NCBI GenBank assembly: GCA_001306305.2
Contig: CP155577.1
Coordinates: 2,401,501 to 2,465,500 of the forward strand
Direction: 5' to 3'
From: Citromicrobium bathyomarinum
Lineage (GTDB): Bacteria; Pseudomonadota; Alphaproteobacteria; Sphingomonadales; Sphingomonadaceae
Length of the DNA: 64,000 nt
Notes under the pieces: model-generated
The model's database searches: none
What the model saw: only the letters and a program-made list of their open reading frames with translations
Told to the model about the DNA's origin: nothing
Shown here: positions 1-64,000 of the stretch, piece by piece
How the letters are laid out: the number at the start of each line of letters is the position of its first letter
Numbering within the stretch: the stretch's first letter is position 1
Program-made: the position numbers and the translations under genes

Positions 1-1118
1 GCGATGTGATCGCCCGGCTGGACCGTCAGCGACAGCCCGTCGAGCGTCTTTTCCGCAGCCCCCGGATAGGTGAAGGTGACATTGCGCAACTCCACCCTGC
101 CATCCAGCCGGGCGGGCTGGAGCGCATCGTCCCCACCCGCCTCCGATTTCTGCTCCATCATCTCGTCGATCTGGCGATAGGCCAGCCGCGTGGTCGAGAT
201 GCGCGAAAGCAGCGAGGCGATCTGCGCCAGCGGCTGCATTGCTCGACCGCCGAGGATAGAGCACGCGATCAGCGCGCCCATCGTCATCTTGTCGTCCGCG
301 ATCTGGAACACGCCCACGATGACCACCCCGGCATAGGAGATGGTGTTGGCCGAGGCCGCGACGGTCACCGACATGGTCGAGATCAGGCGCTGGCGCGAGG
401 AATAGTCGCCATGCATCTGGAGCGAGCGCAGCCAGCGTTCGGTCAGCAGGCCGCCTGCGCCAGCGCTCTTGACCATTTCAAGCGAGCCGACCGTCTCGAC
501 CAGCACGGTCTGCTTGTCGAGCGCCTGGCCCAGCGAACGCGCGGCGAGCCGGTCGAGCGCCGGGCTGGTGATCCAGCCGGCCAAAATCACGATCGGGATC
601 AGCACCAGCGGCACGAACACCACCACTCCGCCGATCATCGCGATAATCACCAGCGTCAGCAGGATGAAGGGAATATCGACCAGCGCGGTCATCGTGGCCG
701 AGGCGAAGAAATCGCGCAGCGTTTCCAGCTCGCGCATCACCCCGGTGATCGCACCCGTCGAGCGGCGTTTGCCGTCGAGCCGCATCGTCAGCAGCTTGTC
801 GAACACCTGCGCGCCGACCTTGGCATCGATATCGACGCCCGCGAAATCGATGAAATAGGCGCGCAGCACCCGCAGCACGAAATCGAACACGATCACTATG
901 CCCAGGCCGATCGACAGCGCGAGCAGCGAATTGAACGCGTTGTTGGGCAGCACCCGGTCGTAGACCGTCATGGTGTAGAGCGAGGTGACGATCCCGAACA
1001 GGTTGATCATCGTCGCCGCCAGGCCGACCTTTATGTAGATCGCCTTGTTGGCCAGCATCGGCTCCATCAGCCAGCGCGCAAAACGCGGCTTGGGATCGGG
1101 GATCGCACTGTCGGTCAT
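1..1118 (-). CDS. Type I secretion ABC permease/ATPase, 3' part outside window
   Basis: On the minus strand the reading frame opens with ATG at 1118-1116 and stays open to base 1, about 372 codons. The visible part holds the start (MTDSAIPDPK...), a six-helix permease domain beginning near residue 30 and the beginning of the nucleotide-binding domain (LRNVTFTYPGAAEKTLDGL, then QPGDHIA). It stops just before the expected Walker A motif, which lies outside the window. The family (LapB/LssB/PrtD type) exports RTX adhesins or enzymes through the inner membrane together with a membrane fusion protein and TolC. The start overlaps the stop of the tolC-like gene upstream by 4 nt (ATGA), so the two are translationally coupled. 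Only about 30 residues precede the first helix, so the N-terminal C39-like domain of LapB-type exporters is absent. The substrate is unknown. Confidence 0.85.
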   Translation of the reverse strand, partial: MTDSAIPDPKPRFARWLMEPMLANKAIYIKVGLAATMINLFGIVTSLYTMTVYDRVLPNNAFNSLLALSIGLGIVIVFDFVLRVLRAYFIDFAGVDIDAKVGAQVFDKLLTMRLDGKRRSTGAITGVMRELETLRDFFASATMTALVDIPFILLTLVIIAMIGGVVVFVPLVLIPIVILAGWITSPALDRLAARSLGQALDKQTVLVETVGSLEMVKSAGAGGLLTERWLRSLQMHGDYSSRQRLISTMSVTVAASANTISYAGVVIVGVFQIADDKMTMGALIACSILGGRAMQPLAQIASLLSRISTTRLAYRQIDEMMEQKSEAGGDDALQPARLDGRVELRNVTFTYPGAAEKTLDGLSLTVQPGDHI

Positions 1119-2578
1119 GGTGTGTCCGCGATCATCGCGCTGTCGATACCCAGTGCATCCTGAAGGCTACCGGTCCGGGCGAGAAAAACATAGCGCGCAA
1201 CATCAAGCTCGGTGACGGTCTGCAGATAGCGCGTGGCGACATCGAAATAGTTCGACTCGGCGACCAGTACATCAAGCAATGCTGCGCGCGCCACCTGAAA
1301 CCGCTCGAAAACAGCGCCCTTTGCGCGGCGACTGGACAGGTAGCTCATCCGTACCGCCGCTTCGGCCTTTTCCAGCGCGGCCACGTCGGTCGCGGCAATT
1401 CGCGCATTGCGCAGCGCTTCGTCGCGCAGCCGGTCGAGCCGCGCCTGCGCCCCGGCCTGCCGTGCCTCGGCCTGGTCGGCGCGCTGCTTCTCACCCCCGA
1501 ACAGCCGGAAATTGAGGTTGACGGTGGCGCGGATGTCGTAGTCCCGCGTGCTCTCGATAATGTCGTAGCGTCCCGCATCGACCGACAGCGTGACCTTGGG
1601 CAGGATGTCGGCCCGGGCCGCCTTCGCCTCCCGCTCGGCAGCGCGCAGGCCCGCGCTGGCGGCGCGTACCTGGGGCAATGTGTCGAGCAGCGCGGCGGTC
1701 TGCCCACCCTCTGCGGTGACCGATCCGGCGAGCACGAAGGGCACCGGGGGCCGCCCCAGCCCGGGCGGCGCAGGGGTGCCGACCAGCTCGAAATAGGCAG
1801 CCTCGGCGGCGGCCAGCCCGCGCTCGAAATCAGCCTGCTGCGCCTCGGCCTGCGCGATGTAGCCATCGACCTGCGCCAGATCGACTTCGGAGGACACGCC
1901 TTCGTCGACCCGCTCGACCATCTTGGCGCGCAGGTCGTACAGGCTCGCGATGAAAGCGCTGCCCAGCTGCACCAGCGTGCGCCGGCCATGGACATCGCTC
2001 TGGACAGAAACCGCGCGCAGGGCGGTCTGGTTGGCAGTGTCGTCGATCTGCGCGATGGCGACCTCGATACGCGCATTGGCCGCCTCGATCCGCTGCACCG
2101 TCGCGCCAAAATCGAACAGGAGCTGGCTCGCGCGCAGCGTGGCGTCGGTCCGCTTGGACGGACGCGAACGCTCGAGGAAGTTCTGCGGATCGTTGGAAAA
2201 ATCGCGCGAGATCACGCGGAAGGAACTGACGCCGAGTTCGAGGGTCGGCGTCTCCTGCGTGCGCACCTCGTTGCGGCGCGCCTCCGCCTCGTCCCGCGCA
2301 GCCCGCGCCTCGCCCAGCGAACCGCTGCGCTCGATCGCGGAAAGCACCGCTGCGCGCAGTTCCTCAAGGTCCGATGCTTCGCGGGCAAAGGCAAGCACGG
2401 GATCGTCGGAATCGTCTGCAGCCGGCCCGACGATCGCGTCCTGCGCCGCTGCGGGCAGCGGTATGAACGCCACCAGCGCACAAGTCGCCAGCCACATGGC
2501 CGCGCCCCGCACCCTGCGGCACGTGCGTGGCGAATTGCCGCCCCGCCCTGCCTGGCGCCAGCGCACCCCTCGTCTCAT
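1115..2578 (-). CDS. TolC-family outer-membrane efflux/secretion protein
   Basis: A 487-residue protein with an Arg-rich n-region, a hydrophobic segment (residues 28-44) and an AAAQD cleavage-like site, followed by long alpha-helical, Ala/Arg/Glu-rich repeats typical of TolC. These include two related halves with the VDLAQVDGYIAQAEAQQADFE-type coiled coil (cut here to its key pattern) and late aromatic strands. It forms the trimeric outer-membrane duct for a type I secretion or efflux complex. The ATG at 2578 has a GGGAG ribosome site 6 nt upstream, so I keep this start. ATG at 2497 would give a more conventional signal peptide. The gene overlaps the following ABC transporter gene by 4 nt, which points to a type I secretion pair rather than an RND pump. 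Confidence 0.88.
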   Translation of the reverse strand: MRRGVRWRQAGRGGNSPRTCRRVRGAAMWLATCALVAFIPLPAAAQDAIVGPAADDSDDPVLAFAREASDLEELRAAVLSAIERSGSLGEARAARDEAEARRNEVRTQETPTLELGVSSFRVISRDFSNDPQNFLERSRPSKRTDATLRASQLLFDFGATVQRIEAANARIEVAIAQIDDTANQTALRAVSVQSDVHGRRTLVQLGSAFIASLYDLRAKMVERVDEGVSSEVDLAQVDGYIAQAEAQQADFERGLAAAEAAYFELVGTPAPPGLGRPPVPFVLAGSVTAEGGQTAALLDTLPQVRAASAGLRAAEREAKAARADILPKVTLSVDAGRYDIIESTRDYDIRATVNLNFRLFGGEKQRADQAEARQAGAQARLDRLRDEALRNARIAATDVAALEKAEAAVRMSYLSSRRAKGAVFERFQVARAALLDVLVAESNYFDVATRYLQTVTELDVARYVFLARTGSLQDALGIDSAMIADTP

Positions 2579-2753
2579 TAACCGCTCCCGTCCGATGGAG
2601 GCCCTTGATTCAATGGCATCCGTCGAGTGCGGACGAATACAGCACCCTACAGACCGGTAAACCCCCGGTGAGCCTACTTAGGTGAAGTGAGACCACCCCT
2701 GTGTGCGTTTGTGCGCACCGGTGAAGACGCACCTGACAGGCTAGCGATGCAGG

Positions 2754-3032
2754 TCAGAGCGCGCGCATCAGTCGCAGGAGCTTGGAAACCGGGCGCGGCA
2801 CGCCGACCCGCCCGTCGAGCCACAGGCTGATCGTCGAACGGTCGACCCCGATCGTGGCGGCCAGCGCCGATTGCGTGGTGCATCCCAACGCCTCCATCGT
2901 CTCGCGCAGTTCCTCCGGATGCATCGACACGAGCATGGCGTCGCGTCCGCCCGTTAACTTCGCACCCGCAGCGATTTGTGCACTGCAATCGGGTCGTGTG
3001 AACATTTCACGCGGGTTTGGCGCTGCACTCAT
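2754..3032 (-). CDS. Small helix-turn-helix protein (XRE-like)
   Basis: A 92-residue protein. The C-terminal half contains a clear helix-turn-helix: LRETMEALGCTTQSALA followed by ATIGVDRSTISLWLDGR, then a short tail PRPVSKLLRLMRAL. This resembles small DNA-binding XRE/Cro-type proteins. I chose ATG at 3032 because AAGGGG lies 9 nt upstream; in-frame alternatives at 3086 and 3104 lack this. It is transcribed toward tolC but separated by 175 bp, and away from glnK, with which it shares an upstream region. Its target is unknown; a role in nitrogen control would be guesswork. Confidence 0.6.
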   Translation of the reverse strand: MSAAPNPREMFTRPDCSAQIAAGAKLTGGRDAMLVSMHPEELRETMEALGCTTQSALAATIGVDRSTISLWLDGRVGVPRPVSKLLRLMRAL

Positions 3033-3164
3033 GCTCGATTTCCCCTTTTGTATCAGCCTTCTCGGCGCATTTACTCGACCGCTCATGAGCGATTGACGAT
3101 CCACGCCCTGTTGTGCGATGCACCATAAATGACAAAGGAGTTACGTTTCAAGCAAGCTTTTTAG

Positions 3165-3545
<381 letters not shown>

Positions 3546-3556
3546 GGGGGCCAGAC

Positions 3557-4912
3557 ATGATGGATAAGATAAAGTACTTTGCTGCAGCGGGGCTTACCGC
3601 GCTCGCTGCCTCTCCCGTCTTCGCGCTCGAAGCACCGGCACCGACCGGACCTGCGATGGCCGCGGCCGAGGCTGCCACGACCATCGCCAAGGGCGATACC
3701 GCATTCATGATCATCGCCACCGTGCTGGTGATGCTCATGATCGTGCCCGGCCTTGCGCTGTTCTACGGCGGGCTTGCCCGGACCAAGAACATGGCCTCGG
3801 TCCTCACCCAAGTGCTCGGCGTCGCATGCCTCGCGATGATTATCTGGGTCACCTACGGCTATTCGATGGCGTTCGGTGACACCGGCAACGCCTTCATCGC
3901 CGATTTCGGCAAGGTCTTCCTGAAGGGCGTTACGGCTGATTCGGGCGCGGCGACCTTCAGCGACGGCGTCGAGATTCCCGAATATATCTTCATCGCCTTC
4001 CAGATGACCTTCGCCGCGATCACCGCGGGGCTGGTCGTGGGCGGCACGATGGAGCGGGCCAAGTTCTCGACCATGATGGTGTTCACCGCCATCTGGCTGA
4101 CGATCGTGTACTTCCCGATCGCGCATATGGTGTGGGCGACCGGCGGCCTGATCTTCGACTGGGGCGCACTCGACTTCGCAGGCGGCACCGTCGTCCACAT
4201 CAACGCGGGCGTTTCCGCGCTGGTCGGCTGCCTGATCCTGGGCAAGCGTATCGGTTATCCGAAAGAGCCGATGCCGCCGCACTCGCTGACCATGACGCTG
4301 ATCGGCACCGGCCTGCTGTGGGTGGGCTGGTTCGGCTTCAACGGCGGTTCGGAGCTGGAAGCCGACGGGGTTGCCTCGCTCGCAGTGCTCAACACCTTTG
4401 TGGCAACCGCTTCGGGCGTGCTGTTCTGGATGCTGGGCGAGAAGGTGACCGGGCACAAGGGTTCGCTGCTGGGTGGCTGCTCGGGCGCCATTGCGGGGCT
4501 GGTCGCAGTCACTCCGGCGGCGGGCAACAGCGGGCCGTTCGGGGCGATCCTGATCGGTGCGGCTGCCGCGCTGGTGTGCTTCTGGTTCGTGACCATGCTG
4601 AAGCCCAAGCTGGGGCTGGACGATACTGCCGACGTCTTCGGCATCCACGGGATCGGCGGCATCGTCGGCTCGCTCGGCACCGCCTTCACCATGATGCCCG
4701 CGATCGGCGGACCGGGTGATGCGGACTACAACGCGATCGCGCAGCTGATCATCCAGGCCAAGGCCGTGGGTGTGGCGATCGTGTGGGCCGCCGTCGGTGC
4801 AGCAATCGCGTGGTTCATCGCCAAGCTGGTGACCGGCGGGCGCGTCTCCGAAGAGAAGGAACGCGACGGCCTCGACCTCAGCGAACACGGCGAACGCGCC
4901 TATAATTACTGA
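3557..4912 (+). CDS. amtB: Ammonium transporter AmtB
   Basis: A 451-residue Amt/MEP/Rh channel. It begins with a signal-peptide-like segment (FAAAGLTALAASPVFA) as in E. coli AmtB, then eleven membrane helices. Diagnostic elements: MLIMIVPGLALFYGGLAR-like first helix, the DFAGGTVVHINAGVSALVG segment with the first pore His, and the VFGIHGIGGIVGSLGTAF segment with the second pore His. It conducts ammonia/ammonium across the inner membrane for assimilation and is gated by GlnK, encoded immediately upstream. Start ATG 3557 has a GAGGGGG site; a TTG at 3542 overlapping the glnK stop is less likely. Confidence 0.97.
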   Translation: MMDKIKYFAAAGLTALAASPVFALEAPAPTGPAMAAAEAATTIAKGDTAFMIIATVLVMLMIVPGLALFYGGLARTKNMASVLTQVLGVACLAMIIWVTYGYSMAFGDTGNAFIADFGKVFLKGVTADSGAATFSDGVEIPEYIFIAFQMTFAAITAGLVVGGTMERAKFSTMMVFTAIWLTIVYFPIAHMVWATGGLIFDWGALDFAGGTVVHINAGVSALVGCLILGKRIGYPKEPMPPHSLTMTLIGTGLLWVGWFGFNGGSELEADGVASLAVLNTFVATASGVLFWMLGEKVTGHKGSLLGGCSGAIAGLVAVTPAAGNSGPFGAILIGAAAALVCFWFVTMLKPKLGLDDTADVFGIHGIGGIVGSLGTAFTMMPAIGGPGDADYNAIAQLIIQAKAVGVAIVWAAVGAAIAWFIAKLVTGGRVSEEKERDGLDLSEHGERAYNY

Positions 4913-5017
4913 GAGTGACTTAGGACCGGAGGGGTCCGTGATCCCGGCAAACCAGATCGGGACGCGGCCCCCACCGGATGAGGGGGGAGAGGGCGATTGT
5001 TCAAGGAGAAAAAGAAA

Positions 5018-5752
5018 ATGCGTTTTTCCAGAATTGCCCCGGTGGCGCTGCTCGCCACCACGATGTTCGCCAGTCCTGCGCTGGCGCAGGACGACGAGGC
5101 AGAAGCCGAGGAAAGCGGCCCGATCGAAATCAGCGCCAACGTCGCGCTGACCACCGACTACCGGTTCCGCGGCGTTTCCTTCAGCGGTGAAGACATCGCG
5201 ATCCAGGGCGGTTTCGACGTCGCCCACGAGAGCGGTTTCTACGTCGGCGCATGGGCTTCCTCGCTCGAGGATAGCGCGCTGTACGGCAACTCGGAGCTGG
5301 ACATCTATGCCGGGTGGTCGGGCGATGTCGCCACCGGGCTGAGCATCGATGCCGGTGTGCTCTACTACATCTATCCCAACGGCAACGACCTTGTCGGCGA
5401 CAGCGACTACTTCGAACCCTATGCCTCGATCACTGCGGCGCTGGGTCCGGTCGAAGCAACCGTCGGCGCGGCCTACGCGCCCGAACAGGGCAGCGCACTG
5501 ACCGACGACAATATCTACGTCTACGGCGATCTGGGCGCGGGCATTCCTGATACCCCGATCAGCCTCTCGGCGCATCTGGGCTACTCGGACGGCAGCCTGG
5601 ACTATGGATCGGGCGGCTATCTCGACTGGTCGCTGGGGGCGAGCGTGTCTTACGACATCCTCACCTTCGGGGTTGCCTATGTCGACACGGACCTGCCCGA
5701 CATTGCGGGCCAGGATGGGGCCGTGGTGTTCACTCTGGCCGCGGCGTTCTGA
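5018..5752 (+). CDS. TorF-family putative outer-membrane porin
   Basis: A 244-residue protein with a clear signal peptide (MRFSRIAPVALLATTMFA then SPALAQ) and a mature domain of alternating beta strands beginning ISANVALTTDYRFRGVSFS, the hallmark of the TorF/Gcw_chp family of predicted porins. It ends with aromatic strands (VVFTLAAAF), as expected for a beta-barrel with a C-terminal Phe. ATG 5018 is chosen because AAGGAGAA lies 7 nt upstream. It sits 105 bp downstream of amtB in the same direction; such porins often accompany amtB in sphingomonads, so a role in nitrogen-compound passage is possible but unproven. A strong hairpin follows the gene. Confidence 0.85.
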   Translation: MRFSRIAPVALLATTMFASPALAQDDEAEAEESGPIEISANVALTTDYRFRGVSFSGEDIAIQGGFDVAHESGFYVGAWASSLEDSALYGNSELDIYAGWSGDVATGLSIDAGVLYYIYPNGNDLVGDSDYFEPYASITAALGPVEATVGAAYAPEQGSALTDDNIYVYGDLGAGIPDTPISLSAHLGYSDGSLDYGSGGYLDWSLGASVSYDILTFGVAYVDTDLPDIAGQDGAVVFTLAAAF

Positions 5753-5784
5753 TCGGTTCGATCTGAATACACAGACCACTTTGC

Positions 5785-5816
5785 AGGGGGCGTGTGCGGG
5801 ACCGTGCGCGCCCCCT
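5785..5816. terminator. Bidirectional hairpin terminator candidate
   Basis: AGGGGGCG (5785-5792) pairs perfectly with CGCCCCCT (5809-5816) across a 16-nt loop. It lies between the convergent porin gene (+) and acyl-CoA dehydrogenase gene (-). Only a short pyrimidine run follows, so this is structural evidence, not proof. Confidence 0.6.
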
Positions 5817-5850
5817 CTTCTATGAGACGAAGGCAGCGCGGCCCGCACAT

Positions 5851-7494
5851 TCAGGGCTGGCCGACCAGCAGCCCCCGCCCAATCACCTGCGCCTGAATTT
5901 CCGCCGCGCCTTCGAAGATATTGAGAATCCGCGCATCGCACAGCACCCGGCTGATCGGGTATTCCAGCGCATAGCCATTCCCGCCGTGGATCTGCACGCC
6001 GTTATCGGCAGCGCTCCACGCAACCCTCGCGGCGAGCAGCTTGGCCTGCCCCGCTTCGATATCGCAGCGCTTGCCCGCATCCTTGTGGCGCGCGGCGGAA
6101 TAGGTCAGCTCTCGCGCCATCACCAGTTCCGCGACCATCATTGCCAGCTTGTCCGCCACGCGCGGAAAGGCGATCAGCGGCTTGCCGAACTGCCTGCGCT
6201 CCAGCGCGTAACCCAGCGCGAGATCGAAGGCGTTCCACCCCACCCCCACGGCGCGCGCCGCGGTCTGGATCCGGGCGCTTTCGAAGGTCCGCATCAGCTG
6301 CTTGAAACCACGCCCCTGCGCACCGCCGAGCAGACCGTCCGCAGCGACCGCGAACCCGTCGAACCCCAGCGCATATTCCTTCATCCCGCGATAGCCGAGC
6401 ACCTCGATCTCGCTGCCCGAGAGCCCTTCGTCGGGGAACGGATCGTCCTCGGTCCCGCGCGTCTTGTGCGCGAGCAGCATCGAGAGGCCGCCATAGCCGG
6501 GTGTGTCGGGATCGGTCCGGCACAGCACGGTCATCAGATCGGCGCGCGCGGCGTGGGTGATCCAAGTCTTCGCGCCAGTGATCTGCCAGCTTCCGTCATT
6601 CTGCATGCGTGCGCGCGTCGCAACCGATGCCAGGTCGGAGCCGGTATCCGGCTCCGTGAAAACAGCGGTGGGCAGGATCGATCCATCGGCGAGCCTGGGC
6701 AACAGCGCGGCCTTCTGCTCCGGCGTGCCGTTCTCTCCGATCAACTCGCCCGCGATTTCCGACCGGGTGCCGAGCGAGCCTGCGCATATCCACCCGCGCG
6801 ACAGCTCTTCGGAGACGAGACACATCGCGGTTTTCCCAAGCCCGAGGCCGCCATATTCCTCCGCGATGCACACGCCGAAGACGCCCAGATCGGCCATCTG
6901 CTGAACCACCTCGATCGGGATCAGCTCATCCGCCAGATGCCATTGATGCGCGTGCGGCGCGATCCGCTCCGACGTGAAGGTGCGGAACTGGGCGCGGATC
7001 ATGTCGAGCGTTTCGTCGCCGAAAGCCTCATCGGGCAACGCGCCCTCGGCGAGCAGCGCAGCCAGCTCGGCGCGAGTGTCAGCTGTGTTGCCGTGGGTCA
7101 GGAAATGCATGACCGCCGGTTCGGCGCGCATTGCGTCGGCAGCGGTGCCCGCGTCCATATCGACCGGGCGCACGAACTCGCCCTGCCCCATCGGCAGGGC
7201 AGACGTCAGCTGGTGCAGATATTCGCCAAAGCCGATCCGCAGCGTCAGTTCCTCGATCGCACCGAAACGCCCAGCGCGCCGGGCCCGCGCGGCCCAGTCG
7301 GCAAGCGCCTCCAATGCAGCGAGCGTGGTTGCAGCCCATGCCAGACCGTGCACCCGGCGCTGCTCGCGCTCAACCAGCGATGGGTCGGGCGAGCCATCCG
7401 GCGCGACGATCCCGGCGGTCGCAGCGCGCGCCGCTTCGATATAGCGCTGGCCTGCCGCACACGCCTCTCGCGAAAGGTCGATAATGTCGCTCAC
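5851..7494 (-). CDS. mcd: (2S)-methylsuccinyl-CoA dehydrogenase-type acyl-CoA dehydrogenase
   Basis: A 547-residue FAD-dependent acyl-CoA dehydrogenase. The last ~390 residues form the normal dehydrogenase fold (FTEPDTGSDLASVATRA, TGAKTWITHA, ERRQFGKPL, QIHGGNGYALEYPISR, NIFEGAAEIQAQVIGR). A ~150-residue helical N-terminal extension contains LRIGFGEYLHQL and MGQGEFVRP. As I recall, this length and extension are typical of Mcd, which oxidises methylsuccinyl-CoA to mesaconyl-CoA in the ethylmalonyl-CoA pathway, passing electrons to ETF. It starts with GTG at 7494, overlapping the stop of the upstream CoA-transferase by 4 nt, so they are coupled. A generic branched-chain acyl-CoA dehydrogenase is the alternative. 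Confidence 0.75.
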   Translation of the reverse strand: MSDIIDLSREACAAGQRYIEAARAATAGIVAPDGSPDPSLVEREQRRVHGLAWAATTLAALEALADWAARARRAGRFGAIEELTLRIGFGEYLHQLTSALPMGQGEFVRPVDMDAGTAADAMRAEPAVMHFLTHGNTADTRAELAALLAEGALPDEAFGDETLDMIRAQFRTFTSERIAPHAHQWHLADELIPIEVVQQMADLGVFGVCIAEEYGGLGLGKTAMCLVSEELSRGWICAGSLGTRSEIAGELIGENGTPEQKAALLPRLADGSILPTAVFTEPDTGSDLASVATRARMQNDGSWQITGAKTWITHAARADLMTVLCRTDPDTPGYGGLSMLLAHKTRGTEDDPFPDEGLSGSEIEVLGYRGMKEYALGFDGFAVAADGLLGGAQGRGFKQLMRTFESARIQTAARAVGVGWNAFDLALGYALERRQFGKPLIAFPRVADKLAMMVAELVMARELTYSAARHKDAGKRCDIEAGQAKLLAARVAWSAADNGVQIHGGNGYALEYPISRVLCDARILNIFEGAAEIQAQVIGRGLLVGQP

Positions 7495-8693
7495 CCGACG
7501 ATCCCCCGATCATGCAGCCGCGCAATCTCGCCGCTACCAAGGCCGAGATGCTCGGCAAGAACCTGGTCGGTGTCGGCACCGATCGTGGGCGCGGGCCTCG
7601 CAGGCTCGGGCGGTACACCGGGATCATGCGCCGCCGCACCTGGCGTCGGATAGGCTGCGCCACCGGCATGCTCGACCGTCGAGAAAGCAGGATTGTCCGC
7701 CACCAGCCGTGCATCCTGCGTTACCGCCTCGTGCAGGCTGCGGTAGCGCGACCAGGTGACCCCGGCGCGATCGAACCGCGCCTCCAGTTCGGACGAAGCG
7801 AACCGCGCACATCCTTGCTCTACGATGGGATCGAGCCTGTCCCGATGGGTAAATCGCGCACCTTCATCCGCAGTGAAGTCGACGCCGAGGGCGTGCTCCA
7901 GCTGCGCGATATCCTCGGCGATCTCAAGCGCATCGACCATCCCGCGCCACTGTTTCGGTGTAATTGCCACCAGCATGAAACGCGCGCCGTCGCTGGCGGA
8001 GAAATCGCGGCCGAAGGCACCGAACAGGTTGTTGCCCGTCTTCTCGCGATCATGCCCGGAAAGCATCACTTCGGCCACATTGCCCAGATGCGCGAGGCTG
8101 GTCGCGGCGATATCCGACAGCGCGACGCGCACTTCCCGACCCTGGCCGCTCGCCCGCCGCTCCCGCTCGGCGGCGAGCAGTGCGAAGGCGGCGTAGGCTC
8201 CGGCGAGAAGATCCCACGCAGGCAGGACGTGGTTGACCGGTCGGTCGTCGTCCGGATGGCCTGTCATCAGCGGCAGGCCGACGGCGGCATTGACCGTGTA
8301 GTCCACCGCAGGCGAGCCATCGGGCCAGCCCATCACGCGCAGGGTGATCTGGTCCGCGCGCAATGCCTGCAGCGCCTCGTGTGCGAAGAAGCCGTCGACC
8401 GGGAAATTGGTCACGAACAGGCCCTCCCCTCCCGTGGCAATTCGCTGGGCAAGCTCGCGCCCCTCTGAGCTACGATAGTCGAGCGCGATCGACAGCTTGC
8501 CCTTGTTGAGACCCTGCCAATAGAGACTCTCCCCCTGAGGGCCGAGCGGCCAGCGGCGCGCGTCGGGCCCTCCGCCGATCTGGTCGATACGAATAACCCG
8601 CGCGCCCATCTGCGCGAGGTAAAGCGCACATGACGGGCCGGCGACGAAGGCCGCACCCTCGACCACGGTCATTCCGGCGAGCAGAGACATCAT
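7491..8693 (-). CDS. Class III (CaiB/BaiF) CoA-transferase, possibly mesaconyl-CoA related
   Basis: A 400-residue family III CoA-transferase. The N-terminus (LLAGMTVVEGAAFVAGPSCAL, LAQMGARVIRIDQ) and ALDYRSSEGRELAQRI are diagnostic; the catalytic Asp is probably in VALSDIAATSLAHLGN. These enzymes move CoA between acids, or within a dicarboxylate, in the cytosol. It is translationally coupled (GTGA) to the Mcd-type dehydrogenase, whose product would be mesaconyl-C1-CoA. A mesaconyl-CoA C1:C4 CoA-transferase (Mct of the 3-hydroxypropionate bicycle) is therefore an attractive but unproven identity. The start is one of two adjacent ATGs (8693 or 8690). It is divergent from puhA and shares its regulatory region. 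Confidence 0.7.
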   Translation of the reverse strand: MMSLLAGMTVVEGAAFVAGPSCALYLAQMGARVIRIDQIGGGPDARRWPLGPQGESLYWQGLNKGKLSIALDYRSSEGRELAQRIATGGEGLFVTNFPVDGFFAHEALQALRADQITLRVMGWPDGSPAVDYTVNAAVGLPLMTGHPDDDRPVNHVLPAWDLLAGAYAAFALLAAERERRASGQGREVRVALSDIAATSLAHLGNVAEVMLSGHDREKTGNNLFGAFGRDFSASDGARFMLVAITPKQWRGMVDALEIAEDIAQLEHALGVDFTADEGARFTHRDRLDPIVEQGCARFASSELEARFDRAGVTWSRYRSLHEAVTQDARLVADNPAFSTVEHAGGAAYPTPGAAAHDPGVPPEPARPAPTIGADTDQVLAEHLGLGSGEIARLHDRGIVG

Positions 8694-8782
8694 ACCCCGG
8701 CCCTATCGCGATCTGCGTGCGCCCGCCAGACCCGCATGTGGCGCGCACCACGAAATTGGAATGGCAGCCGGAATTCGCCGGA

Positions 8783-8826
8783 TGACCCTCCATCCTGACA
8801 CTTTGCTATGTCCGTTTATATTTACA
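8783..8826. promoter_or_regulatory. Paired PpsR/CrtJ-type boxes upstream of puhA
   Basis: Two TGT-N12-ACA palindromes: TGA-N12-ACA at 8783-8800 (one mismatch) and a perfect TGT-N12-ACA at 8809-8826, separated by exactly 8 bp. This is the arrangement known for CrtJ/PpsR, the redox-responsive repressor of purple-bacterial photosynthesis genes. It lies 30 bp before the puhA start and between puhA and the divergent CoA-transferase/mcd operon, so it could affect both. Confidence 0.7.
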
Positions 8827-8855
8827 CCCGAGTAGGGGTAGAGTATATCCGAGGC

Positions 8856-9635
8856 ATGGAAAGCAACGTCGTCGGCAATCTCGATGTCGCCATCTTGTGC
8901 GTCATCGCCTTCGTGACCTTCTTTGTCGGTCTGGTCGTGTACCTGCGACGCGAGGACAAGCGAGAGGGATATCCTGTCGAGGTATCGGGCTTAATGGGCC
9001 GCACGCACTCCGCAGAAGGCTTTCCGGCAGTGCCCAGGCCCAAGCTTTTCTTCCGCCCGCATGGCCGCGGCGTGGCACAGGCCCCGCGGGTGGAGGAACC
9101 GGAAACGGTCCGCCCCGGGCAGACGCTGCCGCCGATGGCCTTCCCGCTCGATCCCGGGCCCGACCCGCTCGAAGAAGGGATAGGCGCTGCCGCCTATACG
9201 ACCCTGCGCGAGGACGAGCCCGATCTCGACGTCGAGGGCGAGCCCAAGCTGATCTCTCTCAACGATCACCCTGAATATTACATCCCGACCGGCGATCCCG
9301 ATCCGCGCGGGTGGGTGCTGGTTTCCGCCGACGAGAAGGTTGTCGGCAAGGTCCATGATCTGTGGTTCAACCGCGCCGAGTTCTTCCTGCGCTATTTCGA
9401 GGTCTCGATCGACGGAGCAGAGGGACGGCGGCTGATCCCATCCTTCTTCGCGGAGGCCCTGCCGCGCGACAGCGCCGTTCGGGCAACGACGCTGATCGCG
9501 CGCGATCTGCGGCGCGCGCCGATACGCGCCGACGACAGCTGCATCACCATGCGCGAGGAAGACCGGCTCAACGGTTTCTTCGCCGGTGGCCTCCGGTTCT
9601 CCACCGGGCATGGCCAGATCCACGATCCGGCCTGA
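8856..9635 (+). CDS. puhA: Photosynthetic reaction centre H subunit
   Basis: A 259-residue H subunit. The N-terminal membrane helix (VGNLDVAILCVIAFVTFFVG) ends in YLRREDKREGYP, the family signature at the membrane exit. The cytoplasmic part has the PRC-barrel core (GWVLVSADEKVVGKVHDLW, RYFEVSI, GRRLIPSFFA). The H subunit caps the L/M reaction centre and shapes proton delivery to QB. I chose ATG 8856 because it aligns with the N-terminus of known PuhA proteins. An in-frame ATG at 8808 would place the PpsR box inside the gene, and neither start has an ideal ribosome site. The stop overlaps the puhB start by one base (TGATG). Confidence 0.95.
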   Translation: MESNVVGNLDVAILCVIAFVTFFVGLVVYLRREDKREGYPVEVSGLMGRTHSAEGFPAVPRPKLFFRPHGRGVAQAPRVEEPETVRPGQTLPPMAFPLDPGPDPLEEGIGAAAYTTLREDEPDLDVEGEPKLISLNDHPEYYIPTGDPDPRGWVLVSADEKVVGKVHDLWFNRAEFFLRYFEVSIDGAEGRRLIPSFFAEALPRDSAVRATTLIARDLRRAPIRADDSCITMREEDRLNGFFAGGLRFSTGHGQIHDPA

Positions 9636-10351
9636 TGGCAACGGCGATGCCCCTTGCGACGGCCACCAGTGGTACGCGGGAAACCGAGCTTTCGCTCAGT
9701 GACGATCCGAACGATCTGCCGATCGACATTGCTCTGGGCCTGCCCGGGCCGCTGCCCGATGGCGAGCATATCCTGTGGCATGGAAAACCCGATCGCGCCG
9801 CGCTGGCGCGTTACCTCTTTCGCTGGCCATGGCTAACCGGCTACTTCGCGCTGTTCGCCTTGCTGCCGATTGCCGCCACTGCCCGCGCGGGCGCCAGCGT
9901 CGCGCAGATCGCGTTCAGCCCGCTGCTGCTCTTGCCTGTCGCACTGCCCATCGCGGGCTTGGTACTGCTGTTCGCCTGGCTCATGTCGCGGACCACCACC
10001 TATGTCATCACCGACAGGCGGGTCGTCTTCCAGGTAGGCGTGGCCTTTACCCGCACGATCAACATTCCGCTGGCTCTGGTGACAGACGTATCCTCGCGGG
10101 AGCGCAAGCGTGGAATCGACATCGCGCTGACGCTGCGCCGGCCCAACAAGATCGCGTGGCTTGCCCTGTGGCCCCACGCGCGTAGCACGAAGTTGTCAGC
10201 ACCGGTGCCGATGCTGCGCGCACTACCACCCGCAAGCCCGGCAGCAGCGATCCTTGCCGACGCAGTCAGGCGGGCGGCCGCAGGCGCTGTCCACGCTCCC
10301 CGCATTGAGCGAAGCCCCGTCGGGATAAGCGCAAGGCCGGAGCATGTCTGA
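9635..10351 (+). CDS. puhB: Photosynthetic complex assembly protein PuhB
   Basis: A 238-residue protein with GEHILWHGKPD, then two or three membrane helices (residues ~65-120) and a PH-like domain (TTTYVITDRRVVFQVG, IALTLRRPNKIAWLALWPHAR), the usual PuhB architecture. PuhB assists assembly of the reaction centre and LH1 in the cytoplasmic membrane. The start ATG overlaps the puhA stop by one base and the end overlaps puhC by 8 nt, so puhABC is one tightly coupled operon. The C-terminal ~30 residues are Ala/Arg-rich and probably variable. Confidence 0.9.
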   Translation: MATAMPLATATSGTRETELSLSDDPNDLPIDIALGLPGPLPDGEHILWHGKPDRAALARYLFRWPWLTGYFALFALLPIAATARAGASVAQIAFSPLLLLPVALPIAGLVLLFAWLMSRTTTYVITDRRVVFQVGVAFTRTINIPLALVTDVSSRERKRGIDIALTLRRPNKIAWLALWPHARSTKLSAPVPMLRALPPASPAAAILADAVRRAAAGAVHAPRIERSPVGISARPEHV

Positions 10352-10796
10352 GATCACCGTTCCGCGCGGCGCGCTGATCGGTGCGGCGCTTCTGATCGGC
10401 TTTACCGTGACCGCGATCAGCACCTCGCGGCATTACGATGTCGGACGACTGACCGTGCAGACGGCACAGGCAGGCGAACGCCGCATGCTGATCTTCGAGC
10501 CGCTTCCCAACGGCGAAATGATGGTTTTGAGCGAGCGCCGGAAGCCGGTCGCACATCTCGTGATCGAGGGAGACACCTTCGCGATGGCAGCCGTCCGCGC
10601 CCTCGCCATGCAGCGCGACGATCGGGAATTCGCGCACGATTTTCGCCTGCTCGTCCAGCGTGATGCTGCCGGGCATGTCGAGCTGGCCGATCCCGATACC
10701 GGGCGCACGGTCAAGCTGCAGGGCTTCGGCCAAGCGAGCGCCAAGGCCTTCGCCCGCTATCTCGACACCGGTGACGGGCAGTACACACCCGGCTGA
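10344..10796 (+). CDS. puhC: Photosynthetic complex assembly protein PuhC
   Basis: A 150-residue protein with one N-terminal membrane anchor (GALIGAALLIGFTVTAIS) and a periplasmic domain. Features include RMLIFEPLPNGEMMVL and VHL-type beta strands ending RYLDTGDGQYTPG. This matches the small PuhC family needed for efficient reaction-centre/LH1 assembly. It is the last gene of puhABC and converges on pufC, leaving 102 bp between them. In larger photosynthesis clusters further genes (e.g. acsF) often follow puhC; here none does. Confidence 0.85.
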   Translation: MSEITVPRGALIGAALLIGFTVTAISTSRHYDVGRLTVQTAQAGERRMLIFEPLPNGEMMVLSERRKPVAHLVIEGDTFAMAAVRALAMQRDDREFAHDFRLLVQRDAAGHVELADPDTGRTVKLQGFGQASAKAFARYLDTGDGQYTPG

Positions 10797-10898
10797 GCGT
10801 GCCTGATCACTGTGGCTGGGCTCAGGTAACGACCCTCATCTCTCCAACTCGCTATACGCCCATGCCGTATTCGCGGCACTTGGCCGAGGGTTGGGCCG

Positions 10899-12047
10899 CT
10901 ACTCGCCGCCCTGCTGCAAACCGGCGGGCGTTGGCGCGGGTTCGCTAATTTCGGCCTCGTACGGCAGTCGGGTTTCAAACGCCGTCTCCCGTGTGATCGC
11001 ACTGCCCGAACCCGGACCCCGCAATCCCTCGTAACCGCGTGCCATTGGTGCCCCACCCAGCGGGCGCGACATGCCGTTATGGCAGGTGCCGCAATCGACC
11101 TTGGCGACGTCGCCGAGCGGACCGAGCCGATCGGCAGGAAACAGGTCATGCATCTGGACCAGGTAGTCGCGGTTGATCCCCCGCGTCATGCGGATGCCGT
11201 ACCACGCGGTAATCCGCTTCGGCGTGCTCTGCGACCAGTCGGCGAAGGCGCGGCTGTTGTGGCAGAAGTTGCAATTGACCCCCAGCCCGTCGGACATCTG
11301 CATCATGAGTATGTAGATGTTCTCCAGATCCGCCAGATCGGTAACTTCGCCGGATACAGAGCGCGCCTGCGCCCCCATGATCTGCTGATCGTCCAGCAGA
11401 TAGTTTTCGAACGCAGCGCGCGGGAAGAAATCGCGCATGGTCTTTGCCGTTCGGTTCCATGGCGGCGGCTTGCCGACGATACCACCCATCGGCGGCTTGG
11501 GCGCGACTGCCTTGAACCAGTGACGAGGCGGCACGCCCTGCCCGCGGTGGCAGGTATAGCAGGTGACCCCGACATCGCCGACGTGCCTGGAATTCGCATT
11601 GATATCGCGGACCATCGTCAGCATCCGCCGGGCGACTTTCTTGGTGTACATGTCGTCCGCCGCGAAGCTCGCGTCAGGGTTGTGGCAATAGGCGCAGCCT
11701 TCCTCGGGCGCGACCCATTCGGTGATCGACAGCATCAGGTGATCGAATTGCGCAGCGTCCAGATCGCCCAATACCTGGACGTTCTCATACGCCTCTCCGG
11801 CGGATACTCCGCGTGCCTCGAACGGTTCGATCGATGCCGGGACGAGATTGAGCGGGTCGCTGCGGGTCCGTTCGGAGGTGAAGGTGTTCATCGCGATACC
11901 GCGCCAGCCCCATTCGCGCGATTCGATCGTATCCCAAGGCGCATCCCAGGTCGGCACCAGCACGACGAACAGCAGCGTCGCGAATGCCGCAGCGAGCGCG
12001 AAGATGCCGAGGAGGCTAGACCGCGGGCGCTTTTCCAGAGGAGTCAT
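10899..12047 (-). CDS. pufC: Tetrahaem cytochrome subunit of the reaction centre
   Basis: A 382-residue protein with an N-terminal signal anchor ([21 protein letters not shown]) and exactly four CxxCH haem sites: CAYCH, CYTCH, CNFCH and CGTCH. Conserved context such as [10 protein letters not shown] and [13 protein letters not shown] is present. PufC sits on the periplasmic face of the reaction centre and re-reduces the special pair using soluble cytochrome c. I see no lipobox Cys after the anchor. The tail of about 25 residues is Pro/Ala/Glu-rich. It overlaps pufM by 4 nt (ATGA) and is the last gene of pufLMC, converging on puhC. Confidence 0.95.
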
Positions 12048-13102
12048 TGGGATACCTCCGGCGAAGGAGCGGGCGCAGGTGCTGCGGACAGATCAAGCGA
12101 GGCGCTCGTTCCGCCGGTGGCCGCGCGAACCTGCTCTGCAATCTCGGGCGGAAGAGTCATGTCGGGATAGGTCGCAGGGTACTCGGGCGCGAGACCCCAT
12201 TTGACGCCCCACAGATACCAGTTATCGACCACGGTCCCGGTCAGCAGGATGCCGATCGCGCCCGAGAATGTCGTCAGGATGGCGAACCAGTAGGCCCAGC
12301 GATGGACGGACTCGAAGGTCGCGTTGAAGCCCATGGTCCAGCGCCAGAACAGCGCGCCGCGCTCCGCCGCAGTGCCGCGATCGACGATTTCCTCCGTCTC
12401 CCGCTCGCCCCCGAAGCGCGACACTGCGAGGATCGTGCCGCCGTGCATCGCGAACAGCAGCACAGATCCGTACAGGAATACGATCGAGAAACAGTGGAAC
12501 GGGTTGTAGTAGAAATTGCCGTAGAGGACGGAGAAAGACGGGGTCCAGTTGAGGTGCGGGATGATCCCGAAAGGCGGTGCCTCGTGCCACGATCCCATCA
12601 GCATCGGGCGAATGAAGCCGAGGCTAAGATAGAGGAAAATCGCACTGGCGAAGGCCCACGCGACATGCGTGCTCATCCCCAGTGCCTTGGCGCGAAGATA
12701 CATCCGGCACCACCACAGCAGGATCGAGGCGGTCAGGAAGAAACCCGCCCAGATCCACCAGCCCCCCTCCGTCAGCGGAACGAAGGGGGTGAAGCCCCAC
12801 TTCGCCTCCGGCGGATCAAGCCGGTGCCACGCCATCCCTTCGATGAAGGCGACCGGGTTCCAGTGGACCGATGCCCAGAAGTTGAGGCCGATGATCTCGA
12901 TCGCGATAAAGCCGCAGATCAGCGAGGCGATACCGCAGAATCCCAGATAGGTCGGGCCGATCTGCGGGTCGCCGATCTTGCCGATCCATCGGTTGAGGAC
13001 CGGCTTGATAATGCGCGGAGGCTCATGGCCCTTCAGCGGCAGCCCAGGGTCGTAAGGCCCGTGGATCTGGATCTGCGAATAGAGAGAGTGAAACGAAGCC
13101 AT
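12044..13102 (-). CDS. pufM: Photosynthetic reaction centre M subunit
   Basis: A 352-residue M subunit with five membrane helices. Pigment and iron ligands are visible in conserved motifs: [32 protein letters not shown] and [16 protein letters not shown]. It carries the inactive B branch and QA site of the type II reaction centre and pairs with PufL. ATG 13102 overlaps the pufL stop by one base (TGATG). The C-terminus extends ~30 residues past the last helix and ends in an Ala/Pro-rich stretch ([14 protein letters not shown]), somewhat longer than in Rhodobacter. Confidence 0.96.
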
Positions 13103-13944
13103 CAACCGAGCCCCCCCAGCCCCATGTCGTTCCAGAAGGGCAGCTGCAGATACCAGTCGTAGAAATAGGGCCAGCCGCTGACCCAGAAGGGGCCGCTGAT
13201 CAGGATGCAGATCGCACTCCAGAACCCGGCGTTGATCGCAGCGAACCAGCCGAGCCTGTGAATGCCGAGCGGCCCGATGGAATAGGCGATGGTGTCGCGA
13301 AAATACTGGTTTTCATGCTGGCCGTGCTTCACGTCTTCACCCTCTGGCGGGTTGACAGCGGACAGGATGACCCCGCCATGCATCGCGAGCATCAGCGTGG
13401 TGCCGAAGAAGAACGTCACCGCCAGCATGTGCGCCGGGTTGTAATGGAAATGCAGGCCTTGGTAGCCGACGTTGGAGACCCAATCGAGATGGCTGAAAAT
13501 GCCGTAGGGAAAGGCGTGGCCCCAGGCGCCCAGCATGATCGGGCGGAACACTTCGAGGCTGAGATAGGCGAAAATCGCGAAGGAAAACGCGATCGGGATA
13601 TGGAAGCCCATGCCCAGCTTGCGGGAGATTTCCACCTGCCGCAGCGCCCATGAAACGAACGCCCCGATCGCGCAGACGGTGATGATCTGCCACAGCCCCC
13701 CTTCGCGTAAGGGAGCGAGGCCGAGGCCATATTCGATCGCGGGCGGCGCGATGTCGATCTGCCAGATATTCCACGTGCCGCCGATAGCCGCACCATAGAC
13801 GATCAGACTGGTGCCGAGCAGTGCGAAGAACGCGGTCGTGACACCGAAGAAGCCGACGTAGAACGGCCCGACCCAGAAGTCGAAGAGATCGCCGCCAACC
13901 AGCGTGCCCCCCGCGACGCGATATTTCCGCTCGAAACTGAGCAT
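13102..13944 (-). CDS. pufL: Photosynthetic reaction centre L subunit
   Basis: A 280-residue L subunit starting [19 protein letters not shown], the near-universal PufL N-terminus; the frame runs further upstream but ATG 13944 is fixed by the family. Bacteriochlorophyll and iron ligands are in [23 protein letters not shown] and [11 protein letters not shown]; the C-terminus has [11 protein letters not shown]. It carries the active electron-transfer branch and the QB site. It is the first gene of its operon. The antenna genes pufB and pufA, which normally precede pufL, are absent: only ~200 bp separate it from the next gene upstream. Confidence 0.96.
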
Positions 13945-13969
13945 CGACACGGCACGACCCCTCGGCAAA

Positions 13970-14013
13970 TGTACAACATACAAGACACAATATAGTGTCC
14001 ATTTACATTTACG
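13970..14013. promoter_or_regulatory. Paired PpsR/CrtJ-type boxes upstream of pufL
   Basis: A perfect TGT-N12-ACA palindrome (13970-13987) and a second one with a single mismatch (TGT-N12-ACG, 13996-14013), separated by exactly 8 bp, just upstream of pufL. The outer box is nearly identical to the perfect puhA box (16 of 18 positions, with three substitutions at most when the flanks are included). Spacing and sequence fit cooperative CrtJ/PpsR binding. Confidence 0.72.
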
Positions 14014-14143
14014 TCGCACAATATCGCGAGCGCCGCAAGGTGAAAGCATCCGGGCCACCGGACAGATGCTCGCCCTTTCCTCGCCGCCGAAGGCGAACCC
14101 AGCGACAGAGCGTCACCGGATGTCCGAATGACGATGCGATGGA

Positions 14144-14413
14144 TTATTGCGACCGGCCGGGCAGTGTCTGCCCACCCTGTCGGAGCGACTCGGCGCGCAT
14201 CGTCTCAGCCCTCTTGGCGTCGGCATCGGCGCTCGCCCACTGCCTGACCACGTGGGTCATCAGTTCCAGATCGTTGAGCACCTCGACCGGGTCGCGCTGC
14301 CGCGCGCTTGCCAGGCCGCGCTTGACCCAATCGCTGACAGCAGGATGCCCCAGCGCCCAGGCGAGCCGATCCTTGACCAGCCTGACTTCCTGCGCGCACT
14401 CATCGACCGGCAT
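14144..14413 (-). CDS. Small protein of unknown function coupled to dabA
   Basis: An 89-residue, predicted all-helical, soluble protein, rich in Ala, Arg, Asp and Glu, with no membrane segment or recognisable motif ([20 protein letters not shown]... [15 protein letters not shown]). I do not recognise the family. It is likely real: a strong AAGGAGG site lies 6 nt before the ATG, the start overlaps the end of dabA by 14 nt, and codon use resembles its neighbours. It is the last gene of a dabB-dabA-orf operon, so a role in assembly or regulation of the bicarbonate transporter is plausible but only inferred from position. Confidence 0.6.
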
Positions 14414-16811
14414 CGTATGCCTCCTTGTCCGCGGGCAATGCCTCCCATCGCGAACCGCCGAGATAGCGATGGGTCAGGCCCTCCGCTCCCATCGCGAAGA
14501 GATGCAGCCAGCGCTTGTCGAACAGGCCGCGCACCCTATCGTGCCGGGAAAGGATATCGCTCATCGCCTCGCACGGTGCCTCGATGCACACCGACAGACG
14601 CAGCGGCTGATGGATGAGCTTTTCCCCATCATGCACGGATTGCCACGGCAGGCCTGCGCGCAAGGGGCCGCCATTTCCCTCGATCACGCCCACCCCTCCC
14701 ACGACATTATGGAGAAGCTTGTTGCCCGCACCGAATGCCTGCGGAGCAACTGCCGAGCCATAATATTGCAGGCTTATCCAGCTCGCCACGACCACCGGTG
14801 CGGTCATGATCAGTTCGAGCACGGGGAAGCCGCGCTCCTCGTCCAGCCTCCAGTCGTAGTCGTGCAGGAAGGTGCGCCCTTCAAGGTTGCGGCCGGAGGT
14901 CCGCTGACGCGGTGCGGCGATGAACGCCTGGCATCCGGTGAGCCCCCATTCGGGCCGCACCTCGGCCCAGTTATGCGCCCGCGCAGACACGTCCTGCGCA
15001 CGCCGGGCACCGGGAAGCCGCAGCGCGCGTTCGCCCCGCGCGATCTCTCCAGCCGCGACCAGCCATTGTCGCACGTGGTCGAGCTGAGCGCGATGCGCAT
15101 CGCTTGGCCGGTCACGATCGTACAGCGTGACCCGGTCGGTGGTGGTATCATGCAGCGCGGCGACAAACAGCGTATCGTGCGGGATGGCGATGCCCCGCTC
15201 GACCAACGCTTCGCGAACCGCCGGATCGTTGAGTATCTGCGCCAGAAGCCGCGCGTTGACCTCCCCCGAATAGCCGCCGCAGGCACCGCAGTGCAGGCCG
15301 CTGGCGTGTGGATTGTTGACCACGTTGGCACCATGCCCTGCCAGCAGCACGATTGGCGCAAACCCGTCGACCAGTGACATCGCCCGCAGCACGGTTTCCG
15401 CCGCATCGACCCGCGCCTCGGGCGCAAGGTCGGGATCGAAGCGCGGGGAGGGATCATTGCGAGCCGAGGCCGAGGCGATGCCCAACCCGTCGCGCACCAG
15501 CTTGCCGATATAGACCGGGCCCATCGCCTCGACGAAGGCGAAGGAGGACACTGCAGCAAGCTTGAAGCGGCCCCAGGCGCGCTTAGCCCTGGCACGATAG
15601 CGTTGAGCCAGATCGCCCTCCGCATCCTGCACGCCGCCGGCGCGTGAGGTGACGGCAGGGTTGAGCAACACGGGCAGGCGATGCTCGTCGACATCGGATG
15701 CGAACCGCCGGTGTTCGGCAGCAACGCCGAAGAAGCCTGCGAAGCCCAGCGTGCGGATCGCGGGATCGACCGACTCCAGCGCGCGCCGGAAGACTTCGGA
15801 GCGCACGTCGATGCAGAACGCCGCCTGCAGTGCGAGGCGATCGGACGCGCGGCCAGGCAGCGGGGTGGCGAGCGTCGCGGCAAGCTTGCGCTGTGCGGCC
15901 CGTTCGGCGGCCTCCTGCAGGATCTCGTCCACCACCTGTCGGCGCGAGGGCCTGATCGGTGCGGAGTGCGCGGCACGCATGGTGGTCCAGTCTTCGTCGA
16001 TCTGCGTCTCGTGCTGCAGGAACAGCGCCTCTTCCCACAGGAGCCTGATCGCGAGCAGATCGATCAGCGTCTCGTCGGTCGTCCGGGCGAGCTCCGCCCG
16101 CCACAATTCGTAGCGCGCGAACTGCGCCCAGCCGCCCAGCGACATCAGCAGCTGATGGAACACCGTGTCGAGCGCCGCCTCGCCCAGCCCCAGCCGCGCG
16201 ACCGAGCGGGCGATGGCGTGGCGCGCGTTCTCGGGCGCCTCCGCGACGAAGCGCGCGAACCCCTTCAGCCCCATGATTTCAGGCGTGAGATCGTGCGTCG
16301 CGTAGGCGCGCCAAGCGGCCCATGCGGACCGGTCGCGTGGGGCGGCCCACAGCGCCTGCCCGCGATCGAAGTAGCCACCGGCCCAGACGCCGATCCGCTC
16401 TGCGATAATGCCCGGCCAGTCTGTCCCGCTGCGCTCTGCGACGAGGTCCGCCACGGTCCGCAGCGCGTTGGGGATTGGAAGATCCTTGTCCAGCTCAGCC
16501 TCAAGCATAGCGAGATCGCGCGGCTTGCTCTCGTGCGGGGAGCTGACGAGCGCGGCGGCCAGATCGGTCTGCGCGATCTCGCCCGAAGCGATCCGCTCTG
16601 CATACCAGCTGCGCGGCATGACCACCGGCACCTCTCCAACCCGCGACAGTCGGGCTGCGGCCTGGGCCAGAGTGGCTTCGCTCTGGCCGAGGAAGGGATT
16701 GACCGCGACCGAGGACGACAGCGGCCAAAGCGGAGGGATCTGCCGGACAGCGGCATCGGCCGCGCGGGACATAACGGCCTCGTTCACGGGGTCTTGGCAG
16801 GACATGAGCAT
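14400..16811 (-). CDS. dabA: Inorganic carbon transporter subunit DabA (DUF2309)
   Basis: An 803-residue DUF2309/UPF0753 protein. The carbonic-anhydrase-like zinc site appears as [13 protein letters not shown] (Cys and Asp) and [26 protein letters not shown] (His and Cys). The N-terminus has the family motif VAVNPFLGQ. DabA works with the membrane subunit DabB to hydrate CO2 vectorially and accumulate bicarbonate, driven by ion-motive force. ATG 16811 is chosen: AAGGAG lies 9 nt upstream and it begins 14 nt after dabB. The open frame continues upstream inside dabB, but that part is only antisense-free overlap without family similarity. Confidence 0.92.
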
Positions 16812-16825
16812 TGCTTTTCTCTCCT

Positions 16826-18388
16826 TCACCGGGGGCTGCGCGGGGTGGTCCAGTTGCCGATCAGACGATCGAACAGGGCATTGGCGTAGAGCCCGTTGGA
16901 CAGGTGGACGCGCAGGCCTGCTGCGGCAGGGTGGTTCGACCAGATCGGAAACATCGCCTGCGCCACCGCGACCACGCCGAAGCTGCACACGGTCAGTACC
17001 AGCAGCGCCCATTCGAGTGGCCCCGGCGCGGGCGTCGGCGGGAGCGCGCCCTTGGTCAGCCACTCGGTGATGGTCTGGAGCGCGAAGTAGCTGATCGAGG
17101 CAGCGACGGCGGCCAGCGCGGTGCGCCGGGTGAGCACGCGCGGGGCAGCATCGGCGAGCCCTTGGGCAAGCAGATAGGCAACGCCGAAGATCAGGATCGC
17201 GCCCAGCGTTATCGCCTGGGGCGACTTGTGCCCGATACCGAAGACAAGGCCGATGATGGCATAGATCGCCAGCGCGAGCGCGAAAGCGCGCGCGACCGCC
17301 CATCCATCGGGGATCGCGATCGGCCCGGGACGGCGGATAGAAGCGACCACCTCCACCGCTCCGCCCGAGGAAAGAAACGCGTGCGCCTTGTAGAGCGAGT
17401 GCGCGACGATATGCAGCAGCGCGAGCGGGAACAGCGCCAGGCCGCATTGCATGATCATGAAGCCCATCTGCGCAATGGTCGACCAGGCGAGCGAGTTCTT
17501 GACCGCCGACTGGGTCAGCATCGCAAGCCCGCCAAGCAGGGCGGAAAAGCCGCCGATGATGACCAGCACGGCAAGCACGCCGGGGCTCAGCAGCATGACA
17601 TCGGCGAAGCGGACCAGCAGGAACCCGCCGCCATTGACCACGCCTGCGTGGAGCAGCGCGGAAACAGGTGTCGGCGTCTCCATCACCTCGGTCAGCCAGC
17701 CATGGACGGGGAACTGTGCAGACTTGAGGATCGCGGCGAGCGCCAGCAGCGCGGCTGCCAGTCCCGATCCCCCGGGGGCAACGCCCGCGCGGGCAGCGTC
17801 CGCGATCGCGGCAATATCGGCGGTGCCATAGCCGAAGAACAGCAGCGCTGCGGCTCCGATCAGCGCTGCATCACCGACCCGGGCGACAAGGTACTTCTTG
17901 CGGGCGGCGCGCACGGCCTGCACCCGGTCCGGGTAGAACAGCAGCAGGCGATGGAGGCACAGGCTGGTCGCGATCCAGGCGACCACGAAATGGAACAGGT
18001 TGCCGCCCTGCACCAGCAGCAGCACCGCCGCCAGAGTTGCGGCCATCCAGCCGAGGAATGGCCCACGCCGTGCCTCTCCATCGAGATAGGAGATGGAATA
18101 GCGCAGCACGATCCAGCCGACAAAGGCGACCAGCGCCAGCATGGTCGCGCTGACCACATCGAGCCGCGCCGCAAAGCCCAGACCGCCGATGCCCAACAAT
18201 ACCCCCGTCTGGGGGCCGTGGAGGACCAGCAACGCGAGAGCCGCCACGCCGATGGCCAGCGCACCAAGCGATGCGGCCTCGACCAAACGTGGGACGAGCC
18301 CCCAGCGATGCTTCGATGCGAAGGGCGCGATCGCGGCGGCGAGCAACAGCAGCGCCGGTGCGCCAAGGAGCAGGAAATCGAGGATCAT
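16826..18388 (-). CDS. dabB: DAB transporter membrane subunit DabB (NuoL/MrpA-like)
   Basis: A 520-residue membrane protein of the proton-translocating NADH-quinone oxidoreductase subunit L/MrpA superfamily, with about 13-14 helices. Conserved channel segments include [29 protein letters not shown] and [14 protein letters not shown]. Its position directly before a DUF2309 gene identifies it as DabB rather than a complex I or Mrp subunit; no other nuo or mrp genes are nearby. It is predicted to couple cation influx to CO2 hydration by DabA. It is transcribed divergently from a LysR gene across a 107-bp promoter region. Confidence 0.9.
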
Positions 18389-18476
18389 GAGCAGGTGGCT
18401 TCCCGTGGCTGTGAACTACGGGGCGGGAGCTATGCGCGCGTTGAGAATAAGAAAAATACATTGTTCTGAGTATTTC

Positions 18477-18493
18477 GTTCTGTTTAAAAGAAC
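18477..18493. promoter_or_regulatory. Palindrome in the dabB/LysR divergent promoter
   Basis: GTTCT-N7-AGAAC ends two bases before the GTG start of the LysR gene, and a further GTTCT lies at 18463-18467. Placement between the regulator and dabB suggests an autoregulatory or activating LysR-type site. This is inference from position and symmetry only. Confidence 0.4.
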
Positions 18494-18495
18494 GG

Positions 18496-19386
18496 GTGGC
18501 CGAACTGAACTTCCATCACCTGCGCTATTTTCACATGGTCGCGCACGAAGGGAACCTGACCCGCGCCGCGCAGCGCCTCAACGTGTCGCAGTCCGCCGTC
18601 TCGACCCAGATCCGCCTGCTGGAAGAGCGGTTGGGCCACCCCCTCTTCGAACGGCGCGGGCGCACACTGATCCTGACCGAGGCGGGGCGGATCGCGCTCG
18701 ATCACGCGGACGCGATCTTCGAGACCGGGGATGAGTTGCTCAATACTCTGGGGCAGCGCCATTCGCGCCAGCGCCAAGTCCTGCGGGTCGGATCGCAGGC
18801 GACGCTGTCTCGCAACTTCCAGATCGGTTTCCTCCAGCCGCTGATCGGGCGCGACGATGTCGAGATCGTGATCCGCTCCGGCGCGCTGGGCGAACTGCTT
18901 GCCGGGCTGGAGGCGCACCGGATCGATATCGTGCTCGCCAATATTGCCCCGCAGCGCGACGCGGCGACCCCCTGGATTACCCATACGATCGCGGACCAGC
19001 CGGTCAGCCTGATCGGAACCCCCGAGCTTGTCGGCAAGAATGCGCAACTGGACACGTTGCTGGCAGAGCGCCCGCTGATCCTGCCCACGATCGACACCAG
19101 CATTCGCTCGGGCCTCGACGCTCTGTTCAACCGGCTCGCCATACGCCCGAAGATCGCGGCCGAGGTGGACGATATGGCGATGATCCGCCTGCTTGCCCGC
19201 GAGGGTGTCGGCCTCGCCATCGTCCCGCCGATCGTCGTCAAGGACGAGCTGGAGAGTGCCGCGCTGGTCGAGGTCGGCCGCCTGTCAGGCCTCGAAGAGA
19301 TATTCTACGCCATCACGCTCAGGCGGCGCTTTCCCAACCCCCTGCTGGCGGGCCTTCTCCAAGGGGAGCACGATCAACCGGGTTGA
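18496..19386 (+). CDS. LysR-family transcriptional regulator beside dabAB
   Basis: A 296-residue LysR protein. The N-terminal winged helix-turn-helix is textbook: LNFHHLRYFHMVAHEGNLT, AAQRLNVSQSAVSTQIRLLE, HPLFERRGR. The rest is the substrate-binding domain. The LNFHHLRYFxxVAxEG beginning is shared with NhaR-like regulators. It starts with GTG at 18496. Divergent orientation to dabB suggests it controls inorganic-carbon uptake, as LysR proteins (CbbR, CmpR) do elsewhere. The 3' end overlaps the convergent PepSY gene by 13 bp. The effector is unknown. Confidence 0.85.
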   Translation: MAELNFHHLRYFHMVAHEGNLTRAAQRLNVSQSAVSTQIRLLEERLGHPLFERRGRTLILTEAGRIALDHADAIFETGDELLNTLGQRHSRQRQVLRVGSQATLSRNFQIGFLQPLIGRDDVEIVIRSGALGELLAGLEAHRIDIVLANIAPQRDAATPWITHTIADQPVSLIGTPELVGKNAQLDTLLAERPLILPTIDTSIRSGLDALFNRLAIRPKIAAEVDDMAMIRLLAREGVGLAIVPPIVVKDELESAALVEVGRLSGLEEIFYAITLRRRFPNPLLAGLLQGEHDQPG

Positions 19387-20933
19387 GTGCCCGCAGCCAC
19401 CCAATGCGCGAATGAGTCGTCTCTGCGCCAACGACGCAAGGCAAACCCGGCAAGCATCAGCGCGATGACCAGCACTGCGATACTGACCACCGCCGGAAGG
19501 CCGGTCGTGGCACCACTCGTCACGGTCGCAATGCCTGCTGCCCCCAGCAGCAGCATTGCCGATGCGATCAACGCAACCGGATAGAAGGTTTCCCAGCGGA
19601 AAGGCGCGAGCAGAAATGCTGCAATCGCAGCAATCCACGCTGCCAGACAGATTGGCAGGACAAGCTCGCCCACACCCGCCGCGCTGGCCAGCGTCGCACC
19701 CGCCAGGCCCAGCGTCAGCCCGGCGGTCATCCCGTGCCATGCCGCGCGCATTCGAGGGACCGCCCTCCCCTGCTGCTCGCGCCGCGAGAACCATATCTTC
19801 ATCCCCGAACTGGTCACCCAAGTCAGCGCCAGCGCCATGACGAAATAGAGAAACTTGATCGGGTAGCCGCCGAAGGTGCCGAAATGCAGCGGCTGGAGCA
19901 TTGCTAGCGCGCGAAGTCCCGCCGGCGCGCCTTCACCGCCATAAGTCTCCACAAAGGCACCGCTGTTGCGGAAGATCAGCGAGTAACGACTGTCGAGAAT
20001 GCTGTCGTCGAGCATGTTGATCGCGGTAATTCCGCCGGAATTGTGGGGTTCACGGACGATGATGAGTTCGATCGGGTGGCCGTCCTCGCGGACCTCGCGG
20101 ATCTGGCGCACCATCTGCCCGACGGGCGGCAGCCCAGCCAGCTGTGCGCCTTGGATCGGCTGCGGGCCCTGAAGACTGACAAGCGCACGTTCCCGATCGC
20201 CATCGTAGGCGAGCATCGCAACCGCCCCGATGATCAGCCCGGCGAGCCCCAGAAACCCGCCGGTGAAGGTCAACACCAGATGGAAAGGCAGGCCCCAGAC
20301 GGACAGCCGATTGTGCAGGTCCGTCCATGCGATCCGCCGGTTGCGATCGAAGCGTAGCTTGAAGGCGTCCTTGAAGATCGTCGGATGCGCAAGGATGCCC
20401 GAAATTACCAGACTGAACATGCAAACGCCGAGCAGACCGACAAGGTAGCGGCCCCACGGTGCAGGCAGGTGCAGCGCGACGTGCAATTGCTCGATCAGAT
20501 GGGAGAGCGGCGTGTCGGCCTCGCCCAGCAGGGCACCGGTCTGCGGGTCTGCGATCCAGTCCGTATGCTGCTCTTCACCATTGGGGAGCGTCTCGTTGAG
20601 CCGGACCATCAAGGCCGGCGCAAACTCGGTCGGGCCGAAGGTCAACAGCGAGTGGATATCGCTCCCCTCGCCCCGCTCGCCGTAGGCGTTCTCCAGCGCC
20701 GCCTGATAGGCCTGAGCCGAGACTCGCTCTGCCATGGGCGCATCAGCGTTCTCCCACACGGCGATCTCTTCGACAAACAAGGTGAAGGCACCAGTCAGGG
20801 AAACGATGTAGATCAGTGCCGCGAAGGTCAGGCCGAGGATCGAGTGGGACTCGATCATTCGTGCCACGAAACGGCTGTTGCCCGCCCTTTTCGGAAGTCT
20901 GCTCGCTGGCTCGGGTGCTGTTGGATCGGTCAC
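19374..20933 (-). CDS. PepSY-associated transmembrane protein (iron uptake type)
   Basis: A 519-residue membrane protein of the PepSY_TM family. The first helix (SILGLTFAALIYIVSLTGAF), a periplasmic PepSY-like region, LHVALHLPAPWGRYLVGLLG with the conserved His, DLHNRLSVWGLPFHLVLTFTG, and a C-terminal block of four to five helices are visible. Members near siderophore receptors (FoxB/PiuB-like) are thought to reduce or release iron from ferrisiderophores. It starts with GTG 20933, overlapping the preceding gene by 4 nt. The frame extends upstream but without family similarity. Location beside a TonB receptor with a Fur-like site supports an iron role. Confidence 0.82.
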   Translation of the reverse strand: MTDPTAPEPASRLPKRAGNSRFVARMIESHSILGLTFAALIYIVSLTGAFTLFVEEIAVWENADAPMAERVSAQAYQAALENAYGERGEGSDIHSLLTFGPTEFAPALMVRLNETLPNGEEQHTDWIADPQTGALLGEADTPLSHLIEQLHVALHLPAPWGRYLVGLLGVCMFSLVISGILAHPTIFKDAFKLRFDRNRRIAWTDLHNRLSVWGLPFHLVLTFTGGFLGLAGLIIGAVAMLAYDGDRERALVSLQGPQPIQGAQLAGLPPVGQMVRQIREVREDGHPIELIIVREPHNSGGITAINMLDDSILDSRYSLIFRNSGAFVETYGGEGAPAGLRALAMLQPLHFGTFGGYPIKFLYFVMALALTWVTSSGMKIWFSRREQQGRAVPRMRAAWHGMTAGLTLGLAGATLASAAGVGELVLPICLAAWIAAIAAFLLAPFRWETFYPVALIASAMLLLGAAGIATVTSGATTGLPAVVSIAVLVIALMLAGFALRRWRRDDSFAHWVAAGTQPG

Positions 20934-21475
20934 AGAAGATACAGTCCCACGGTGACGAGAATGATGGCGATCGGGACCGCGAGAACGCGCCGCAGATCGA
21001 GGTCCGCAGTCGCGTGCAGCGCGCCGAGCGCCCACACCACCGGGATGATGAGCCCGCCGAACATCAGCCGGTTGGCCTCTTCCCATGGCAGGCTCGTCGC
21101 GAAGGTCGTCCCCACGCCGAGCGCGGCGATCAGGTAGAGCGGTCCGGCACAGAGCAATCGAAGACCCAGTCCCAGCGCGCCGCCACGCCCCGCCTTGCTG
21201 CGAGGAGCGCGGGTGCGGCGGATGGGTCGACCAATCTCACCGGTGGTCACCAAGCGCGGTACGAACGGCGCATAGGCCGCTATCGACGCCACCAGCAGCG
21301 CCCAGCTGATGCCCAGACTGGTACCGAAGGCGGCAATCAGGAGGGCGAGCGAGGCCACCAGGAGGGCAAGCCCCACCCAAAAGAGCATCACCGGCGCATG
21401 CCTGCCCCTCGCCTGGCGCCATGCGGCGATGCCCAGAAGCTGGGCCCCAAAACCTGCAAAGGCAAACACATGCAT
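20930..21475 (-). CDS. Membrane protein, DUF3325-like plus DUF3649-like
   Basis: A 181-residue protein with two membrane parts. Residues 1-80 hold three helices (FGAQLLGIAAWRQARGRH resembles DUF3325). After an Arg/Lys-rich linker, residues 105-181 (AGPLYLIAALGVGTTFA, NRLMFGGLIIPVVWALGALHA) resemble DUF3649. In many genomes these are separate small genes next to PepSY proteins and siderophore receptors, so this looks like a fusion. A perfect 17-bp tandem repeat covers the start region, so the start is ambiguous: ATG 21475, or GTG 21469, which has better spacing from GGGAG. It is divergent from the TonB receptor. Confidence 0.65.
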   Translation of the reverse strand: MHVFAFAGFGAQLLGIAAWRQARGRHAPVMLFWVGLALLVASLALLIAAFGTSLGISWALLVASIAAYAPFVPRLVTTGEIGRPIRRTRAPRSKAGRGGALGLGLRLLCAGPLYLIAALGVGTTFATSLPWEEANRLMFGGLIIPVVWALGALHATADLDLRRVLAVPIAIILVTVGLYLL

Positions 21476-21504
21476 CTCCCGAATCCCTGCATCTCCCGAA
21501 TCCC
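21471..21504. repeat. Perfect 17-bp tandem duplication at a start codon
   Basis: TGCATCTCCCGAATCCC occurs twice in direct succession (21471-21487 and 21488-21504). Each unit carries the GGGAG ribosome-site-like sequence and an ATG on the minus strand, at the start of the DUF3325/3649 gene. Confidence 0.9.
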
Positions 21505-21565
21505 TGTCGCGAAATGGCTAAGGGGAGAAGGTTTGCTTGTAAATGATATTCACTCGCAATACCGG

Positions 21566-21584
21566 AATGCAAACGATTCGCATT
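21566..21584. promoter_or_regulatory. Fur-box-like 19-bp palindrome
   Basis: AATGC-N9-GCATT, 22 bp before the TTG start of the TonB receptor and in the divergent region shared with the PepSY operon. Length and placement fit an iron-regulated (Fur/Irr-like) operator, but the sequence is only loosely like the classical Fur consensus. Confidence 0.4.
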
Positions 21585-21605
21585 TGACCAGACAGGGAGG
21601 TATTC

Positions 21606-23834
21606 TTGCGCATCCGCTTCCTCGGCACATCCGTGCTCGCCATCGCCGCCACCACGGCTTCGCCAGCCCTTGCGCAGGACAAGGTATCGCCAGTCGAAGC
21701 CGAAGCTCGCGAGACGGTTAGCGAAGACGTCGTTCCGCTCGACGATAACGTGATCATCGTCACCGCCGAAAAGCTGGGCCGCACGCTCGACGAAACCAAC
21801 TCCTCGGTGGTTGTCTACACCGGGCAGCAGCTGGAAGAGCGCAGCATCGACGATCTCTACGATGTCGCCCTGCGTACCCCCAACGTCGTCCAGAGCTTTG
21901 GCGAAAAGGGCTTCGCGATCCGCGGGATCGACCAGCGGCTGGGCGCGGGCGCGGGCCTGCTGGTGACCACGGTGGTCGATGGCGCGGCAATGCCCAACAA
22001 CCAGTCGACCTTCTTCGGCCCCTATTCGACCTGGGATGTCGCGCAGGTCGAGATTCTGCGTGGCCCACAGGGGACCACACAGGGGCGCAACGCGGTCGGC
22101 GGGGCGATCATCGTCAACACTGCCGATCCGGTGCTGGGCGAATTCTCGGGCAAGGTGCGCGGCTCCTATGCAGAGCTGAACACCTACCAGGCAGCAGCCG
22201 CGCTCAACGTGCCCGTAGGCGACAGCATCGCGCTGCGCTTCGCCGCTGATCGCCGTGCGAGCGACGGCTATGTCTACAATCCCACCCGGGACGAGGACTA
22301 CGACAAGCGCGAATTCACCAATCTGCGCGGCAAGGTGCTGTTCGCCCCGGGAAGCAACTTCACCGCGATCTATACCCTCAACTACACCGACAACACGGGC
22401 GGCGAAGACCTGATCGACTACGCGCGCTTTCCGGAAGAACGCGTCAACCTCTCCAACGACCCCGCCAGAGAAGGAGCCGAAAGCTGGATCCACACGCTGG
22501 AACTGGGCCTCGACCTTAACGATGCGCTGTCGCTGACCTCGATCAGTTCCTATTACACGCAGGACTATCTGCGGCAGGAGGATTTCGACCTCAGCCCTGC
22601 CGATCTTGGCAATATCGACCGCACCCAGGACGACGAGAATTTCCAGCAGGAAATCCGCCTGAACTACGACGCGGGCGGACCGCTGAGGGCCGTGATCGGC
22701 GGATTCTACGGCCGCTACAGCAGCGACGTGGCCGACACGGTGCAGGTGCCGACCAGCTTCGTGAACCCGGCGCTGCCTGCAGGATCGGTCTTCCAGGATC
22801 GGCAGATCGCCAATGACGAGGAGAACTGGGCGCTGTTTGGTGAGGTCGAGTTCGACGTCTTCGAGCGCCTCACCCTGATCGCGGGCGCACGCTACGATAG
22901 CGAAACACGCCAGAATTCCTCGCTCGCATCGACCTCTGCGGTCGCCGACAACGCGGCGTTCCAGCCGTTTCTCGACCAGATCATCTCGCGGCTCGCCCCC
23001 GACGTATTGCTGGAAACCGATACGGATTACAGCGCCTTCCTGCCCAAGGCGGGGCTTCGCTATCGCCTTTCGGACAACGCGACGATCGGGTTCACCGCGC
23101 AAAAGGCCTATCGCGCGGGCGGCAGCGGGATCAGCGCAATCTCGCAGACCGTCTACAACTATGATCCCGAACACACCTGGACCTATGAGGGATCGCTGCG
23201 CGTCCACACGCCAGACCGGAAGTTCAGCGTCACCGCCAACGTGTTCTACACCGACTGGTCGGACCAGATCGTCAACAAGCTGATCGATCCCAGCCAGCCG
23301 AACGATTCCATCGCGGTCAACGCAGGTGCCTCGCGCTTCTACGGCGCGGAACTCCAGCTCGAGGCGCGCCCGACCCGGAATCTGATGATCTATGGCGGGC
23401 TCGGCCTGCTCGACACCAAGTTCACCGACTACGTCACCGATGATGCCGAATTCGATGGCAACGCCTTCCCCTACGCGCCGCCGGTGACCATTTCCGCCGG
23501 GTTCGACTATCGCCATCCAGCGGGTTTCCGACTGCTGGGCGACGTCAACCTCGTTGACGACCACTTCTCCGACTTCATCAACGATCCGGCCCGCTCGACA
23601 AGCGTGGGCGGCATCGAGACATGCACCGCAAGCCCGTGCAACAGTCGGCAGGTCGCGATCCCCTCCTACGTGGTGGCCAACCTGAAGGCGGGCTACGAAG
23701 GCTCGTTCTTCTCGGTCTACGCTTTCGCGCGCAATCTGCTGAACGAGCAGTACATCACCCAGCTCCAGCCGCAGGGCGACGCTCGCTCAGCCGAACCGCG
23801 AGTGGCAGGTATCGAAGTCAATCTGAGCTTCTGA
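21606..23834 (+). CDS. TonB-dependent siderophore-type receptor
   Basis: A 742-residue outer-membrane receptor with a signal peptide (RFLGTSVLAIAATTASPALA), a plug domain (SVVVYTGQQLEERSIDDLYD; VEILRGPQGTTQGRNAVGGAI) and a 22-strand barrel ending in VNLSF. It takes up a ligand across the outer membrane using TonB-ExbBD energy. TTG at 21606 is the start: GGGAGG lies 5 nt upstream and the signal peptide follows directly. Divergent PepSY and DUF3649-like genes and a Fur-like palindrome upstream make a ferric siderophore the best guess. A strong hairpin follows the gene. Confidence 0.88.
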   Translation: MRIRFLGTSVLAIAATTASPALAQDKVSPVEAEARETVSEDVVPLDDNVIIVTAEKLGRTLDETNSSVVVYTGQQLEERSIDDLYDVALRTPNVVQSFGEKGFAIRGIDQRLGAGAGLLVTTVVDGAAMPNNQSTFFGPYSTWDVAQVEILRGPQGTTQGRNAVGGAIIVNTADPVLGEFSGKVRGSYAELNTYQAAAALNVPVGDSIALRFAADRRASDGYVYNPTRDEDYDKREFTNLRGKVLFAPGSNFTAIYTLNYTDNTGGEDLIDYARFPEERVNLSNDPAREGAESWIHTLELGLDLNDALSLTSISSYYTQDYLRQEDFDLSPADLGNIDRTQDDENFQQEIRLNYDAGGPLRAVIGGFYGRYSSDVADTVQVPTSFVNPALPAGSVFQDRQIANDEENWALFGEVEFDVFERLTLIAGARYDSETRQNSSLASTSAVADNAAFQPFLDQIISRLAPDVLLETDTDYSAFLPKAGLRYRLSDNATIGFTAQKAYRAGGSGISAISQTVYNYDPEHTWTYEGSLRVHTPDRKFSVTANVFYTDWSDQIVNKLIDPSQPNDSIAVNAGASRFYGAELQLEARPTRNLMIYGGLGLLDTKFTDYVTDDAEFDGNAFPYAPPVTISAGFDYRHPAGFRLLGDVNLVDDHFSDFINDPARSTSVGGIETCTASPCNSRQVAIPSYVVANLKAGYEGSFFSVYAFARNLLNEQYITQLQPQGDARSAEPRVAGIEVNLSF

Positions 23835-23842
23835 CCGGGCCC

Positions 23843-23869
23843 GGGAGGGGCTTTGCATGCGCCCCTCCC
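23843..23869 (+). terminator. Hairpin terminator after TonB receptor
   Basis: GGGAGGGGC (23843-23851) pairs perfectly with GCCCCTCCC (23861-23869) with a 9-nt loop, starting 9 bp after the receptor stop codon. A pyrimidine-rich run follows. Confidence 0.65.
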
Positions 23870-24101
23870 CCGCCTCTCTCGCTCATCTCAAATCCTCACC
23901 AGGCAACGGCGCGTGGGGCCACTCCCGCGCGCCCAAACCTGCGCGCAAGAAATCGCAAGCCAAAAGAACAATAATAGCGTAAGGGGCCTTCAACATCGCC
24001 GACCGGCAGACGCTCGACGATACCCCATCCCATATAGTCGATGGCCACTTTCAGCCGCATGAGGCGTCTGCCGCGCGTGCATTGCTTGCCAAGGTTTTGA
24101 T

Positions 24102-25862
24102 ATGAATTTCTCCGAACTCCCCGACACCCTGCAGACCGCCCTTACAGAGCGCGGCTATTCCGAGCCGACCGATGTGCAGGCCGCCGTCCTCGAGCCCGAA
24201 GCGCGCGGCCGCGACCTGGTCGTCTCCGCTCAGACCGGCTCGGGCAAGACGGTTGCCTTCGGGCTGGCCGTCGCGCGCCAGCTGCTCGACGAGAATGGCA
24301 AGGTGCCGTTCGCGGTCGCGCCGCTCGCGCTGGTGATCGCCCCGACACGCGAGCTTGCGCTGCAGGTCAGCCGCGAACTCTCGTGGCTCTACGCCAAGGC
24401 GGGTGGGCGCGTCGCGACCTGCGTGGGCGGGATGAACCCGTCCGCAGAGCGCAAGGCACTGCGCTCGGGCGCGACAATCGTCGTCGGCACCCCGGGTCGC
24501 CTGCGCGACCATCTGGAGCGCGGTGCGCTCGACCTCTCGGCCCTGAAGGCAGTCACGCTCGACGAAGCCGACGAGATGCTCGACATGGGTTTCCGCGAAG
24601 AGCTGGAAACGATCCTCGACGCGACGCCCGAAGGCCGCCGCACGCTGTTGTTCTCCGCCACCATGCCCAAGCCGATCGAGGCGCTGGCCCGGCGGTACCA
24701 GAACAACGCGCTGCGCATTTCGACCGTCAGTGCCGATCGCGGCCACGGAGACATCTCCTACGAAGCGGTCGTCGTCTCCCCGCCCGAGGTCGAGAACGCG
24801 GTCGTCAATCTGCTCCGCTATCACGAGGCCGAAACCGCGATCCTGTTCTGCGGGACGCGCGAAAAGGTCCGCCACATGCACGCGACCTTGCAGGAACGCG
24901 GCTTTGCGGTCGTCTCGCTTTCGGGCGAGAACTCGCAGTCGGAGCGTAACCAGGCGCTGCAGGCGCTGCGCGACCGGCGGGCCCGTGTGTGCGTCGCGAC
25001 CGATGTCGCCGCGCGCGGGATCGATCTGCCCACGCTGAGCCTGGTGGTTCATGTCGAAATTCCGCGCGATGCGGAGACGCTGCAGCACCGCTCGGGCCGC
25101 ACGGGCCGTGCAGGCCGCAAGGGCACTGCGGTGCTGGTGGTCCCGTTCTCGCGCCGTCGCCGGGTGGAGCAGATGCTGCGCAACGCCAAGATCGACGCCA
25201 AGTGGACCGACGCACCCGATCGCGAGGCGATCAGGGCCAAGGATCGCGACCGCCTGATGCAGACCCTGCTGACAGCGGTGGAGCCCGATGAAGGCGACAC
25301 CGAACTGGTCGACGCCCTGCTCGCGCAGCGCACCCCGCGCGAACTCGCGGCGATGCTGGTCGCCTCGCACCGGGCCAAGATGCCCGAACCGGAAGACCTG
25401 ATCGCCAACACGCCCGAGGCACGGCGTGCTGCACAGGCGGAAAAGCACCGTCCCGGTTTCGAGGATACGGTATGGTTCAAGATGGACATCGGCCGTCGCC
25501 GCAATGCCGACCCGCGCTGGATACTGCCGCTGCTTTGCCGCCGCGGGCACATCACCCGCAACGAAGTCGGCGCGATCCGGATCGGCCCGGACGAGACGTT
25601 CTTCCAGATCCCGCGTGCGATCGCGGACAAGTTCTCCGCTGCCGTCGCCCGCACCGCCGATGACGGGGCCGATGGCGACGACATCCGCATCGAAGCATCG
25701 GCCGAGGCTCCGCGAGATGCAGCGCGCGCCAACCGCAAGGGTCCGCCTCAGGGTCGGCACAACGGAAAGCCCAAGCCGCATCGCAAGAACAACGACGCGG
25801 GCGCACGGCCCGGCCCGAAAGGCAAGGGCGCGCCGAAGAAGGCTCGCCCGCGGGATCGCTGA
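24102..25862 (+). CDS. DEAD-box ATP-dependent RNA helicase with DbpA-like C-terminal domain
   Basis: A 586-residue helicase carrying all core motifs in order: AQTGSGKT (I), PTRELALQ (Ia), TPGRLRD (Ib), DEAD (II, in LDEADEMLDMGF), SAT (III), ATDVAARGID (V) and HRSGRTGRAGRKG (VI). After it comes a DbpA/CsdA-type RNA-binding domain (WFKMDIGRRRNADPRWILP) and a basic Lys/Arg/Pro-rich tail. Such proteins remodel rRNA during ribosome assembly or mRNA at low temperature. Single gene, converging on the next TonB receptor. The 267 bp before it hold the terminator hairpin and otherwise nothing I can identify. Confidence 0.92.
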   Translation: MNFSELPDTLQTALTERGYSEPTDVQAAVLEPEARGRDLVVSAQTGSGKTVAFGLAVARQLLDENGKVPFAVAPLALVIAPTRELALQVSRELSWLYAKAGGRVATCVGGMNPSAERKALRSGATIVVGTPGRLRDHLERGALDLSALKAVTLDEADEMLDMGFREELETILDATPEGRRTLLFSATMPKPIEALARRYQNNALRISTVSADRGHGDISYEAVVVSPPEVENAVVNLLRYHEAETAILFCGTREKVRHMHATLQERGFAVVSLSGENSQSERNQALQALRDRRARVCVATDVAARGIDLPTLSLVVHVEIPRDAETLQHRSGRTGRAGRKGTAVLVVPFSRRRRVEQMLRNAKIDAKWTDAPDREAIRAKDRDRLMQTLLTAVEPDEGDTELVDALLAQRTPRELAAMLVASHRAKMPEPEDLIANTPEARRAAQAEKHRPGFEDTVWFKMDIGRRRNADPRWILPLLCRRGHITRNEVGAIRIGPDETFFQIPRAIADKFSAAVARTADDGADGDDIRIEASAEAPRDAARANRKGPPQGRHNGKPKPHRKNNDAGARPGPKGKGAPKKARPRDR

Positions 25863-25912
25863 ATGGGTGGCGAGCCGGACGACGGCGAGCCCCCTCGATC
25901 CAGCGCATTGCC

Positions 25913-28153
25913 CTAGAACGTGATGGACACCGAACCTCCGAAGGTTCGGGGGTCCGAACGGAAGGTGTTGTAACCGATGAAGCCATAGCCCGAGACCGCG
26001 TAGTCGCGGTTGGTAAGGTTGCGACCCCAGATGCTTATCTCGATCCCGGACCTCTCGAAGGCCAGGCTTGCACGGCTTGCCAGCGTGAGCACATCGCCCT
26101 GGCTGCGCTCGGGCAGGCCCGACGGATCGAGATAGAAGCGACTGCGGAAATTGGCGCTTCCGCTGAGCCCAAGCCGGACGTCGCGGCTCACCTGGGTCTG
26201 GTAAGCGACACGGGCGTTGGCCGAGAATTCCGGTGCGAATGGAAGTGGCTGGCCATCATACAGGTCGGCATTCCCGCCTACCGCGCTATCCTGCCGGATA
26301 CGCGCCCGGTTCCAGACCCCTCCCAGTTCAAGCGCGAGGCCCGACAGGGGCGTCCAGCCCAGCTGCGCTTCGACACCATAGGACCGCGCTGCATCGAGGT
26401 TGGAGAGCGAGTTCGAAACGATGCTCGATCCGTCCGGCAATGCGAATTCGACGAAGATCCTCGCCTGCGGGTCTTGGTAGTCGCTGTAGAAACCCGCGAG
26501 GGAATAACGCAGCGTAGCCGTCTTGCCCTTCACTCCCGCCTCGATCGTCGTGACGGTCTCGGCAGCGAACAGTCCTTCGTCGGCGTAATGCAGTGCGTTG
26601 TTCGCGATCTCGCCATTGAAGCCGCCCGACTTGTAACCATTGGCGATGGAGACATAGGCGTTTGCGCCTCCGAAGGCGTAGCTCAGCGCAGCGTTACCGC
26701 TGAGCCGGGTCGTCTCGATCACATTGCCGCCACTTGCCGGGCCCAGGCCATCGCGGTTGTTGAGCGCGCGCACCCCGTCGCGGAAGACATGCACACCCTC
26801 GCCCTGCCCGCGAATATCCTCGTAGGTCAGGCGAAGCCCCGCGGTGAGCGTCAGCCGCTCGGTCAGTTCGAGTGTGTTGTAGGTGAACGCGGCGAGCGAC
26901 ACACGCTCCTGTGCAATATCGGTCACCAGCGTCGAAGCGGGCGAAGTGCTGGCCGGGGTCGGCCCCACACGACCTGATGCACCGACATAGTCGCACGAGC
27001 CGACGAGCGTCTGCGGATCGAGCTCGCCGCACCAGATGGTGTAGCGCTGGCTGAAGTCCTCCAGAGAGGCCGAAACACCCAGCAGCACCGACCCGCCGGT
27101 GAATTGCCGGCTCAGCCGCGCTTCCTCTGAGAATTGCGCAAAGTCGCGCGCGTAGGAAAGGTTGGCGTTCAGCGAAGGGTCGCCGAAAGGCGCCGCCGTT
27201 CCGTCGAAGTCGAACCCGTAATTCTGGCGGTAGCCCTCGAACGCCGTGAGCGAGAATAGCTCCCAATCGCCCAGAGGGGCCGTGTACTCCGCCGACACGC
27301 CATAGAAGGCATTGTCGCTGTTCTGCACACCATCGCCTGCCGACTCGATCTGATGCGCCCCGAGTTCGAGCGAGGAGTTGCGAGGCATCGTGTTGATCCC
27401 TCTGTCTTGCTCGTAGTGCCCTCGCAGCAGCAGGCTCGGCCCGCCCCGATCGAGCAATGTCGAAAGGCGAATGCCGAACTCGTCCGTTTCTCCGCCCGCC
27501 TCGGCCGGACCGGCGACATTCTCCAGCACTGGCGAGCGACGCACATAAGTGGTGGCAAGACGCGCATAGGCCCCTTCGCCGATGCGTCCGCCGAACGCGG
27601 CATCTAGATCGAAGCGATCAAAATTGCCGTATCCAAAGCGCGCGTAATTCGCGCCCTCGGCATCGGGCCGACGACTGATGAGGTTGACCGCTCCGGCAGA
27701 CGCATTGCGCCCGTAAAGCGCGCCCTGCGGCCCCTTCAGCACCTCGACCCGTTCGAGGTCGTAAAGCAGCGCGCTGGTCTGGACATTGGTCGCCTGGAAG
27801 ACGCCATCGGCATAAACGGCTGCCGCGGTCGGGGTCAGCGCCTGATGGTCGACCGCCCCGATGCCGCGAATCTGGAAGGCAACCTGCGTACCATTCGCCA
27901 CCGCCGCTTCGACCCCGGGCAGCAGTTCGGCGAGGTCTTCGGCACCTGTGGCCCCCTCCGCCTGCTCGAGCGCAGTCTCATCGAGCAGCAGGACCGAGCC
28001 GGGGACGCGCTCGATCAACAGAGGCTGCCGCGTCGCAGTGACCACGATCGCCTCGTTGCCGGAGCGGAGCTCCTCGTTTGCCTCTTGCGCCATGGCACCA
28101 GCAGGGATGCCGCAGGCAACCAGCGAGAAGACGGCGTAACCGGAGGATTTCAT
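25913..28153 (-). CDS. TonB-dependent receptor
   Basis: A 746-residue receptor with a signal peptide (SGYAVFSLVACGIPAGAMA), plug domain (VPGSVLLLDETALEQAEGA; VEVLKGPQGALYGRNASAGAVNL) and barrel ending in a terminal Phe (GSVSITF). Start ATG 28153 places the signal peptide at the N-terminus; upstream in-frame codons to 28327 are non-signal and probably untranslated. No substrate-specific partner lies beside it. It faces the catabolic island, so it might import the island's substrate, as sphingomonad receptors of this Phe-ended, plug-only type often serve organic compounds. This is inference. Confidence 0.85.
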   Translation of the reverse strand: MKSSGYAVFSLVACGIPAGAMAQEANEELRSGNEAIVVTATRQPLLIERVPGSVLLLDETALEQAEGATGAEDLAELLPGVEAAVANGTQVAFQIRGIGAVDHQALTPTAAAVYADGVFQATNVQTSALLYDLERVEVLKGPQGALYGRNASAGAVNLISRRPDAEGANYARFGYGNFDRFDLDAAFGGRIGEGAYARLATTYVRRSPVLENVAGPAEAGGETDEFGIRLSTLLDRGGPSLLLRGHYEQDRGINTMPRNSSLELGAHQIESAGDGVQNSDNAFYGVSAEYTAPLGDWELFSLTAFEGYRQNYGFDFDGTAAPFGDPSLNANLSYARDFAQFSEEARLSRQFTGGSVLLGVSASLEDFSQRYTIWCGELDPQTLVGSCDYVGASGRVGPTPASTSPASTLVTDIAQERVSLAAFTYNTLELTERLTLTAGLRLTYEDIRGQGEGVHVFRDGVRALNNRDGLGPASGGNVIETTRLSGNAALSYAFGGANAYVSIANGYKSGGFNGEIANNALHYADEGLFAAETVTTIEAGVKGKTATLRYSLAGFYSDYQDPQARIFVEFALPDGSSIVSNSLSNLDAARSYGVEAQLGWTPLSGLALELGGVWNRARIRQDSAVGGNADLYDGQPLPFAPEFSANARVAYQTQVSRDVRLGLSGSANFRSRFYLDPSGLPERSQGDVLTLASRASLAFERSGIEISIWGRNLTNRDYAVSGYGFIGYNTFRSDPRTFGGSVSITF

Positions 28154-28618
28154 AAGAAACTCGTCGATGAGGACACGCCGCAATCTGGCGCGCGAGCGCC
28201 CTAGTCCCTCACCGCAGAACGCGGAACATCTCTCTTCCAGTTCTGCACACCCGCTCGCCCGGAGCGTCGGAATGCAGGCAACGGCGGACACTTCAACGCC
28301 ATGGGAGGGAAAATCAATCCGATCCAATGGTAGCGGAGGAGGGACTCGGAAAATCTAGCCAAGATGTTGCGAAAAAAAGCAATTCGTACAAGCGTCTGGC
28401 AGAAATACCCCCATCAGCACCCCCACCATGTTTCCGTTTCGACGAATGGTCTCGAAGATGGGACGAACCGAAATTCCGCCGCCAATCGATTAACATCGAA
28501 TTTCGATTGCGTAGAGACTTTCAAGGTTTGGTGGTCGGTGGGGGATTCGCCAGTTCCGCGTAGATGTGACTAGGTCCGACCTTCGGTGGGATCGGCCCTA
28601 AGCCGGTCCGGTCTTCAC
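28154..28618. other. Gene-free stretch at the left edge of the catabolic island
   Basis: A 465-bp stretch between the TonB receptor start and the SDR stop. Short frames of 60-78 codons exist on both strands but show no ribosome sites, family similarity or consistent codon use. It must hold the receptor promoter. Base composition changes from very G+C-rich to visibly less G+C-rich around 28.3 kb. I see no tRNA, attachment site or IS remnant here. Confidence 0.5.
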
Positions 28619-29380
28619 CTATTTGGGCGGCATCCGAATTGCGCCATCGAGCCTGATGACCTCTCCATTTAGCATCGGATTGGAAATTATCGCCTCAACC
28701 ATTTGGGCAAACTCTGCAGGGCGGCCGAGTCGGCTCGGATGAGGAACTTGTTGACCGAGTGCGTCCTGAACCTGCTTCGGAAAACTTTCGACCATTGGTG
28801 TCAGGAAGACCCCTGGTGCGATTGCGGCCACTCTGATGAGAAGCTGAGAAAGGTCGCGCGCGACCGGCAATGTCAATCCAACTACTCCGGCCTTGGATGA
28901 GGCGTAAGCAGCCTGCCCGATCTGTCCGTCAAACGCTGCTACGCTGGCCGTATTTAAGATGACGCCCCTCTCTTCTCCGAGGGCCGGCTCGGCGGCAAGC
29001 CGAGCTGCAAACTGCGAAAGAACATTGAAAGTTCCAATGAGGTTTACCTCGACCGTAGCGCGGTAGGTATCGAGGGAGTGAGCGATATTCTCTCGCCCAA
29101 CAGTTTTCATGCCCGGCGCTATGCCCGCACAATTCACCAATATTCTTGCAGGTCCGTGTGCAGCTTCCCCACGTTCCAGCCCCGCTTTGACGCTTGCCTC
29201 ATCGGTCACGTCCACCATGTGAAAGACAACTCCGAGTGCGTCCGCTGCGGAACGTCCTTCACCCTCTTTCACATCGAAAATTGAGACCCTCGCCCCTTTC
29301 GACGCTAGCAACTGGGCAGTAGCCAGACCCAAGCCGGAGGCACCGCCGGTGACAATGGCCGGTATATTTTCGAGTTCCAC
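28619..29380 (-). CDS. SDR dehydrogenase (3-hydroxyacyl-CoA dehydrogenase type 2-like)
   Basis: A 253-residue short-chain dehydrogenase: TGGASGLGLATA cofactor loop, NCAG, and the active-site Ser-Tyr-Lys in NTASVAAFDGQIGQAAYASSK. The closely packed motifs and the FDGQIGQAAYASSKAGVVGLTLPVARDL pattern (shown here only as a guide; cut at its Tyr-Lys pair) resemble HSD10-type 3-hydroxyacyl-CoA dehydrogenases, which act in beta-oxidation of branched or cyclic acyl-CoAs. It lies 49 bp downstream of the Rieske oxygenase gene in the same direction and probably shares its transcript. Confidence 0.8.
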   Translation of the reverse strand: MELENIPAIVTGGASGLGLATAQLLASKGARVSIFDVKEGEGRSAADALGVVFHMVDVTDEASVKAGLERGEAAHGPARILVNCAGIAPGMKTVGRENIAHSLDTYRATVEVNLIGTFNVLSQFAARLAAEPALGEERGVILNTASVAAFDGQIGQAAYASSKAGVVGLTLPVARDLSQLLIRVAAIAPGVFLTPMVESFPKQVQDALGQQVPHPSRLGRPAEFAQMVEAIISNPMLNGEVIRLDGAIRMPPK

Positions 29381-29429
29381 GTTCCGTACTCGAAAGTCTT
29401 CAGGATGTGCGATCAGCCGTCTGGGACGA

Positions 29430-30665
29430 CTATCCCATGGGGATATCGATCGGAACGACGCGCATTTCCGGTGGAATGTTATCCGACCCGATCACTTCGT
29501 CGATCGTCTGCTCGTGATGATAGATGAAATGTTCGGCCCAACACACGGGGATCCCGTCGATACCGCCATTGGCCAGTGCCTGATGCATTCCGGCGAGCGC
29601 TTCGAGATCTTCCCCGATGAAACTCCGGAAGAATGTAAGCGTGCTTTCGTCGAGCTGCGGGTCGTCCTTGCCGCTGCCAGTCTTGACGAAGGTAACCTCC
29701 ACCTTGGTGCGACCCGGATCGATCGGCCAGACCATGACGATCGGAAACAGATATTCGGCAATCGGGAAGGTTGCATTCGGGAACACATTATAGCTGCGCT
29801 GCGCAAGCTTGGAAATTTCCGCAAGCTTGGCTTCCTGCTCTTCCGCCGTGTCGTTCTCCGACTTGAAGAAGGCCGCCCCCATGCCGCGGGTCAGTTCGCC
29901 TCTTGATTTGATGGCGATGGCGGTGTGGCCGTTCTTGACCGCCTGCAGAGCGGAGGTCTTGGCGTCGATGACCTTGTCGATCGTGTTCTCGTGGACATAT
30001 TTCGCATGGTAATTCTCCGCGAAATTGTCCTGTACGCATTTCCAGTTGCAATCGACCTCGAAGCTGAATCGGTCGAATAAGGTGAGGTCGTCTAGCGGGA
30101 CATCTGCCCAAAGCGCCGGTATATCGGTCAAGTATTCCATCAGCGGCTCGGCATCGAGATCGAAGTTCACGAAGACGAGGTTGCCGAAAGTTTCGCAACG
30201 CAGATCCTTCAGGCTTCGCTTCTCTTTTTTCAGGTCGGAATAGTAATGCTCATCCGGCACGAACTGCAAATCACCCTGCAAATCGTAGGTCCAACAATGG
30301 TAAAGGCACCGCATGTTGGGGGCGATGCCCGCCTCGTCCTTCATCAGCTTGGAACCACGATGCTGGCAGACGTTGTGGAACGCGCGTAGTTCGCCGTCCT
30401 TGCCGCGAATGACAACGACCGGACTGTCGTTCAAGGTATAGGTTCGATAGCTGCCCTTTTCAGCGAATTCGTTCGCCAGTCCAACGAAGAGCCACGTTTT
30501 CGACCAGAGATGGGCCTTCTCGAGGTCGTAGAATTCCTGGCTCGTATATCGTGCAGCGGGAATGTCAGGCATTGCGGGAAAGGCCTCGGGATACCTCTTG
30601 GCCTTCATGTTCTCCGTGACGACTTGCCACATGGATTGAATGCGCTCGGGCGTCTCGATGGTCAT
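29430..30665 (-). CDS. Rieske non-haem iron oxygenase, alpha subunit
   Basis: A 411-residue terminal oxygenase. The Rieske cluster ligands are CQH (in NVCQHRGSKLM) and CLYH (in MRCLYHCWTYD). The mononuclear iron site is in NWKCVQDNFAENYHAKYVH with its Asp and two His. It hydroxylates or dealkylates a substrate with electrons from a ferredoxin/reductase. No beta subunit, ferredoxin or reductase is adjacent; the nearest Rieske ferredoxin is 14 kb away. ATG 30665 (AGGGA upstream) is preferred to GTG 30671. Two GTCCC-N8-GGGAC-type sites lie 61 bp before the start, shared with the divergent CoA-transferase genes. Confidence 0.88.
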   Translation of the reverse strand: MTIETPERIQSMWQVVTENMKAKRYPEAFPAMPDIPAARYTSQEFYDLEKAHLWSKTWLFVGLANEFAEKGSYRTYTLNDSPVVVIRGKDGELRAFHNVCQHRGSKLMKDEAGIAPNMRCLYHCWTYDLQGDLQFVPDEHYYSDLKKEKRSLKDLRCETFGNLVFVNFDLDAEPLMEYLTDIPALWADVPLDDLTLFDRFSFEVDCNWKCVQDNFAENYHAKYVHENTIDKVIDAKTSALQAVKNGHTAIAIKSRGELTRGMGAAFFKSENDTAEEQEAKLAEISKLAQRSYNVFPNATFPIAEYLFPIVMVWPIDPGRTKVEVTFVKTGSGKDDPQLDESTLTFFRSFIGEDLEALAGMHQALANGGIDGIPVCWAEHFIYHHEQTIDEVIGSDNIPPEMRVVPIDIPMG

Positions 30666-30725
30666 GATCACTTTCCCTAGTTTATGGTCTGGACACAGCT
30701 TTGCATCCGGATGCCCTCTTTCGCC

Positions 30726-30769
30726 ATCCCCCTAGGGGGGGACCGTGCCGCGTCCCGTCTCGAAGGGAC
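30726..30769. promoter_or_regulatory. Two tandem island-operator sites (GTCCC-N8-GGGAC)
   Basis: 30752-30769 is a perfect GTCCC-N8-GGGAC; 30726-30743 is ATCCC-N8-GGGAC (one mismatch). They sit 61 bp before the Rieske oxygenase start and 60 bp before the CoA-transferase start, in the divergent promoter. The same inverted repeat occurs upstream of other island units. Confidence 0.7.
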
Positions 30770-30828
30770 AGTGATGCAGGAAAAACCAGACTAGGGTCCT
30801 TCGTACGACGAATTACAGGGGACCGAAT

Positions 30829-31530
30829 TTGCCTCAGATCTTGACGAACTCCGCAAACGCGCTGGACGGCTTGCTGTTCGATGGGATGACCATCGTAGCG
30901 GGAGGGTTTGGCCTTTGCGGGATCCCCGAAAACCTCATCGAAGCGCTTCGCGACAGCAATGTGCGCGATTTGACGGTCATTTCGAACAATGCCGGTGTCG
31001 ATGAATTCGGACTAGGTCTGCTCCTTCAGACGCGCCAGATACGTAAAATGATCAGCTCTTATGTCGGCGAAAACAAGGAGTTTGCGCGGCAATATCTTGC
31101 AGGGGAACTTGAGCTGGAATTCAATCCGCAGGGCACTCTTGCCGAACGCATTCGCGCCGGAGGCGCCGGCATCCCCGCCTTTTATACCAAGACCGGCGTT
31201 GGAACATCAGTGGCACAAGGCAAGGAAGAACGTGTCTTCAATGGTGAGCGATACCTGATGGAGACCGGCCTGTTCGCGGACCTGGCGCTGGTGAAGGCGT
31301 GGAAGGCCGACAGCAAGGGCAACCTCCTGTTCCGCAAGACAGCGCGCAATTTCAATCCGATTGCCGCGACTGCGGCAAAAGTCACAGTGGTCGAGGTGGA
31401 GGAGCTGGTCGAGGTTGGCAAGATCGACCCGGATCAGGTTCACACGCCCGGTATCTATGTCGATCGGATCCTTACCGGACAATCGTTCGAAAAACCGATC
31501 GAGCAGCGCACGGTCAGGGCGGGAGCATGA
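30829..31530 (+). CDS. 3-oxoacid CoA-transferase, subunit A
   Basis: A 233-residue class I CoA-transferase alpha subunit: [36 protein letters not shown] and [16 protein letters not shown] are family signatures (ScoA, CatI/PcaI). It moves CoA from succinyl-CoA or acetyl-CoA to a 3-oxo acid. It starts with TTG at 30829 (AGGGG 9 nt upstream). Its stop overlaps the B-subunit start (ATGA). With the B gene it is one of the few plus-strand units of the island, divergent from the Rieske oxygenase. The acid substrate cannot be read from sequence. Confidence 0.9.
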
Positions 31531-32171
31531 GCATGGGCTGGACAAGAGAACAAATGGCCGAACGTGCGGCGCGTGAGCTGAGTGATGGTGACTACGTCAA
31601 CCTTGGCATCGGCGTTCCCACGCTGGTACCAAATTTCATCGATCCGGCGATCGAAGTGACATTCCAGTCGGAAAACGGCATGCTCGGTGTCGGCCCCTTT
31701 CCTACTGAAGAAGAGGTCGATGCCGACCTCATCAATGCCGGAAAGCAGACCGTTACCGCCTTGCCCGGCGCGTCCTTCATGAATTCGGCTGAGAGCTTCG
31801 CCCTTATTCGTGGTGGTCACGTCGATCTGTCGATTCTTGGCGCCCTCGAAGTGGCCGAGAATGGCGACCTCGCAAACTGGAGCATTCCTGGCAAGATGGT
31901 CAAAGGCATGGGCGGAGCGATGGATTTGGTCGCCGGTGTCGACCGGATCATCGTCCTGATGGATCATCTGGCGAAAGACGGCACTGCGAAGTTTCGCAAG
32001 ACTTGCGAACTACCGCTCACGGGCGCTGACGTGGTGGATATGCTCATCACCGACCTGGCCGTGTTTGAACGTAGGGGCCGCGGCTCGGAGATGTTCCATC
32101 TGCTCGAGCTTGCACCTGGAGTTGATCTGGAGACCTTGCGATCGAAGACCGAAGCCAGCTTCATCGCCTAG
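31527..32171 (+). CDS. 3-oxoacid CoA-transferase, subunit B
   Basis: A 214-residue class I CoA-transferase beta subunit. The active-site Glu is in [12 protein letters not shown], preceded by [16 protein letters not shown], and [14 protein letters not shown] and [18 protein letters not shown] are typical. It forms the catalytic half of the enzyme with subunit A. ATG 31527 overlaps the A stop by 4 nt; the open frame extends upstream inside A without similarity. The 131 bp after the stop contain no recognisable feature before the convergent SDR pseudogene. Confidence 0.9.
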
Positions 32172-32302
32172 ATTGCTTGAAGGCGTAACCGGCGCAAAGG
32201 CACGGATACTGATTTGTCATTGCACCGGTCATTGAGGCCCGACGATATGGCGATCACCAAGTGACATCCCGTCAATCTTTCTGAGCTGACAAATGGGTCG
32301 GA

Positions 32303-33096
32303 TCAGTCTTGCCCTATCCGGCTGGAATGATCGAGAGAAGGCAGGCGACTCGTCATTCCGCCATCGACCGTAACCGCCTGGCCAGTCACATACGCTCCTC
32401 CATCGCCGGCAAGGAAGAGAGCAGCTGCGGCAAGATCGGCTGGATAGGAATATCTTTCAAGCACGCTTGCAGCCGACAGATACGCCCGCCCCTCGGGGGA
32501 ATCCTCTGGGGCGAACCAGTCTCGGGTGATGCCGGTGAGGGTATTTGCCGGATTGATACAGTTGACCGTCACGCCGCTATCGCCGAGCTCGATGGCGAAC
32601 CCCTTCATCAGTCCGGCCACCGCATGCTTTGAGACGACATAGGGACCCTGTAGCCGAAGACCGTATTCGGCGCAGACCGATGCAATCGTGATGATACGAC
32701 CGCGCAGACCTGCCTGGCGCAACAAAGGTGCGCAGGCGCGCGAAATCCTGAAGACAGCATCGACGTTCACAGCGAACACCCTTCGCCAATTCTCGTCCGA
32801 ACAATCTTCAAGCAGCGCAAGTTCGCCGGGAATGCCGGCGTTGTTGACCAGAATATCGAGACCTCCAAGCTCATGACACAGGCCTCGACCAGAACTTTTG
32901 GCGCATCGTCCGCGGACACGTCGACTTGGAGCGGTGTGACACCAGCCCGTCCATCGAAACCCTCAGCCAGCTTTTCTGCGTCAAGGTCCACGGCAAGCAC
33001 CTCTGCGCCCTGATCAATGAAGCACTCTGCGATGCCTCGACCGATTCCATCGGCCGCGCCGGTCACCAGAGCTCTACGTCCTTGAAGCTGTTTCAT
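32303..33096 (-). pseudogene. Frameshifted SDR dehydrogenase
   Basis: Two overlapping frames together make one complete short-chain dehydrogenase. The N-terminal part (MKQLQGRRALVTGAADGIG... VSADDAPKVLVEAC) runs off frame near 32876-32880. Reading resumes as HELGGLDILVNNAGIPGEL in the other frame and continues to the active site (ASVCAEYGLRLQGPYVVSK) and C-terminus. The break coincides with a short CACA (TGTG on the coding strand) run; removing two bases restores the frame, so a 2-bp duplication is likely. As written it encodes no functional enzyme. A sequencing error is the alternative. It is the last gene of the long P450-headed operon. Confidence 0.85.
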
Positions 33097-33126
33097 CGTT
33101 CCACCTGCCAGACTCTATTGCCTGCA

Positions 33127-33918
33127 TCAGTTCATCCAGAGCCCGCCATCAACGTTGAGGGTCTGACCTGTCACGAATGCGCTCTCGTCGCTGGCAAGAA
33201 ACAGCACGGCACGCGCGCAATCTTCCGCGGTGCAGATACGGCCCATCGGGGTCATGGAGAGTTGCATCTCCTTTACCGTCGGTCCGTCGACAGGAAGCCT
33301 GCCCGCGTAATCGCGTTGGACCTGGTCCCACATCTCTGTTTCGACCGCGCCGGGGGCAATCGCATTCACCCGGATGCGGCTTGCCGCCAGTTCGCTTGCA
33401 CATCCCTGGGTCAGACTAATGACCGCAGCCTTGCTGGCGGAATAGGCAATAGACCCTGCCGTCGCACGACGACCGGCCGCAGAGGCGACATTGACAATTG
33501 CTCCCCCCCTGCCTGCTGCCGTCATGGATTGCGCCACCGCTTGCGTCATGAACGCAGCGCCTTTCACATTGACGGCGAACAGCCTGTCCCATTCGGGTTC
33601 GGTAATCTCGGGCAGAAACTGCATGCGATAGATGCCAGCGCAGTTTACGAGGATATCGATCTTGCCTGCTTCCTCGCAAACGGAACCGACGACGCTGCCG
33701 ACATTCTCGATGTTTGACACATCGAGAGCGCGGATATCCCATGCAGCACAACGGTCAGGTCTCACCTCGGCGAGGCGGGCGCTGTCCAGATCGGTGGCGA
33801 ACACGCGGGCCCCTGCACGCTCAAGGCACAACGCGATCTCGGCCCCCACGCCACCGGCCGCGCCAGTGACCAGAGCAGTTTGCCCGCTCAAATCGCAAGG
33901 GGCAGAAAGGTCAGCCAC
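33127..33918 (-). CDS. SDR dehydrogenase
   Basis: A 263-residue classical short-chain dehydrogenase: TGAAGGVGAEIA nucleotide loop, Asp in FATDLDS (suggesting NAD preference), NCAG, and the active site Ser with YSASK. The C-terminus FVTGQTLNVDGG is standard. GTG start at 33918, immediately after the stop of the interrupted crotonase gene. It is downstream of the IS insertion, so its expression from the original promoter may be reduced. The substrate is unknown, presumably an alcohol intermediate of the island's pathway. Confidence 0.82.
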   Translation of the reverse strand: MADLSAPCDLSGQTALVTGAAGGVGAEIALCLERAGARVFATDLDSARLAEVRPDRCAAWDIRALDVSNIENVGSVVGSVCEEAGKIDILVNCAGIYRMQFLPEITEPEWDRLFAVNVKGAAFMTQAVAQSMTAAGRGGAIVNVASAAGRRATAGSIAYSASKAAVISLTQGCASELAASRIRVNAIAPGAVETEMWDQVQRDYAGRLPVDGPTVKEMQLSMTPMGRICTAEDCARAVLFLASDESAFVTGQTLNVDGGLWMN

Positions 33919-34640
33919 TCATGCGCCTTGGCGGAGCGAGAAGTCTGCGGGTCGCTTCTCCACGAAAGCTGCGAGCCCTTCCCGCCCCTCCGGCCCGGTC
34001 GCCTGCGCTTTCACGCTTGCCGCTTCACGCCGCATCTGGCTCGCCGGGTCAGCGCGATAGCTGTCGAGGAGCAGTCTGCGGGTCGCCGCATTTGCGCTAA
34101 TCGGGCCGCGCGCCAGTGCGGCGGCGACTTTCACGGCTTCGGCCTGAAGATCAAGATCCTCGCCGTCGACAACCCGCGTGACGAGACCTAATGCTACTGC
34201 CTCTTCGGAGGAAAGCCTGCGGTTGGTAAGCGCCATTTCCTGCGCGAGCCGAAGACCCACCAGCCTCGGCAGAAGCCAGGTCGATCCGCCATCGGGCGAG
34301 AAGCCGATCCCTGTATAGGCCATCGAGAAATGCGCTTTCGGCCCGCAGAGCACGATGTCGCCGCACAGCGCCAGTCCCAGCCCGCCCCCGGCCACCGGCC
34401 CGTTCACGGCAGTGACGAGAGGTTTTTCCATTTCAAGCAGGGTCTGGACTGCGGCATGCAAAGACGTGGTGAGGGTTTCGATGACCTCGCCCACCTTTTC
34501 TGCGGCCTCCAACATGGCCGAAATATCGCCGCCCACGCAGAAGAAACGGCCGGAGCCCGTCAGGAGAACGCAGCGAACCGAAGCGTCTTCCGCGAATGAC
34601 TGCACGGCATGCAGAAGCCCGTTGGCCAGTTCGATGCTAA

Positions 34641-35595
34641 GAGCCTGACTCAGAAGTTTATGCGATCTGGCAGTGGCTTGCGATGAGGCGGGTGAGGCGG
34701 CGGATGTGGGCGATGGTAGTCCATGCGGTGGAACTTTCGATAGTTCTTTCCCAGTCCTTTGCGAGCCGTCGACATCTGCCGAGCCAGGCGAAGGTGCGCT
34801 CGACCACCCAGCGGCGCGGGAGCAGAACAAAGCCCCTGGCGGTGTCGCAGCGGCGCACGATCTCGAGCGTCCATTGCCCATGCCCTTGAAGCGCGCCGAT
34901 GAGCTTGTCGCCTGCGTAGCCCCCATCGGCGAAGAGGTGGCGCAGCCACGGGAAGCGGTAGCGGATTGCCTTGATGAGATCGACCGCCCCGTCGCGATCC
35001 TGAATGCTGGCAGCGTGGATGGTGACGAACAACATCAGTCCGAGCGTATCGGTGATGATGTGACGCTTGCGTCCCATGATCTTCTTGCCCGCATCGTAGC
35101 CCCGTGGGCCGCCACTCTCGGTGGTCTTGACGCTCTGGCTATCGATCACCCCGGCGCTGGGGCTGGCCTCGCGCCCTTCGATCTGGCGCGCAGCCATCAC
35201 CAGCAGGTGATTGATCGTCTGCCATAGGCCGCTGTCGCGCCAGGCATAGAAATAGCGTTGAACCGTCGAGAGCGGAGGGAAATCCTTGGGCAGCATCCGC
35301 CATTGGCAACCGCTTGTTGCCAGATAGAGGATCGCGTTCATCACCTCGCGCAGGTCGGCGCAGCGCGGCCTGCCGCCAGGTTTCGCGGGCGGCAACAGAG
35401 GCTCGATCAAGGCCCACTCGGCATCGCGCAAATCGCTTGGATAACGTAGACCCGGGCGGCTATGCTGCTGCCGGGAGGTATCGGTCCACATCGCTTATTC
35501 CTCGGTCGTTTCTGGCGAAACCCCGGAATCAGCGATGCACCAGCGCGTCAAGCGCAACCAGCTGATATCTCCCAACTACTTTTGAAGACAGGCTC
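34641..35595 (-). mobile_element. IS5-family insertion sequence, copy 1 (955 bp)
   Basis: Ends carry imperfect inverted repeats starting GAGCCTG (left GAGCCTGACTCAGAAGT, right GAGCCTGTCTTCAAAAGT read inward). It is flanked by a 3-bp TAA duplication (34638-34640 and 35596-35598), the TNA target type of some IS5 subgroups. It is inserted in a crotonase gene whose halves are continuous across it. It appears identical to copy 2 at 45902-46856, which lies in the opposite orientation. Confidence 0.93.
34658..35491 (-). CDS. IS5-family DDE transposase, copy 1
   Basis: A 277-residue single-frame transposase. The catalytic acids are visible as VIDSQSVKTTE (Asp), LFADGGYAG (Asp) and WVVERTFAWLGRCRRLAKDWE (Glu, with the Y/R-(N)3-E-type motif of IS5/IS4 elements). 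The N-terminal LRDAEWALIEPLLPP is typical. It cuts and pastes the element between its inverted repeats. The sequence is intact and identical to the second copy, so recent activity is likely. Confidence 0.95.
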   Translation of the reverse strand: MWTDTSRQQHSRPGLRYPSDLRDAEWALIEPLLPPAKPGGRPRCADLREVMNAILYLATSGCQWRMLPKDFPPLSTVQRYFYAWRDSGLWQTINHLLVMAARQIEGREASPSAGVIDSQSVKTTESGGPRGYDAGKKIMGRKRHIITDTLGLMLFVTIHAASIQDRDGAVDLIKAIRYRFPWLRHLFADGGYAGDKLIGALQGHGQWTLEIVRRCDTARGFVLLPRRWVVERTFAWLGRCRRLAKDWERTIESSTAWTTIAHIRRLTRLIASHCQIA

Positions 35596-35704
35596 TAAGG
35601 GGATTGCCTTTGTCGGGCGCGGCGAGCGTGATCTTTCCCACCCCGTCTTCGATTGTCGTCACGATGGGCGGGGATGCAGTGTCACTCATGAATGGCTCGC
35701 CTTC

Positions 35705-37348
35705 CTATGCTGCGCGACTGTTCGCAATCGACGCATCGGCACCCTTGATGATGTCGGCTGCCTTTTCCCCGATCATGATGGCCGTCGCATTGGTGTTTGT
35801 GCTGGTGATGGCCGGCATGATCGAAGCATCGGCGATGCGAATGCCCGTGAAGCCTTTGACCATCAGGTCAGGACCGACCACTGCGCTATCATCGTCGCCC
35901 ATGCGGCATGAACCAACTGCGTGATAGCCAGGTGCGACATGCTTGCGGATGAAGCTGGCCCATTCGTCGTCACTCGACGGGACCGGATTGGGATTTCGAT
36001 CCGCGACGACGATCTCCTGCATGGCTTTCGTTTGATAAAGCCGGTCGACAAAGCGGCAGCCCGCGACAAGGGTTTTCATGTCTTCGGGGTCGCCGAAAAA
36101 CTGATGTTCCACTCTCGGCTCGCCATTTTCCCCGAGAAGCACTCGCCCCCGACTTTTGGGATGACATACCGACGCATAGAGCGTCACGATCTTTTCCTTC
36201 GGCAACCCGCTGGAATCCCATGCCTCGGCGTTCGGGTCCGCATCGTATCCGAGTGGCATGAAATGCACCTGCACATCGGGTTCGTCCAGATCGGGATCGG
36301 TTCTAATTAACCCCATCGCCGGTACGGCCGGCGTAGACAGGGGCCCTGTACGGTTCAGCAGGTAGCGCAAGGCATATCCGGCCACGTGCCAGGGCCGCAT
36401 ACGGCTGTTAAGCGAATGTCGGTTGATGAACTTGTTTTGCCCGACACCTGGATGCTCCTGCAGGTTCGCGCCGACACCGTCTCGATCGGCGATTACGTCA
36501 ATCCCCAGATCCGACAGATGATCGGCAGGACCGATGCCCGAGCGCATCAGCAATCCGGGAGTGCCCATTGCTCCTGCAGAAAGGATCACTTCGCGGGAAG
36601 CCTTGGCCTTCATAGTCTGGCCGTCCTTCACGAACGAAATGCCCACGGCCCGGCGCCCGTCGAACAGGACCTTGCGAGCCTCTGCACCCGTCAGGACGGT
36701 CAGATTGGCGCGCCCTTTTGCTGGGCGGAGGTAGGCCTTTTCCGTGCTGCACCGCCACCCGTCCCGTTGAGAGCCGTGCGTGAGAAACACCCCGTCAAGA
36801 TTACCGTCCTGATATTCGTCGAGTGTCGACATGCCGGCCTGGTTGCAGGCCTCAAGGAAGGTATGGGTAAGTGGATGGTATCCATCGCGCATCGGTGAGG
36901 TCGATTGAGGGCCGTTCGATCCATGCGCCTGGTTGGGCTCCCCAGCCCAGCCTTCCGATCTGAGGAAGTAGGGAAAGACGTCCGCAAATCCCCAGCCCTT
37001 CGCCCCTAGCTCCTCCCAACGGTCATAATCGCGACGGGTGCCACGGACATAAACCATTCCGTTGATGGCGCTGCCTCCACCCAGGCCCTTGCCTCCGGAC
37101 CAGGCGAACTTGCGCCCCTCGATGGTCGGATCGGGAGACTGCGCATAGGTCCAGTCATATCGCTTGTTGCCGATCAACTGGACGACTCCTGCGGGGATCT
37201 GCACGATCAGGGAGCTGGTGTTCCCGCCCGCTTCGAGAAGCAGAACTCGCGTCCGACCATCCTCGCTCAGGCGGTTGGCAAGAACTGCCCCCGCACTTCC
37301 TCCGCCTACAATCACGAAGTCAGCCTGAAAAACGGCGTCCTGGCTCAT
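35705..37348 (-). CDS. GMC-family FAD oxidoreductase (choline dehydrogenase-like)
   Basis: A 547-residue glucose-methanol-choline oxidoreductase. FAD-binding VIVGGGSAGAVLANRLSED at the N-terminus, GGKGLGGGSAINGMVYVRG and LLMRSGIGPADHL are family signatures. The C-terminal active-site His lies in PGYHAVGSCRMG. Members oxidise alcohols, often terpenoid or alkyl alcohols, to aldehydes or ketones. It lies 15 bp upstream of the split crotonase gene and 40 bp downstream of the acyl-CoA ligase gene, within the long P450-headed operon, so an alcohol intermediate of that pathway is the probable substrate. Confidence 0.87.
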   Translation of the reverse strand: MSQDAVFQADFVIVGGGSAGAVLANRLSEDGRTRVLLLEAGGNTSSLIVQIPAGVVQLIGNKRYDWTYAQSPDPTIEGRKFAWSGGKGLGGGSAINGMVYVRGTRRDYDRWEELGAKGWGFADVFPYFLRSEGWAGEPNQAHGSNGPQSTSPMRDGYHPLTHTFLEACNQAGMSTLDEYQDGNLDGVFLTHGSQRDGWRCSTEKAYLRPAKGRANLTVLTGAEARKVLFDGRRAVGISFVKDGQTMKAKASREVILSAGAMGTPGLLMRSGIGPADHLSDLGIDVIADRDGVGANLQEHPGVGQNKFINRHSLNSRMRPWHVAGYALRYLLNRTGPLSTPAVPAMGLIRTDPDLDEPDVQVHFMPLGYDADPNAEAWDSSGLPKEKIVTLYASVCHPKSRGRVLLGENGEPRVEHQFFGDPEDMKTLVAGCRFVDRLYQTKAMQEIVVADRNPNPVPSSDDEWASFIRKHVAPGYHAVGSCRMGDDDSAVVGPDLMVKGFTGIRIADASIMPAITSTNTNATAIMIGEKAADIIKGADASIANSRAA

Positions 37349-37388
37349 GTCGAATGCTCCTTGGTCTTTTGTCTCGCTTCGGAAGCCA

Positions 37389-38876
37389 TCAGGAGACTGC
37401 GACCTGTGTCAGTCGATCTTCGCGCAATTGCTGTCGGCGTACCTTGCCCGCGTCGTCGCGCAGTCGCTGACGGGTGAATTCGAAACTTCGAGGGATTTTG
37501 TAGGTCACAATCCTCTCTCTCAGGAAAGCAACCAGCGTTTCACTATCGGGTTCGTCGAGCCCGTGTGCTTCGAGATCCTCGACCACCTGCACGATCGCAT
37601 GTACCCGTGCGCCCAAGTCGGAATCGGGCAGGCCGATCACGACAGCTTCAGCTACAGCCGGGTGCGCCATGAGCGCCCCTTCGACTTCCGCGGGAAAGAC
37701 ATTGGCCCCGCCTGACACGATCATATCGGTGCGGCGATCGGCAATGTAGAGATAGCCCTCATCGTCCATCCATCCGAAGTCACCAATCGTTTCAAAGCCT
37801 CCGGCAATAGTCCTCCGCTCCGCCCCGATATAACTGTAAGTGGACCCAGCTCCGCTTGCAGGCAGCGCGAAAATCTCGCCGATCTCGCCCTGCGGCACTT
37901 CGGTACCCTCGTCGTCGACGATCTTTATTTCGCTGCCGACAGCTCGGCCTACGGACCCGCGATGCTCGAGCCATTCCGTTCCGTTGAGGATTGCCGTCAC
38001 GATCCCTTCGGTGCCGCCATAGAGCTCCCAGATCGTTTCCGGGCCCAACCAGTCGATCCACTCCTGCTTGAGCTCGGGCGGCATCGGCGCGGCCCAGTGC
38101 CAGACGGTCTTAAGCGAGGACACATCGTACTTCGACCTGACCGCTTCCGGGAGGCGCGAAATGCGCATCATCATGGTAGGAACGAAGCTGGTCCAGGCTA
38201 TCGAGTGCTCGTCGATGAGACGAAGCGCCTCTTCGGGATCGAAACGCTCCATGCCGATAACCGGATGACCTTCGAACAAGGCCTGAAGGTTCGTTGTCAT
38301 CGGCATGTTGTGATAGATTGGCCCTGTGGCGAGGATTGGTCCCTCGGACGGAAATCGCAGGGGCGGCTTCTTCTCGTCATCGAAAGCATTCGGACCAGGC
38401 GACACGATAATCTTCGGGCGCCCCGTCGACCCTCCGGACGACATCGCCTTCCAATTGTCGGCGAGCACTGGCTCCAAGGGCGAAAGATCATCGCAATCGC
38501 TACCCAAGTCGGCGGCGAATGCCCCGAGCGAACTCTGCAGATGAGGATCGCTTGCTACGACCATGGCGGGCTTGGCAACTTCGATGATCGCTCGCAATTC
38601 GGCTTCGGGTAGCCGATAGGAAACGACGTGCGGTGTCGCGCCAATGCGCCAGAGTGCGAACAACCACTCGTAGATATGCGAGCCATTGGGCAAGGCAAGC
38701 GTCACCAGATCGCCAACCCCTAATCCGCGTTCTCGCAGAGCGTGAGCGCGGCGAAGCGAGCGAGCCGCTAGCTCACCCCAGGTAATGACATCGTCCCCAT
38801 GCCGAATTGCCCATGCGTCGCGGCCATGCTTTGCAGCGCCGCGAGCGGGAATTTCTGCGAGCATAATCAACGCCAC
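37389..38876 (-). CDS. Acyl-CoA synthetase (AMP-forming)
   Basis: A 495-residue adenylate-forming enzyme. The phosphate loop is SSGGSTGRPKI, followed by ELYGGTEG, the hinge region GDFGWMDDEGYLYIADRRTDMI, GGANVFPAEVE and the C-terminal catalytic Lys in DAGKVRRQQL. It activates a carboxylic acid with ATP and CoA; the acid would be the ring-opening product of this pathway. GTG 38876 is chosen as start because GGAGG lies 8 nt upstream. TTG 38891 and ATG 38864 are alternatives with poorer ribosome sites. Slightly short for the family but complete. Confidence 0.85.
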   Translation of the reverse strand: MALIMLAEIPARGAAKHGRDAWAIRHGDDVITWGELAARSLRRAHALRERGLGVGDLVTLALPNGSHIYEWLFALWRIGATPHVVSYRLPEAELRAIIEVAKPAMVVASDPHLQSSLGAFAADLGSDCDDLSPLEPVLADNWKAMSSGGSTGRPKIIVSPGPNAFDDEKKPPLRFPSEGPILATGPIYHNMPMTTNLQALFEGHPVIGMERFDPEEALRLIDEHSIAWTSFVPTMMMRISRLPEAVRSKYDVSSLKTVWHWAAPMPPELKQEWIDWLGPETIWELYGGTEGIVTAILNGTEWLEHRGSVGRAVGSEIKIVDDEGTEVPQGEIGEIFALPASGAGSTYSYIGAERRTIAGGFETIGDFGWMDDEGYLYIADRRTDMIVSGGANVFPAEVEGALMAHPAVAEAVVIGLPDSDLGARVHAIVQVVEDLEAHGLDEPDSETLVAFLRERIVTYKIPRSFEFTRQRLRDDAGKVRRQQLREDRLTQVAVS

Positions 38877-38907
38877 GCGCAGGCCCTCCAATCAATAATC
38901 AAGACGT

Positions 38908-39804
38908 TCACGATGCGTCCTGCTTGCGGTCATCGTTGCGTTTGAACTTTTCGCGAACCGCCGGCGGCAGTCCGGTCGGGTCGATCGGCAGACCGAAAAC
39001 CTGTTCGTTGTGCGAGTGGCTGAGTTGGTGAAGCGCGAAGCTGGTGTTCATCGCAGACACGCGACCTTGCGCATCCTGCGCCGCATTTACCGCTTCCTTC
39101 AGAAGCTTGAGCGCAAAGGAAGGCTTAAGCGAAATCTTCCGTGCCAGATCGAGTGTGGATGCCTCCAACTCCTCAAGGGGCACGACGTGGTTGACCATGC
39201 CCAGTCGGTGCGCCTCACTGGCATCTATGTAGTCGCTCGTAAAGAGCATCTCCTTCGCTTTACGAATGCCAAGCTCCCAAGGATGCTGAAAGAATTCAGC
39301 TCCCGCAATTCCTATCGCAGCAGTGTTGTCTGCGAACATCGCATCGTCTGACGCGACGATGAGGTCGCACGGCCAGATGAGCATGAGGCCACCGGAAATG
39401 GCTTTCCCTTGAACCTGTGCGATTGTCACCTTCGGAATGTTGCGCCAACGTTCGGACAGGCCGAGAAACATCTCTTTCTCGATGCCCATTCTGCCTTCCG
39501 CACCGCCGCAGCCGAAACCGCACCAGGTACCAACCGGATCCCATTGCTCCATGCCGGCCATGAAGGCATCCATGTCCAGGTCGTGACCGGCCGAAAAATG
39601 AGGCCCACGCGCCGCAAGAATAATTACCTTAATTGCGTCATCGCGCGTGCACAGATTGAACGCATCGTTCAACTCGTACAACATAGTCGAACTTTGCGCG
39701 TTGCGCGCCTCGGGCCGATTGAGGACAATCCTCGCTACAGCGTCCGCCGGATGCTCGAGAAGGATTGTTTCAAAAGATCTGCTGGCAGTGTTCGACATTG
39801 GCAT
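38908..39804 (-). CDS. Crotonase-fold protein lacking both usual hydratase glutamates
   Basis: A 298-residue enoyl-CoA hydratase/isomerase family member. The oxyanion segments PHFSAGHDLDMDAF and GKAISGGLMLIWPCDLI are clear. The two Glu residues that hydrate enoyl-CoA in classical ECH are missing: the first position is Leu (GGLMLIW) and the second region reads FADNTAAIGIAG. It may therefore be another crotonase activity (isomerase, hydrolase or C-C bond enzyme) rather than a hydratase. It starts MPMSNT at 39804 (or 39798) and lies between the acyl-CoA ligase and the 6-oxocamphor-hydrolase-like genes. Confidence 0.78.
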   Translation of the reverse strand: MPMSNTASRSFETILLEHPADAVARIVLNRPEARNAQSSTMLYELNDAFNLCTRDDAIKVIILAARGPHFSAGHDLDMDAFMAGMEQWDPVGTWCGFGCGGAEGRMGIEKEMFLGLSERWRNIPKVTIAQVQGKAISGGLMLIWPCDLIVASDDAMFADNTAAIGIAGAEFFQHPWELGIRKAKEMLFTSDYIDASEAHRLGMVNHVVPLEELEASTLDLARKISLKPSFALKLLKEAVNAAQDAQGRVSAMNTSFALHQLSHSHNEQVFGLPIDPTGLPPAVREKFKRNDDRKQDAS

Positions 39805-39864
39805 CCTCGCAAAAAATGAGAGGCCGGCGCAAGGGAGAGGAGATGCGCCGGCCCCTTGGTCGGC

Positions 39865-40728
39865 TCACGAATTGGCTTCGCGGCCTTCACCTGCTTCGGC
39901 GCGATCCTTCGGATAAAGGCGGCGCAGAGTCTTGTAGTGATCGCTTTCTTCGTTGCTTTTGTCCCAGACCATCCAGCCGCGATCGAGGTGAGCGAGCGCC
40001 TGCAAGGCCATGCCGTATCCGACCCCAACCTGGTCATTGAACAACTGTTTCCAGCGATCGACAAAGCACTGGCGCGTATATCGCAGCGTCAGGTCATCAT
40101 AGGTTGCCATCTGATGCGCGAGCTCCATGGCGCGCGGCATCAACTGGTCGGGTTCGAGCACTTCGTTGACTACGCCAAGCTGAAGAGCTTCCTGAGCATC
40201 GATGTGCTGCCCCGTCATAAGGAAGTATTTCGCGCGGTTGATGCCGATTAGCTCCTGCCAAAGAATATGAACGCCATCGCCGGGGACTTCACCTGCAGTA
40301 AAATGTCCTTCGTCAGCAAAACGGGCTGTTGTCGAAGCGAGATTGATATCTCCTAGGACCATCAGCTCACCGTGGATCAGCGCCGGTCCATTGCAGGCAC
40401 AGATGATCGGCGCCTCGATCTCGAACATCCGGCGGAACATCATCTTCTCGCCCCAAGACGGAACGTCGAAATCGCGCGGTGTCGTGATCGGGGCGCCCCA
40501 TTCACCATGACGGTCGATGAAGACATCGCCAGTGCCTGTGAAGACGACAACGCGATTGCCGCGGTCATTGCCGATATCCGTGAAGGCAGGCGCCCATTCC
40601 TGGTGATGCTGCGCGCCGTACAGTACGGGACCATCATTGCTGTGCCAGCGCACAGTCAGTACCCCGTCATCAGTTCTGTCGAACTTCAGGGTCTCGTATT
40701 TATCGAAATATTCCGGGCGCGTTGCCAT
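39865..40728 (-). CDS. 6-oxocamphor hydrolase-like beta-diketone hydrolase
   Basis: A 287-residue crotonase-fold protein that matches what I remember of 6-oxocamphor hydrolase (CamK) from Rhodococcus, which cleaves a cyclic beta-diketone by retro-Claisen reaction. Shared features: YFDKYETLKF start, VVVFTGTGDVF, GHFTAGEVPGDGVHILW, KYFLMTGQHIDAQEAL and VVNEVL. By hand alignment the catalytic positions H122, H145, D154 and H45 correspond to H119, H142, D151 and H42 here; W40 becomes Tyr37 and E244 appears to be Gln. Gln/Tyr changes suggest a different diketone. It lacks classical hydratase glutamates. A substrate with a cyclic 1,3-diketone stage is therefore likely for the island. Confidence 0.65.
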   Translation of the reverse strand: MATRPEYFDKYETLKFDRTDDGVLTVRWHSNDGPVLYGAQHHQEWAPAFTDIGNDRGNRVVVFTGTGDVFIDRHGEWGAPITTPRDFDVPSWGEKMMFRRMFEIEAPIICACNGPALIHGELMVLGDINLASTTARFADEGHFTAGEVPGDGVHILWQELIGINRAKYFLMTGQHIDAQEALQLGVVNEVLEPDQLMPRAMELAHQMATYDDLTLRYTRQCFVDRWKQLFNDQVGVGYGMALQALAHLDRGWMVWDKSNEESDHYKTLRRLYPKDRAEAGEGREANS

Positions 40729-40766
40729 TGTAATCTCCGTTCGTGTTCAAAAAAGCTGGGTGCCAA

Positions 40767-41534
40767 TCAGGCGATGACCATTCCCCCGTCCACCGACAGG
40801 GTGGCGCCGGTGAGGTAGGATGCTTGCTCGGAGCAGGCCCAGACGACGGCCGAGGCAATCTCGTTCGATGCCCCCGCCCGCTTCATGGGGACCGAGCCCT
40901 GCACATATTCGTCGATACTGAAAAAACCCTCGTCGGCCTTCTTTTCCAGCATCGGAGTCCGGACGACGCCCGGACAGACGAGGTTCACCCGGATGCCTTG
41001 CTCGGCATATTCGAGCGCAGTCACCTTTGTGAGGCCGACCAGCGCATGTTTGCTGGCGACATAGGCTGAAATATAGGGTGCGGCCCGTAGCGAAGAGACC
41101 GAGCCGGTGTTGACGATCGCGCCCCCGCCCGAGTTCAGCATCGCCTGGATCTCATGCTTCATACACAGCCAGACGCCAGTCGTATTGACCGCAAATATCC
41201 GATCCCAGAGTTCACGTGTGCAATCGACCGTGCTGCCTGTGTCGGGAGAAATACCGGCATTGTTATGCGCGGCATCGAGTCGCCCATATTTCTCGACAAC
41301 GGTTGCAATGGCATTCGCCACCGACGCTTCGTCGCTCACGTCGGTTTTCAGGACCAGAGCCTCGCCTCCGCCGTCCACGATGAGTTGAGCCGCCTCCTCC
41401 GCCATGATCGCATCATGGTCAAGAATTGCCACGCGAGCACCACACTCGGCAAAACCAAGTGCCGTAGCCCGTCCGATGCCGCTGCCGCCCCCCGTGACGA
41501 GGGCGACACGACCGGTAAAATCGATATTTTTCAA
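40767..41534 (-). CDS. SDR dehydrogenase
   Basis: A 255-residue short-chain dehydrogenase with TGGGSGIGRATA, Asp in AILDHD, NNAG (HNNAGIS) and active-site Ser with YVASK; the tail is YLTGATLSVDGG. It starts with TTG at 41534 with GGGAGAG upstream. It sits between the TauD-like dioxygenase and the beta-diketone hydrolase genes, so the natural guess is that it oxidises the hydroxyl introduced by the P450 to the ketone the hydrolase needs. That role is inferred from position only. Confidence 0.83.
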   Translation of the reverse strand: MKNIDFTGRVALVTGGGSGIGRATALGFAECGARVAILDHDAIMAEEAAQLIVDGGGEALVLKTDVSDEASVANAIATVVEKYGRLDAAHNNAGISPDTGSTVDCTRELWDRIFAVNTTGVWLCMKHEIQAMLNSGGGAIVNTGSVSSLRAAPYISAYVASKHALVGLTKVTALEYAEQGIRVNLVCPGVVRTPMLEKKADEGFFSIDEYVQGSVPMKRAGASNEIASAVVWACSEQASYLTGATLSVDGGMVIA

Positions 41535-41568
41535 TTACTCTCTCCCGTCCCGTGACTTCTTTTCGGGA

Positions 41569-42417
41569 TTACTTGCGCATGTGTTCCGGGAGACGGTCAT
41601 CGGGGATCGGTGGCCGGTAATCACTCGACTGGCCATTGGTAATGCAAACACGCTGCAAGGTCCGGGTCTTGCCTGGAACTAGGCCGCCACGCGCGTGATG
41701 GAATGCCTGGTTCGACCAGATCACGAGGTCGCCATTGCGCCAACGATGCTCATAAATATTGTCATCATTGTAGAGATGCTCATGCAGTTCCCCGATGAGT
41801 TCCTCGCTCTCCGCCTCGCTGAGACCGACGATCAGGGCAGTGTTCTGCTGTGTGGCATAGAGCACTTCCCAACCCGTGATCGGATCGACATGGATGATGT
41901 CATGTTCGGCGCGTGGCGCGTCTTCGGGATAGCCCTCAATCCGCTGACGTCCGGTCAGACCTTCCTCGCTCGCAGAAAAAAGGTTAAGCCCCTTGAGATC
42001 GCGCAGCCGGTCGCGCGTTTGCGGCGACAGCGATTCCAGTGCCAGCTTGCCGCTGGCGAACCGGGTCCAGGTCTCTTCATACGGCACTTCGATACCATGC
42101 AGCGAGATGCCAAGCAGCGGGACCGGAGTGTAGATGAAGTCGGAATGGAAAGAGACTTCGGAATCGCCCAGCAGCCCATCTTTCCGGGTGTTCGAAACGT
42201 AGCCGACGGTCGTGAAATCCTCGAGCAACGGGCCGAGGCGGGCCATCACGCGCTTTTGTTCGTCCTGGCTAAGCTCCTGCTCGCGAAAAACAAGGAACCC
42301 GTGTTCCTTGAACAAGTCAGCGACCTTCTCGTCGTTTGACGGATCGTTGAGATCAAGGTCGACTTCGACACCAAACGGCGTGATTGGGTCGACCTTTACC
42401 GATGAAGTTGTTGGCAT
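41569..42417 (-). CDS. TauD/TfdA-family Fe(II)/2-oxoglutarate dioxygenase
   Basis: A 282-residue member of the TauD/TfdA family. The iron site is visible as the HSD motif (VSFHSDFIY) and a distal His region NQAFHHARGGLVPGKTRTLQR, whose Arg would bind 2-oxoglutarate. These enzymes hydroxylate or cleave ether or sulfonate bonds using 2-oxoglutarate and O2. It is in the middle of the P450-headed operon, 81 bp after the diflavin reductase. Substrate unknown; a second hydroxylation of the ring compound is possible. Confidence 0.85.
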   Translation of the reverse strand: MPTTSSVKVDPITPFGVEVDLDLNDPSNDEKVADLFKEHGFLVFREQELSQDEQKRVMARLGPLLEDFTTVGYVSNTRKDGLLGDSEVSFHSDFIYTPVPLLGISLHGIEVPYEETWTRFASGKLALESLSPQTRDRLRDLKGLNLFSASEEGLTGRQRIEGYPEDAPRAEHDIIHVDPITGWEVLYATQQNTALIVGLSEAESEELIGELHEHLYNDDNIYEHRWRNGDLVIWSNQAFHHARGGLVPGKTRTLQRVCITNGQSSDYRPPIPDDRLPEHMRK

Positions 42418-42498
42418 CGTTCTACTCCTTGCGCGTTTTGTTCTCGACGGGTCGGACAGCTCTGCGCCACGAGCGGTCTGGCCAAAGACTTGAAGGCT

Positions 42499-44208
42499 TC
42501 AATAAACATCGCGTTGATATCGCTTTGCACGGCGCATGGTATTGAGGATGTTCTCGGCACCGCCAGCGTCCAGCTGCTTGCTTCGTGCAAGTGCCTGGAC
42601 AATGGCATCGTGGACATCGTTCGCCATTCCGGCGTCGCCGCAGATGTAAATGTGGGCACCCGCATCGATCCAGGCTACGATGTCGTCGGAGTGCTCCGCG
42701 ATACGATGCTGCACGTAGACCTTCTCGCTTCCATCGCGCGAAAATGCCGTGTCCAGACGCGTCAGAATGCCATCCGAAAGATATCCTTCGAGTTCCTCAC
42801 GATAGAGAAAGTCGAATTCCCGGTTCCGCTCACCAAACAGCAGCCAGGCCTTGCCGCGAAGCGTCTCGCAGGATCGTTCCTGGAGGAAACCCCTGAAGGG
42901 TGCGATCCCGGTGCCGGGGCCGATCATGATAATCGGTGTCGTTGGTGCAGGCAGCCGAAAATGCTCGTTGGGTTGAATGTATACTTGAACCTGCGAGCCG
43001 ACGGGTGCGCGCAGGACAAGCTGCCCTGTCGCGACGCCGCGCCGCGCTTCACCTTGCAGTTCGTACTCGACCGGCGCAACCGTCAGGTGGACCTCTCGGG
43101 CGGTAACCCGCTGGCTTGACGCGATCGAATAAAGCCTCGGCTGTAGCGGCCGGAGGAGCGAAATGAACTCTTCTGCGCTCACCCCTGTTAGGGGGTACTG
43201 GCGGATGACGTCGATCACATGATTGGCATGCATGAAGGCAATCCGCGCCTGATCATCCGATTGCAGCGCTTCGAGCTCAGGTGATGATGCAAGCTTTGAC
43301 CACCCTTCGATGAAGCGCGGCGTCAACGCACAGATTTCATAGGATTCAGCCAGCGCACTGGCGACCGAAATCATTCGCCCGTTCGAAGGCACCTGTATTG
43401 CCGGATCGAAGGACAAGGCCTTCAAAAGAGCATCGACAACGCCATCATCATTATGCGCGATCAATCCAAGCGCGTCGCCCGGTGCATAGGCAGGAGGTTC
43501 GTCCACGAACTCAAGCGCGATATGCCGGGTGGCCTTGGTGGATCCCGGCGCTGTCAGTATCCGGTTTTCCGTTACGCACGCGGTAAGCGGTTCGTACCGC
43601 GGCGATCGCTCGACCGATCCTGCGATTTCCGCTTCTGCGACAGGCTTTGCAGCTTCCTCGCCGATGAGTTTGGCCAGGACAGAACCACGCCATTGCGCGG
43701 CTGTATCCTCGTAATCGACATCACAGTCGACGCGGTCCTGGATACGTACAGCACCTGCCGTAGCCAGCGCGCGGTCGAGCCGCTTGCCAGCCTCGCAGAA
43801 CTGTTCGTAGGTGGAATCCCCGAGGGCGAGAACCGAATAGCGAATGCCCGACAGATCGGGGCAATCTTCGCTTTCGACCGCTTCGAAGAATTCCTCTGCT
43901 GTATAGGGTACTTCACCTTCTCCCGTAGTGCTTGTCACGAACAGCAGCACATCGAGTGTGTCGAGATCCTCTGGATCGAAATCGGCGACATCCTGACAGG
44001 TGACTCTAAGGTCGGCGGCCTCGGCTTCGCGCGAGAGCGCACCTGCCACGTCCTCGCTCGCTCCGGTCTCAGTCGCGTAGAGGATGGTTACCAGTTTCGG
44101 TCGCTCGGTCGCAGTCGCCATCACAGCTTCCTCGACAAGGGTTTGTGCGCCTGCATCAGCAGACACATCCCGCCCGTCAGCCACGATTGATTGATCGGCC
44201 GTCAGCAT
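42499..44208 (-). CDS. CysJ/P450-reductase-like diflavin reductase
   Basis: A 569-residue NADPH-dependent diflavin reductase. An FMN flavodoxin domain (ILYATETGASEDVA, TSTTGEGEVP, ALGDSTYEQF) is followed by a linker and an FAD/NADPH module (RLYSIASS, MIGPGTGIAPFRGF, LLFGERNREFDFLY, IYICGDA), ending in an aromatic residue (DVY). CysJ reduces sulfite reductase; here no cysI is present and the neighbours are a Rieske ferredoxin and a P450, so it probably feeds a P450. Start ATG 44208 is kept; ATG 44121, with GAGGA 7 nt upstream, would remove a 29-residue leader and fits the family equally well. Confidence 0.85.
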   Translation of the reverse strand: MLTADQSIVADGRDVSADAGAQTLVEEAVMATATERPKLVTILYATETGASEDVAGALSREAEAADLRVTCQDVADFDPEDLDTLDVLLFVTSTTGEGEVPYTAEEFFEAVESEDCPDLSGIRYSVLALGDSTYEQFCEAGKRLDRALATAGAVRIQDRVDCDVDYEDTAAQWRGSVLAKLIGEEAAKPVAEAEIAGSVERSPRYEPLTACVTENRILTAPGSTKATRHIALEFVDEPPAYAPGDALGLIAHNDDGVVDALLKALSFDPAIQVPSNGRMISVASALAESYEICALTPRFIEGWSKLASSPELEALQSDDQARIAFMHANHVIDVIRQYPLTGVSAEEFISLLRPLQPRLYSIASSQRVTAREVHLTVAPVEYELQGEARRGVATGQLVLRAPVGSQVQVYIQPNEHFRLPAPTTPIIMIGPGTGIAPFRGFLQERSCETLRGKAWLLFGERNREFDFLYREELEGYLSDGILTRLDTAFSRDGSEKVYVQHRIAEHSDDIVAWIDAGAHIYICGDAGMANDVHDAIVQALARSKQLDAGGAENILNTMRRAKRYQRDVY

Positions 44209-44251
44209 CGCGACCCCATCGATTCAAACGCGGGAAAGGCGGGCCCGGAAT

Positions 44252-44584
44252 TCATGCCGACGCTTCTTCCGATTCTTCGATGATAAGGAAAACGCTGTCA
44301 CCTTCGACCTCGACCGGATAGGTCCGGACCGGAATCCAAGCCGGCACGCCGGTGACTTCGCCAGTGAGAAAGCTGAAGCGGGAACTGTGCATGGGGCATT
44401 CCACGCTCTCGTCGCAAAGATAGCCTTCGCTGAGTGATTCATCCTCGTGCGTGCAGCGATCGTCGATCGCGCGGAACCCGTGCTCTTCCAGGTGGGCAAC
44501 GCAGATCGTCCGGCCTGCCGCCTCGATCTTGGTCATTTCGCCAACCGGCAGCTCGCTTGCCTTGAGTACTTCAACCCTGCTCAT
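44252..44584 (-). CDS. Rieske [2Fe-2S] ferredoxin
   Basis: A 110-residue soluble Rieske ferredoxin of the BphF/NirD-like type. The cluster ligands are CTH (DDRCTHEDESLSEG) and CPMH (VECPMHSSRFSF). It carries single electrons to an oxygenase. It overlaps the P450 stop by 4 nt (ATGA) and precedes the diflavin reductase by 43 bp. It may serve the P450, the Rieske oxygenase at 29.4-30.7 kb, or both. P450 ferredoxins are usually adrenodoxin-type or 3Fe-4S/4Fe-4S, so a Rieske partner is unusual. Confidence 0.88.
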   Translation of the reverse strand: MSRVEVLKASELPVGEMTKIEAAGRTICVAHLEEHGFRAIDDRCTHEDESLSEGYLCDESVECPMHSSRFSFLTGEVTGVPAWIPVRTYPVEVEGDSVFLIIEESEEASA

Positions 44585-45879
44585 GCCACTTTACTCCAAT
44601 TGTCCAGGATCACCGGGAAAGAAACGAATGTCGGGATCTGGTCACGTGGATCATCCGAATGCTTGAGAGGCAGCGTCTGGACCTGCTGATCGGGATCGCG
44701 CCGGATACCCGCACGGAACAGGCCCTGAACCATGCGCAAATGGCTACCGCTCTTACCGTCATTGCCGAGCACGGTACGCAAACCCAGGCATTGGTGCGGG
44801 CCTGTGGCGAATGCGAGCCCATAGCGATTGATGCCTTCGGGAATTGTCCGGTCCGGGTTGAACTGGTTTGAGTCACCCCCGAACACGTCAGAGTCCCGGC
44901 CGGCTCGCGCAATGTAGGCATGGATTTCGTCGCCCGCCTTGATGGCGACTTCCTCGGCATCGACATCGTCGACGGCAAGTCGCGTAAGATAGGGAATGAA
45001 AGGTGCGCGCAAGCGCAGCGTTTCCTGGAGCGCATTCGAGACGAATTCCATGTCTTCGATGCGCTGGCGATCCTCGGGATGTTCCTCGAACCAGCCGATG
45101 AGATAGTCGACCGTCGACATGACGGCCTGCGCACTCGTACCCGTGGTTGCGACGAAAAACAGGATGGCTTCCTTGACCCCGGTTTCTTCGTCGGCATAAT
45201 CCTCGACTGCTTCGGTTGCGATCATGTGCAGCAGATTGAGCGGCACCTCGTCTTCAGACAGATTTCCGGCTTTGACCTGTGCCAGCTGGCTCTTCGCAAA
45301 CTCGAGTGACGGCTTGTAGAATTCCTCTACGAATACCTTCCGTGCTTCGAGCCCCGCATTGGTCACTTCTTCGCGATTTTCGAAATGGGCCGCGCTCAGG
45401 CCACCGAAGATGGGCAGCGCACAGCCGCGCAAGCGCGCCATGCCTTCCTCGGACTCGACGCCCTGGATACCGATGATCTTGGCCGCAAATTCGAGGAAGA
45501 TGAGCTCGACTACGCCCGCCAAATCGATGCTGAAGGTGCCATCGGCATTTTCTTCTGCCTTGCGCCCCATCCAGCGCTGGACTGCCGGGAGGATGATTTC
45601 CTCGCGGTAATGTACGAGCTGCTCTGGCCGCACCAGTTGGTTTAGGAGCCGGCGACGCTTGCGGTGTGCATCGCCCTTGCTCATGGCAAGGTTACCCTCC
45701 TGAAACGCCTTGACGTTGATGGCCCCCAATTCGTCCGGGTGGAGGTAATTGTCTGCGGAGACGTTTGCATCTTCTTCGACGGCCTTGGACCGCAACACCT
45801 TCTGCAGAACATCGAGCTTTTCAATTTCGACGCGCGAAAAAGGGCATTGTCCGGCTTGCGCCGATGAATCGGATGCCAT
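44581..45879 (-). CDS. Cytochrome P450, first gene of the long operon
   Basis: A 432-residue soluble P450. The haem-binding loop is FATGPHQCLGLR, the K-helix has ETLR, and the I-helix reads FVATTGTSAQAV, a variant of the usual AGxxT. An unusual short insertion (TVLGNDGKSGSHLR) follows the Cys loop. It would hydroxylate an unactivated carbon of the substrate. Strong ribosome site GAGGAGAAC before ATG 45879. It is coupled to the Rieske ferredoxin and followed by the reductase, dioxygenase, SDR, hydrolase, crotonase, CoA-ligase and GMC genes, all in one direction. An IS sits 22 bp upstream of the start and has displaced the operator. Confidence 0.9.
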   Translation of the reverse strand: MASDSSAQAGQCPFSRVEIEKLDVLQKVLRSKAVEEDANVSADNYLHPDELGAINVKAFQEGNLAMSKGDAHRKRRRLLNQLVRPEQLVHYREEIILPAVQRWMGRKAEENADGTFSIDLAGVVELIFLEFAAKIIGIQGVESEEGMARLRGCALPIFGGLSAAHFENREEVTNAGLEARKVFVEEFYKPSLEFAKSQLAQVKAGNLSEDEVPLNLLHMIATEAVEDYADEETGVKEAILFFVATTGTSAQAVMSTVDYLIGWFEEHPEDRQRIEDMEFVSNALQETLRLRAPFIPYLTRLAVDDVDAEEVAIKAGDEIHAYIARAGRDSDVFGGDSNQFNPDRTIPEGINRYGLAFATGPHQCLGLRTVLGNDGKSGSHLRMVQGLFRAGIRRDPDQQVQTLPLKHSDDPRDQIPTFVSFPVILDNWSKVA

Positions 45880-45901
45880 TTAAGTTCTCCTCTGCCTGTA
45901 A

Positions 45902-46856
45902 GAGCCTGTCTTCAAAAGTAGTTGGGAGATATCAGCTGGTTGCGCTTGACGCGCTGGTGCATCGCTGATTCCGGGGTTTCGCCAGAAACGACCGAGGAAT
46001 AAGCGATGTGGACCGATACCTCCCGGCAGCAGCATAGCCGCCCGGGTCTACGTTATCCAAGCGATTTGCGCGATGCCGAGTGGGCCTTGATCGAGCCTCT
46101 GTTGCCGCCCGCGAAACCTGGCGGCAGGCCGCGCTGCGCCGACCTGCGCGAGGTGATGAACGCGATCCTCTATCTGGCAACAAGCGGTTGCCAATGGCGG
46201 ATGCTGCCCAAGGATTTCCCTCCGCTCTCGACGGTTCAACGCTATTTCTATGCCTGGCGCGACAGCGGCCTATGGCAGACGATCAATCACCTGCTGGTGA
46301 TGGCTGCGCGCCAGATCGAAGGGCGCGAGGCCAGCCCCAGCGCCGGGGTGATCGATAGCCAGAGCGTCAAGACCACCGAGAGTGGCGGCCCACGGGGCTA
46401 CGATGCGGGCAAGAAGATCATGGGACGCAAGCGTCACATCATCACCGATACGCTCGGACTGATGTTGTTCGTCACCATCCACGCTGCCAGCATTCAGGAT
46501 CGCGACGGGGCGGTCGATCTCATCAAGGCAATCCGCTACCGCTTCCCGTGGCTGCGCCACCTCTTCGCCGATGGGGGCTACGCAGGCGACAAGCTCATCG
46601 GCGCGCTTCAAGGGCATGGGCAATGGACGCTCGAGATCGTGCGCCGCTGCGACACCGCCAGGGGCTTTGTTCTGCTCCCGCGCCGCTGGGTGGTCGAGCG
46701 CACCTTCGCCTGGCTCGGCAGATGTCGACGGCTCGCAAAGGACTGGGAAAGAACTATCGAAAGTTCCACCGCATGGACTACCATCGCCCACATCCGCCGC
46801 CTCACCCGCCTCATCGCAAGCCACTGCCAGATCGCATAAACTTCTGAGTCAGGCTC
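45902..46856 (+). mobile_element. IS5-family insertion sequence, copy 2 (955 bp)
   Basis: Same ends and length as copy 1, in the opposite orientation, flanked by TAA on both sides (45899-45901 and 46857-46859). It lies in the promoter region of the P450 operon, 22 bp before the start codon; the ribosome site is preserved. The island operator at 46929-46946 now lies more than 1 kb from the P450 gene. Confidence 0.93.
46006..46839 (+). CDS. IS5-family DDE transposase, copy 2
   Basis: A 277-residue transposase identical in translation to copy 1, with the same DDE residues (VIDSQ, LFADGG, WVVERTF...E). Frames on the other strand and phases are also identical to those of copy 1, so the nucleotide sequences match across the gene. 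It is intact and reads away from the P450 gene, so transcription into the operon would need an outward promoter at the element's left end. Confidence 0.95.
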   Translation: MWTDTSRQQHSRPGLRYPSDLRDAEWALIEPLLPPAKPGGRPRCADLREVMNAILYLATSGCQWRMLPKDFPPLSTVQRYFYAWRDSGLWQTINHLLVMAARQIEGREASPSAGVIDSQSVKTTESGGPRGYDAGKKIMGRKRHIITDTLGLMLFVTIHAASIQDRDGAVDLIKAIRYRFPWLRHLFADGGYAGDKLIGALQGHGQWTLEIVRRCDTARGFVLLPRRWVVERTFAWLGRCRRLAKDWERTIESSTAWTTIAHIRRLTRLIASHCQIA

Positions 46857-46928
46857 TAAGGACCAGTCGCCAGGGCGATGCCTCACCTTGTATTGGACTA
46901 AACATAGAGGCTGGTCCGACCTTCGTAT

Positions 46929-46946
46929 GTCACCGATAGTGGGGAC
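46929..46946. promoter_or_regulatory. Island-operator site stranded upstream of IS copy 2
   Basis: GTCAC-N8-GGGAC, one mismatch from the island consensus GTCCC-N8-GGGAC. It lies between the SDR stop and the IS; before the insertion it would have been about 95 bp upstream of the P450 start. Confidence 0.6.
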
Positions 46947-46960
46947 CGCCTCAAAGCTCG

Positions 46961-47734
46961 TCAGAGCGCTGACCATCCCCCGTCGACCGGCAGGAAGATG
47001 CCAGTCACGAAGGCTGCTTCCGGCGACGACAGGAACATGACGGCGTTCGCGATATCTCGTGTTGACGCGAGCCGCTTCATTGGATGCATGTTTGCAATTG
47101 CTTGACGCGCTGCAACCTCCGCATCGGCATCGAGACCGGAGAGGCTCTGCTTCATCATGCCCGTGGGTGTCCCACCTGGAGCAACACAGTTGATGCGAAT
47201 ATTCTGCTCGGCATATTCGATGGCAGCGTTTTTGGACATTCCCAGAACAGCCGCCTTGCTGGCCACGTATGCGGTTTGCTGCGCCATCGAATGAACGCTT
47301 AGAAACGATGCGGTATTGACGATCGCGCCGCCGGAATCCTGCTGCAGCATCAACTGGATCTGTTCACGCATGCAAAGCCACACGCCCATCACGTTGATCC
47401 GTAACACCCGCTCGAATTCGTCCACGGGGATGTCGGCGGCCAGGCTGGAAGACTGGGTGATCCCAGCATTGTTGAAGGCTATGTCGAGGCGGCCGTTGAT
47501 GGAATGAGCTTCCTTGACGGCTGAACGAACCGAGTTCTCATCGCCAACATCCGCGACGATGGGATGAAACCTACGCTCGCCATCTCCCAGCATATTGCCG
47601 GTTGAGGTCAACCCGCCTTCGGACAAGTCTATGCCCGCCACAGTCGCACCTTCGGCAATGAATGCGGCGGCCGCCTCTTGGCCGATCCCGCTGCCGGCGC
47701 CCGTGATCATTACAGTTTTTCCGTCGAAGCGCAT
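46961..47734 (-). CDS. SDR dehydrogenase
   Basis: A 257-residue short-chain dehydrogenase beginning MRFDGKTVMITGAGSGIG, with Asp in AGIDLS, NNAG (FNNAGIT), Ser in NTASF and the YVASK active site. ATG 47734 is chosen (AAGGA upstream, family N-terminus); the frame runs 72 codons further upstream without similarity. It lies 59 bp downstream of the alpha/beta hydrolase gene and probably forms a two-gene unit with it. Closely related in motif wording to the SDR at 40767-41534, suggesting duplication within the island. Confidence 0.83.
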   Translation of the reverse strand: MRFDGKTVMITGAGSGIGQEAAAAFIAEGATVAGIDLSEGGLTSTGNMLGDGERRFHPIVADVGDENSVRSAVKEAHSINGRLDIAFNNAGITQSSSLAADIPVDEFERVLRINVMGVWLCMREQIQLMLQQDSGGAIVNTASFLSVHSMAQQTAYVASKAAVLGMSKNAAIEYAEQNIRINCVAPGGTPTGMMKQSLSGLDADAEVAARQAIANMHPMKRLASTRDIANAVMFLSSPEAAFVTGIFLPVDGGWSAL

Positions 47735-47793
47735 CTTTGTCGGTTCCTTTCCCAAATTCGTCGTGCTCGGACCTGGTGCACTCACAGCGCAAT

Positions 47794-48966
47794 TCACCGC
47801 CCCAGAAGTCGTCGGTCGGCCAACCAGCCCTCGGTAAGGTCTATGGCTCTGCTCAAATGATCTGGCTGGCCGACGTAGTAGTGAGTGGCCCCATCTATCC
47901 GATGGTACTGCTTGTCCACGGTGCCTGCGGCCTTGAAGACTGACTGGCAATGATAGCTTGGCACTGCATCGTCAGCCGAGTTTTCGATCAGCAGCAACGG
48001 AGCGGATATCTGCTCCGCGCATTTGATCCCATCGGCATTGGTGTCGTCGATAGACCATTGCGAGAGCCAGCTGCGTAGGGTCGAGAAGCGCGCGAGCCCA
48101 ACGGGGCCGGAATTCACCGTTTCGGGATCGCCCAGATAGCACCATCCGATCGGGCGATCATTGGGGTCGAGCGCAGGATCGAGGAACCGGGGGTCTGCAA
48201 GGGTGCGGTGCGTGACGAAACCACGCTCCTTCTCTTTTCCTCCAGCATTGCGGAGTCGTTCGAGCGTGTCCTTCACATTAGCCGTGATCTTGCGCACGCG
48301 CGCCAGTTGCGCGCCCCGGTAGCGCTCCAGGAAAGCGGTGTCGAATGGCGGATTTACCTGGTCTCCGTAGATGTCCAGCGACTGGTCACGCGTATCAGGA
48401 TCGTCTTCATCGATGACGGAAGGATCTATGACATCGAGCAGGAGTTGCGCGCGGGAACTGTGTGCCGCCTGGAAAACTACTGCATCAGCCGGAATCAGCC
48501 GCGCCCCTGCGAGGTCTATGGGATCCCCGGCAGGCGTCCCCGTTATGGAAGGATTTTCGGCCTGAGACTGATAGAACAGCGAAAGGGAACCACCGCCGCT
48601 CCATCCGACGAGCACCACATGCTTGTAGCCAAGCACTTCCTTGGCGTGCCGGATATACGCGCCCAGATCGAGCAAAACCTTTTCGAGAATGCAGGCGGTA
48701 TCGTTCCTTGCATAACGGCTGCCTGCACAAAGGACGTGCGCGCCGCGATGCGCAGCTTCGCGCGGAACCGGAAGCAATTGCAGGGTCGAAGCGGGATGCA
48801 TGTAGACCTGCAGCGTGTCGCTCGGCTGGTCGCGCGGTCGAATCAAAATTCCTTCGACGTTCACCGCGCCTTGGTTTCCAGCAAAGCCATATGTTTCGGT
48901 GAAGGCCTGGCTCTCGTCATAGGCGAGATGAAGCCATTCGAATTCCAGTTCGAAGCGCTGCGGCAT
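47794..48966 (-). CDS. Alpha/beta-hydrolase
   Basis: A 390-residue alpha/beta-hydrolase. The nucleophile elbow is GWSGGGSL (Ser), a later acid lies in ENSADDAVPSYH and the catalytic His in GATHYYVGQ. Large inserted cap region between residues 150 and 300. No signal peptide. It probably hydrolyses an ester, lactone or C-C bond of a pathway intermediate. It is transcribed divergently from the LuxR regulator; the shared 151-bp region holds a perfect island-operator repeat, 99 bp before this start. Confidence 0.8.
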   Translation of the reverse strand: MPQRFELEFEWLHLAYDESQAFTETYGFAGNQGAVNVEGILIRPRDQPSDTLQVYMHPASTLQLLPVPREAAHRGAHVLCAGSRYARNDTACILEKVLLDLGAYIRHAKEVLGYKHVVLVGWSGGGSLSLFYQSQAENPSITGTPAGDPIDLAGARLIPADAVVFQAAHSSRAQLLLDVIDPSVIDEDDPDTRDQSLDIYGDQVNPPFDTAFLERYRGAQLARVRKITANVKDTLERLRNAGGKEKERGFVTHRTLADPRFLDPALDPNDRPIGWCYLGDPETVNSGPVGLARFSTLRSWLSQWSIDDTNADGIKCAEQISAPLLLIENSADDAVPSYHCQSVFKAAGTVDKQYHRIDGATHYYVGQPDHLSRAIDLTEGWLADRRLLGR

Positions 48967-49064
48967 TTCGTTTTATCCCCTCACACTTTGAGGCAGGGTC
49001 CGCGCGAAACTTGCCCGTTAACCTCTTCAAGTCTATGCTTTACCGAACAGCCGCGTCTGCCGAT

Positions 49065-49082
49065 GTCCCCTGCGCGCGGGAC
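49065..49082. promoter_or_regulatory. Island-operator site upstream of the LuxR regulator
   Basis: Perfect GTCCC-N8-GGGAC, 36 bp before the LuxR gene and 99 bp before the divergent hydrolase gene. Its presence next to the only LuxR gene of the island suggests autoregulation and points to that protein as the binding factor. Confidence 0.7.
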
Positions 49083-49117
49083 GGAACCGGAAATGACGGC
49101 TGAATTGGAGAGAAAAC

Positions 49118-50062
49118 ATGCCTTTTTGGACCCAATTGTCCGAGACGAAGCTCATGCAATTGGAGTCGGAGTTTCCGAAACTGATCATGTCGATCGGTCA
49201 AAAGTCTTTCGGCGCCCACCTGCTTCGCCTTCTTAACGCAACTTGCGGAGCGGAACACGCATCAGTCTTTAATCTCACTAAAGACGATCTCGTAGAAATT
49301 ACGGCAGTGAGTATCGACGGCTCGGACACGGCGCACCGCCAAGTGGAAATCTACCTGAAGGAGGGCCTGTGGCGCAAAGATCCTTCTCTCGACGAGGCGC
49401 GACAACAACTGCGTATCGAGGATGCCGCGGTTGTTCGGACCGATGTAGAGCACCTATCAAACCCGACCTTACGAGATCTGGTCTATGGTGAGCCTCATGT
49501 TCAGGACCGACTTCTGATCTGCGCACGGAATGGTGACAACATTTTGGGATTAAGTGTCCTCCGAACATCAAAGAAAGGTCCCTTCACCTCAGAGGATGTG
49601 GAATCGATCCGGTCAATTTCCAATTCGATTTTCGCGGTCGTCGCGAAGCACATCAACCTGTCCTGGGATGGACCCGATGTCTCGGTGGCGCTCACCTCGC
49701 TTGAGGAAATTGAAGCTTGCATCGAGGAATGCGCAAGCGAACTGCCTCGGCGGGAGGCGCAGGTATCGGCTCGTATCATATTCGGCATGACCACGACGGG
49801 GATCGGCCTGGAGCTTGAGATCAGTGACGAGACAGTCATGACCTATCGCAAGCGTTCGTATCAGCGATTGGAGATCGCAACACAGCGCGAGCTTCTTCTC
49901 TGGTACCTCGAGCTTTGGAGTAAGTGGCAAAACCGATCGACGCGCGAGTGTGATCTTACGCTGTCCAATTCTGACAGGGACCGAGACAGGAGGCTGCCCC
50001 GCGCGAGCACCGGTATCACGTCTCGCAAGACGATAGGCTCGCAGGTAAGCGCGGCGGCCTAG
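49118..50062 (+). CDS. LuxR-family transcriptional regulator of the island
   Basis: A 314-residue protein. The first ~190 residues look like a GAF/PAS-type sensing domain (FGAHLLRLLNATCGAEHASVF, DRLLICARNGDNILGLSVLR); residues ~205-265 form a LuxR-type helix-turn-helix (LPRREAQVSARIIFGMTTTG, LEISDETVMTYRKRSYQRL). The tail is Arg/Ser-rich and likely disordered. Start ATG 49118 has TTGGAGAG upstream. It has no autoinducer-synthase partner. As the only regulator in the island, with the GTCCC-N8-GGGAC repeat at its own promoter and those of neighbours, it is the best candidate for the pathway's regulator, perhaps sensing the substrate. Confidence 0.8.
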   Translation: MPFWTQLSETKLMQLESEFPKLIMSIGQKSFGAHLLRLLNATCGAEHASVFNLTKDDLVEITAVSIDGSDTAHRQVEIYLKEGLWRKDPSLDEARQQLRIEDAAVVRTDVEHLSNPTLRDLVYGEPHVQDRLLICARNGDNILGLSVLRTSKKGPFTSEDVESIRSISNSIFAVVAKHINLSWDGPDVSVALTSLEEIEACIEECASELPRREAQVSARIIFGMTTTGIGLELEISDETVMTYRKRSYQRLEIATQRELLLWYLELWSKWQNRSTRECDLTLSNSDRDRDRRLPRASTGITSRKTIGSQVSAAA

Positions 50063-50131
50063 AACCGGCAGCAATTCAGCTTGGCTCGCGACGACAGACT
50101 GGCCTTCGGCGAAGCTAGATAGCCTTTTCGA

Positions 50132-50725
50132 TCAACGCGCTCGCTTGATGTCGTTGATGACGTTCGTCATCGATTGGACGATGTCTGAACCCATCTCGAT
50201 CGCGCGCTGCTTGCCGTCTTTCCACGCTTTGAGATGCGCGATGCCCTTCTCCGAATGATTGTTCCAGTCGGGATCGGTAGGATAAGTGATTTCCAGCCTG
50301 ATCCCGTTCGGATCCTTGAAATACACACTGTAGATGAGGCCATCGTGATCGGTTGGTCCTACAACCTCCAGGCCCTTTGACGTCAGCCAATCGAACCACT
50401 CGTCGACTTCCTCCCGACTCTCAGCCTGAAGCGCGATATGATCGAATATCTCGTATGCCGGGTGCGAGACGGCGGGTCGCTCTGGCAGTCCCGGAGCTTC
50501 GAAGAACGCAATTGTCGACCCGTCCTTCATGCGAAAGAAGATATGAAAGTAGGGAAATTCGTCGCCGGTCGAAGGCACCGAATTGCCGACCACGGTACTC
50601 GCGAGGTCCATCCCCATGACGTTCATGTAGAAGTCAGCGGTGGCCTCGACATCATGCGTCACCCACGCTGCGTGGTTGAGCATGAGCGGAGTTAGCTTTG
50701 TCGACTGGGTTTCGTGGACGGTCAT
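50132..50725 (-). CDS. VOC-superfamily (glyoxalase/extradiol-like) protein
   Basis: A 197-residue protein with one full vicinal-oxygen-chelate module: LNHAAWVTHDVEATADFYMN, IFFRMKDGSTIAFFE, FDHIALQAESREEVDEW and SVYFKDPNGIRLEIT. Metal-binding candidates are His in NHAAW, His in FDHIAL and Glu in RLEIT. Members include extradiol dioxygenases, lyases and epimerases. ATG 50725 (GGGGAG upstream) is preferred over an upstream in-frame codon. Single-gene unit with its own perfect operator 60 bp upstream. Function in the pathway is unknown; methylmalonyl-CoA-epimerase-like or ring-cleavage roles are possible. Confidence 0.78.
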   Translation of the reverse strand: MTVHETQSTKLTPLMLNHAAWVTHDVEATADFYMNVMGMDLASTVVGNSVPSTGDEFPYFHIFFRMKDGSTIAFFEAPGLPERPAVSHPAYEIFDHIALQAESREEVDEWFDWLTSKGLEVVGPTDHDGLIYSVYFKDPNGIRLEITYPTDPDWNNHSEKGIAHLKAWKDGKQRAIEMGSDIVQSMTNVINDIKRAR

Positions 50726-50784
50726 TTCAAACACTCCCCGCATTGGATAGATTGAGGAATTAGACTATCGGCGCCAGAAACTAT

Positions 50785-50802
50785 GTCCCCAGCGATTGGG
50801 AC
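50785..50802. promoter_or_regulatory. Island-operator site upstream of the VOC gene
   Basis: Perfect GTCCC-N8-GGGAC, 60 bp before the VOC start codon, the same distance as in the Rieske/CoA-transferase promoter. Confidence 0.7.
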
Positions 50803-50815
50803 AGCTGCGCAGAGG

Positions 50816-51436
50816 CTACTCAACGCCTAGTAATATTGGCGGCAATTCGCGGCAGTTGGCCTGCTGCCAGGCCAACAAGGTGGACCGAAGGCTCAACGTT
50901 TCGGCGATCTCGTCACGCCCTTCGATCAAAGCGCGCTTCCGTCCTTCGGCGATATCGAAGGGCAGCTCGATACCGCCGCCGTAGGTCACCGTCTGACCAA
51001 TCAGATCGACCCGTACCCGCGCCCGCCCAGCATCTGCCACTGTTTCTCGAAGCGCAGATATTTCAGGAACGGCAAGAACGATCGGCAAAATGCCATTCTT
51101 GAAGCAGTTGTTGTAAAAGATTTCGGCAAAGCTTTCGGCTATGATGCAACGAATTCCGAAATCCAGCAGGGCCCATGGCGCATGCTCCCTGCTCGAGCCG
51201 CACCCGAAGTTTGCCCCTGCCACGAGAATGCCCGCATTGCCCCATGGCACACGGTTGAGAACGAAGTCGGGATTGAGTGAACCGTCGGCACGATATCGCA
51301 TTCTCGCAAACAGGGCACGGCCGAGACCCTTGCGCTCGACGGTCTTCAGAAACTCTCCGGGAAGTATCTTGTCGGTGTCGATATTGTCGATAGGTATGGG
51401 AGCCGCAGTCGCTTCAAGGCGTTCGAAACGGGTCAT
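50816..51436 (-). CDS. LeuD-like hydro-lyase small subunit
   Basis: A 206-residue aconitase-superfamily small (swivel) subunit: [21 protein letters not shown], the signature [14 protein letters not shown], and [21 protein letters not shown]. With the large subunit it forms an enzyme that hydrates/dehydrates a branched hydroxy-dicarboxylate. In leucine synthesis this is 3-isopropylmalate dehydratase. Here it overlaps the LeuC-like gene by 4 nt and sits with an HMG-CoA lyase and CoA-transferase but no leuA or leuB, so a catabolic substrate (citramalate, dimethylmalate or similar) is more likely. Confidence 0.85.
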
Positions 51437-52836
51437 CGCTCAAGCTTTCTGGGATCAGCGATCTTGCCCGACAGCGCACTTGCGGCCGCGACCGCGGGCG
51501 AGACAAGATGGGTACGTCCGCCGGTGCCCTGGCGGCCTTCGAAATTGCGGTTCGAGGTGGAGGCACACCGTTCGCCAGGCGCCAGTCGATCCGGATTCAT
51601 GCCAAGACACATCGAGCAGCCAGCTTCCCGCCACTCAAACCCCGCCTCCAGGAAAACGAGATCGAGTCCCAGATCTTCTGCCTGCAGGCGGACCTGGCCG
51701 GAACCCGGTACGATCAGGGCGCGCACGCCGCTGGCGACCTTTTTTCCACGCACGATTTCCGCTGCTGCGGCCAAGTCCTCCAGCCGCCCATTCGTACAGC
51801 TGCCAATGAAAACAACGTCTATCGGGAGGCCCTCGATTGCCTGTCCCGGCGCGAGACCCATGTAATCGAGCATCGCGTGTAGTTGCGGCTTCTGCTGTTC
51901 TGGAAAGTCTTCAGGATCGGGAACCACACCATTGATAGGTACGACCGCATCAGGGCTTGTTCCCCATGTGACCATGGGCGCCACATCGCGGGCGTCGATG
52001 ATGACGGTCTTGTCGAATTTCGCCGAAGCGTCAGATCGCAGCGCACCCCATCTTTCGACTGCTGCGTCGAATTCTTCACCTTGCGCAACATTCGGGCGGC
52101 CATGCAACCAATCAAAAGTCTTTCGGTCCGGCGCAATCATGCCTGCGCGAGCACCTGCTTCGATGGTGAGATTACATAACGTCATTCGCCCGGCCATATC
52201 GAGCGCTTCGACAGCAGCTCCGGCATATTCGACGACGTATCCGGTGCCGCCTGCGGTCCCGAGTGTACCGATCACATGAAGAGCAAGATCCTTTGCCGAG
52301 GCGCCCGCGCATAGGGCGTTGTCGATCCGAACAAGCATCGTTTTTGACGGCCTCTGACGCAGGGTTTGCGTAGCAAGTACGTGCTCAACTTCACTGGTTC
52401 CGATCCCGAATGCCAAAGCGCCAAATGCTCCATGGGTCGATGTATGGCTGTCTCCACAAACGATAGTCATGCCGGGTTGGGTCAGGCCAAGCTCCGGTCC
52501 GACGACATGCACGATGCCCTGCCGCGCGCTGCGTAAGGGAATGTAGGGGACTTTAAACTGCTCGACATTGCGCTCCAGCGTTTCGACCTGGAGCCGGCTG
52601 GCCGGGTCTTCAATCGGTCCGTCACGGTTATCGGTGGGCACATTGTGGTCAGCCACTGCGATCGTCAGCTCAGGATGTGCGACGGTCCGGTCTTGCATGC
52701 GCAAGCCCTCGAATGCCTGGGGGCTAGTAACTTCGTTCACGAGGTGCCGGTCGATGTGAAGAAGCCACGTCCCGTCGTCCATCTCCAGAATGGCATGAGC
52801 ATCCCAGATTTTTTCGTACATCGTCCGGGGCGGCAT
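51433..52836 (-). CDS. LeuC-like hydro-lyase large subunit (Fe-S)
   Basis: A 467-residue aconitase-superfamily large subunit. The 4Fe-4S ligands are in GSCTNGR and CSMCLGMN; other signatures are [32 protein letters not shown] and [11 protein letters not shown]. It is catalytic with the LeuD-like subunit encoded next. ATG 52836 overlaps the HMG-CoA-lyase stop by one base (TGATG); GTG 52839 is the alternative. Full length for the family. Reaction as for the small subunit; the context indicates degradation rather than leucine synthesis. Confidence 0.87.
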
Positions 52837-53750
52837 CACACCGCCTCCGTCAATTTTGCGCGCAGGGCATTGCGCACTCGCCCACCGGTTGCCGCGCCCG
52901 GTATGCGCTCGGCCTGCAATGATGCAGTCAAGAGGCGATCAAGATCAATCCCGGTTTCGACCCCCATCGCATCTAGCGTCCAGACGAGATCCTCGGTTGC
53001 AACATTTCCGGTTGCTCCCGGAGCGAATGGACAGCCGCCGAGGCCGGCGAACGCTGAATCGATCACCGTCACACCTTCCCCCATAGCCGCGAGTGCATTC
53101 GCCACCCCCAGTCCATATGTATCGTGACCATGGAAAGCCCATCCGCCGACTTGCGGGATTTCGGAGACCGCGCGGGCAAACAATGCAGAGACCCTGTCTG
53201 GGGTGACCCGCCCGGTCGTGTCGCAAAGGGCGATTTCGGCTGCAGGTGTAATCTCCGACAATCGCGCGAGGATTTGCAGAACCGCGTCCTGTGCTACCGG
53301 CCCGTCAAAGGGACAGTCGAAGGATGTAGCCAAATTGATCCTGACCTTCACTTCGGACGGCAATTCGCTGACCAGCAGCGCAAACTCCTCGACCGATTCT
53401 TCTGGAGTACGACGCACATTGCTCTGGTTGTGCGCCGGCGATGCGGACATCACGAAGGCAATATGCCCGGCACCGGCCTGGAGCGCCCGCTCGGCTTGAC
53501 GGTTGGTAGGAACCAGCATCTGGACATCAAGATCTGCGTATCTGGCGCAGTGCGCGAGAATTTCGGGCGCGTCGGCCATCTGCGGAACCGCGCTGGTACT
53601 GACAAAGGCGCCCGCCTCCATCCGCCTGATGCCTGCTGCATAGAGGCGATCGATGAATTCGAACTTTTGCTCGGTCGGAATAAAGTCCTTGATCGGTTGG
53701 AAACCGTCACGAGGTCCGACCTCGACAATCTGGATTTTACGCATTGTCAC
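52836..53750 (-). CDS. HMG-CoA-lyase-family acyl-CoA lyase
   Basis: A 304-residue TIM-barrel lyase. It shows VGPRDGFQ (metal/substrate residues), [21 protein letters not shown] (metal His pair) and [17 protein letters not shown] with the mobile-loop Cys. HMG-CoA lyase splits 3-hydroxy-3-methylglutaryl-CoA into acetyl-CoA and acetoacetate; relatives cleave citramalyl-CoA and similar tertiary hydroxyacyl-CoAs. Start GTG 53750 overlaps the CaiB stop (GTGA); ATG 53744 is possible. The LeuCD-like dehydratase and the CoA-transferase on either side suggest the product acid is first hydrated, then CoA-activated, then cleaved here. Confidence 0.88.
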
Positions 53751-54976
53751 TTGAGCACTCCGCTCTGCTGTAATTGCGCGATCTTCCCGGCATCATAGCC
53801 AAGCAGTTCGCGCACGATCCGCACGCCGTCGGCACCGGTCTCGGGGCCGGTATTGCGCACGCTCCCAGGTGCGCCGGGAAAATGCGGCACGATTCCCGGA
53901 TGCAGGACATCGCCGAACCGGGGATCAGCGACCTCCCGCACCATTCCGCGCGCACGGTATTGTTCGTCGGTCGCGATATCTTCCGCAGTGTACACTTTTG
54001 ACGAAGGTATGCCCGCCGATTCCAGCGAATAGAGCAGCTGCTGCGTATCGAGCGACTGCGACCACCCGGTAATGATCCGATCGAGTTCCGATGCGTTCGC
54101 GACCCGTTCGGCATTGCCCGCGAAGCGTTCGTCCCCGATCAAGTCCCTGCGTTCCATCAGTTCTGCAAGGGCCGCGAATAACGGCTCCGAGTTCGCCGCG
54201 ATCAGGACGAACTCGCCTTGCTTAGAGGGATATGCGTTGGAGGGTGCCGCCGTGGCGATGGCCCCTCCGGTCGGCTGCTTTATCCGTCCAAGCGCGCCAA
54301 ATTCAGGGAGCATCCCCTCCATCAGGCTCAAAACGCTCTCCGTCAGCGCGACATCGACGGTCTGATACCGTTGATCACTCCCCCTGCGCTCGCGCCGCCA
54401 CAGCGCTGAGACGATGCCCAGCGCTGCATAAAGACCGGCGAGCGAGTCGCCGACGCTGATGCCTACCCGGACTGGCGGAAGATCGGATGTACCGGGCGGG
54501 TGGTCGGTCAGATAGCGCAGCCCCCCAACGGCCTCGCCAATGACGCCGAACGCGGCACGATCCTTACCGGGACCCGTTTGCCCATACCCAGAGATATGGG
54601 CGACGATAAGATCGCGATTGCCTTCACGCAGAACATCCGGACCCAGACCCATTTTCGTGAGCTGACCGGGGCGGAAATTCTCGACCACGACATCGCATTT
54701 CTGCGCAAGATCGATAGCGATCCTTCGACCTTCCTCGGACTTTAGATCGAGAGCGATGCTTTGCTTGTTGCGACCGTGGACCGACCACCAGAGGGATTTG
54801 CCATCGACCTGGGCACCCCACTGCCGGACCGGGTCGCCACGCAGAGGTTCGATCTTTACGACCTCAGCCCCGAGATCGGCTAGCAAGCGGGTACAGAACG
54901 GCGCGGCCACGAAGTGGCCGATCTCAAGCACTCTGACCCCGTCAAGAACGCCTGGCAGGGTTGCGGACTCGCTCAC
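53747..54976 (-). CDS. Class III (CaiB/BaiF) CoA-transferase
   Basis: A 409-residue family III CoA-transferase: LEIGHFVAAPFCTRLLADLG, VVKIEPLRGDP, SIALDLKSEEGR, VENFRPGQLTKMGLG and the catalytic Asp in QTVDVALTESV. Similar enzymes include succinyl-CoA:citramalate and hydroxymethylglutarate CoA-transferases. It starts with GTG 54976, overlapping the SnoaL-like stop by 4 nt, and overlaps the HMG-CoA-lyase-family gene by 4 nt. Physical coupling to the lyase supports a role in making that lyase's CoA-ester substrate. Confidence 0.87.
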   Translation of the reverse strand: MSESATLPGVLDGVRVLEIGHFVAAPFCTRLLADLGAEVVKIEPLRGDPVRQWGAQVDGKSLWWSVHGRNKQSIALDLKSEEGRRIAIDLAQKCDVVVENFRPGQLTKMGLGPDVLREGNRDLIVAHISGYGQTGPGKDRAAFGVIGEAVGGLRYLTDHPPGTSDLPPVRVGISVGDSLAGLYAALGIVSALWRRERRGSDQRYQTVDVALTESVLSLMEGMLPEFGALGRIKQPTGGAIATAAPSNAYPSKQGEFVLIAANSEPLFAALAELMERRDLIGDERFAGNAERVANASELDRIITGWSQSLDTQQLLYSLESAGIPSSKVYTAEDIATDEQYRARGMVREVADPRFGDVLHPGIVPHFPGAPGSVRNTGPETGADGVRIVRELLGYDAGKIAQLQQSGVLK

Positions 54977-55611
54977 GAGGCAGCGTCCTGCGCTTCCCTC
55001 GTCAGACGGTCGTAGCGCTCGACGCGGGCGGGATCGACCACTAGCGGGCGTTCATAGGAAGGATCGCTTGTATCGCGGCTCGCCTGCTGCCCCGTTTCGG
55101 CCACAGCAAATTCATGAGGCGCGATGCAGTCGAAGTTTGGGGCTCCCTCCGGCGTCTTGCTTCCTTCGATCGTATTGATCGATGGTGCGACCCAGTCGAC
55201 GATATATTTGCGATGCGCGATGGCCCATTTGCCTTCGCGCTTCTCCATCCGGTCGATGTAGCGACCGCCGATTGAACTGAACGGGGCGCCTGTCGTGTTC
55301 ATTGCCGAGTAGGAGAGATAGGTTTCGCAATGGGCGGTTTCACCGTCAATTTCCACATGATGATTGCCGATCATGTGCTGGGTCGCGCTCTGATATTGGC
55401 CGTGCAGGTTCTTGACCCAGTCCCAGAACGCGTCGGGTGGCCCGACAAAACTGCCGTGATCGTCCATCGCATCGGGGTGATAAGCCGACATAACCATGTC
55501 CCGATCAAGTCGATCGCACCCGCGGCAATAGCGCACCACGACGTCATAGATTTCCTGGCGATCCATGAGATAGGTCAGCTTCGCTTCCATCTCTTCTATC
55601 GTCATGCTCAT
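54973..55611 (-). CDS. SnoaL-like (NTF2-fold) protein
   Basis: A 212-residue NTF2-fold protein: TYLMDRQEIYDVVVRYCRGCDRLD is the common sphingomonad SnoaL_4 start, followed by MIGNHHVEIDGETAHCETY and GRYIDRMEKREGKWAIAHRKY. Members act as isomerases, dehydratases or hydrolases on ring compounds; many are uncharacterised. Start ATG 55611 overlaps the Gfo/Idh gene's stop by 4 nt (ATG 55605 also possible). Part of a seven-gene coupled operon headed by a P450. The ~45-residue C-terminal tail is variable. Confidence 0.75.
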   Translation of the reverse strand: MSMTIEEMEAKLTYLMDRQEIYDVVVRYCRGCDRLDRDMVMSAYHPDAMDDHGSFVGPPDAFWDWVKNLHGQYQSATQHMIGNHHVEIDGETAHCETYLSYSAMNTTGAPFSSIGGRYIDRMEKREGKWAIAHRKYIVDWVAPSINTIEGSKTPEGAPNFDCIAPHEFAVAETGQQASRDTSDPSYERPLVVDPARVERYDRLTREAQDAAS

Positions 55612-56741
55612 ATACCACTCTCCATGTTCCAGCCGGCCGCGTGTCTGATCCGATCAAGCAATCGGTGCAGCTTCAAGGCGTCGGCAAAATCCGGCACGCT
55701 GGCGGCACCGGTCCTCAGGTCTTTGGAAACTGCGTGATAGGCATGCGCCACGCTATCGGCGTGACTGTCCTCCGCAGTCGTGCACTGGCGATAGATCGGG
55801 GGAATTTGGAGCGGCCGCAGCTCTTCCTCGCCCTGCCCGCCGCTTATATCAAGATGACCGTATTGCAGGTGACCGCTGCCGGACTCGATCAGGAGCGCTC
55901 CGGAATCACCGGAAATTTCCCAACGCAGATTGCCTGCAGGAGACTCTCGGCCGGTATAGTGCAGCGAAGCGACCGCGCCCGATTGAAGGGTGCCCGATAC
56001 GACCACCTCATCCGGTCCATTGGCTGCGATTGTCTCCCCGGTGTCGGTGAGTTTTACCTGAGGAAACTGCACCGCCATTGTCGCGTCGAGTTCCGCGAAT
56101 TCGCCAAGAACCCACGTGAAACCGTCGATCATATGGCCGAAGGGGATCGTGAAGAGAGTAGCCCCGAGACTGTCATCGAGCGTGTAGGCAAGCGAAGCGA
56201 GCGCTTGGCCGCTCCAGGGAAACCCGCCGGAGCCCGTCACTCGGGTCGAAATGACCCTGCCGACATACCCTTCCTCCACGAGATCGCGGATATAGCGCAA
56301 GGCCGGAGAGCTGCGGGCCTGCAAGCCGACGAAGTGCCGCACGCCTGACTGGCGCGCAGCGTCCAGCATCTCCTCCGCCTCAGCCGTGTTGCGGCCTAGC
56401 GGCCATTCGCAATAGACATCCTTTCGGCAATCAAGCGCCTTCTGAACTAGATCACGGTGCTCCGGCACTTTCACGGCCACGACCACCAGCTCGACATCTC
56501 CGCTTGAGGCCAGGACCAGCGCATCGCTAGTCGCCATCGAGACTGCGTGCGCCTTTGCGGCAGCTTCAGCGGATTTGCCCGAACTCGCCGAGAGAGCAAC
56601 AACGTCGAATTTGGCGGGCATCGAGCGCAGTGCGGGAAGATGAGCCAGGCTCGCCCACCCTCCGTTTGCGCTCAATCCGATAATGCCGACGCCGCAGCTA
56701 TGCGGCGCAGCACCTTCGGCGGCTGGCTCCTCGTCAGCCAT
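55608..56741 (-). CDS. Gfo/Idh/MocA-family oxidoreductase (Gal80-like)
   Basis: A 377-residue NAD(P)-dependent oxidoreductase. The N-terminal Rossmann motif is GVGIIGLSANGGWASLAHLPAL, with VVVAVKVPEHRDLV and the cofactor-region motif CEWPLG in place of the usual EKP. The wording of the N-terminal motif resembles fungal Gal80/galactose dehydrogenase relatives. It would oxidise an alcohol or hydroxy acid. It starts directly (no gap) after the P450 stop and overlaps the SnoaL-like gene by 4 nt. Substrate unknown. Confidence 0.78.
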   Translation of the reverse strand: MADEEPAAEGAAPHSCGVGIIGLSANGGWASLAHLPALRSMPAKFDVVALSASSGKSAEAAAKAHAVSMATSDALVLASSGDVELVVVAVKVPEHRDLVQKALDCRKDVYCEWPLGRNTAEAEEMLDAARQSGVRHFVGLQARSSPALRYIRDLVEEGYVGRVISTRVTGSGGFPWSGQALASLAYTLDDSLGATLFTIPFGHMIDGFTWVLGEFAELDATMAVQFPQVKLTDTGETIAANGPDEVVVSGTLQSGAVASLHYTGRESPAGNLRWEISGDSGALLIESGSGHLQYGHLDISGGQGEEELRPLQIPPIYRQCTTAEDSHADSVAHAYHAVSKDLRTGAASVPDFADALKLHRLLDRIRHAAGWNMESGI

Positions 56742-57998
56742 TCAACCCGCCTGTTTCGCACCGAGCGTGAACTGCACGTGCAGGCTTTCGAGAGCATGGA
56801 CCTGGAAATTCGCCATCCACTGCGGCGCAGGGTGCTTTTCGGACAGTCGCAGATCCTTCAGGCGCTCCAGCAGGCGCCGGATCGCAACCCTCATTTCCAT
56901 GCGCGCAAGCTGGTTGCCGACGCAAAAATGGATACCGCGGCCGAAGGCGAGGTGATTGCGGACACCTTTACGATCAATGTCGATGGTTTCGGGGCACTCC
57001 CATTTGGCCTTGTCGTAGTTGCCCGCGAGATAGCTCACCGCGATGATCGTATCCTTCGGGACCGGGAAACCGCCAATTTCCGTGTCTTGAGTGGTGTAGC
57101 GGTACTGCTGAGGCACAGGGGCATGCGCACGCAGCATCTCTTCGATGACGGCTGGAACAGCCTTTTCCTCGGTCATCACGCGCTCTTTCAGGGCGGGGTC
57201 CTTAAGGATCATCCACATTGCGCTTGTGATGCCGGTCGTGGTCGTTTCGTTTCCGGCCACAAGGATAAGTTGCGCTACCATCAATAGCTGCCCCATGGTG
57301 AGGCGTTCGCCGTCGACATCGGCATGGACCAGCCGTGAAATCAGATTGTCGCTGGGATTGGCCTCATAGTAACGCGCCCGCTCGGCGAGGTAATTCTGCA
57401 TGTCGATCATGCGATCAGTCAGCATGAGCTCGCGATCCGGCGGGCAGTTCGGATCGTTGCGATCCACCCAGGCGTTCGACCAGAGTTTGAATTGCTCGTA
57501 GTCCTTGCGATCGACCCCCAGCTGATCCGAGATAATATACATCGGGAGATGGACTGCGAAACCGGCGCTGAGGTCAGTTTCGCCATCCTCGATGAAGCCG
57601 TCGATCAGGTCATCGATGATCGCCAGCGCATAGGGTTCGAGCTGCTTGGTGTAGCTTGGCGTGAAGACCTTATCGACAAGCGCGCGATGTAGCGTGTGCT
57701 CGGGCGGGTCGGCGAATGCCAGAACATGCTCTTCCGGCCATCCCCGCTCCTTGTATCGCCGGGCGACTTCTTCGGAAACCGAGGTTTTCCGGTTGATCAT
57801 GATTGGCGTGCGGCTGGAAAAAATATCCGGATTGCTGTTGACGAAATTGATGTCCTCATAGCGACTTACCCAGACCATGCCGGTGCCCTCGTCGCGATAG
57901 ACCGGAGCCTCCTCGAGCAGGCGGTTGAGGTGCGGAATAGGGCAGCGCTGCACCTCAGGGGACGCCCAGGTCCCAAAATCCTTCGCTGAAGATGTCAT
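56742..57998 (-). CDS. Cytochrome P450, second
   Basis: A 418-residue bacterial P450. The I-helix motif is VAGNETTTTG, the K-helix EEMLR, and the haem loop FGRGIHFCVGNQLAR, all canonical, unlike the first P450. The FADPPEHTLHRALVDKVFTP segment is typical of soluble bacterial CYPs. It heads the operon P450-Gfo/Idh-SnoaL-CaiB-HMGL-LeuC-LeuD. An island-operator repeat (GTCAC-N8-GGGAC) lies 108 bp before its ATG. It has no adjacent redox partner and may share the ferredoxin/diflavin system at 42.5-44.6 kb. Confidence 0.9.
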   Translation of the reverse strand: MTSSAKDFGTWASPEVQRCPIPHLNRLLEEAPVYRDEGTGMVWVSRYEDINFVNSNPDIFSSRTPIMINRKTSVSEEVARRYKERGWPEEHVLAFADPPEHTLHRALVDKVFTPSYTKQLEPYALAIIDDLIDGFIEDGETDLSAGFAVHLPMYIISDQLGVDRKDYEQFKLWSNAWVDRNDPNCPPDRELMLTDRMIDMQNYLAERARYYEANPSDNLISRLVHADVDGERLTMGQLLMVAQLILVAGNETTTTGITSAMWMILKDPALKERVMTEEKAVPAVIEEMLRAHAPVPQQYRYTTQDTEIGGFPVPKDTIIAVSYLAGNYDKAKWECPETIDIDRKGVRNHLAFGRGIHFCVGNQLARMEMRVAIRRLLERLKDLRLSEKHPAPQWMANFQVHALESLHVQFTLGAKQAG

Positions 57999-58105
57999 AT
58001 TCCGCTCCTCTTGCTCGGCCGCCGAATTTCAAATCGCCACTTAGGGTAACGGCGGGTTCGGTCGTGCTTTGGAGCAAGAGCTAACAGACCATGCCAATCA
58101 CTTCA

Positions 58106-58123
58106 GTCACCGAAGGGCGGGAC
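58106..58123. promoter_or_regulatory. Island-operator site upstream of the second P450 operon
   Basis: GTCAC-N8-GGGAC, one mismatch from consensus and the same variant half-site as at 46929. It sits in the 141-bp gap between the P450 start and the preceding SDR stop. Confidence 0.6.
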
Positions 58124-58139
58124 AAGATCGGGGCATCTT

Positions 58140-59000
58140 CTAAAGCGGCGCAGACCGATAGATGTCGAGAATGACGTCGTCGATTTCGCGATCGGAAGAG
58201 TTCTTTGCCAGGTTCAGCATGTATCTTGCATCATCGCCAATGGGATAGCGCGTCGAAGGCGGATTTTCGCGCAAGGCCTCGATTACCCCTGCCGCGGCCG
58301 CCTCCGGCGACGAGTATGTACCGTTGGCGAGCGCTTCATCGGCGCGATACTTCATCTGACGGTAGAGATCGCCATATCGTTCCGCCTGATCGGCTGACAG
58401 GTTGGCAATCGTGTGGCCGAGGTCCTCCTGGGTTCGCCGCATCATTGGCGTGTCGAGCGCACCCGGCTGGATCAGCACGATCTCGACCCCCCAGCCCTGA
58501 GCTTCCTGACGCAGGACATCGGTAAGGCCCTCAAGAGCGAATTTCGACGCGACATAGGCGGCCATAACCGGGGTCGCCACCTTGCCGGAATAAGAACCAG
58601 TCAGGACCAGCCTGCCCCTCGCTTTGCGAAGATGCGGTATGGTCGCCTGGTAGATGGCGAGCGCTGCGGTACAGTTGATCTCGATTGTGCGTCGAAATTC
58701 TTCGATGGCGACCATTTCAGCGGGAGCGCATGGCGCAACCGCAGAGCAGACAACAACCGCATCAACCCGTGACAGCTGACTGGAAAGAGCCGCAATCCTT
58801 TCCTTAACCGCGACGGCATCGGAAAGATCGAGAGCCTCGACAGCCTCGCAGGACGGGTAATCCGCAAGAAAGGGATCGATAGCGGCCCGGCGCGACACTG
58901 TAGCTGTGAGCGCATAGCCGGTATCAAGCAGCGCTCGCGCAACTGCCCTTCCCATACCGCCATTCGCACCTATCAGCAATGCTGCAGGCTTGGCACTCAC
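58140..59000 (-). CDS. SDR dehydrogenase
   Basis: A 286-residue short-chain dehydrogenase with an atypical first loop (IGANGGMGRAVA instead of TGxxxGIG), VVVCSAVA replacing NNAG, and a classical active site (Ser in TGSYSGK; YVASK). A C-terminal extension of about 40 residues (SSPEAAAAGVIEALRENPPS) follows. Such SDRs act on larger hydrophobic substrates (17-beta-HSD-like). GTG 59000 overlaps the stop of the kinase-like gene by 4 nt. Last gene of the five-gene unit 62079-58140. Confidence 0.8.
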   Translation of the reverse strand: MSAKPAALLIGANGGMGRAVARALLDTGYALTATVSRRAAIDPFLADYPSCEAVEALDLSDAVAVKERIAALSSQLSRVDAVVVCSAVAPCAPAEMVAIEEFRRTIEINCTAALAIYQATIPHLRKARGRLVLTGSYSGKVATPVMAAYVASKFALEGLTDVLRQEAQGWGVEIVLIQPGALDTPMMRRTQEDLGHTIANLSADQAERYGDLYRQMKYRADEALANGTYSSPEAAAAGVIEALRENPPSTRYPIGDDARYMLNLAKNSSDREIDDVILDIYRSAPL

Positions 59001-60109
59001 AGGCCTTCCCTGACCAGGGCAAGCGTTTCATGATCCTCGACTGCCGTCGAGACCCGCAGCAAAGCTACTGCGAGCGTATCCCAGCCATAGCTGAGCGGTG
59101 GGCAGGTGAGCCAGCCAATATAGAGGGTCCACAGCGCGGCACGGCGATGCTCGTGCCACAGCATGTCCATATCGGGCGGACTGACGAGGCCATTGGCGAC
59201 AAGACAATCTCGATAATGCTCCAGCAAGTCTCGCTCGTGCACACGACGCTGGGAGACTGAGAGGGACGTGTTGATGATGTATGTGACATCGTGCAGGGCA
59301 AATCCCTTCACGCACAGCTGCCAGTCATGGAGTCCTACCGTGCCATCGGGCATCAGATAGGTGTTCCCGATGTGCAAGTCACCGTGCAGCAAGGTTTGGT
59401 GCAACTTCGATTGATGCAGCTTGTTCGCGCACATGCCCGCGAAAAGTTCACGCTCGCTGGTGCCCAAGCGCTCGAGAATTTCCCGCTTGAACTTGTGCTG
59501 CTCAAGTTCGCTTGCGATGCCCTTTTCCGGGATCACGCTGCGCATATGAGCTTCGACGCGCCCGGACAGGTGCGTCTCGACCCAGGCAAGATCATCCTGG
59601 AATCGCTCGCTTTCCCAGAATTGCGCATGCAACCCTGCGACAGTGGAGAGTATCCGTTTGACATGGTCGAGCGCGATATCGTCCTGGTTGCTCGGGAACC
59701 GCGCCCCCCTTCTGGTGACGTCTTCCATCGCCAGGATGTATCGTCCGGTGGCCTCGTCGAAATACCCGCCAAGTGCGAGCGGCGCTTCCAGTGAGAGTTC
59801 GGGACGAATGCGATTGTAGAAATCGACCTCGTTGGCGAACAACCCGGTCAGATTGCAAAACCACGCATCGGTTCCCTCGACGCGCGGATCGAACGACAGC
59901 TTCAGGACAATGTCCTTCGGCAGCTCGCGCTCGGTGTCGGAATAGGTCAATCGGGCGGTGGCCCGGGATGAGGTGGAAACATCACCCTCCCCGTATTCGT
60001 GTGCCCGGACGATTTCGACAGCAGTGACCAGCGCTTCGGGGTAACGCCGGCGCACGATCCCTGTCATGAGTTCTGGCGTGATATCGAAAGGAGAAAGAGG
60101 GATCTCCAT
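58997..60109 (-). CDS. Aminoglycoside phosphotransferase-fold (kinase-like) protein
   Basis: A 370-residue protein with the APH/choline-kinase fold: the catalytic loop LLHGDLHIGNTYL (Asp) and the metal Asp in GLHDWQLCVKG. The N-lobe has VLKLSFDPR with a probable ATP-binding Lys. The overall wording resembles ecdysteroid-kinase-like and acyl-CoA-dehydrogenase-associated APH proteins found in sphingomonad catabolic clusters. It may phosphorylate a hydroxylated intermediate so that it can be eliminated. It is coupled to an SDR and lies 2 bp after the SRPBCC gene; it is not an antibiotic resistance gene by context. Confidence 0.78.
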   Translation of the reverse strand: MEIPLSPFDITPELMTGIVRRRYPEALVTAVEIVRAHEYGEGDVSTSSRATARLTYSDTERELPKDIVLKLSFDPRVEGTDAWFCNLTGLFANEVDFYNRIRPELSLEAPLALGGYFDEATGRYILAMEDVTRRGARFPSNQDDIALDHVKRILSTVAGLHAQFWESERFQDDLAWVETHLSGRVEAHMRSVIPEKGIASELEQHKFKREILERLGTSERELFAGMCANKLHQSKLHQTLLHGDLHIGNTYLMPDGTVGLHDWQLCVKGFALHDVTYIINTSLSVSQRRVHERDLLEHYRDCLVANGLVSPPDMDMLWHEHRRAALWTLYIGWLTCPPLSYGWDTLAVALLRVSTAVEDHETLALVREGL

Positions 60110-60111
60110 CG

Positions 60112-60549
60112 TTATTCGAAAAGGTCTGCAAGCAGGTCGAGGCTTGTCGCCAACAAGTCGTAGCGACTTTTCTCAAAATCCTTTGCTTCGCCAGGCTGAA
60201 GCGGGGTGTCATAGGTCAGCGTTCGCACGACGAGAGTGGTATCATCAGCCGTTACCGGATGGAGTTTCATCGCCCCCCTTACGTTGTAAACCGGCAATGG
60301 CAGGTCTCCGATGACATCGTATTCTTGGAAGAATCCGCGATCGTCCTGTGTCGTGAGGATTTCGTCGAAAAACGAACCGTCGCCATAGGTGACTCGGCGC
60401 TGGGTACCGATGGTCAGACCGGTGCCGCCCGTAACGGTTATTTCGGGATGGTGTTCGATCCAGCGAGAATGGGATTCGAAATCACGAATAGCACCCCAAA
60501 CTTTCGACACTGGTGCCTTGATCACCCTGCTTGCGGTCACTTTCGGCAT
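60112..60549 (-). CDS. SRPBCC (polyketide cyclase/START-like) protein
   Basis: A 145-residue small helix-grip protein: VTASRVIKAPVSKVWGAIRDFESHSRWI, YGDGSFFDEILTTQDDRG and PLPVYNVRGAMKLHPV match the polyketide-cyclase-like SRPBCC family. These bind hydrophobic ligands and sometimes catalyse cyclisation or hydrolysis. No catalytic residues can be assigned. It lies between an SDR gene (28 bp upstream) and the kinase-like gene (2 bp downstream) in one direction, so it is part of the same transcript. Confidence 0.75.
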   Translation of the reverse strand: MPKVTASRVIKAPVSKVWGAIRDFESHSRWIEHHPEITVTGGTGLTIGTQRRVTYGDGSFFDEILTTQDDRGFFQEYDVIGDLPLPVYNVRGAMKLHPVTADDTTLVVRTLTYDTPLQPGEAKDFEKSRYDLLATSLDLLADLFE

Positions 60550-60577
60550 TGGTTGAGGTCCTTAATCCGTACAATTT

Positions 60578-61330
60578 TCAAGAGGCGGTCATCCCGCCAT
60601 CTACGACAAGGGAAGAGCCTGTGATGAACGAGGCCTCGTCGCTTGCGAGAAACGATACGACGGCAGCAATTTCTTCGGGTCTGGCAAAGCGTTTCAAGGC
60701 GTGCTTGTCGGCCCATGCCTTGTACGTTCCTTCGTCCATGAACGATTCCGCCAAGGGCGTAAGCACCCCGCCGGGACAGATCGCGTTGATCCTGATCCCA
60801 TGCGCTCCGTATTCCAGCGCCGCCCCACGTGTCATACCGATCAAACCCGCTTTGGCCGCGGAATAGACTGACAAGTTTTCGAAGCCGATGAGCGCACCGA
60901 CCGAAGACATGTTGATGATCGATCCCGAACTCTCCGCAACCATTGATGGCAGGACCGCCTTCATCGTCGACCAGCAAGAACGCAGGTTGACGTCCATGAC
61001 ACGCTGGTAATTCTCCTGGTCGCCATCGGCGAGCAAAGCGAGTTGGCCGTCGATGCCCGCGTTATTGGCTAGTACATCGATCCGGTTCAAGCGATCGAGC
61101 GCCGAGCGGACGAAGCGTTCTACTTGTGCGTCATCGGCGACGTCGGCAATTTCGGCGAATGCACAGTCGCCAAGTTCATCTGAAAGGTCGTGAACCTTTT
61201 CGGAAATATCGACGCAGACAACGATTGCGCCTTCATCGGCGAACCGTCTGGCCGTCGCTTCCCCGATGCCGCTCGCAGCACCCGTGATGATCGCCACCCG
61301 TCCTTCAAGGCGTCGGTCGGATGGCATCAT
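60578..61330 (-). CDS. SDR dehydrogenase
   Basis: A 250-residue short-chain dehydrogenase with TGAASGIGEATA, Asp in VCVDIS (NAD-type), LANNAGIDGQ, active-site Ser in NMSSVGALIG and YSAAK, and tail FITGSSLVVDGG. It overlaps the upstream SDR's stop by 4 nt (61327-61330), so two SDRs are made in tandem. Resembles cyclohexanol or hydroxy-terpenoid dehydrogenases in wording, but the motifs are too generic to assign a substrate. Confidence 0.82.
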   Translation of the reverse strand: MMPSDRRLEGRVAIITGAASGIGEATARRFADEGAIVVCVDISEKVHDLSDELGDCAFAEIADVADDAQVERFVRSALDRLNRIDVLANNAGIDGQLALLADGDQENYQRVMDVNLRSCWSTMKAVLPSMVAESSGSIINMSSVGALIGFENLSVYSAAKAGLIGMTRGAALEYGAHGIRINAICPGGVLTPLAESFMDEGTYKAWADKHALKRFARPEEIAAVVSFLASDEASFITGSSLVVDGGMTAS

Positions 61331-62079
61331 CCGGTGGTCCAGCCCCCGTCCACCGCATATGCGCTGCCGGTGACAAAGCTGGCGTCGTCGGATAGAAGGA
61401 ACGCGATGACCGAAGCCACTTCTCCCGGCTCTCCGGGCCGTGGGACCGGCAATGTCTGCGCAAACTGGAGAATCGGCGCGAAAGCGTCGTCATCACCGTC
61501 CGGCCGCACCATGGGCGTATCGATCAAACCCGGGTGAACCGAGTTCACCCGGATGCTGTCTGCAGCCAAGTCGAGTGCCGCGACTTTGGTCATCCCGGTT
61601 ACGGCGAACTTGCTACCGACGTAGCCAATCGCACCCTGAACGGCCTTCAGTCCGGCAACCGATGACACATTTACGATCGAACCCCCACCCGCCTTGCGCA
61701 TGGAAGGAACAACCGCCTTCATACCCAGAAAGCAAGCCAGCTGATTGACTTCGAATATCCGGCGGAATGACTGCTCGTCGACCTGGTCGAGTGGAGCCGG
61801 TACGGCTGCTGTCCCAGCGCAGTTTACCAATCCGGTGACTGCACCTGCAATATTTTCGAATTTGGTGACGATGTCCCGCCACTCGCCTTCCTTTGTGACA
61901 TCATGCCGGAAGAACGATGCCCCTTTGCCGAGCTGCACCGCGAGTTCGCTACCCTGATCTTCGGAAAGATCGGTAATTGCAACCGTCGCGCCAGCCTTGA
62001 TCGCTGCGCGAGCGGTTGCGGCTCCGATCCCGCTCGCTCCGCCGGTCACAATGATGTTCTGGCCTGTAAGGTTCTGCAT
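61327..62079 (-). CDS. SDR dehydrogenase
   Basis: A 250-residue short-chain dehydrogenase starting MQNLTGQNIIVTGGASGIG, with AITDLS, VNCAG, Ser in VSSVAGLKAV and the YVGSK active-site pair (Gly-Ser before Lys), and tail FVTGSAYAVDGG. ATG 62079 is chosen because the family N-terminus begins there and a GGTGG site precedes it; the frame extends 19 codons upstream without similarity. First gene of the unit, 80 bp after the TonB receptor stop, from which a hairpin separates it. Confidence 0.82.
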   Translation of the reverse strand: MQNLTGQNIIVTGGASGIGAATARAAIKAGATVAITDLSEDQGSELAVQLGKGASFFRHDVTKEGEWRDIVTKFENIAGAVTGLVNCAGTAAVPAPLDQVDEQSFRRIFEVNQLACFLGMKAVVPSMRKAGGGSIVNVSSVAGLKAVQGAIGYVGSKFAVTGMTKVAALDLAADSIRVNSVHPGLIDTPMVRPDGDDDAFAPILQFAQTLPVPRPGEPGEVASVIAFLLSDDASFVTGSAYAVDGGWTTG

Positions 62080-62114
62080 ATGCCCACCTTTTCCGCTGAC
62101 AGGTGTCGGACCTT

Positions 62115-62143
62115 CGGCGGGGTACGAACCTCGCACCCCGCCG
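62115..62143 (-). terminator. Hairpin between TonB receptor and SDR operon
   Basis: CGGCGGGGT (62115-62123) pairs perfectly with ACCCCGCCG (62135-62143) around an 11-nt loop. It lies directly after the receptor stop on the minus strand and may end or attenuate the receptor transcript before the SDR operon. Confidence 0.6.
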
Positions 62144-62159
62144 AGCCCCTGTCGTCAAC

Positions 62160-64000
62160 TCAATATCGGAAGCTGAAGGATGCGCCGAATGTCCGGGGTT
62201 CACCCGTAAAGCGGACGGCACCGTCTCCGGCAGAAGCGACCGAGTTCCAGTAGTATTCGTCGGTCAGGTTCCTGCCATAGATGCTGAGCCTCCAGCCATT
62301 GTCGGAAATCAGCCCAACGCGGGCATCAAGTAGCGTGTAGGACGGCATCGCAAAACTTGCCGGCTCGCCAAGATCAGCGAAGGTGTCATCCCGATATGTG
62401 ACGCTGCCGCCAATGAACGGTCGGATAGTGCCGCTGGTCTGGAACTCGTACTCGGCATCGAGATTGGCCGACCACGGTGGAGCGTAGCTGAATTCCTTGC
62501 CAGAATAATCGAGTGGCTGGCCGGCGAAATCGAAACCAACGAAGTTTTTGACCTCTGTATCGATGTAGGTCGCCCCGCCCGTGATTCGGAGTCCGTCAAT
62601 CGGCTCTGCAGTAATGTCGAATTCAATGCCATCCACCGTCGACTCAGGAATATTGACAAGTGTGGCTGTCACTAGCGCACCCTGAAGGACCGGGAGGAAC
62701 CCGAAGAACTGTTTGTCCTTATAGTCGTAATGGAACGCTGCCGCATTGAGCTGAACCCTGCCATCGGCCAAAGTGAGCTTTGCGCCAGCTTCATACGACG
62801 TCAGCTCCTCCTGTGTGACAGGCTGGATGACCGAATTGAAGAGGTTGACGATAACCGGAAAAGTACCGGCCTTGTAGCCTCTGCTGACTGCCCCGTAGAG
62901 AAGCACCTGGTCCGAGGGCTCGTAGCTGACGATCCCGCGCCATGCGACGTTATCTTCCTTCTGGGTTTGATCTGCGAAGACTGGAAGGAACGAGAAATTG
63001 GGGGGGCCGTCATCAATGGTAATACACCCGCCCGATACGTAGGCTGCCGCCAAAGGCGGATCGATGCCCGAAACGATCGCCTGGCTGATCGCCCGGATGC
63101 CCGGCGTGCCCCCGCCATCGAACGTACAACCGAAGATCGATTGTTCGGTGTCGGTGTAGCGCGCACCCGCACTCAGCGTGAGACCATCGACAATCTCGAA
63201 ATCGACATTACCAAAGACGGCGAGAGCTTTCTGCGTAAGGTCGTACCGCCATTCGGCCGGCGAGTTGGGCGGAAAGCCTGTATATCCGATATACTCGTTC
63301 GCTACGCCTTCCGTGATGTCATCGTCGGCATAGCTGCCACCGATCACGAAGTTGACCCGACCATCAGCCAATTCGCCGGCTAGCCGAACTTCCTGGTTGA
63401 TCGACTCGATATCGGCTTTTGAAAGGGCCGGCTGCATTGGAACTGCCGTGCCGTCCTGATCGTGCGGAGAGCGAAAACGCGTGTCGATATAGTTCGTTAT
63501 CGACGTGAAAGTCAGGCTATCGGTAATTTCATAGTCGGCGCGCAAGATCGCCTGAACGGTATTGCTGTCCGCACGCGTATCGTAACCCAAGTCGAAATCA
63601 GCGTCGCGCGCGTCGTTGGGCTCGTTTCCGACATAACTGAGGAACGGACCTGCGGCAGGAGCTGCCGGGTTGACCGGAGTGAACAGGAATGCCTGCGCCT
63701 GCTGCTGCTCGCTCTTATCGTAAGAAGCATTGACGTTCAGCGCGACCGTCAGGCGATCTGTCGGAGTCCAGTCGAGGAGCAGCCTGCCTGCGAGTTTGTT
63801 CTGATCGCCGTTTTTCTGGTCGTTGAGAAAATACCCGCGCTGCCAGCCACCAAATTGTGTGGTTTGTGCAGCCACACGCGCACGAAGCGTGTCGCTCAAA
63901 GGTCCGCTGACATATGCCTCGGCGTTTGTTTCACCCCAATGGTTTACATCGACCCGGAAACCCGCCTCGAGGGAATAAGTAGGTTTCGCCGCGATTACGT
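62160..64000 (-). CDS. TonB-dependent receptor, N-terminal part outside window
   Basis: The open frame runs from the stop at 62160 through the right edge (about 613 codons visible), so signal peptide and plug domain are missing. The visible part is beta-barrel: LLLDWTPTDRLTVALNVNA, AVSRGYKAGTFPVIVN, ISDNGWRLSIYGRNLTDEYYW, ending GASFSFRY with a terminal aromatic. Wording such as GRNLTDEYYWNSV and GEPRTFGASF is typical of sphingomonad receptors for organic substrates. It reads toward the catabolic SDR operon in the same direction, so it is the best candidate for outer-membrane import of the island's substrate. Confidence 0.85.
   Translation of the reverse strand, partial: VIAAKPTYSLEAGFRVDVNHWGETNAEAYVSGPLSDTLRARVAAQTTQFGGWQRGYFLNDQKNGDQNKLAGRLLLDWTPTDRLTVALNVNASYDKSEQQQAQAFLFTPVNPAAPAAGPFLSYVGNEPNDARDADFDLGYDTRADSNTVQAILRADYEITDSLTFTSITNYIDTRFRSPHDQDGTAVPMQPALSKADIESINQEVRLAGELADGRVNFVIGGSYADDDITEGVANEYIGYTGFPPNSPAEWRYDLTQKALAVFGNVDFEIVDGLTLSAGARYTDTEQSIFGCTFDGGGTPGIRAISQAIVSGIDPPLAAAYVSGGCITIDDGPPNFSFLPVFADQTQKEDNVAWRGIVSYEPSDQVLLYGAVSRGYKAGTFPVIVNLFNSVIQPVTQEELTSYEAGAKLTLADGRVQLNAAAFHYDYKDKQFFGFLPVLQGALVTATLVNIPESTVDGIEFDITAEPIDGLRITGGATYIDTEVKNFVGFDFAGQPLDYSGKEFSYAPPWSANLDAEYEFQTSGTIRPFIGGSVTYRDDTFADLGEPASFAMPSYTLLDARVGLISDNGWRLSIYGRNLTDEYYWNSVASAGDGAVRFTGEPRTFGASFSFRY

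Follow-up and report, generated by a model that had tools for sequence, protein, structure and literature searches.

The inverted repeat GTCCC-N8-GGGAC recurs in the mobile catabolic island of the window (the whole 64-kb stretch of DNA analyzed) and probably serves as the operator for a LuxR-type activator encoded on the island itself, with the protein at 49118 to 50062 as the putative binder. The site has been retained while the surrounding promoter sequence changed, and it also occurs beside related regulators in other bacteria; for these reasons, the island LuxR protein very likely docks there. As judged from sequence comparison, this is a well-supported new regulon with a known kind of regulation. 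The initial annotation had likewise inferred a regulon operator with this LuxR protein as the likely binder, and both the dyads beside related regulators and the homologous islands agree with it, though many relatives lack the dyad.

Location of the repeats in the catabolic island

The six copies reported in the initial annotation were all found in place, three of them perfect (operators 2, 4, and 5 below) and three with one mismatch (operators 1, 3, and 6). The predicted operators and their surroundings are as follows:

29430 to 30671, minus strand: Rieske ring-hydroxylating oxygenase, putative target
30726 to 30743, minus strand: operator 1 (ATCCC-N8-GGGAC), preceding the Rieske oxygenase gene; same one-mismatch form in plasmid pTK2, arms 10/10
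30752 to 30769, plus strand: operator 2 (perfect), preceding the CoA-transferase A and B genes
30792 to 30797, plus strand: −10-like element of operator 2, T at +31.5 from the dyad center
30829 to 32171, plus strand: CoA-transferase subunits A and B, putative targets
35705 to 45879, minus strand: first P450 operon (P450, Rieske ferredoxin, flavodoxin-type reductase, TauD, SDR, two enoyl-CoA hydratases, AMP-binding [acyl-CoA ligase-like], GMC oxidoreductase)
45902 to 46856, plus strand: IS element (DDE_Tnp_1), 955 bp, with 3-bp TAA flanks
46901 to 46906, minus strand: −10-like element of operator 3
46929 to 46946, minus strand: operator 3 (GTCAC-N8-GGGAC), putative ancestral operator of the first P450 operon
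46961 to 48966, minus strand: hydrolase-like protein (Pfam match below cutoff) and SDR, putative targets of operator 4
49037 to 49042, minus strand: −10-like element of operator 4
49065 to 49082, minus strand: operator 4 (perfect), between the hydrolase-like gene (47794 to 48966, minus) and luxR (plus)
49118 to 50062, plus strand: LuxR-type regulator, 314 amino acids; GerE helix-turn-helix at residues 209 to 260, subthreshold N-terminal GAF match
50132 to 50743, minus strand: VOC/glyoxalase-fold protein, putative target of operator 5
50757 to 50762, minus strand: −10-like element of operator 5
50785 to 50802, minus strand: operator 5 (perfect), preceding the VOC protein gene
50816 to 57998, minus strand: second P450 operon (P450, Gfo/Idh, SnoaL-like, CaiB-type CoA-transferase, HMG-CoA-lyase-like, aconitase-family large and small)
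58078 to 58083, minus strand: −10-like element of operator 6
58106 to 58123, minus strand: operator 6 (GTCAC-N8-GGGAC), preceding the second P450 operon (running from 57998 to 50816)

The intergenic placement claimed for all six sites was borne out (6/6) with a home-made gene caller trained on the codon usage of 21 window genes. The expectation that the repeat would arise by chance well below once in 64 kb was correct for perfect copies (∼0.06 expected in the window from 4^-10 arithmetic) but not for copies with up to one mismatch, of which 2.9 are expected in the 64-kb window and six or more were reached by 7 of 100 shuffles. The bare count of such copies is only about twice the expectation; placement, clustering, and conservation decide. 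GTCCC with an 8-base spacer ranked first among all 5+5-base dyads with spacers of 0 to 12 in the intergenic DNA of the window, with a score of 4.5, compared with at most 3.0 in any of 20 shuffles.

The 3.3-Mb genome has just three perfect copies, all of which fall within 20 kb of the island, and the chance of three uniformly placed points lying as close is ∼1e-4; three per genome is an ordinary number for the family, and a reversed-pattern control gave four. Scanning the genome, as the initial annotation had suggested, showed that copies elsewhere are mostly coding and do not cluster as the window sites do. Seventy-five places matched with at most one mismatch; the 66 listed comprised the 6 window sites, 2 in L054, and 58 elsewhere. 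All 58 were classified, and 11 of them (including one overlapping pair) were intergenic versus 6/6 in the window.

The assignment of the site at 46929 to 46946 to the P450 operon stood only in part, since it is intergenic but cut off from the P450 start at 45879 by the 955-bp IS element. The IS element is missing at the corresponding place in Novosphingobium B1, Croceicoccus, and Sphingobium plasmid pTK2, and the counterpart of operator 3 lies 49 bp from the P450 start in pTK2 and 91 bp in B1 and Croceicoccus. A position 60 to 61 bp before the start codon, claimed for three units, was not reproduced; the gaps from site edge to called start were 54, 71 (59 from a TTG start), 98 or 35, 41, and 107 bp. 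The constant feature is the distance from the dyad to a −10-like TA, rather than to the start codon.

Conservation and promoter spacing

The initial annotation had also proposed looking for the repeat in homologous islands. In the syntenic island of pTK2, a site was present at each of the six orthologous places. Between the window and pTK2, 60/60 arm bases were identical, compared with 26/48 spacer bases and 76/240 flanking bases, the last figure being low because the alignment was ungapped. Unanchored alignments of the two islands also placed site on site. The pTK2 orthologue of the hydrolase-like protein is annotated as an alpha/beta fold hydrolase.

A TA step, probably the −10 element, was found 30.5 to 31.5 bp from the dyad center on the gene side. 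In the combined window and pTK2 set, TA at +31.5 was the most frequent of 50 offsets (9/17, a nonindependent count because the sites are orthologous). The offsets +31.5 and +30.5 tied for the top in genomes G017, G174, and G220, which carry LuxR relatives (7 and 7 of 29; pooling of the two offsets was chosen after the counts were seen), and +31.5 was again the top offset in a remote set (4/16). A first test had taken one direction for most divergent sites, and its repeat used every gene-facing direction. The TA at +31.5 was absent at operator 1, and at the Variovorax sites none of three directions had a TA at the expected place. At operator 4, the −10-like TA faces the hydrolase-like gene. Across the three sets, the spacing would correspond to that of class II LuxR-type promoters, in which the dyad stands a fixed distance upstream of the −10 element, near −42.

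This geometry bears on the possibility that the LuxR protein acts at the same operator as a repressor, not an activator, to which we assign a small probability. In Comamonas, a hydroxysteroid dehydrogenase gene is reported to be repressed by a LuxR-like protein (PMC8700777), and the luxR start is only 35 bp away from operator 4, so that a protein bound there could obstruct luxR. However, in independent sets the dyad center lies 30.5 to 31.5 bp upstream of the −10-like TA, that is, over the −35 region and not over or downstream of the start, and a repressor has no need for such a fixed distance.

The LuxR-type protein and its relatives

The GerE DNA-binding domain of the LuxR protein (Pfam PF00196, E value 7.8e-8, residues 209 to 260) was matched in 24/24 aligned relatives, and an autoinducer-binding Pfam family in 0/24 at an E value of ≤0.01. 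At that threshold, the only matches among the 24 members were to GerE, Sigma70_r4 families, one terminase, and one GAF domain, with no receiver domain; the GAF match was to the window's own protein, with an E value of 0.0057, under the Pfam gathering score. An AlphaFold2 model built from three near-identical rows was poor, with a pLDDT of 39.6. Solved structures gave nothing significant against the single sequence (best E value, 0.19), and against the profile the GerE part alone was matched. Neither the 42 annotated features that surround luxR in pTK2 nor the window genes scanned include a luxI synthase gene, and no other regulator was annotated in the syntenic pTK2 island or detected among the window island genes scanned with Pfam. 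At an E value of ≤1e-20, the LuxR protein had no match in the listed genomes, one of the same species and eight of the same genus, and therefore its gene travels with the island.

The dyad is linked to this regulator family in other genomes. Clusters surround LuxR relatives in G017 (6/6 perfect copies inside 21 kb), in G174 (12/16 copies on the 47.7-kb contig that holds the regulator), and on a Variovorax megaplasmid (with a 7-bp spacer). In G220, two of six copies are near the regulator, one of them 61 bp upstream of its gene, and Sphingobium TomTYG64 has a single N7 dyad 1.6 kb from the regulator. Dyads of the type TGTCC-N10-GGACA occur in promoters near the relatives in G138, G136, and G144 (∼20 to 31% identity) and G390. 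In an unbiased dyad ranking, GTCCC/8 was not first in G220 or Variovorax.

Other relatives lacked it. The Burkholderia, Cupriavidus, and G075 relatives were rejected as dyad carriers, having no recurring intergenic GTCC dyad; no intergenic dyad was found in the DNA examined around the relatives in G075, Cupriavidus, and B. arboris, and the B. plantarii relative had as its sole GTCC dyad one N9 form in a convergent gap. Five of the six G303 copies have no intergenic dyad, and one of these five has a perfect dyad just behind it, in a called coding frame. The recognition-helix letters in G147 and G069 are the same as those of the G136 protein, yet the dyad is absent. The N. aromaticivorans pNL2 luxR gene was also rejected, since the 45 kb retrieved contained no intergenic dyad of this type; pNL2 was not among the 25 plasmid records matched by P0001.

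Copy number per genome was discarded as a marker, because G064 (8 copies) and G198 (7) exceed the 3 found here without a LuxR match. Their copies are scattered, and therefore clustering alone is informative. In G064, G198, G131, G034, and G047, family genomes chosen for high copy number, the closest copies on the same contig are at least 33 kb apart, and 24 of 29 perfect copies fetched from family genomes were coding.

These distributions also weigh on a reading in which the dyad is bound by a regulator encoded elsewhere and the luxR gene is a bystander. In its favor, a MarR gene adjoins luxR in G174, and dyad presence is patchy on the LuxR tree, requiring 10 changes. Nevertheless, the dyad clusters track the LuxR family across genera, including a betaproteobacterium, the pTK2 island annotation contains no other regulator, and the five many-copy family genomes, with no or weak LuxR matches, have no such clusters, making this reading slightly less probable still than repression. 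That the repeat is an RNA hairpin, as in an attenuator or terminator, or reflects base composition by chance is highly improbable and already contradicted. Although GTCCC can pair with GGGAC and copies with up to one mismatch are expected by chance, the dyad is upstream of the −10-like element and so would be outside the transcript. Its arms show no compensatory changes but keep the same letters, with free spacers, and chance comes nowhere near to accounting for its clustering, placement, and conservation.

Proposed regulation and comparison with known systems

With LuxR as the activator, we infer an operator consensus of GTC(C/A)C-N8-G(G/T)GAC for the protein at 49118 to 50062. This would be a one-component regulator, presumably sensing a pathway compound through its weakly GAF-like N-terminal part. 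A LuxR dimer would occupy the 18-bp dyad, centered ∼43 bp upstream of the transcription start, and replace a −35 element. The units activated would be the oxygenase, CoA-transferase, P450, hydrolase/SDR, and VOC genes, together with a TonB receptor gene just outside the window. Operator 4 may serve the hydrolase-like gene and perhaps damp luxR. P450 homology was rejected as a guide to the substrate: P450-2 resembles many bacterial P450s and P450-1 does so weakly, and no substrate was indicated.

A transferable catabolic island thereby gains a concrete predicted operator and a named candidate binder, and the units predicted to be coinduced include the TonB receptor just past the window. The dyad offers a sequence handle for locating related regulons, and an inducer screen becomes simple, with an operator and luxR reporter set against candidate substrates. 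A broader proposal, to which we give somewhat less than an even chance, is that LuxR-type one-component activators carried on islands form a whole family across alpha- and betaproteobacteria with a common operator code, GTCC-N9/N10-GGAC, in which the fifth base varies and the inner spacer is 7 or 8 bp. The operator would stand near −43 before P450, CoA-transferase, SDR, PQQ-dehydrogenase, and TonB-receptor genes. If so, the dyad could be used to delimit orphan catabolic islands and to identify their targets, and drift of the operator could be compared with the recognition helix.

The operators of LuxR and TraR (lux boxes) are 18- to 20-bp dyads bound by a GerE-domain dimer, centered near −42.5 and overlapping −35. 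The island dyad resembles them in size, in its putative GerE-domain binder, and in its position over the −35 region; it differs in its letters, GTCCC...GGGAC, in having no LuxI annotated nearby in pTK2, and in that no autoinducer-binding domain was found. A literature search, with subscription journals mostly outside its coverage, returned no description of a GTCCC-N8-GGGAC operator.

Three systems of catabolic regulation can be compared by description. TeiR/TesR of Comamonas testosteroni, a LuxR-type positive regulator required for induction of catabolic gene clusters (PMC8700777, PMC6895838), is similar in regulator type but governs testosterone genes, and the portions seen of these papers give no operator. 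The LuxR-family gene EGO55_13855 likewise lies within a sphingomonad catabolic cluster, the progesterone (pdc) cluster of Caenibius tardaugens, where its expression rises with the substrate and it is regarded as a probable activator, although the part seen of PMC12239570 mentions neither an operator nor a palindrome. In the estradiol (edc) cluster of C. tardaugens, again a catabolic cluster of a sphingomonad, one palindrome, TnnCnnTACnAnTnGTAnnGnnA, recurs from promoter to promoter, much as the dyad does here; it is the site of the repressor EdcR and overlaps the −10 box (PMC8700777), whereas the island dyad lies over the −35 region.

Number and placement of the dyad

A pattern scan of the window recovered all six copies of the inverted repeat GTCCC-N8-GGGAC claimed by the initial annotation (operators 1 to 6, at 30726-30743, 30752-30769, 46929-46946, 49065-49082, 50785-50802, and 58106-58123). 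Two of its numerical details failed, namely a spacing of 60 to 61 bp between site and start codon, and, once a mismatch is allowed, an expectation of well below one copy per 64 kb; under that rule shuffled windows gave a mean of 2.9 matches, and six was reached in 7 of 100 shuffles. The count by itself is therefore weak evidence. Unlike the count, the placement of the dyads is not weak evidence: as had been claimed, all six were intergenic, against an intergenic share of 4,112 of the window's 64,000 bases. The whole genome held three perfect copies, every one within window positions 30752-50802, and 75 copies with up to one mismatch, of which 66 were listed. Among the 58 listed copies outside both the window and the fetched stretch just past its end (L054), 47 were coding and 11 intergenic; of the DNA fetched around these copies, 10.5% is intergenic. 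The genome-wide scan at one mismatch bore out the intergenic enrichment of the island sites over the mostly coding outside copies (Fisher p = 1.3e-5, or 1.7e-4 when the two copies immediately beyond the window are excluded).

Dyads with both spacer lengths were found upstream of a TonB receptor gene just past the window:

Genome 2466068-2466085 (L054 669-686; window coordinate about 64568): N8 dyad, TA step at +31.5
Genome 2466010-2466026 (L054 611-627): N7 dyad

The place matching the TonB site on pTK2, a plasmid of Sphingobium sp. TKS with a syntenic island, reads GTCACCTGACGGGGTGAC. When all 5+5 dyads with spacers of 0 to 12 were ranked, GTCCC/8 came first in the window, pTK2, and stretch L038 of genome G174; it was not top in the G220 or Variovorax stretches. 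The relaxed pattern GTCMC-N7/8-GKGAC had 21 genome matches versus 17 for the control, and 7 of the 21 fell between genome positions 2,432,252 and 2,466,085, or 1% of the genome. Outside the island, a GTCAC-N8-GGGAC copy at genome 1558288-1558305 was located 47 bp upstream of a called gene without a Pfam match at E ≤ 1e-5.

Conservation of the sites in syntenic islands

Gene order on pTK2, which is typed as mobilizable, was largely that of the window from the Rieske oxygenase through the TonB receptor. Its LuxR protein, the sole annotated regulator there, shared 68% identity with the window regulator (49118-50062) across 88% of its length. The search of homologous islands for the repeat was positive: the pattern scan of pTK2 gave six intergenic sites, every one at the orthologous place, and one further copy that was coding. 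Arms were identical at 60/60 positions, with a bias toward identity since the pTK2 sites were located by pattern, compared with 26/48 in the spacers and 76/240 in the 20-bp flanks (ungapped comparison). In unanchored alignments of the intergenic regions, site still fell on site. Operator 1 even kept its one-mismatch form, ATCCC, and operators 3 and 6 likewise kept GTCAC. Novosphingobium sp. B1 and an uncultured Croceicoccus, with LuxR proteins 99% and 93% identical to that of the window, each had four sites, all that the fetched DNA spans.

With the sites aligned toward genes, a -10-like TA step was observed at +31.5/+32.5 from the dyad centre. When all directions that face a gene were included, a TA with its T at +31.5 occurred in 9/17 cases in the window plus pTK2 (sites not independent) and in 4/16 remote dyads; G017, G174, and G220 gave 7/29, plus 7 at +30.5. 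The offset was top or joint top of the 50 compared in all three sets (binomial versus other offsets, 4e-10 for window plus pTK2, 3e-4 for remote dyads, and 5e-11 for the three genomes, with +30.5 and +31.5 pooled after inspection). In directions away from genes the frequencies at +31.5 were 1/7 (window plus pTK2), 0/12 (G017, G174, and G220), and 0/4 (remote dyads), and in Variovorax TA was at the expected offset in 0/3. The step was present at the TonB site and at five of the six window sites, operator 1 being the exception; at operator 4 it was directed at the hydrolase-like gene in the window, pTK2, and G017. If TA represents -12/-11, the dyad centre would lie near -43. LuxR-type activator sites typically sit near -43.

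Some features of the island appeared particular to this strain. A 955-bp insertion element with 3-bp TAA flanks (45902-46856) separates a P450 gene from operator 3 and its -10, and was not found at the corresponding place in B1, Croceicoccus, or pTK2. Because transcripts would need to cross it, the first P450 operon may be uncoupled from operator 3 in this strain. A second 955-bp copy with identical 25-base ends occupies 34641-35595; its neighbours are the GMC gene and an enoyl-CoA hydratase gene, the latter shorter than in pTK2. An SDR gene (32303-33066), matched by gene order, appears as two overlapping ORFs here versus one in pTK2; the island may therefore be decaying in this strain.

The regulator and its more distant relatives

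The regulator has 314 residues, with a GerE domain at 209-260 and a sub-threshold GAF match at 35-171. Receiver and autoinducer-binding domains were absent from all 24 relatives searched at E ≤ 0.01. The predicted structure was of too poor a quality for use. Among the genomes listed for comparison, one of the same species and eight of the same genus, none gave a match to the regulator at E ≤ 1e-20, a result consistent with a transferred island.

The G017 genome has six perfect copies, every one within 21 kb around its regulator (54% identical), and in G174 (36%), 12 of 16 were on the regulator's 47.7-kb contig. Within the 40 kb fetched from each, 5/6 and 10/11 copies were intergenic, the two exceptions each being at the 3' edge of a gene, preceding the next. 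Two of six perfect copies in G220 were near the regulator, one 61 bp upstream of its gene and the other 3 kb off. As a negative control, 29 perfect copies were taken from family genomes; 24 of them were coding. The predicted G174 regulon (contig C16; L038/L039) includes FAD_binding_2 proteins, an FMN oxidoreductase, a PQQ dehydrogenase, two P450s, and a TonB receptor; as a guess, this regulon may serve a steroid-type pathway.

On a Variovorax megaplasmid (CP063167.1; regulator 42% identical), all seven GTCCC-N7-GGGAC copies fell between 1.74 and 1.93 Mb of 2.48 Mb, as did three of five N8 copies. By the record annotation, five of the seven N7 copies were intergenic and one was coding; the remaining copy overlaps a permease gene at its end and immediately precedes a ferredoxin gene. 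Both spacings occur together in 185 kb (1742868-1927357), many of the dyads upstream of P450-neighbouring, ferredoxin, ABC-transporter, and SDR genes. On a Sphingobium TomTYG64 plasmid, one intergenic GTCCC-N7-GGGAC (L090 17263) was 1.6 kb away from a LuxR relative with 28-30% identity.

TGTCC-N10-GGACA-type dyads were found in promoters near relatives in G138, G136, and G144 (about 20-31% identity) and near one relative in G390. In contrast, a recurring intergenic dyad of the GTCC type was not found in the DNA examined from G075, two Burkholderia, Cupriavidus, or five of six G303 copies. G303 has six LuxR relatives in one genome (L123-L127); near one (L127), intergenic CCCCC-type dyads recur, which may mean that some operators have diverged. 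The palindrome TGTCCATAGCTCTATGGACA adjoins another LuxR relative in G174, G220, and G341 (L135 10022, L133 10098, and L137 10133). The dyad label (18 rows, some resting on a single site) needed 10 changes when placed on a 43-relative tree, versus a mean of 14.1 in shuffles, 10 of 500 of which were as low.

The central proposal of the initial annotation, that the dyad is an operator with the LuxR protein as its likely binder, survives, and the predicted LuxR operator regulon of the island has strong comparative support. An operator code common to the whole LuxR family is the bolder reading, which we consider possible though a little short of probable. The island regulon is rated as new, and the kind of regulon to which it belongs as already known.
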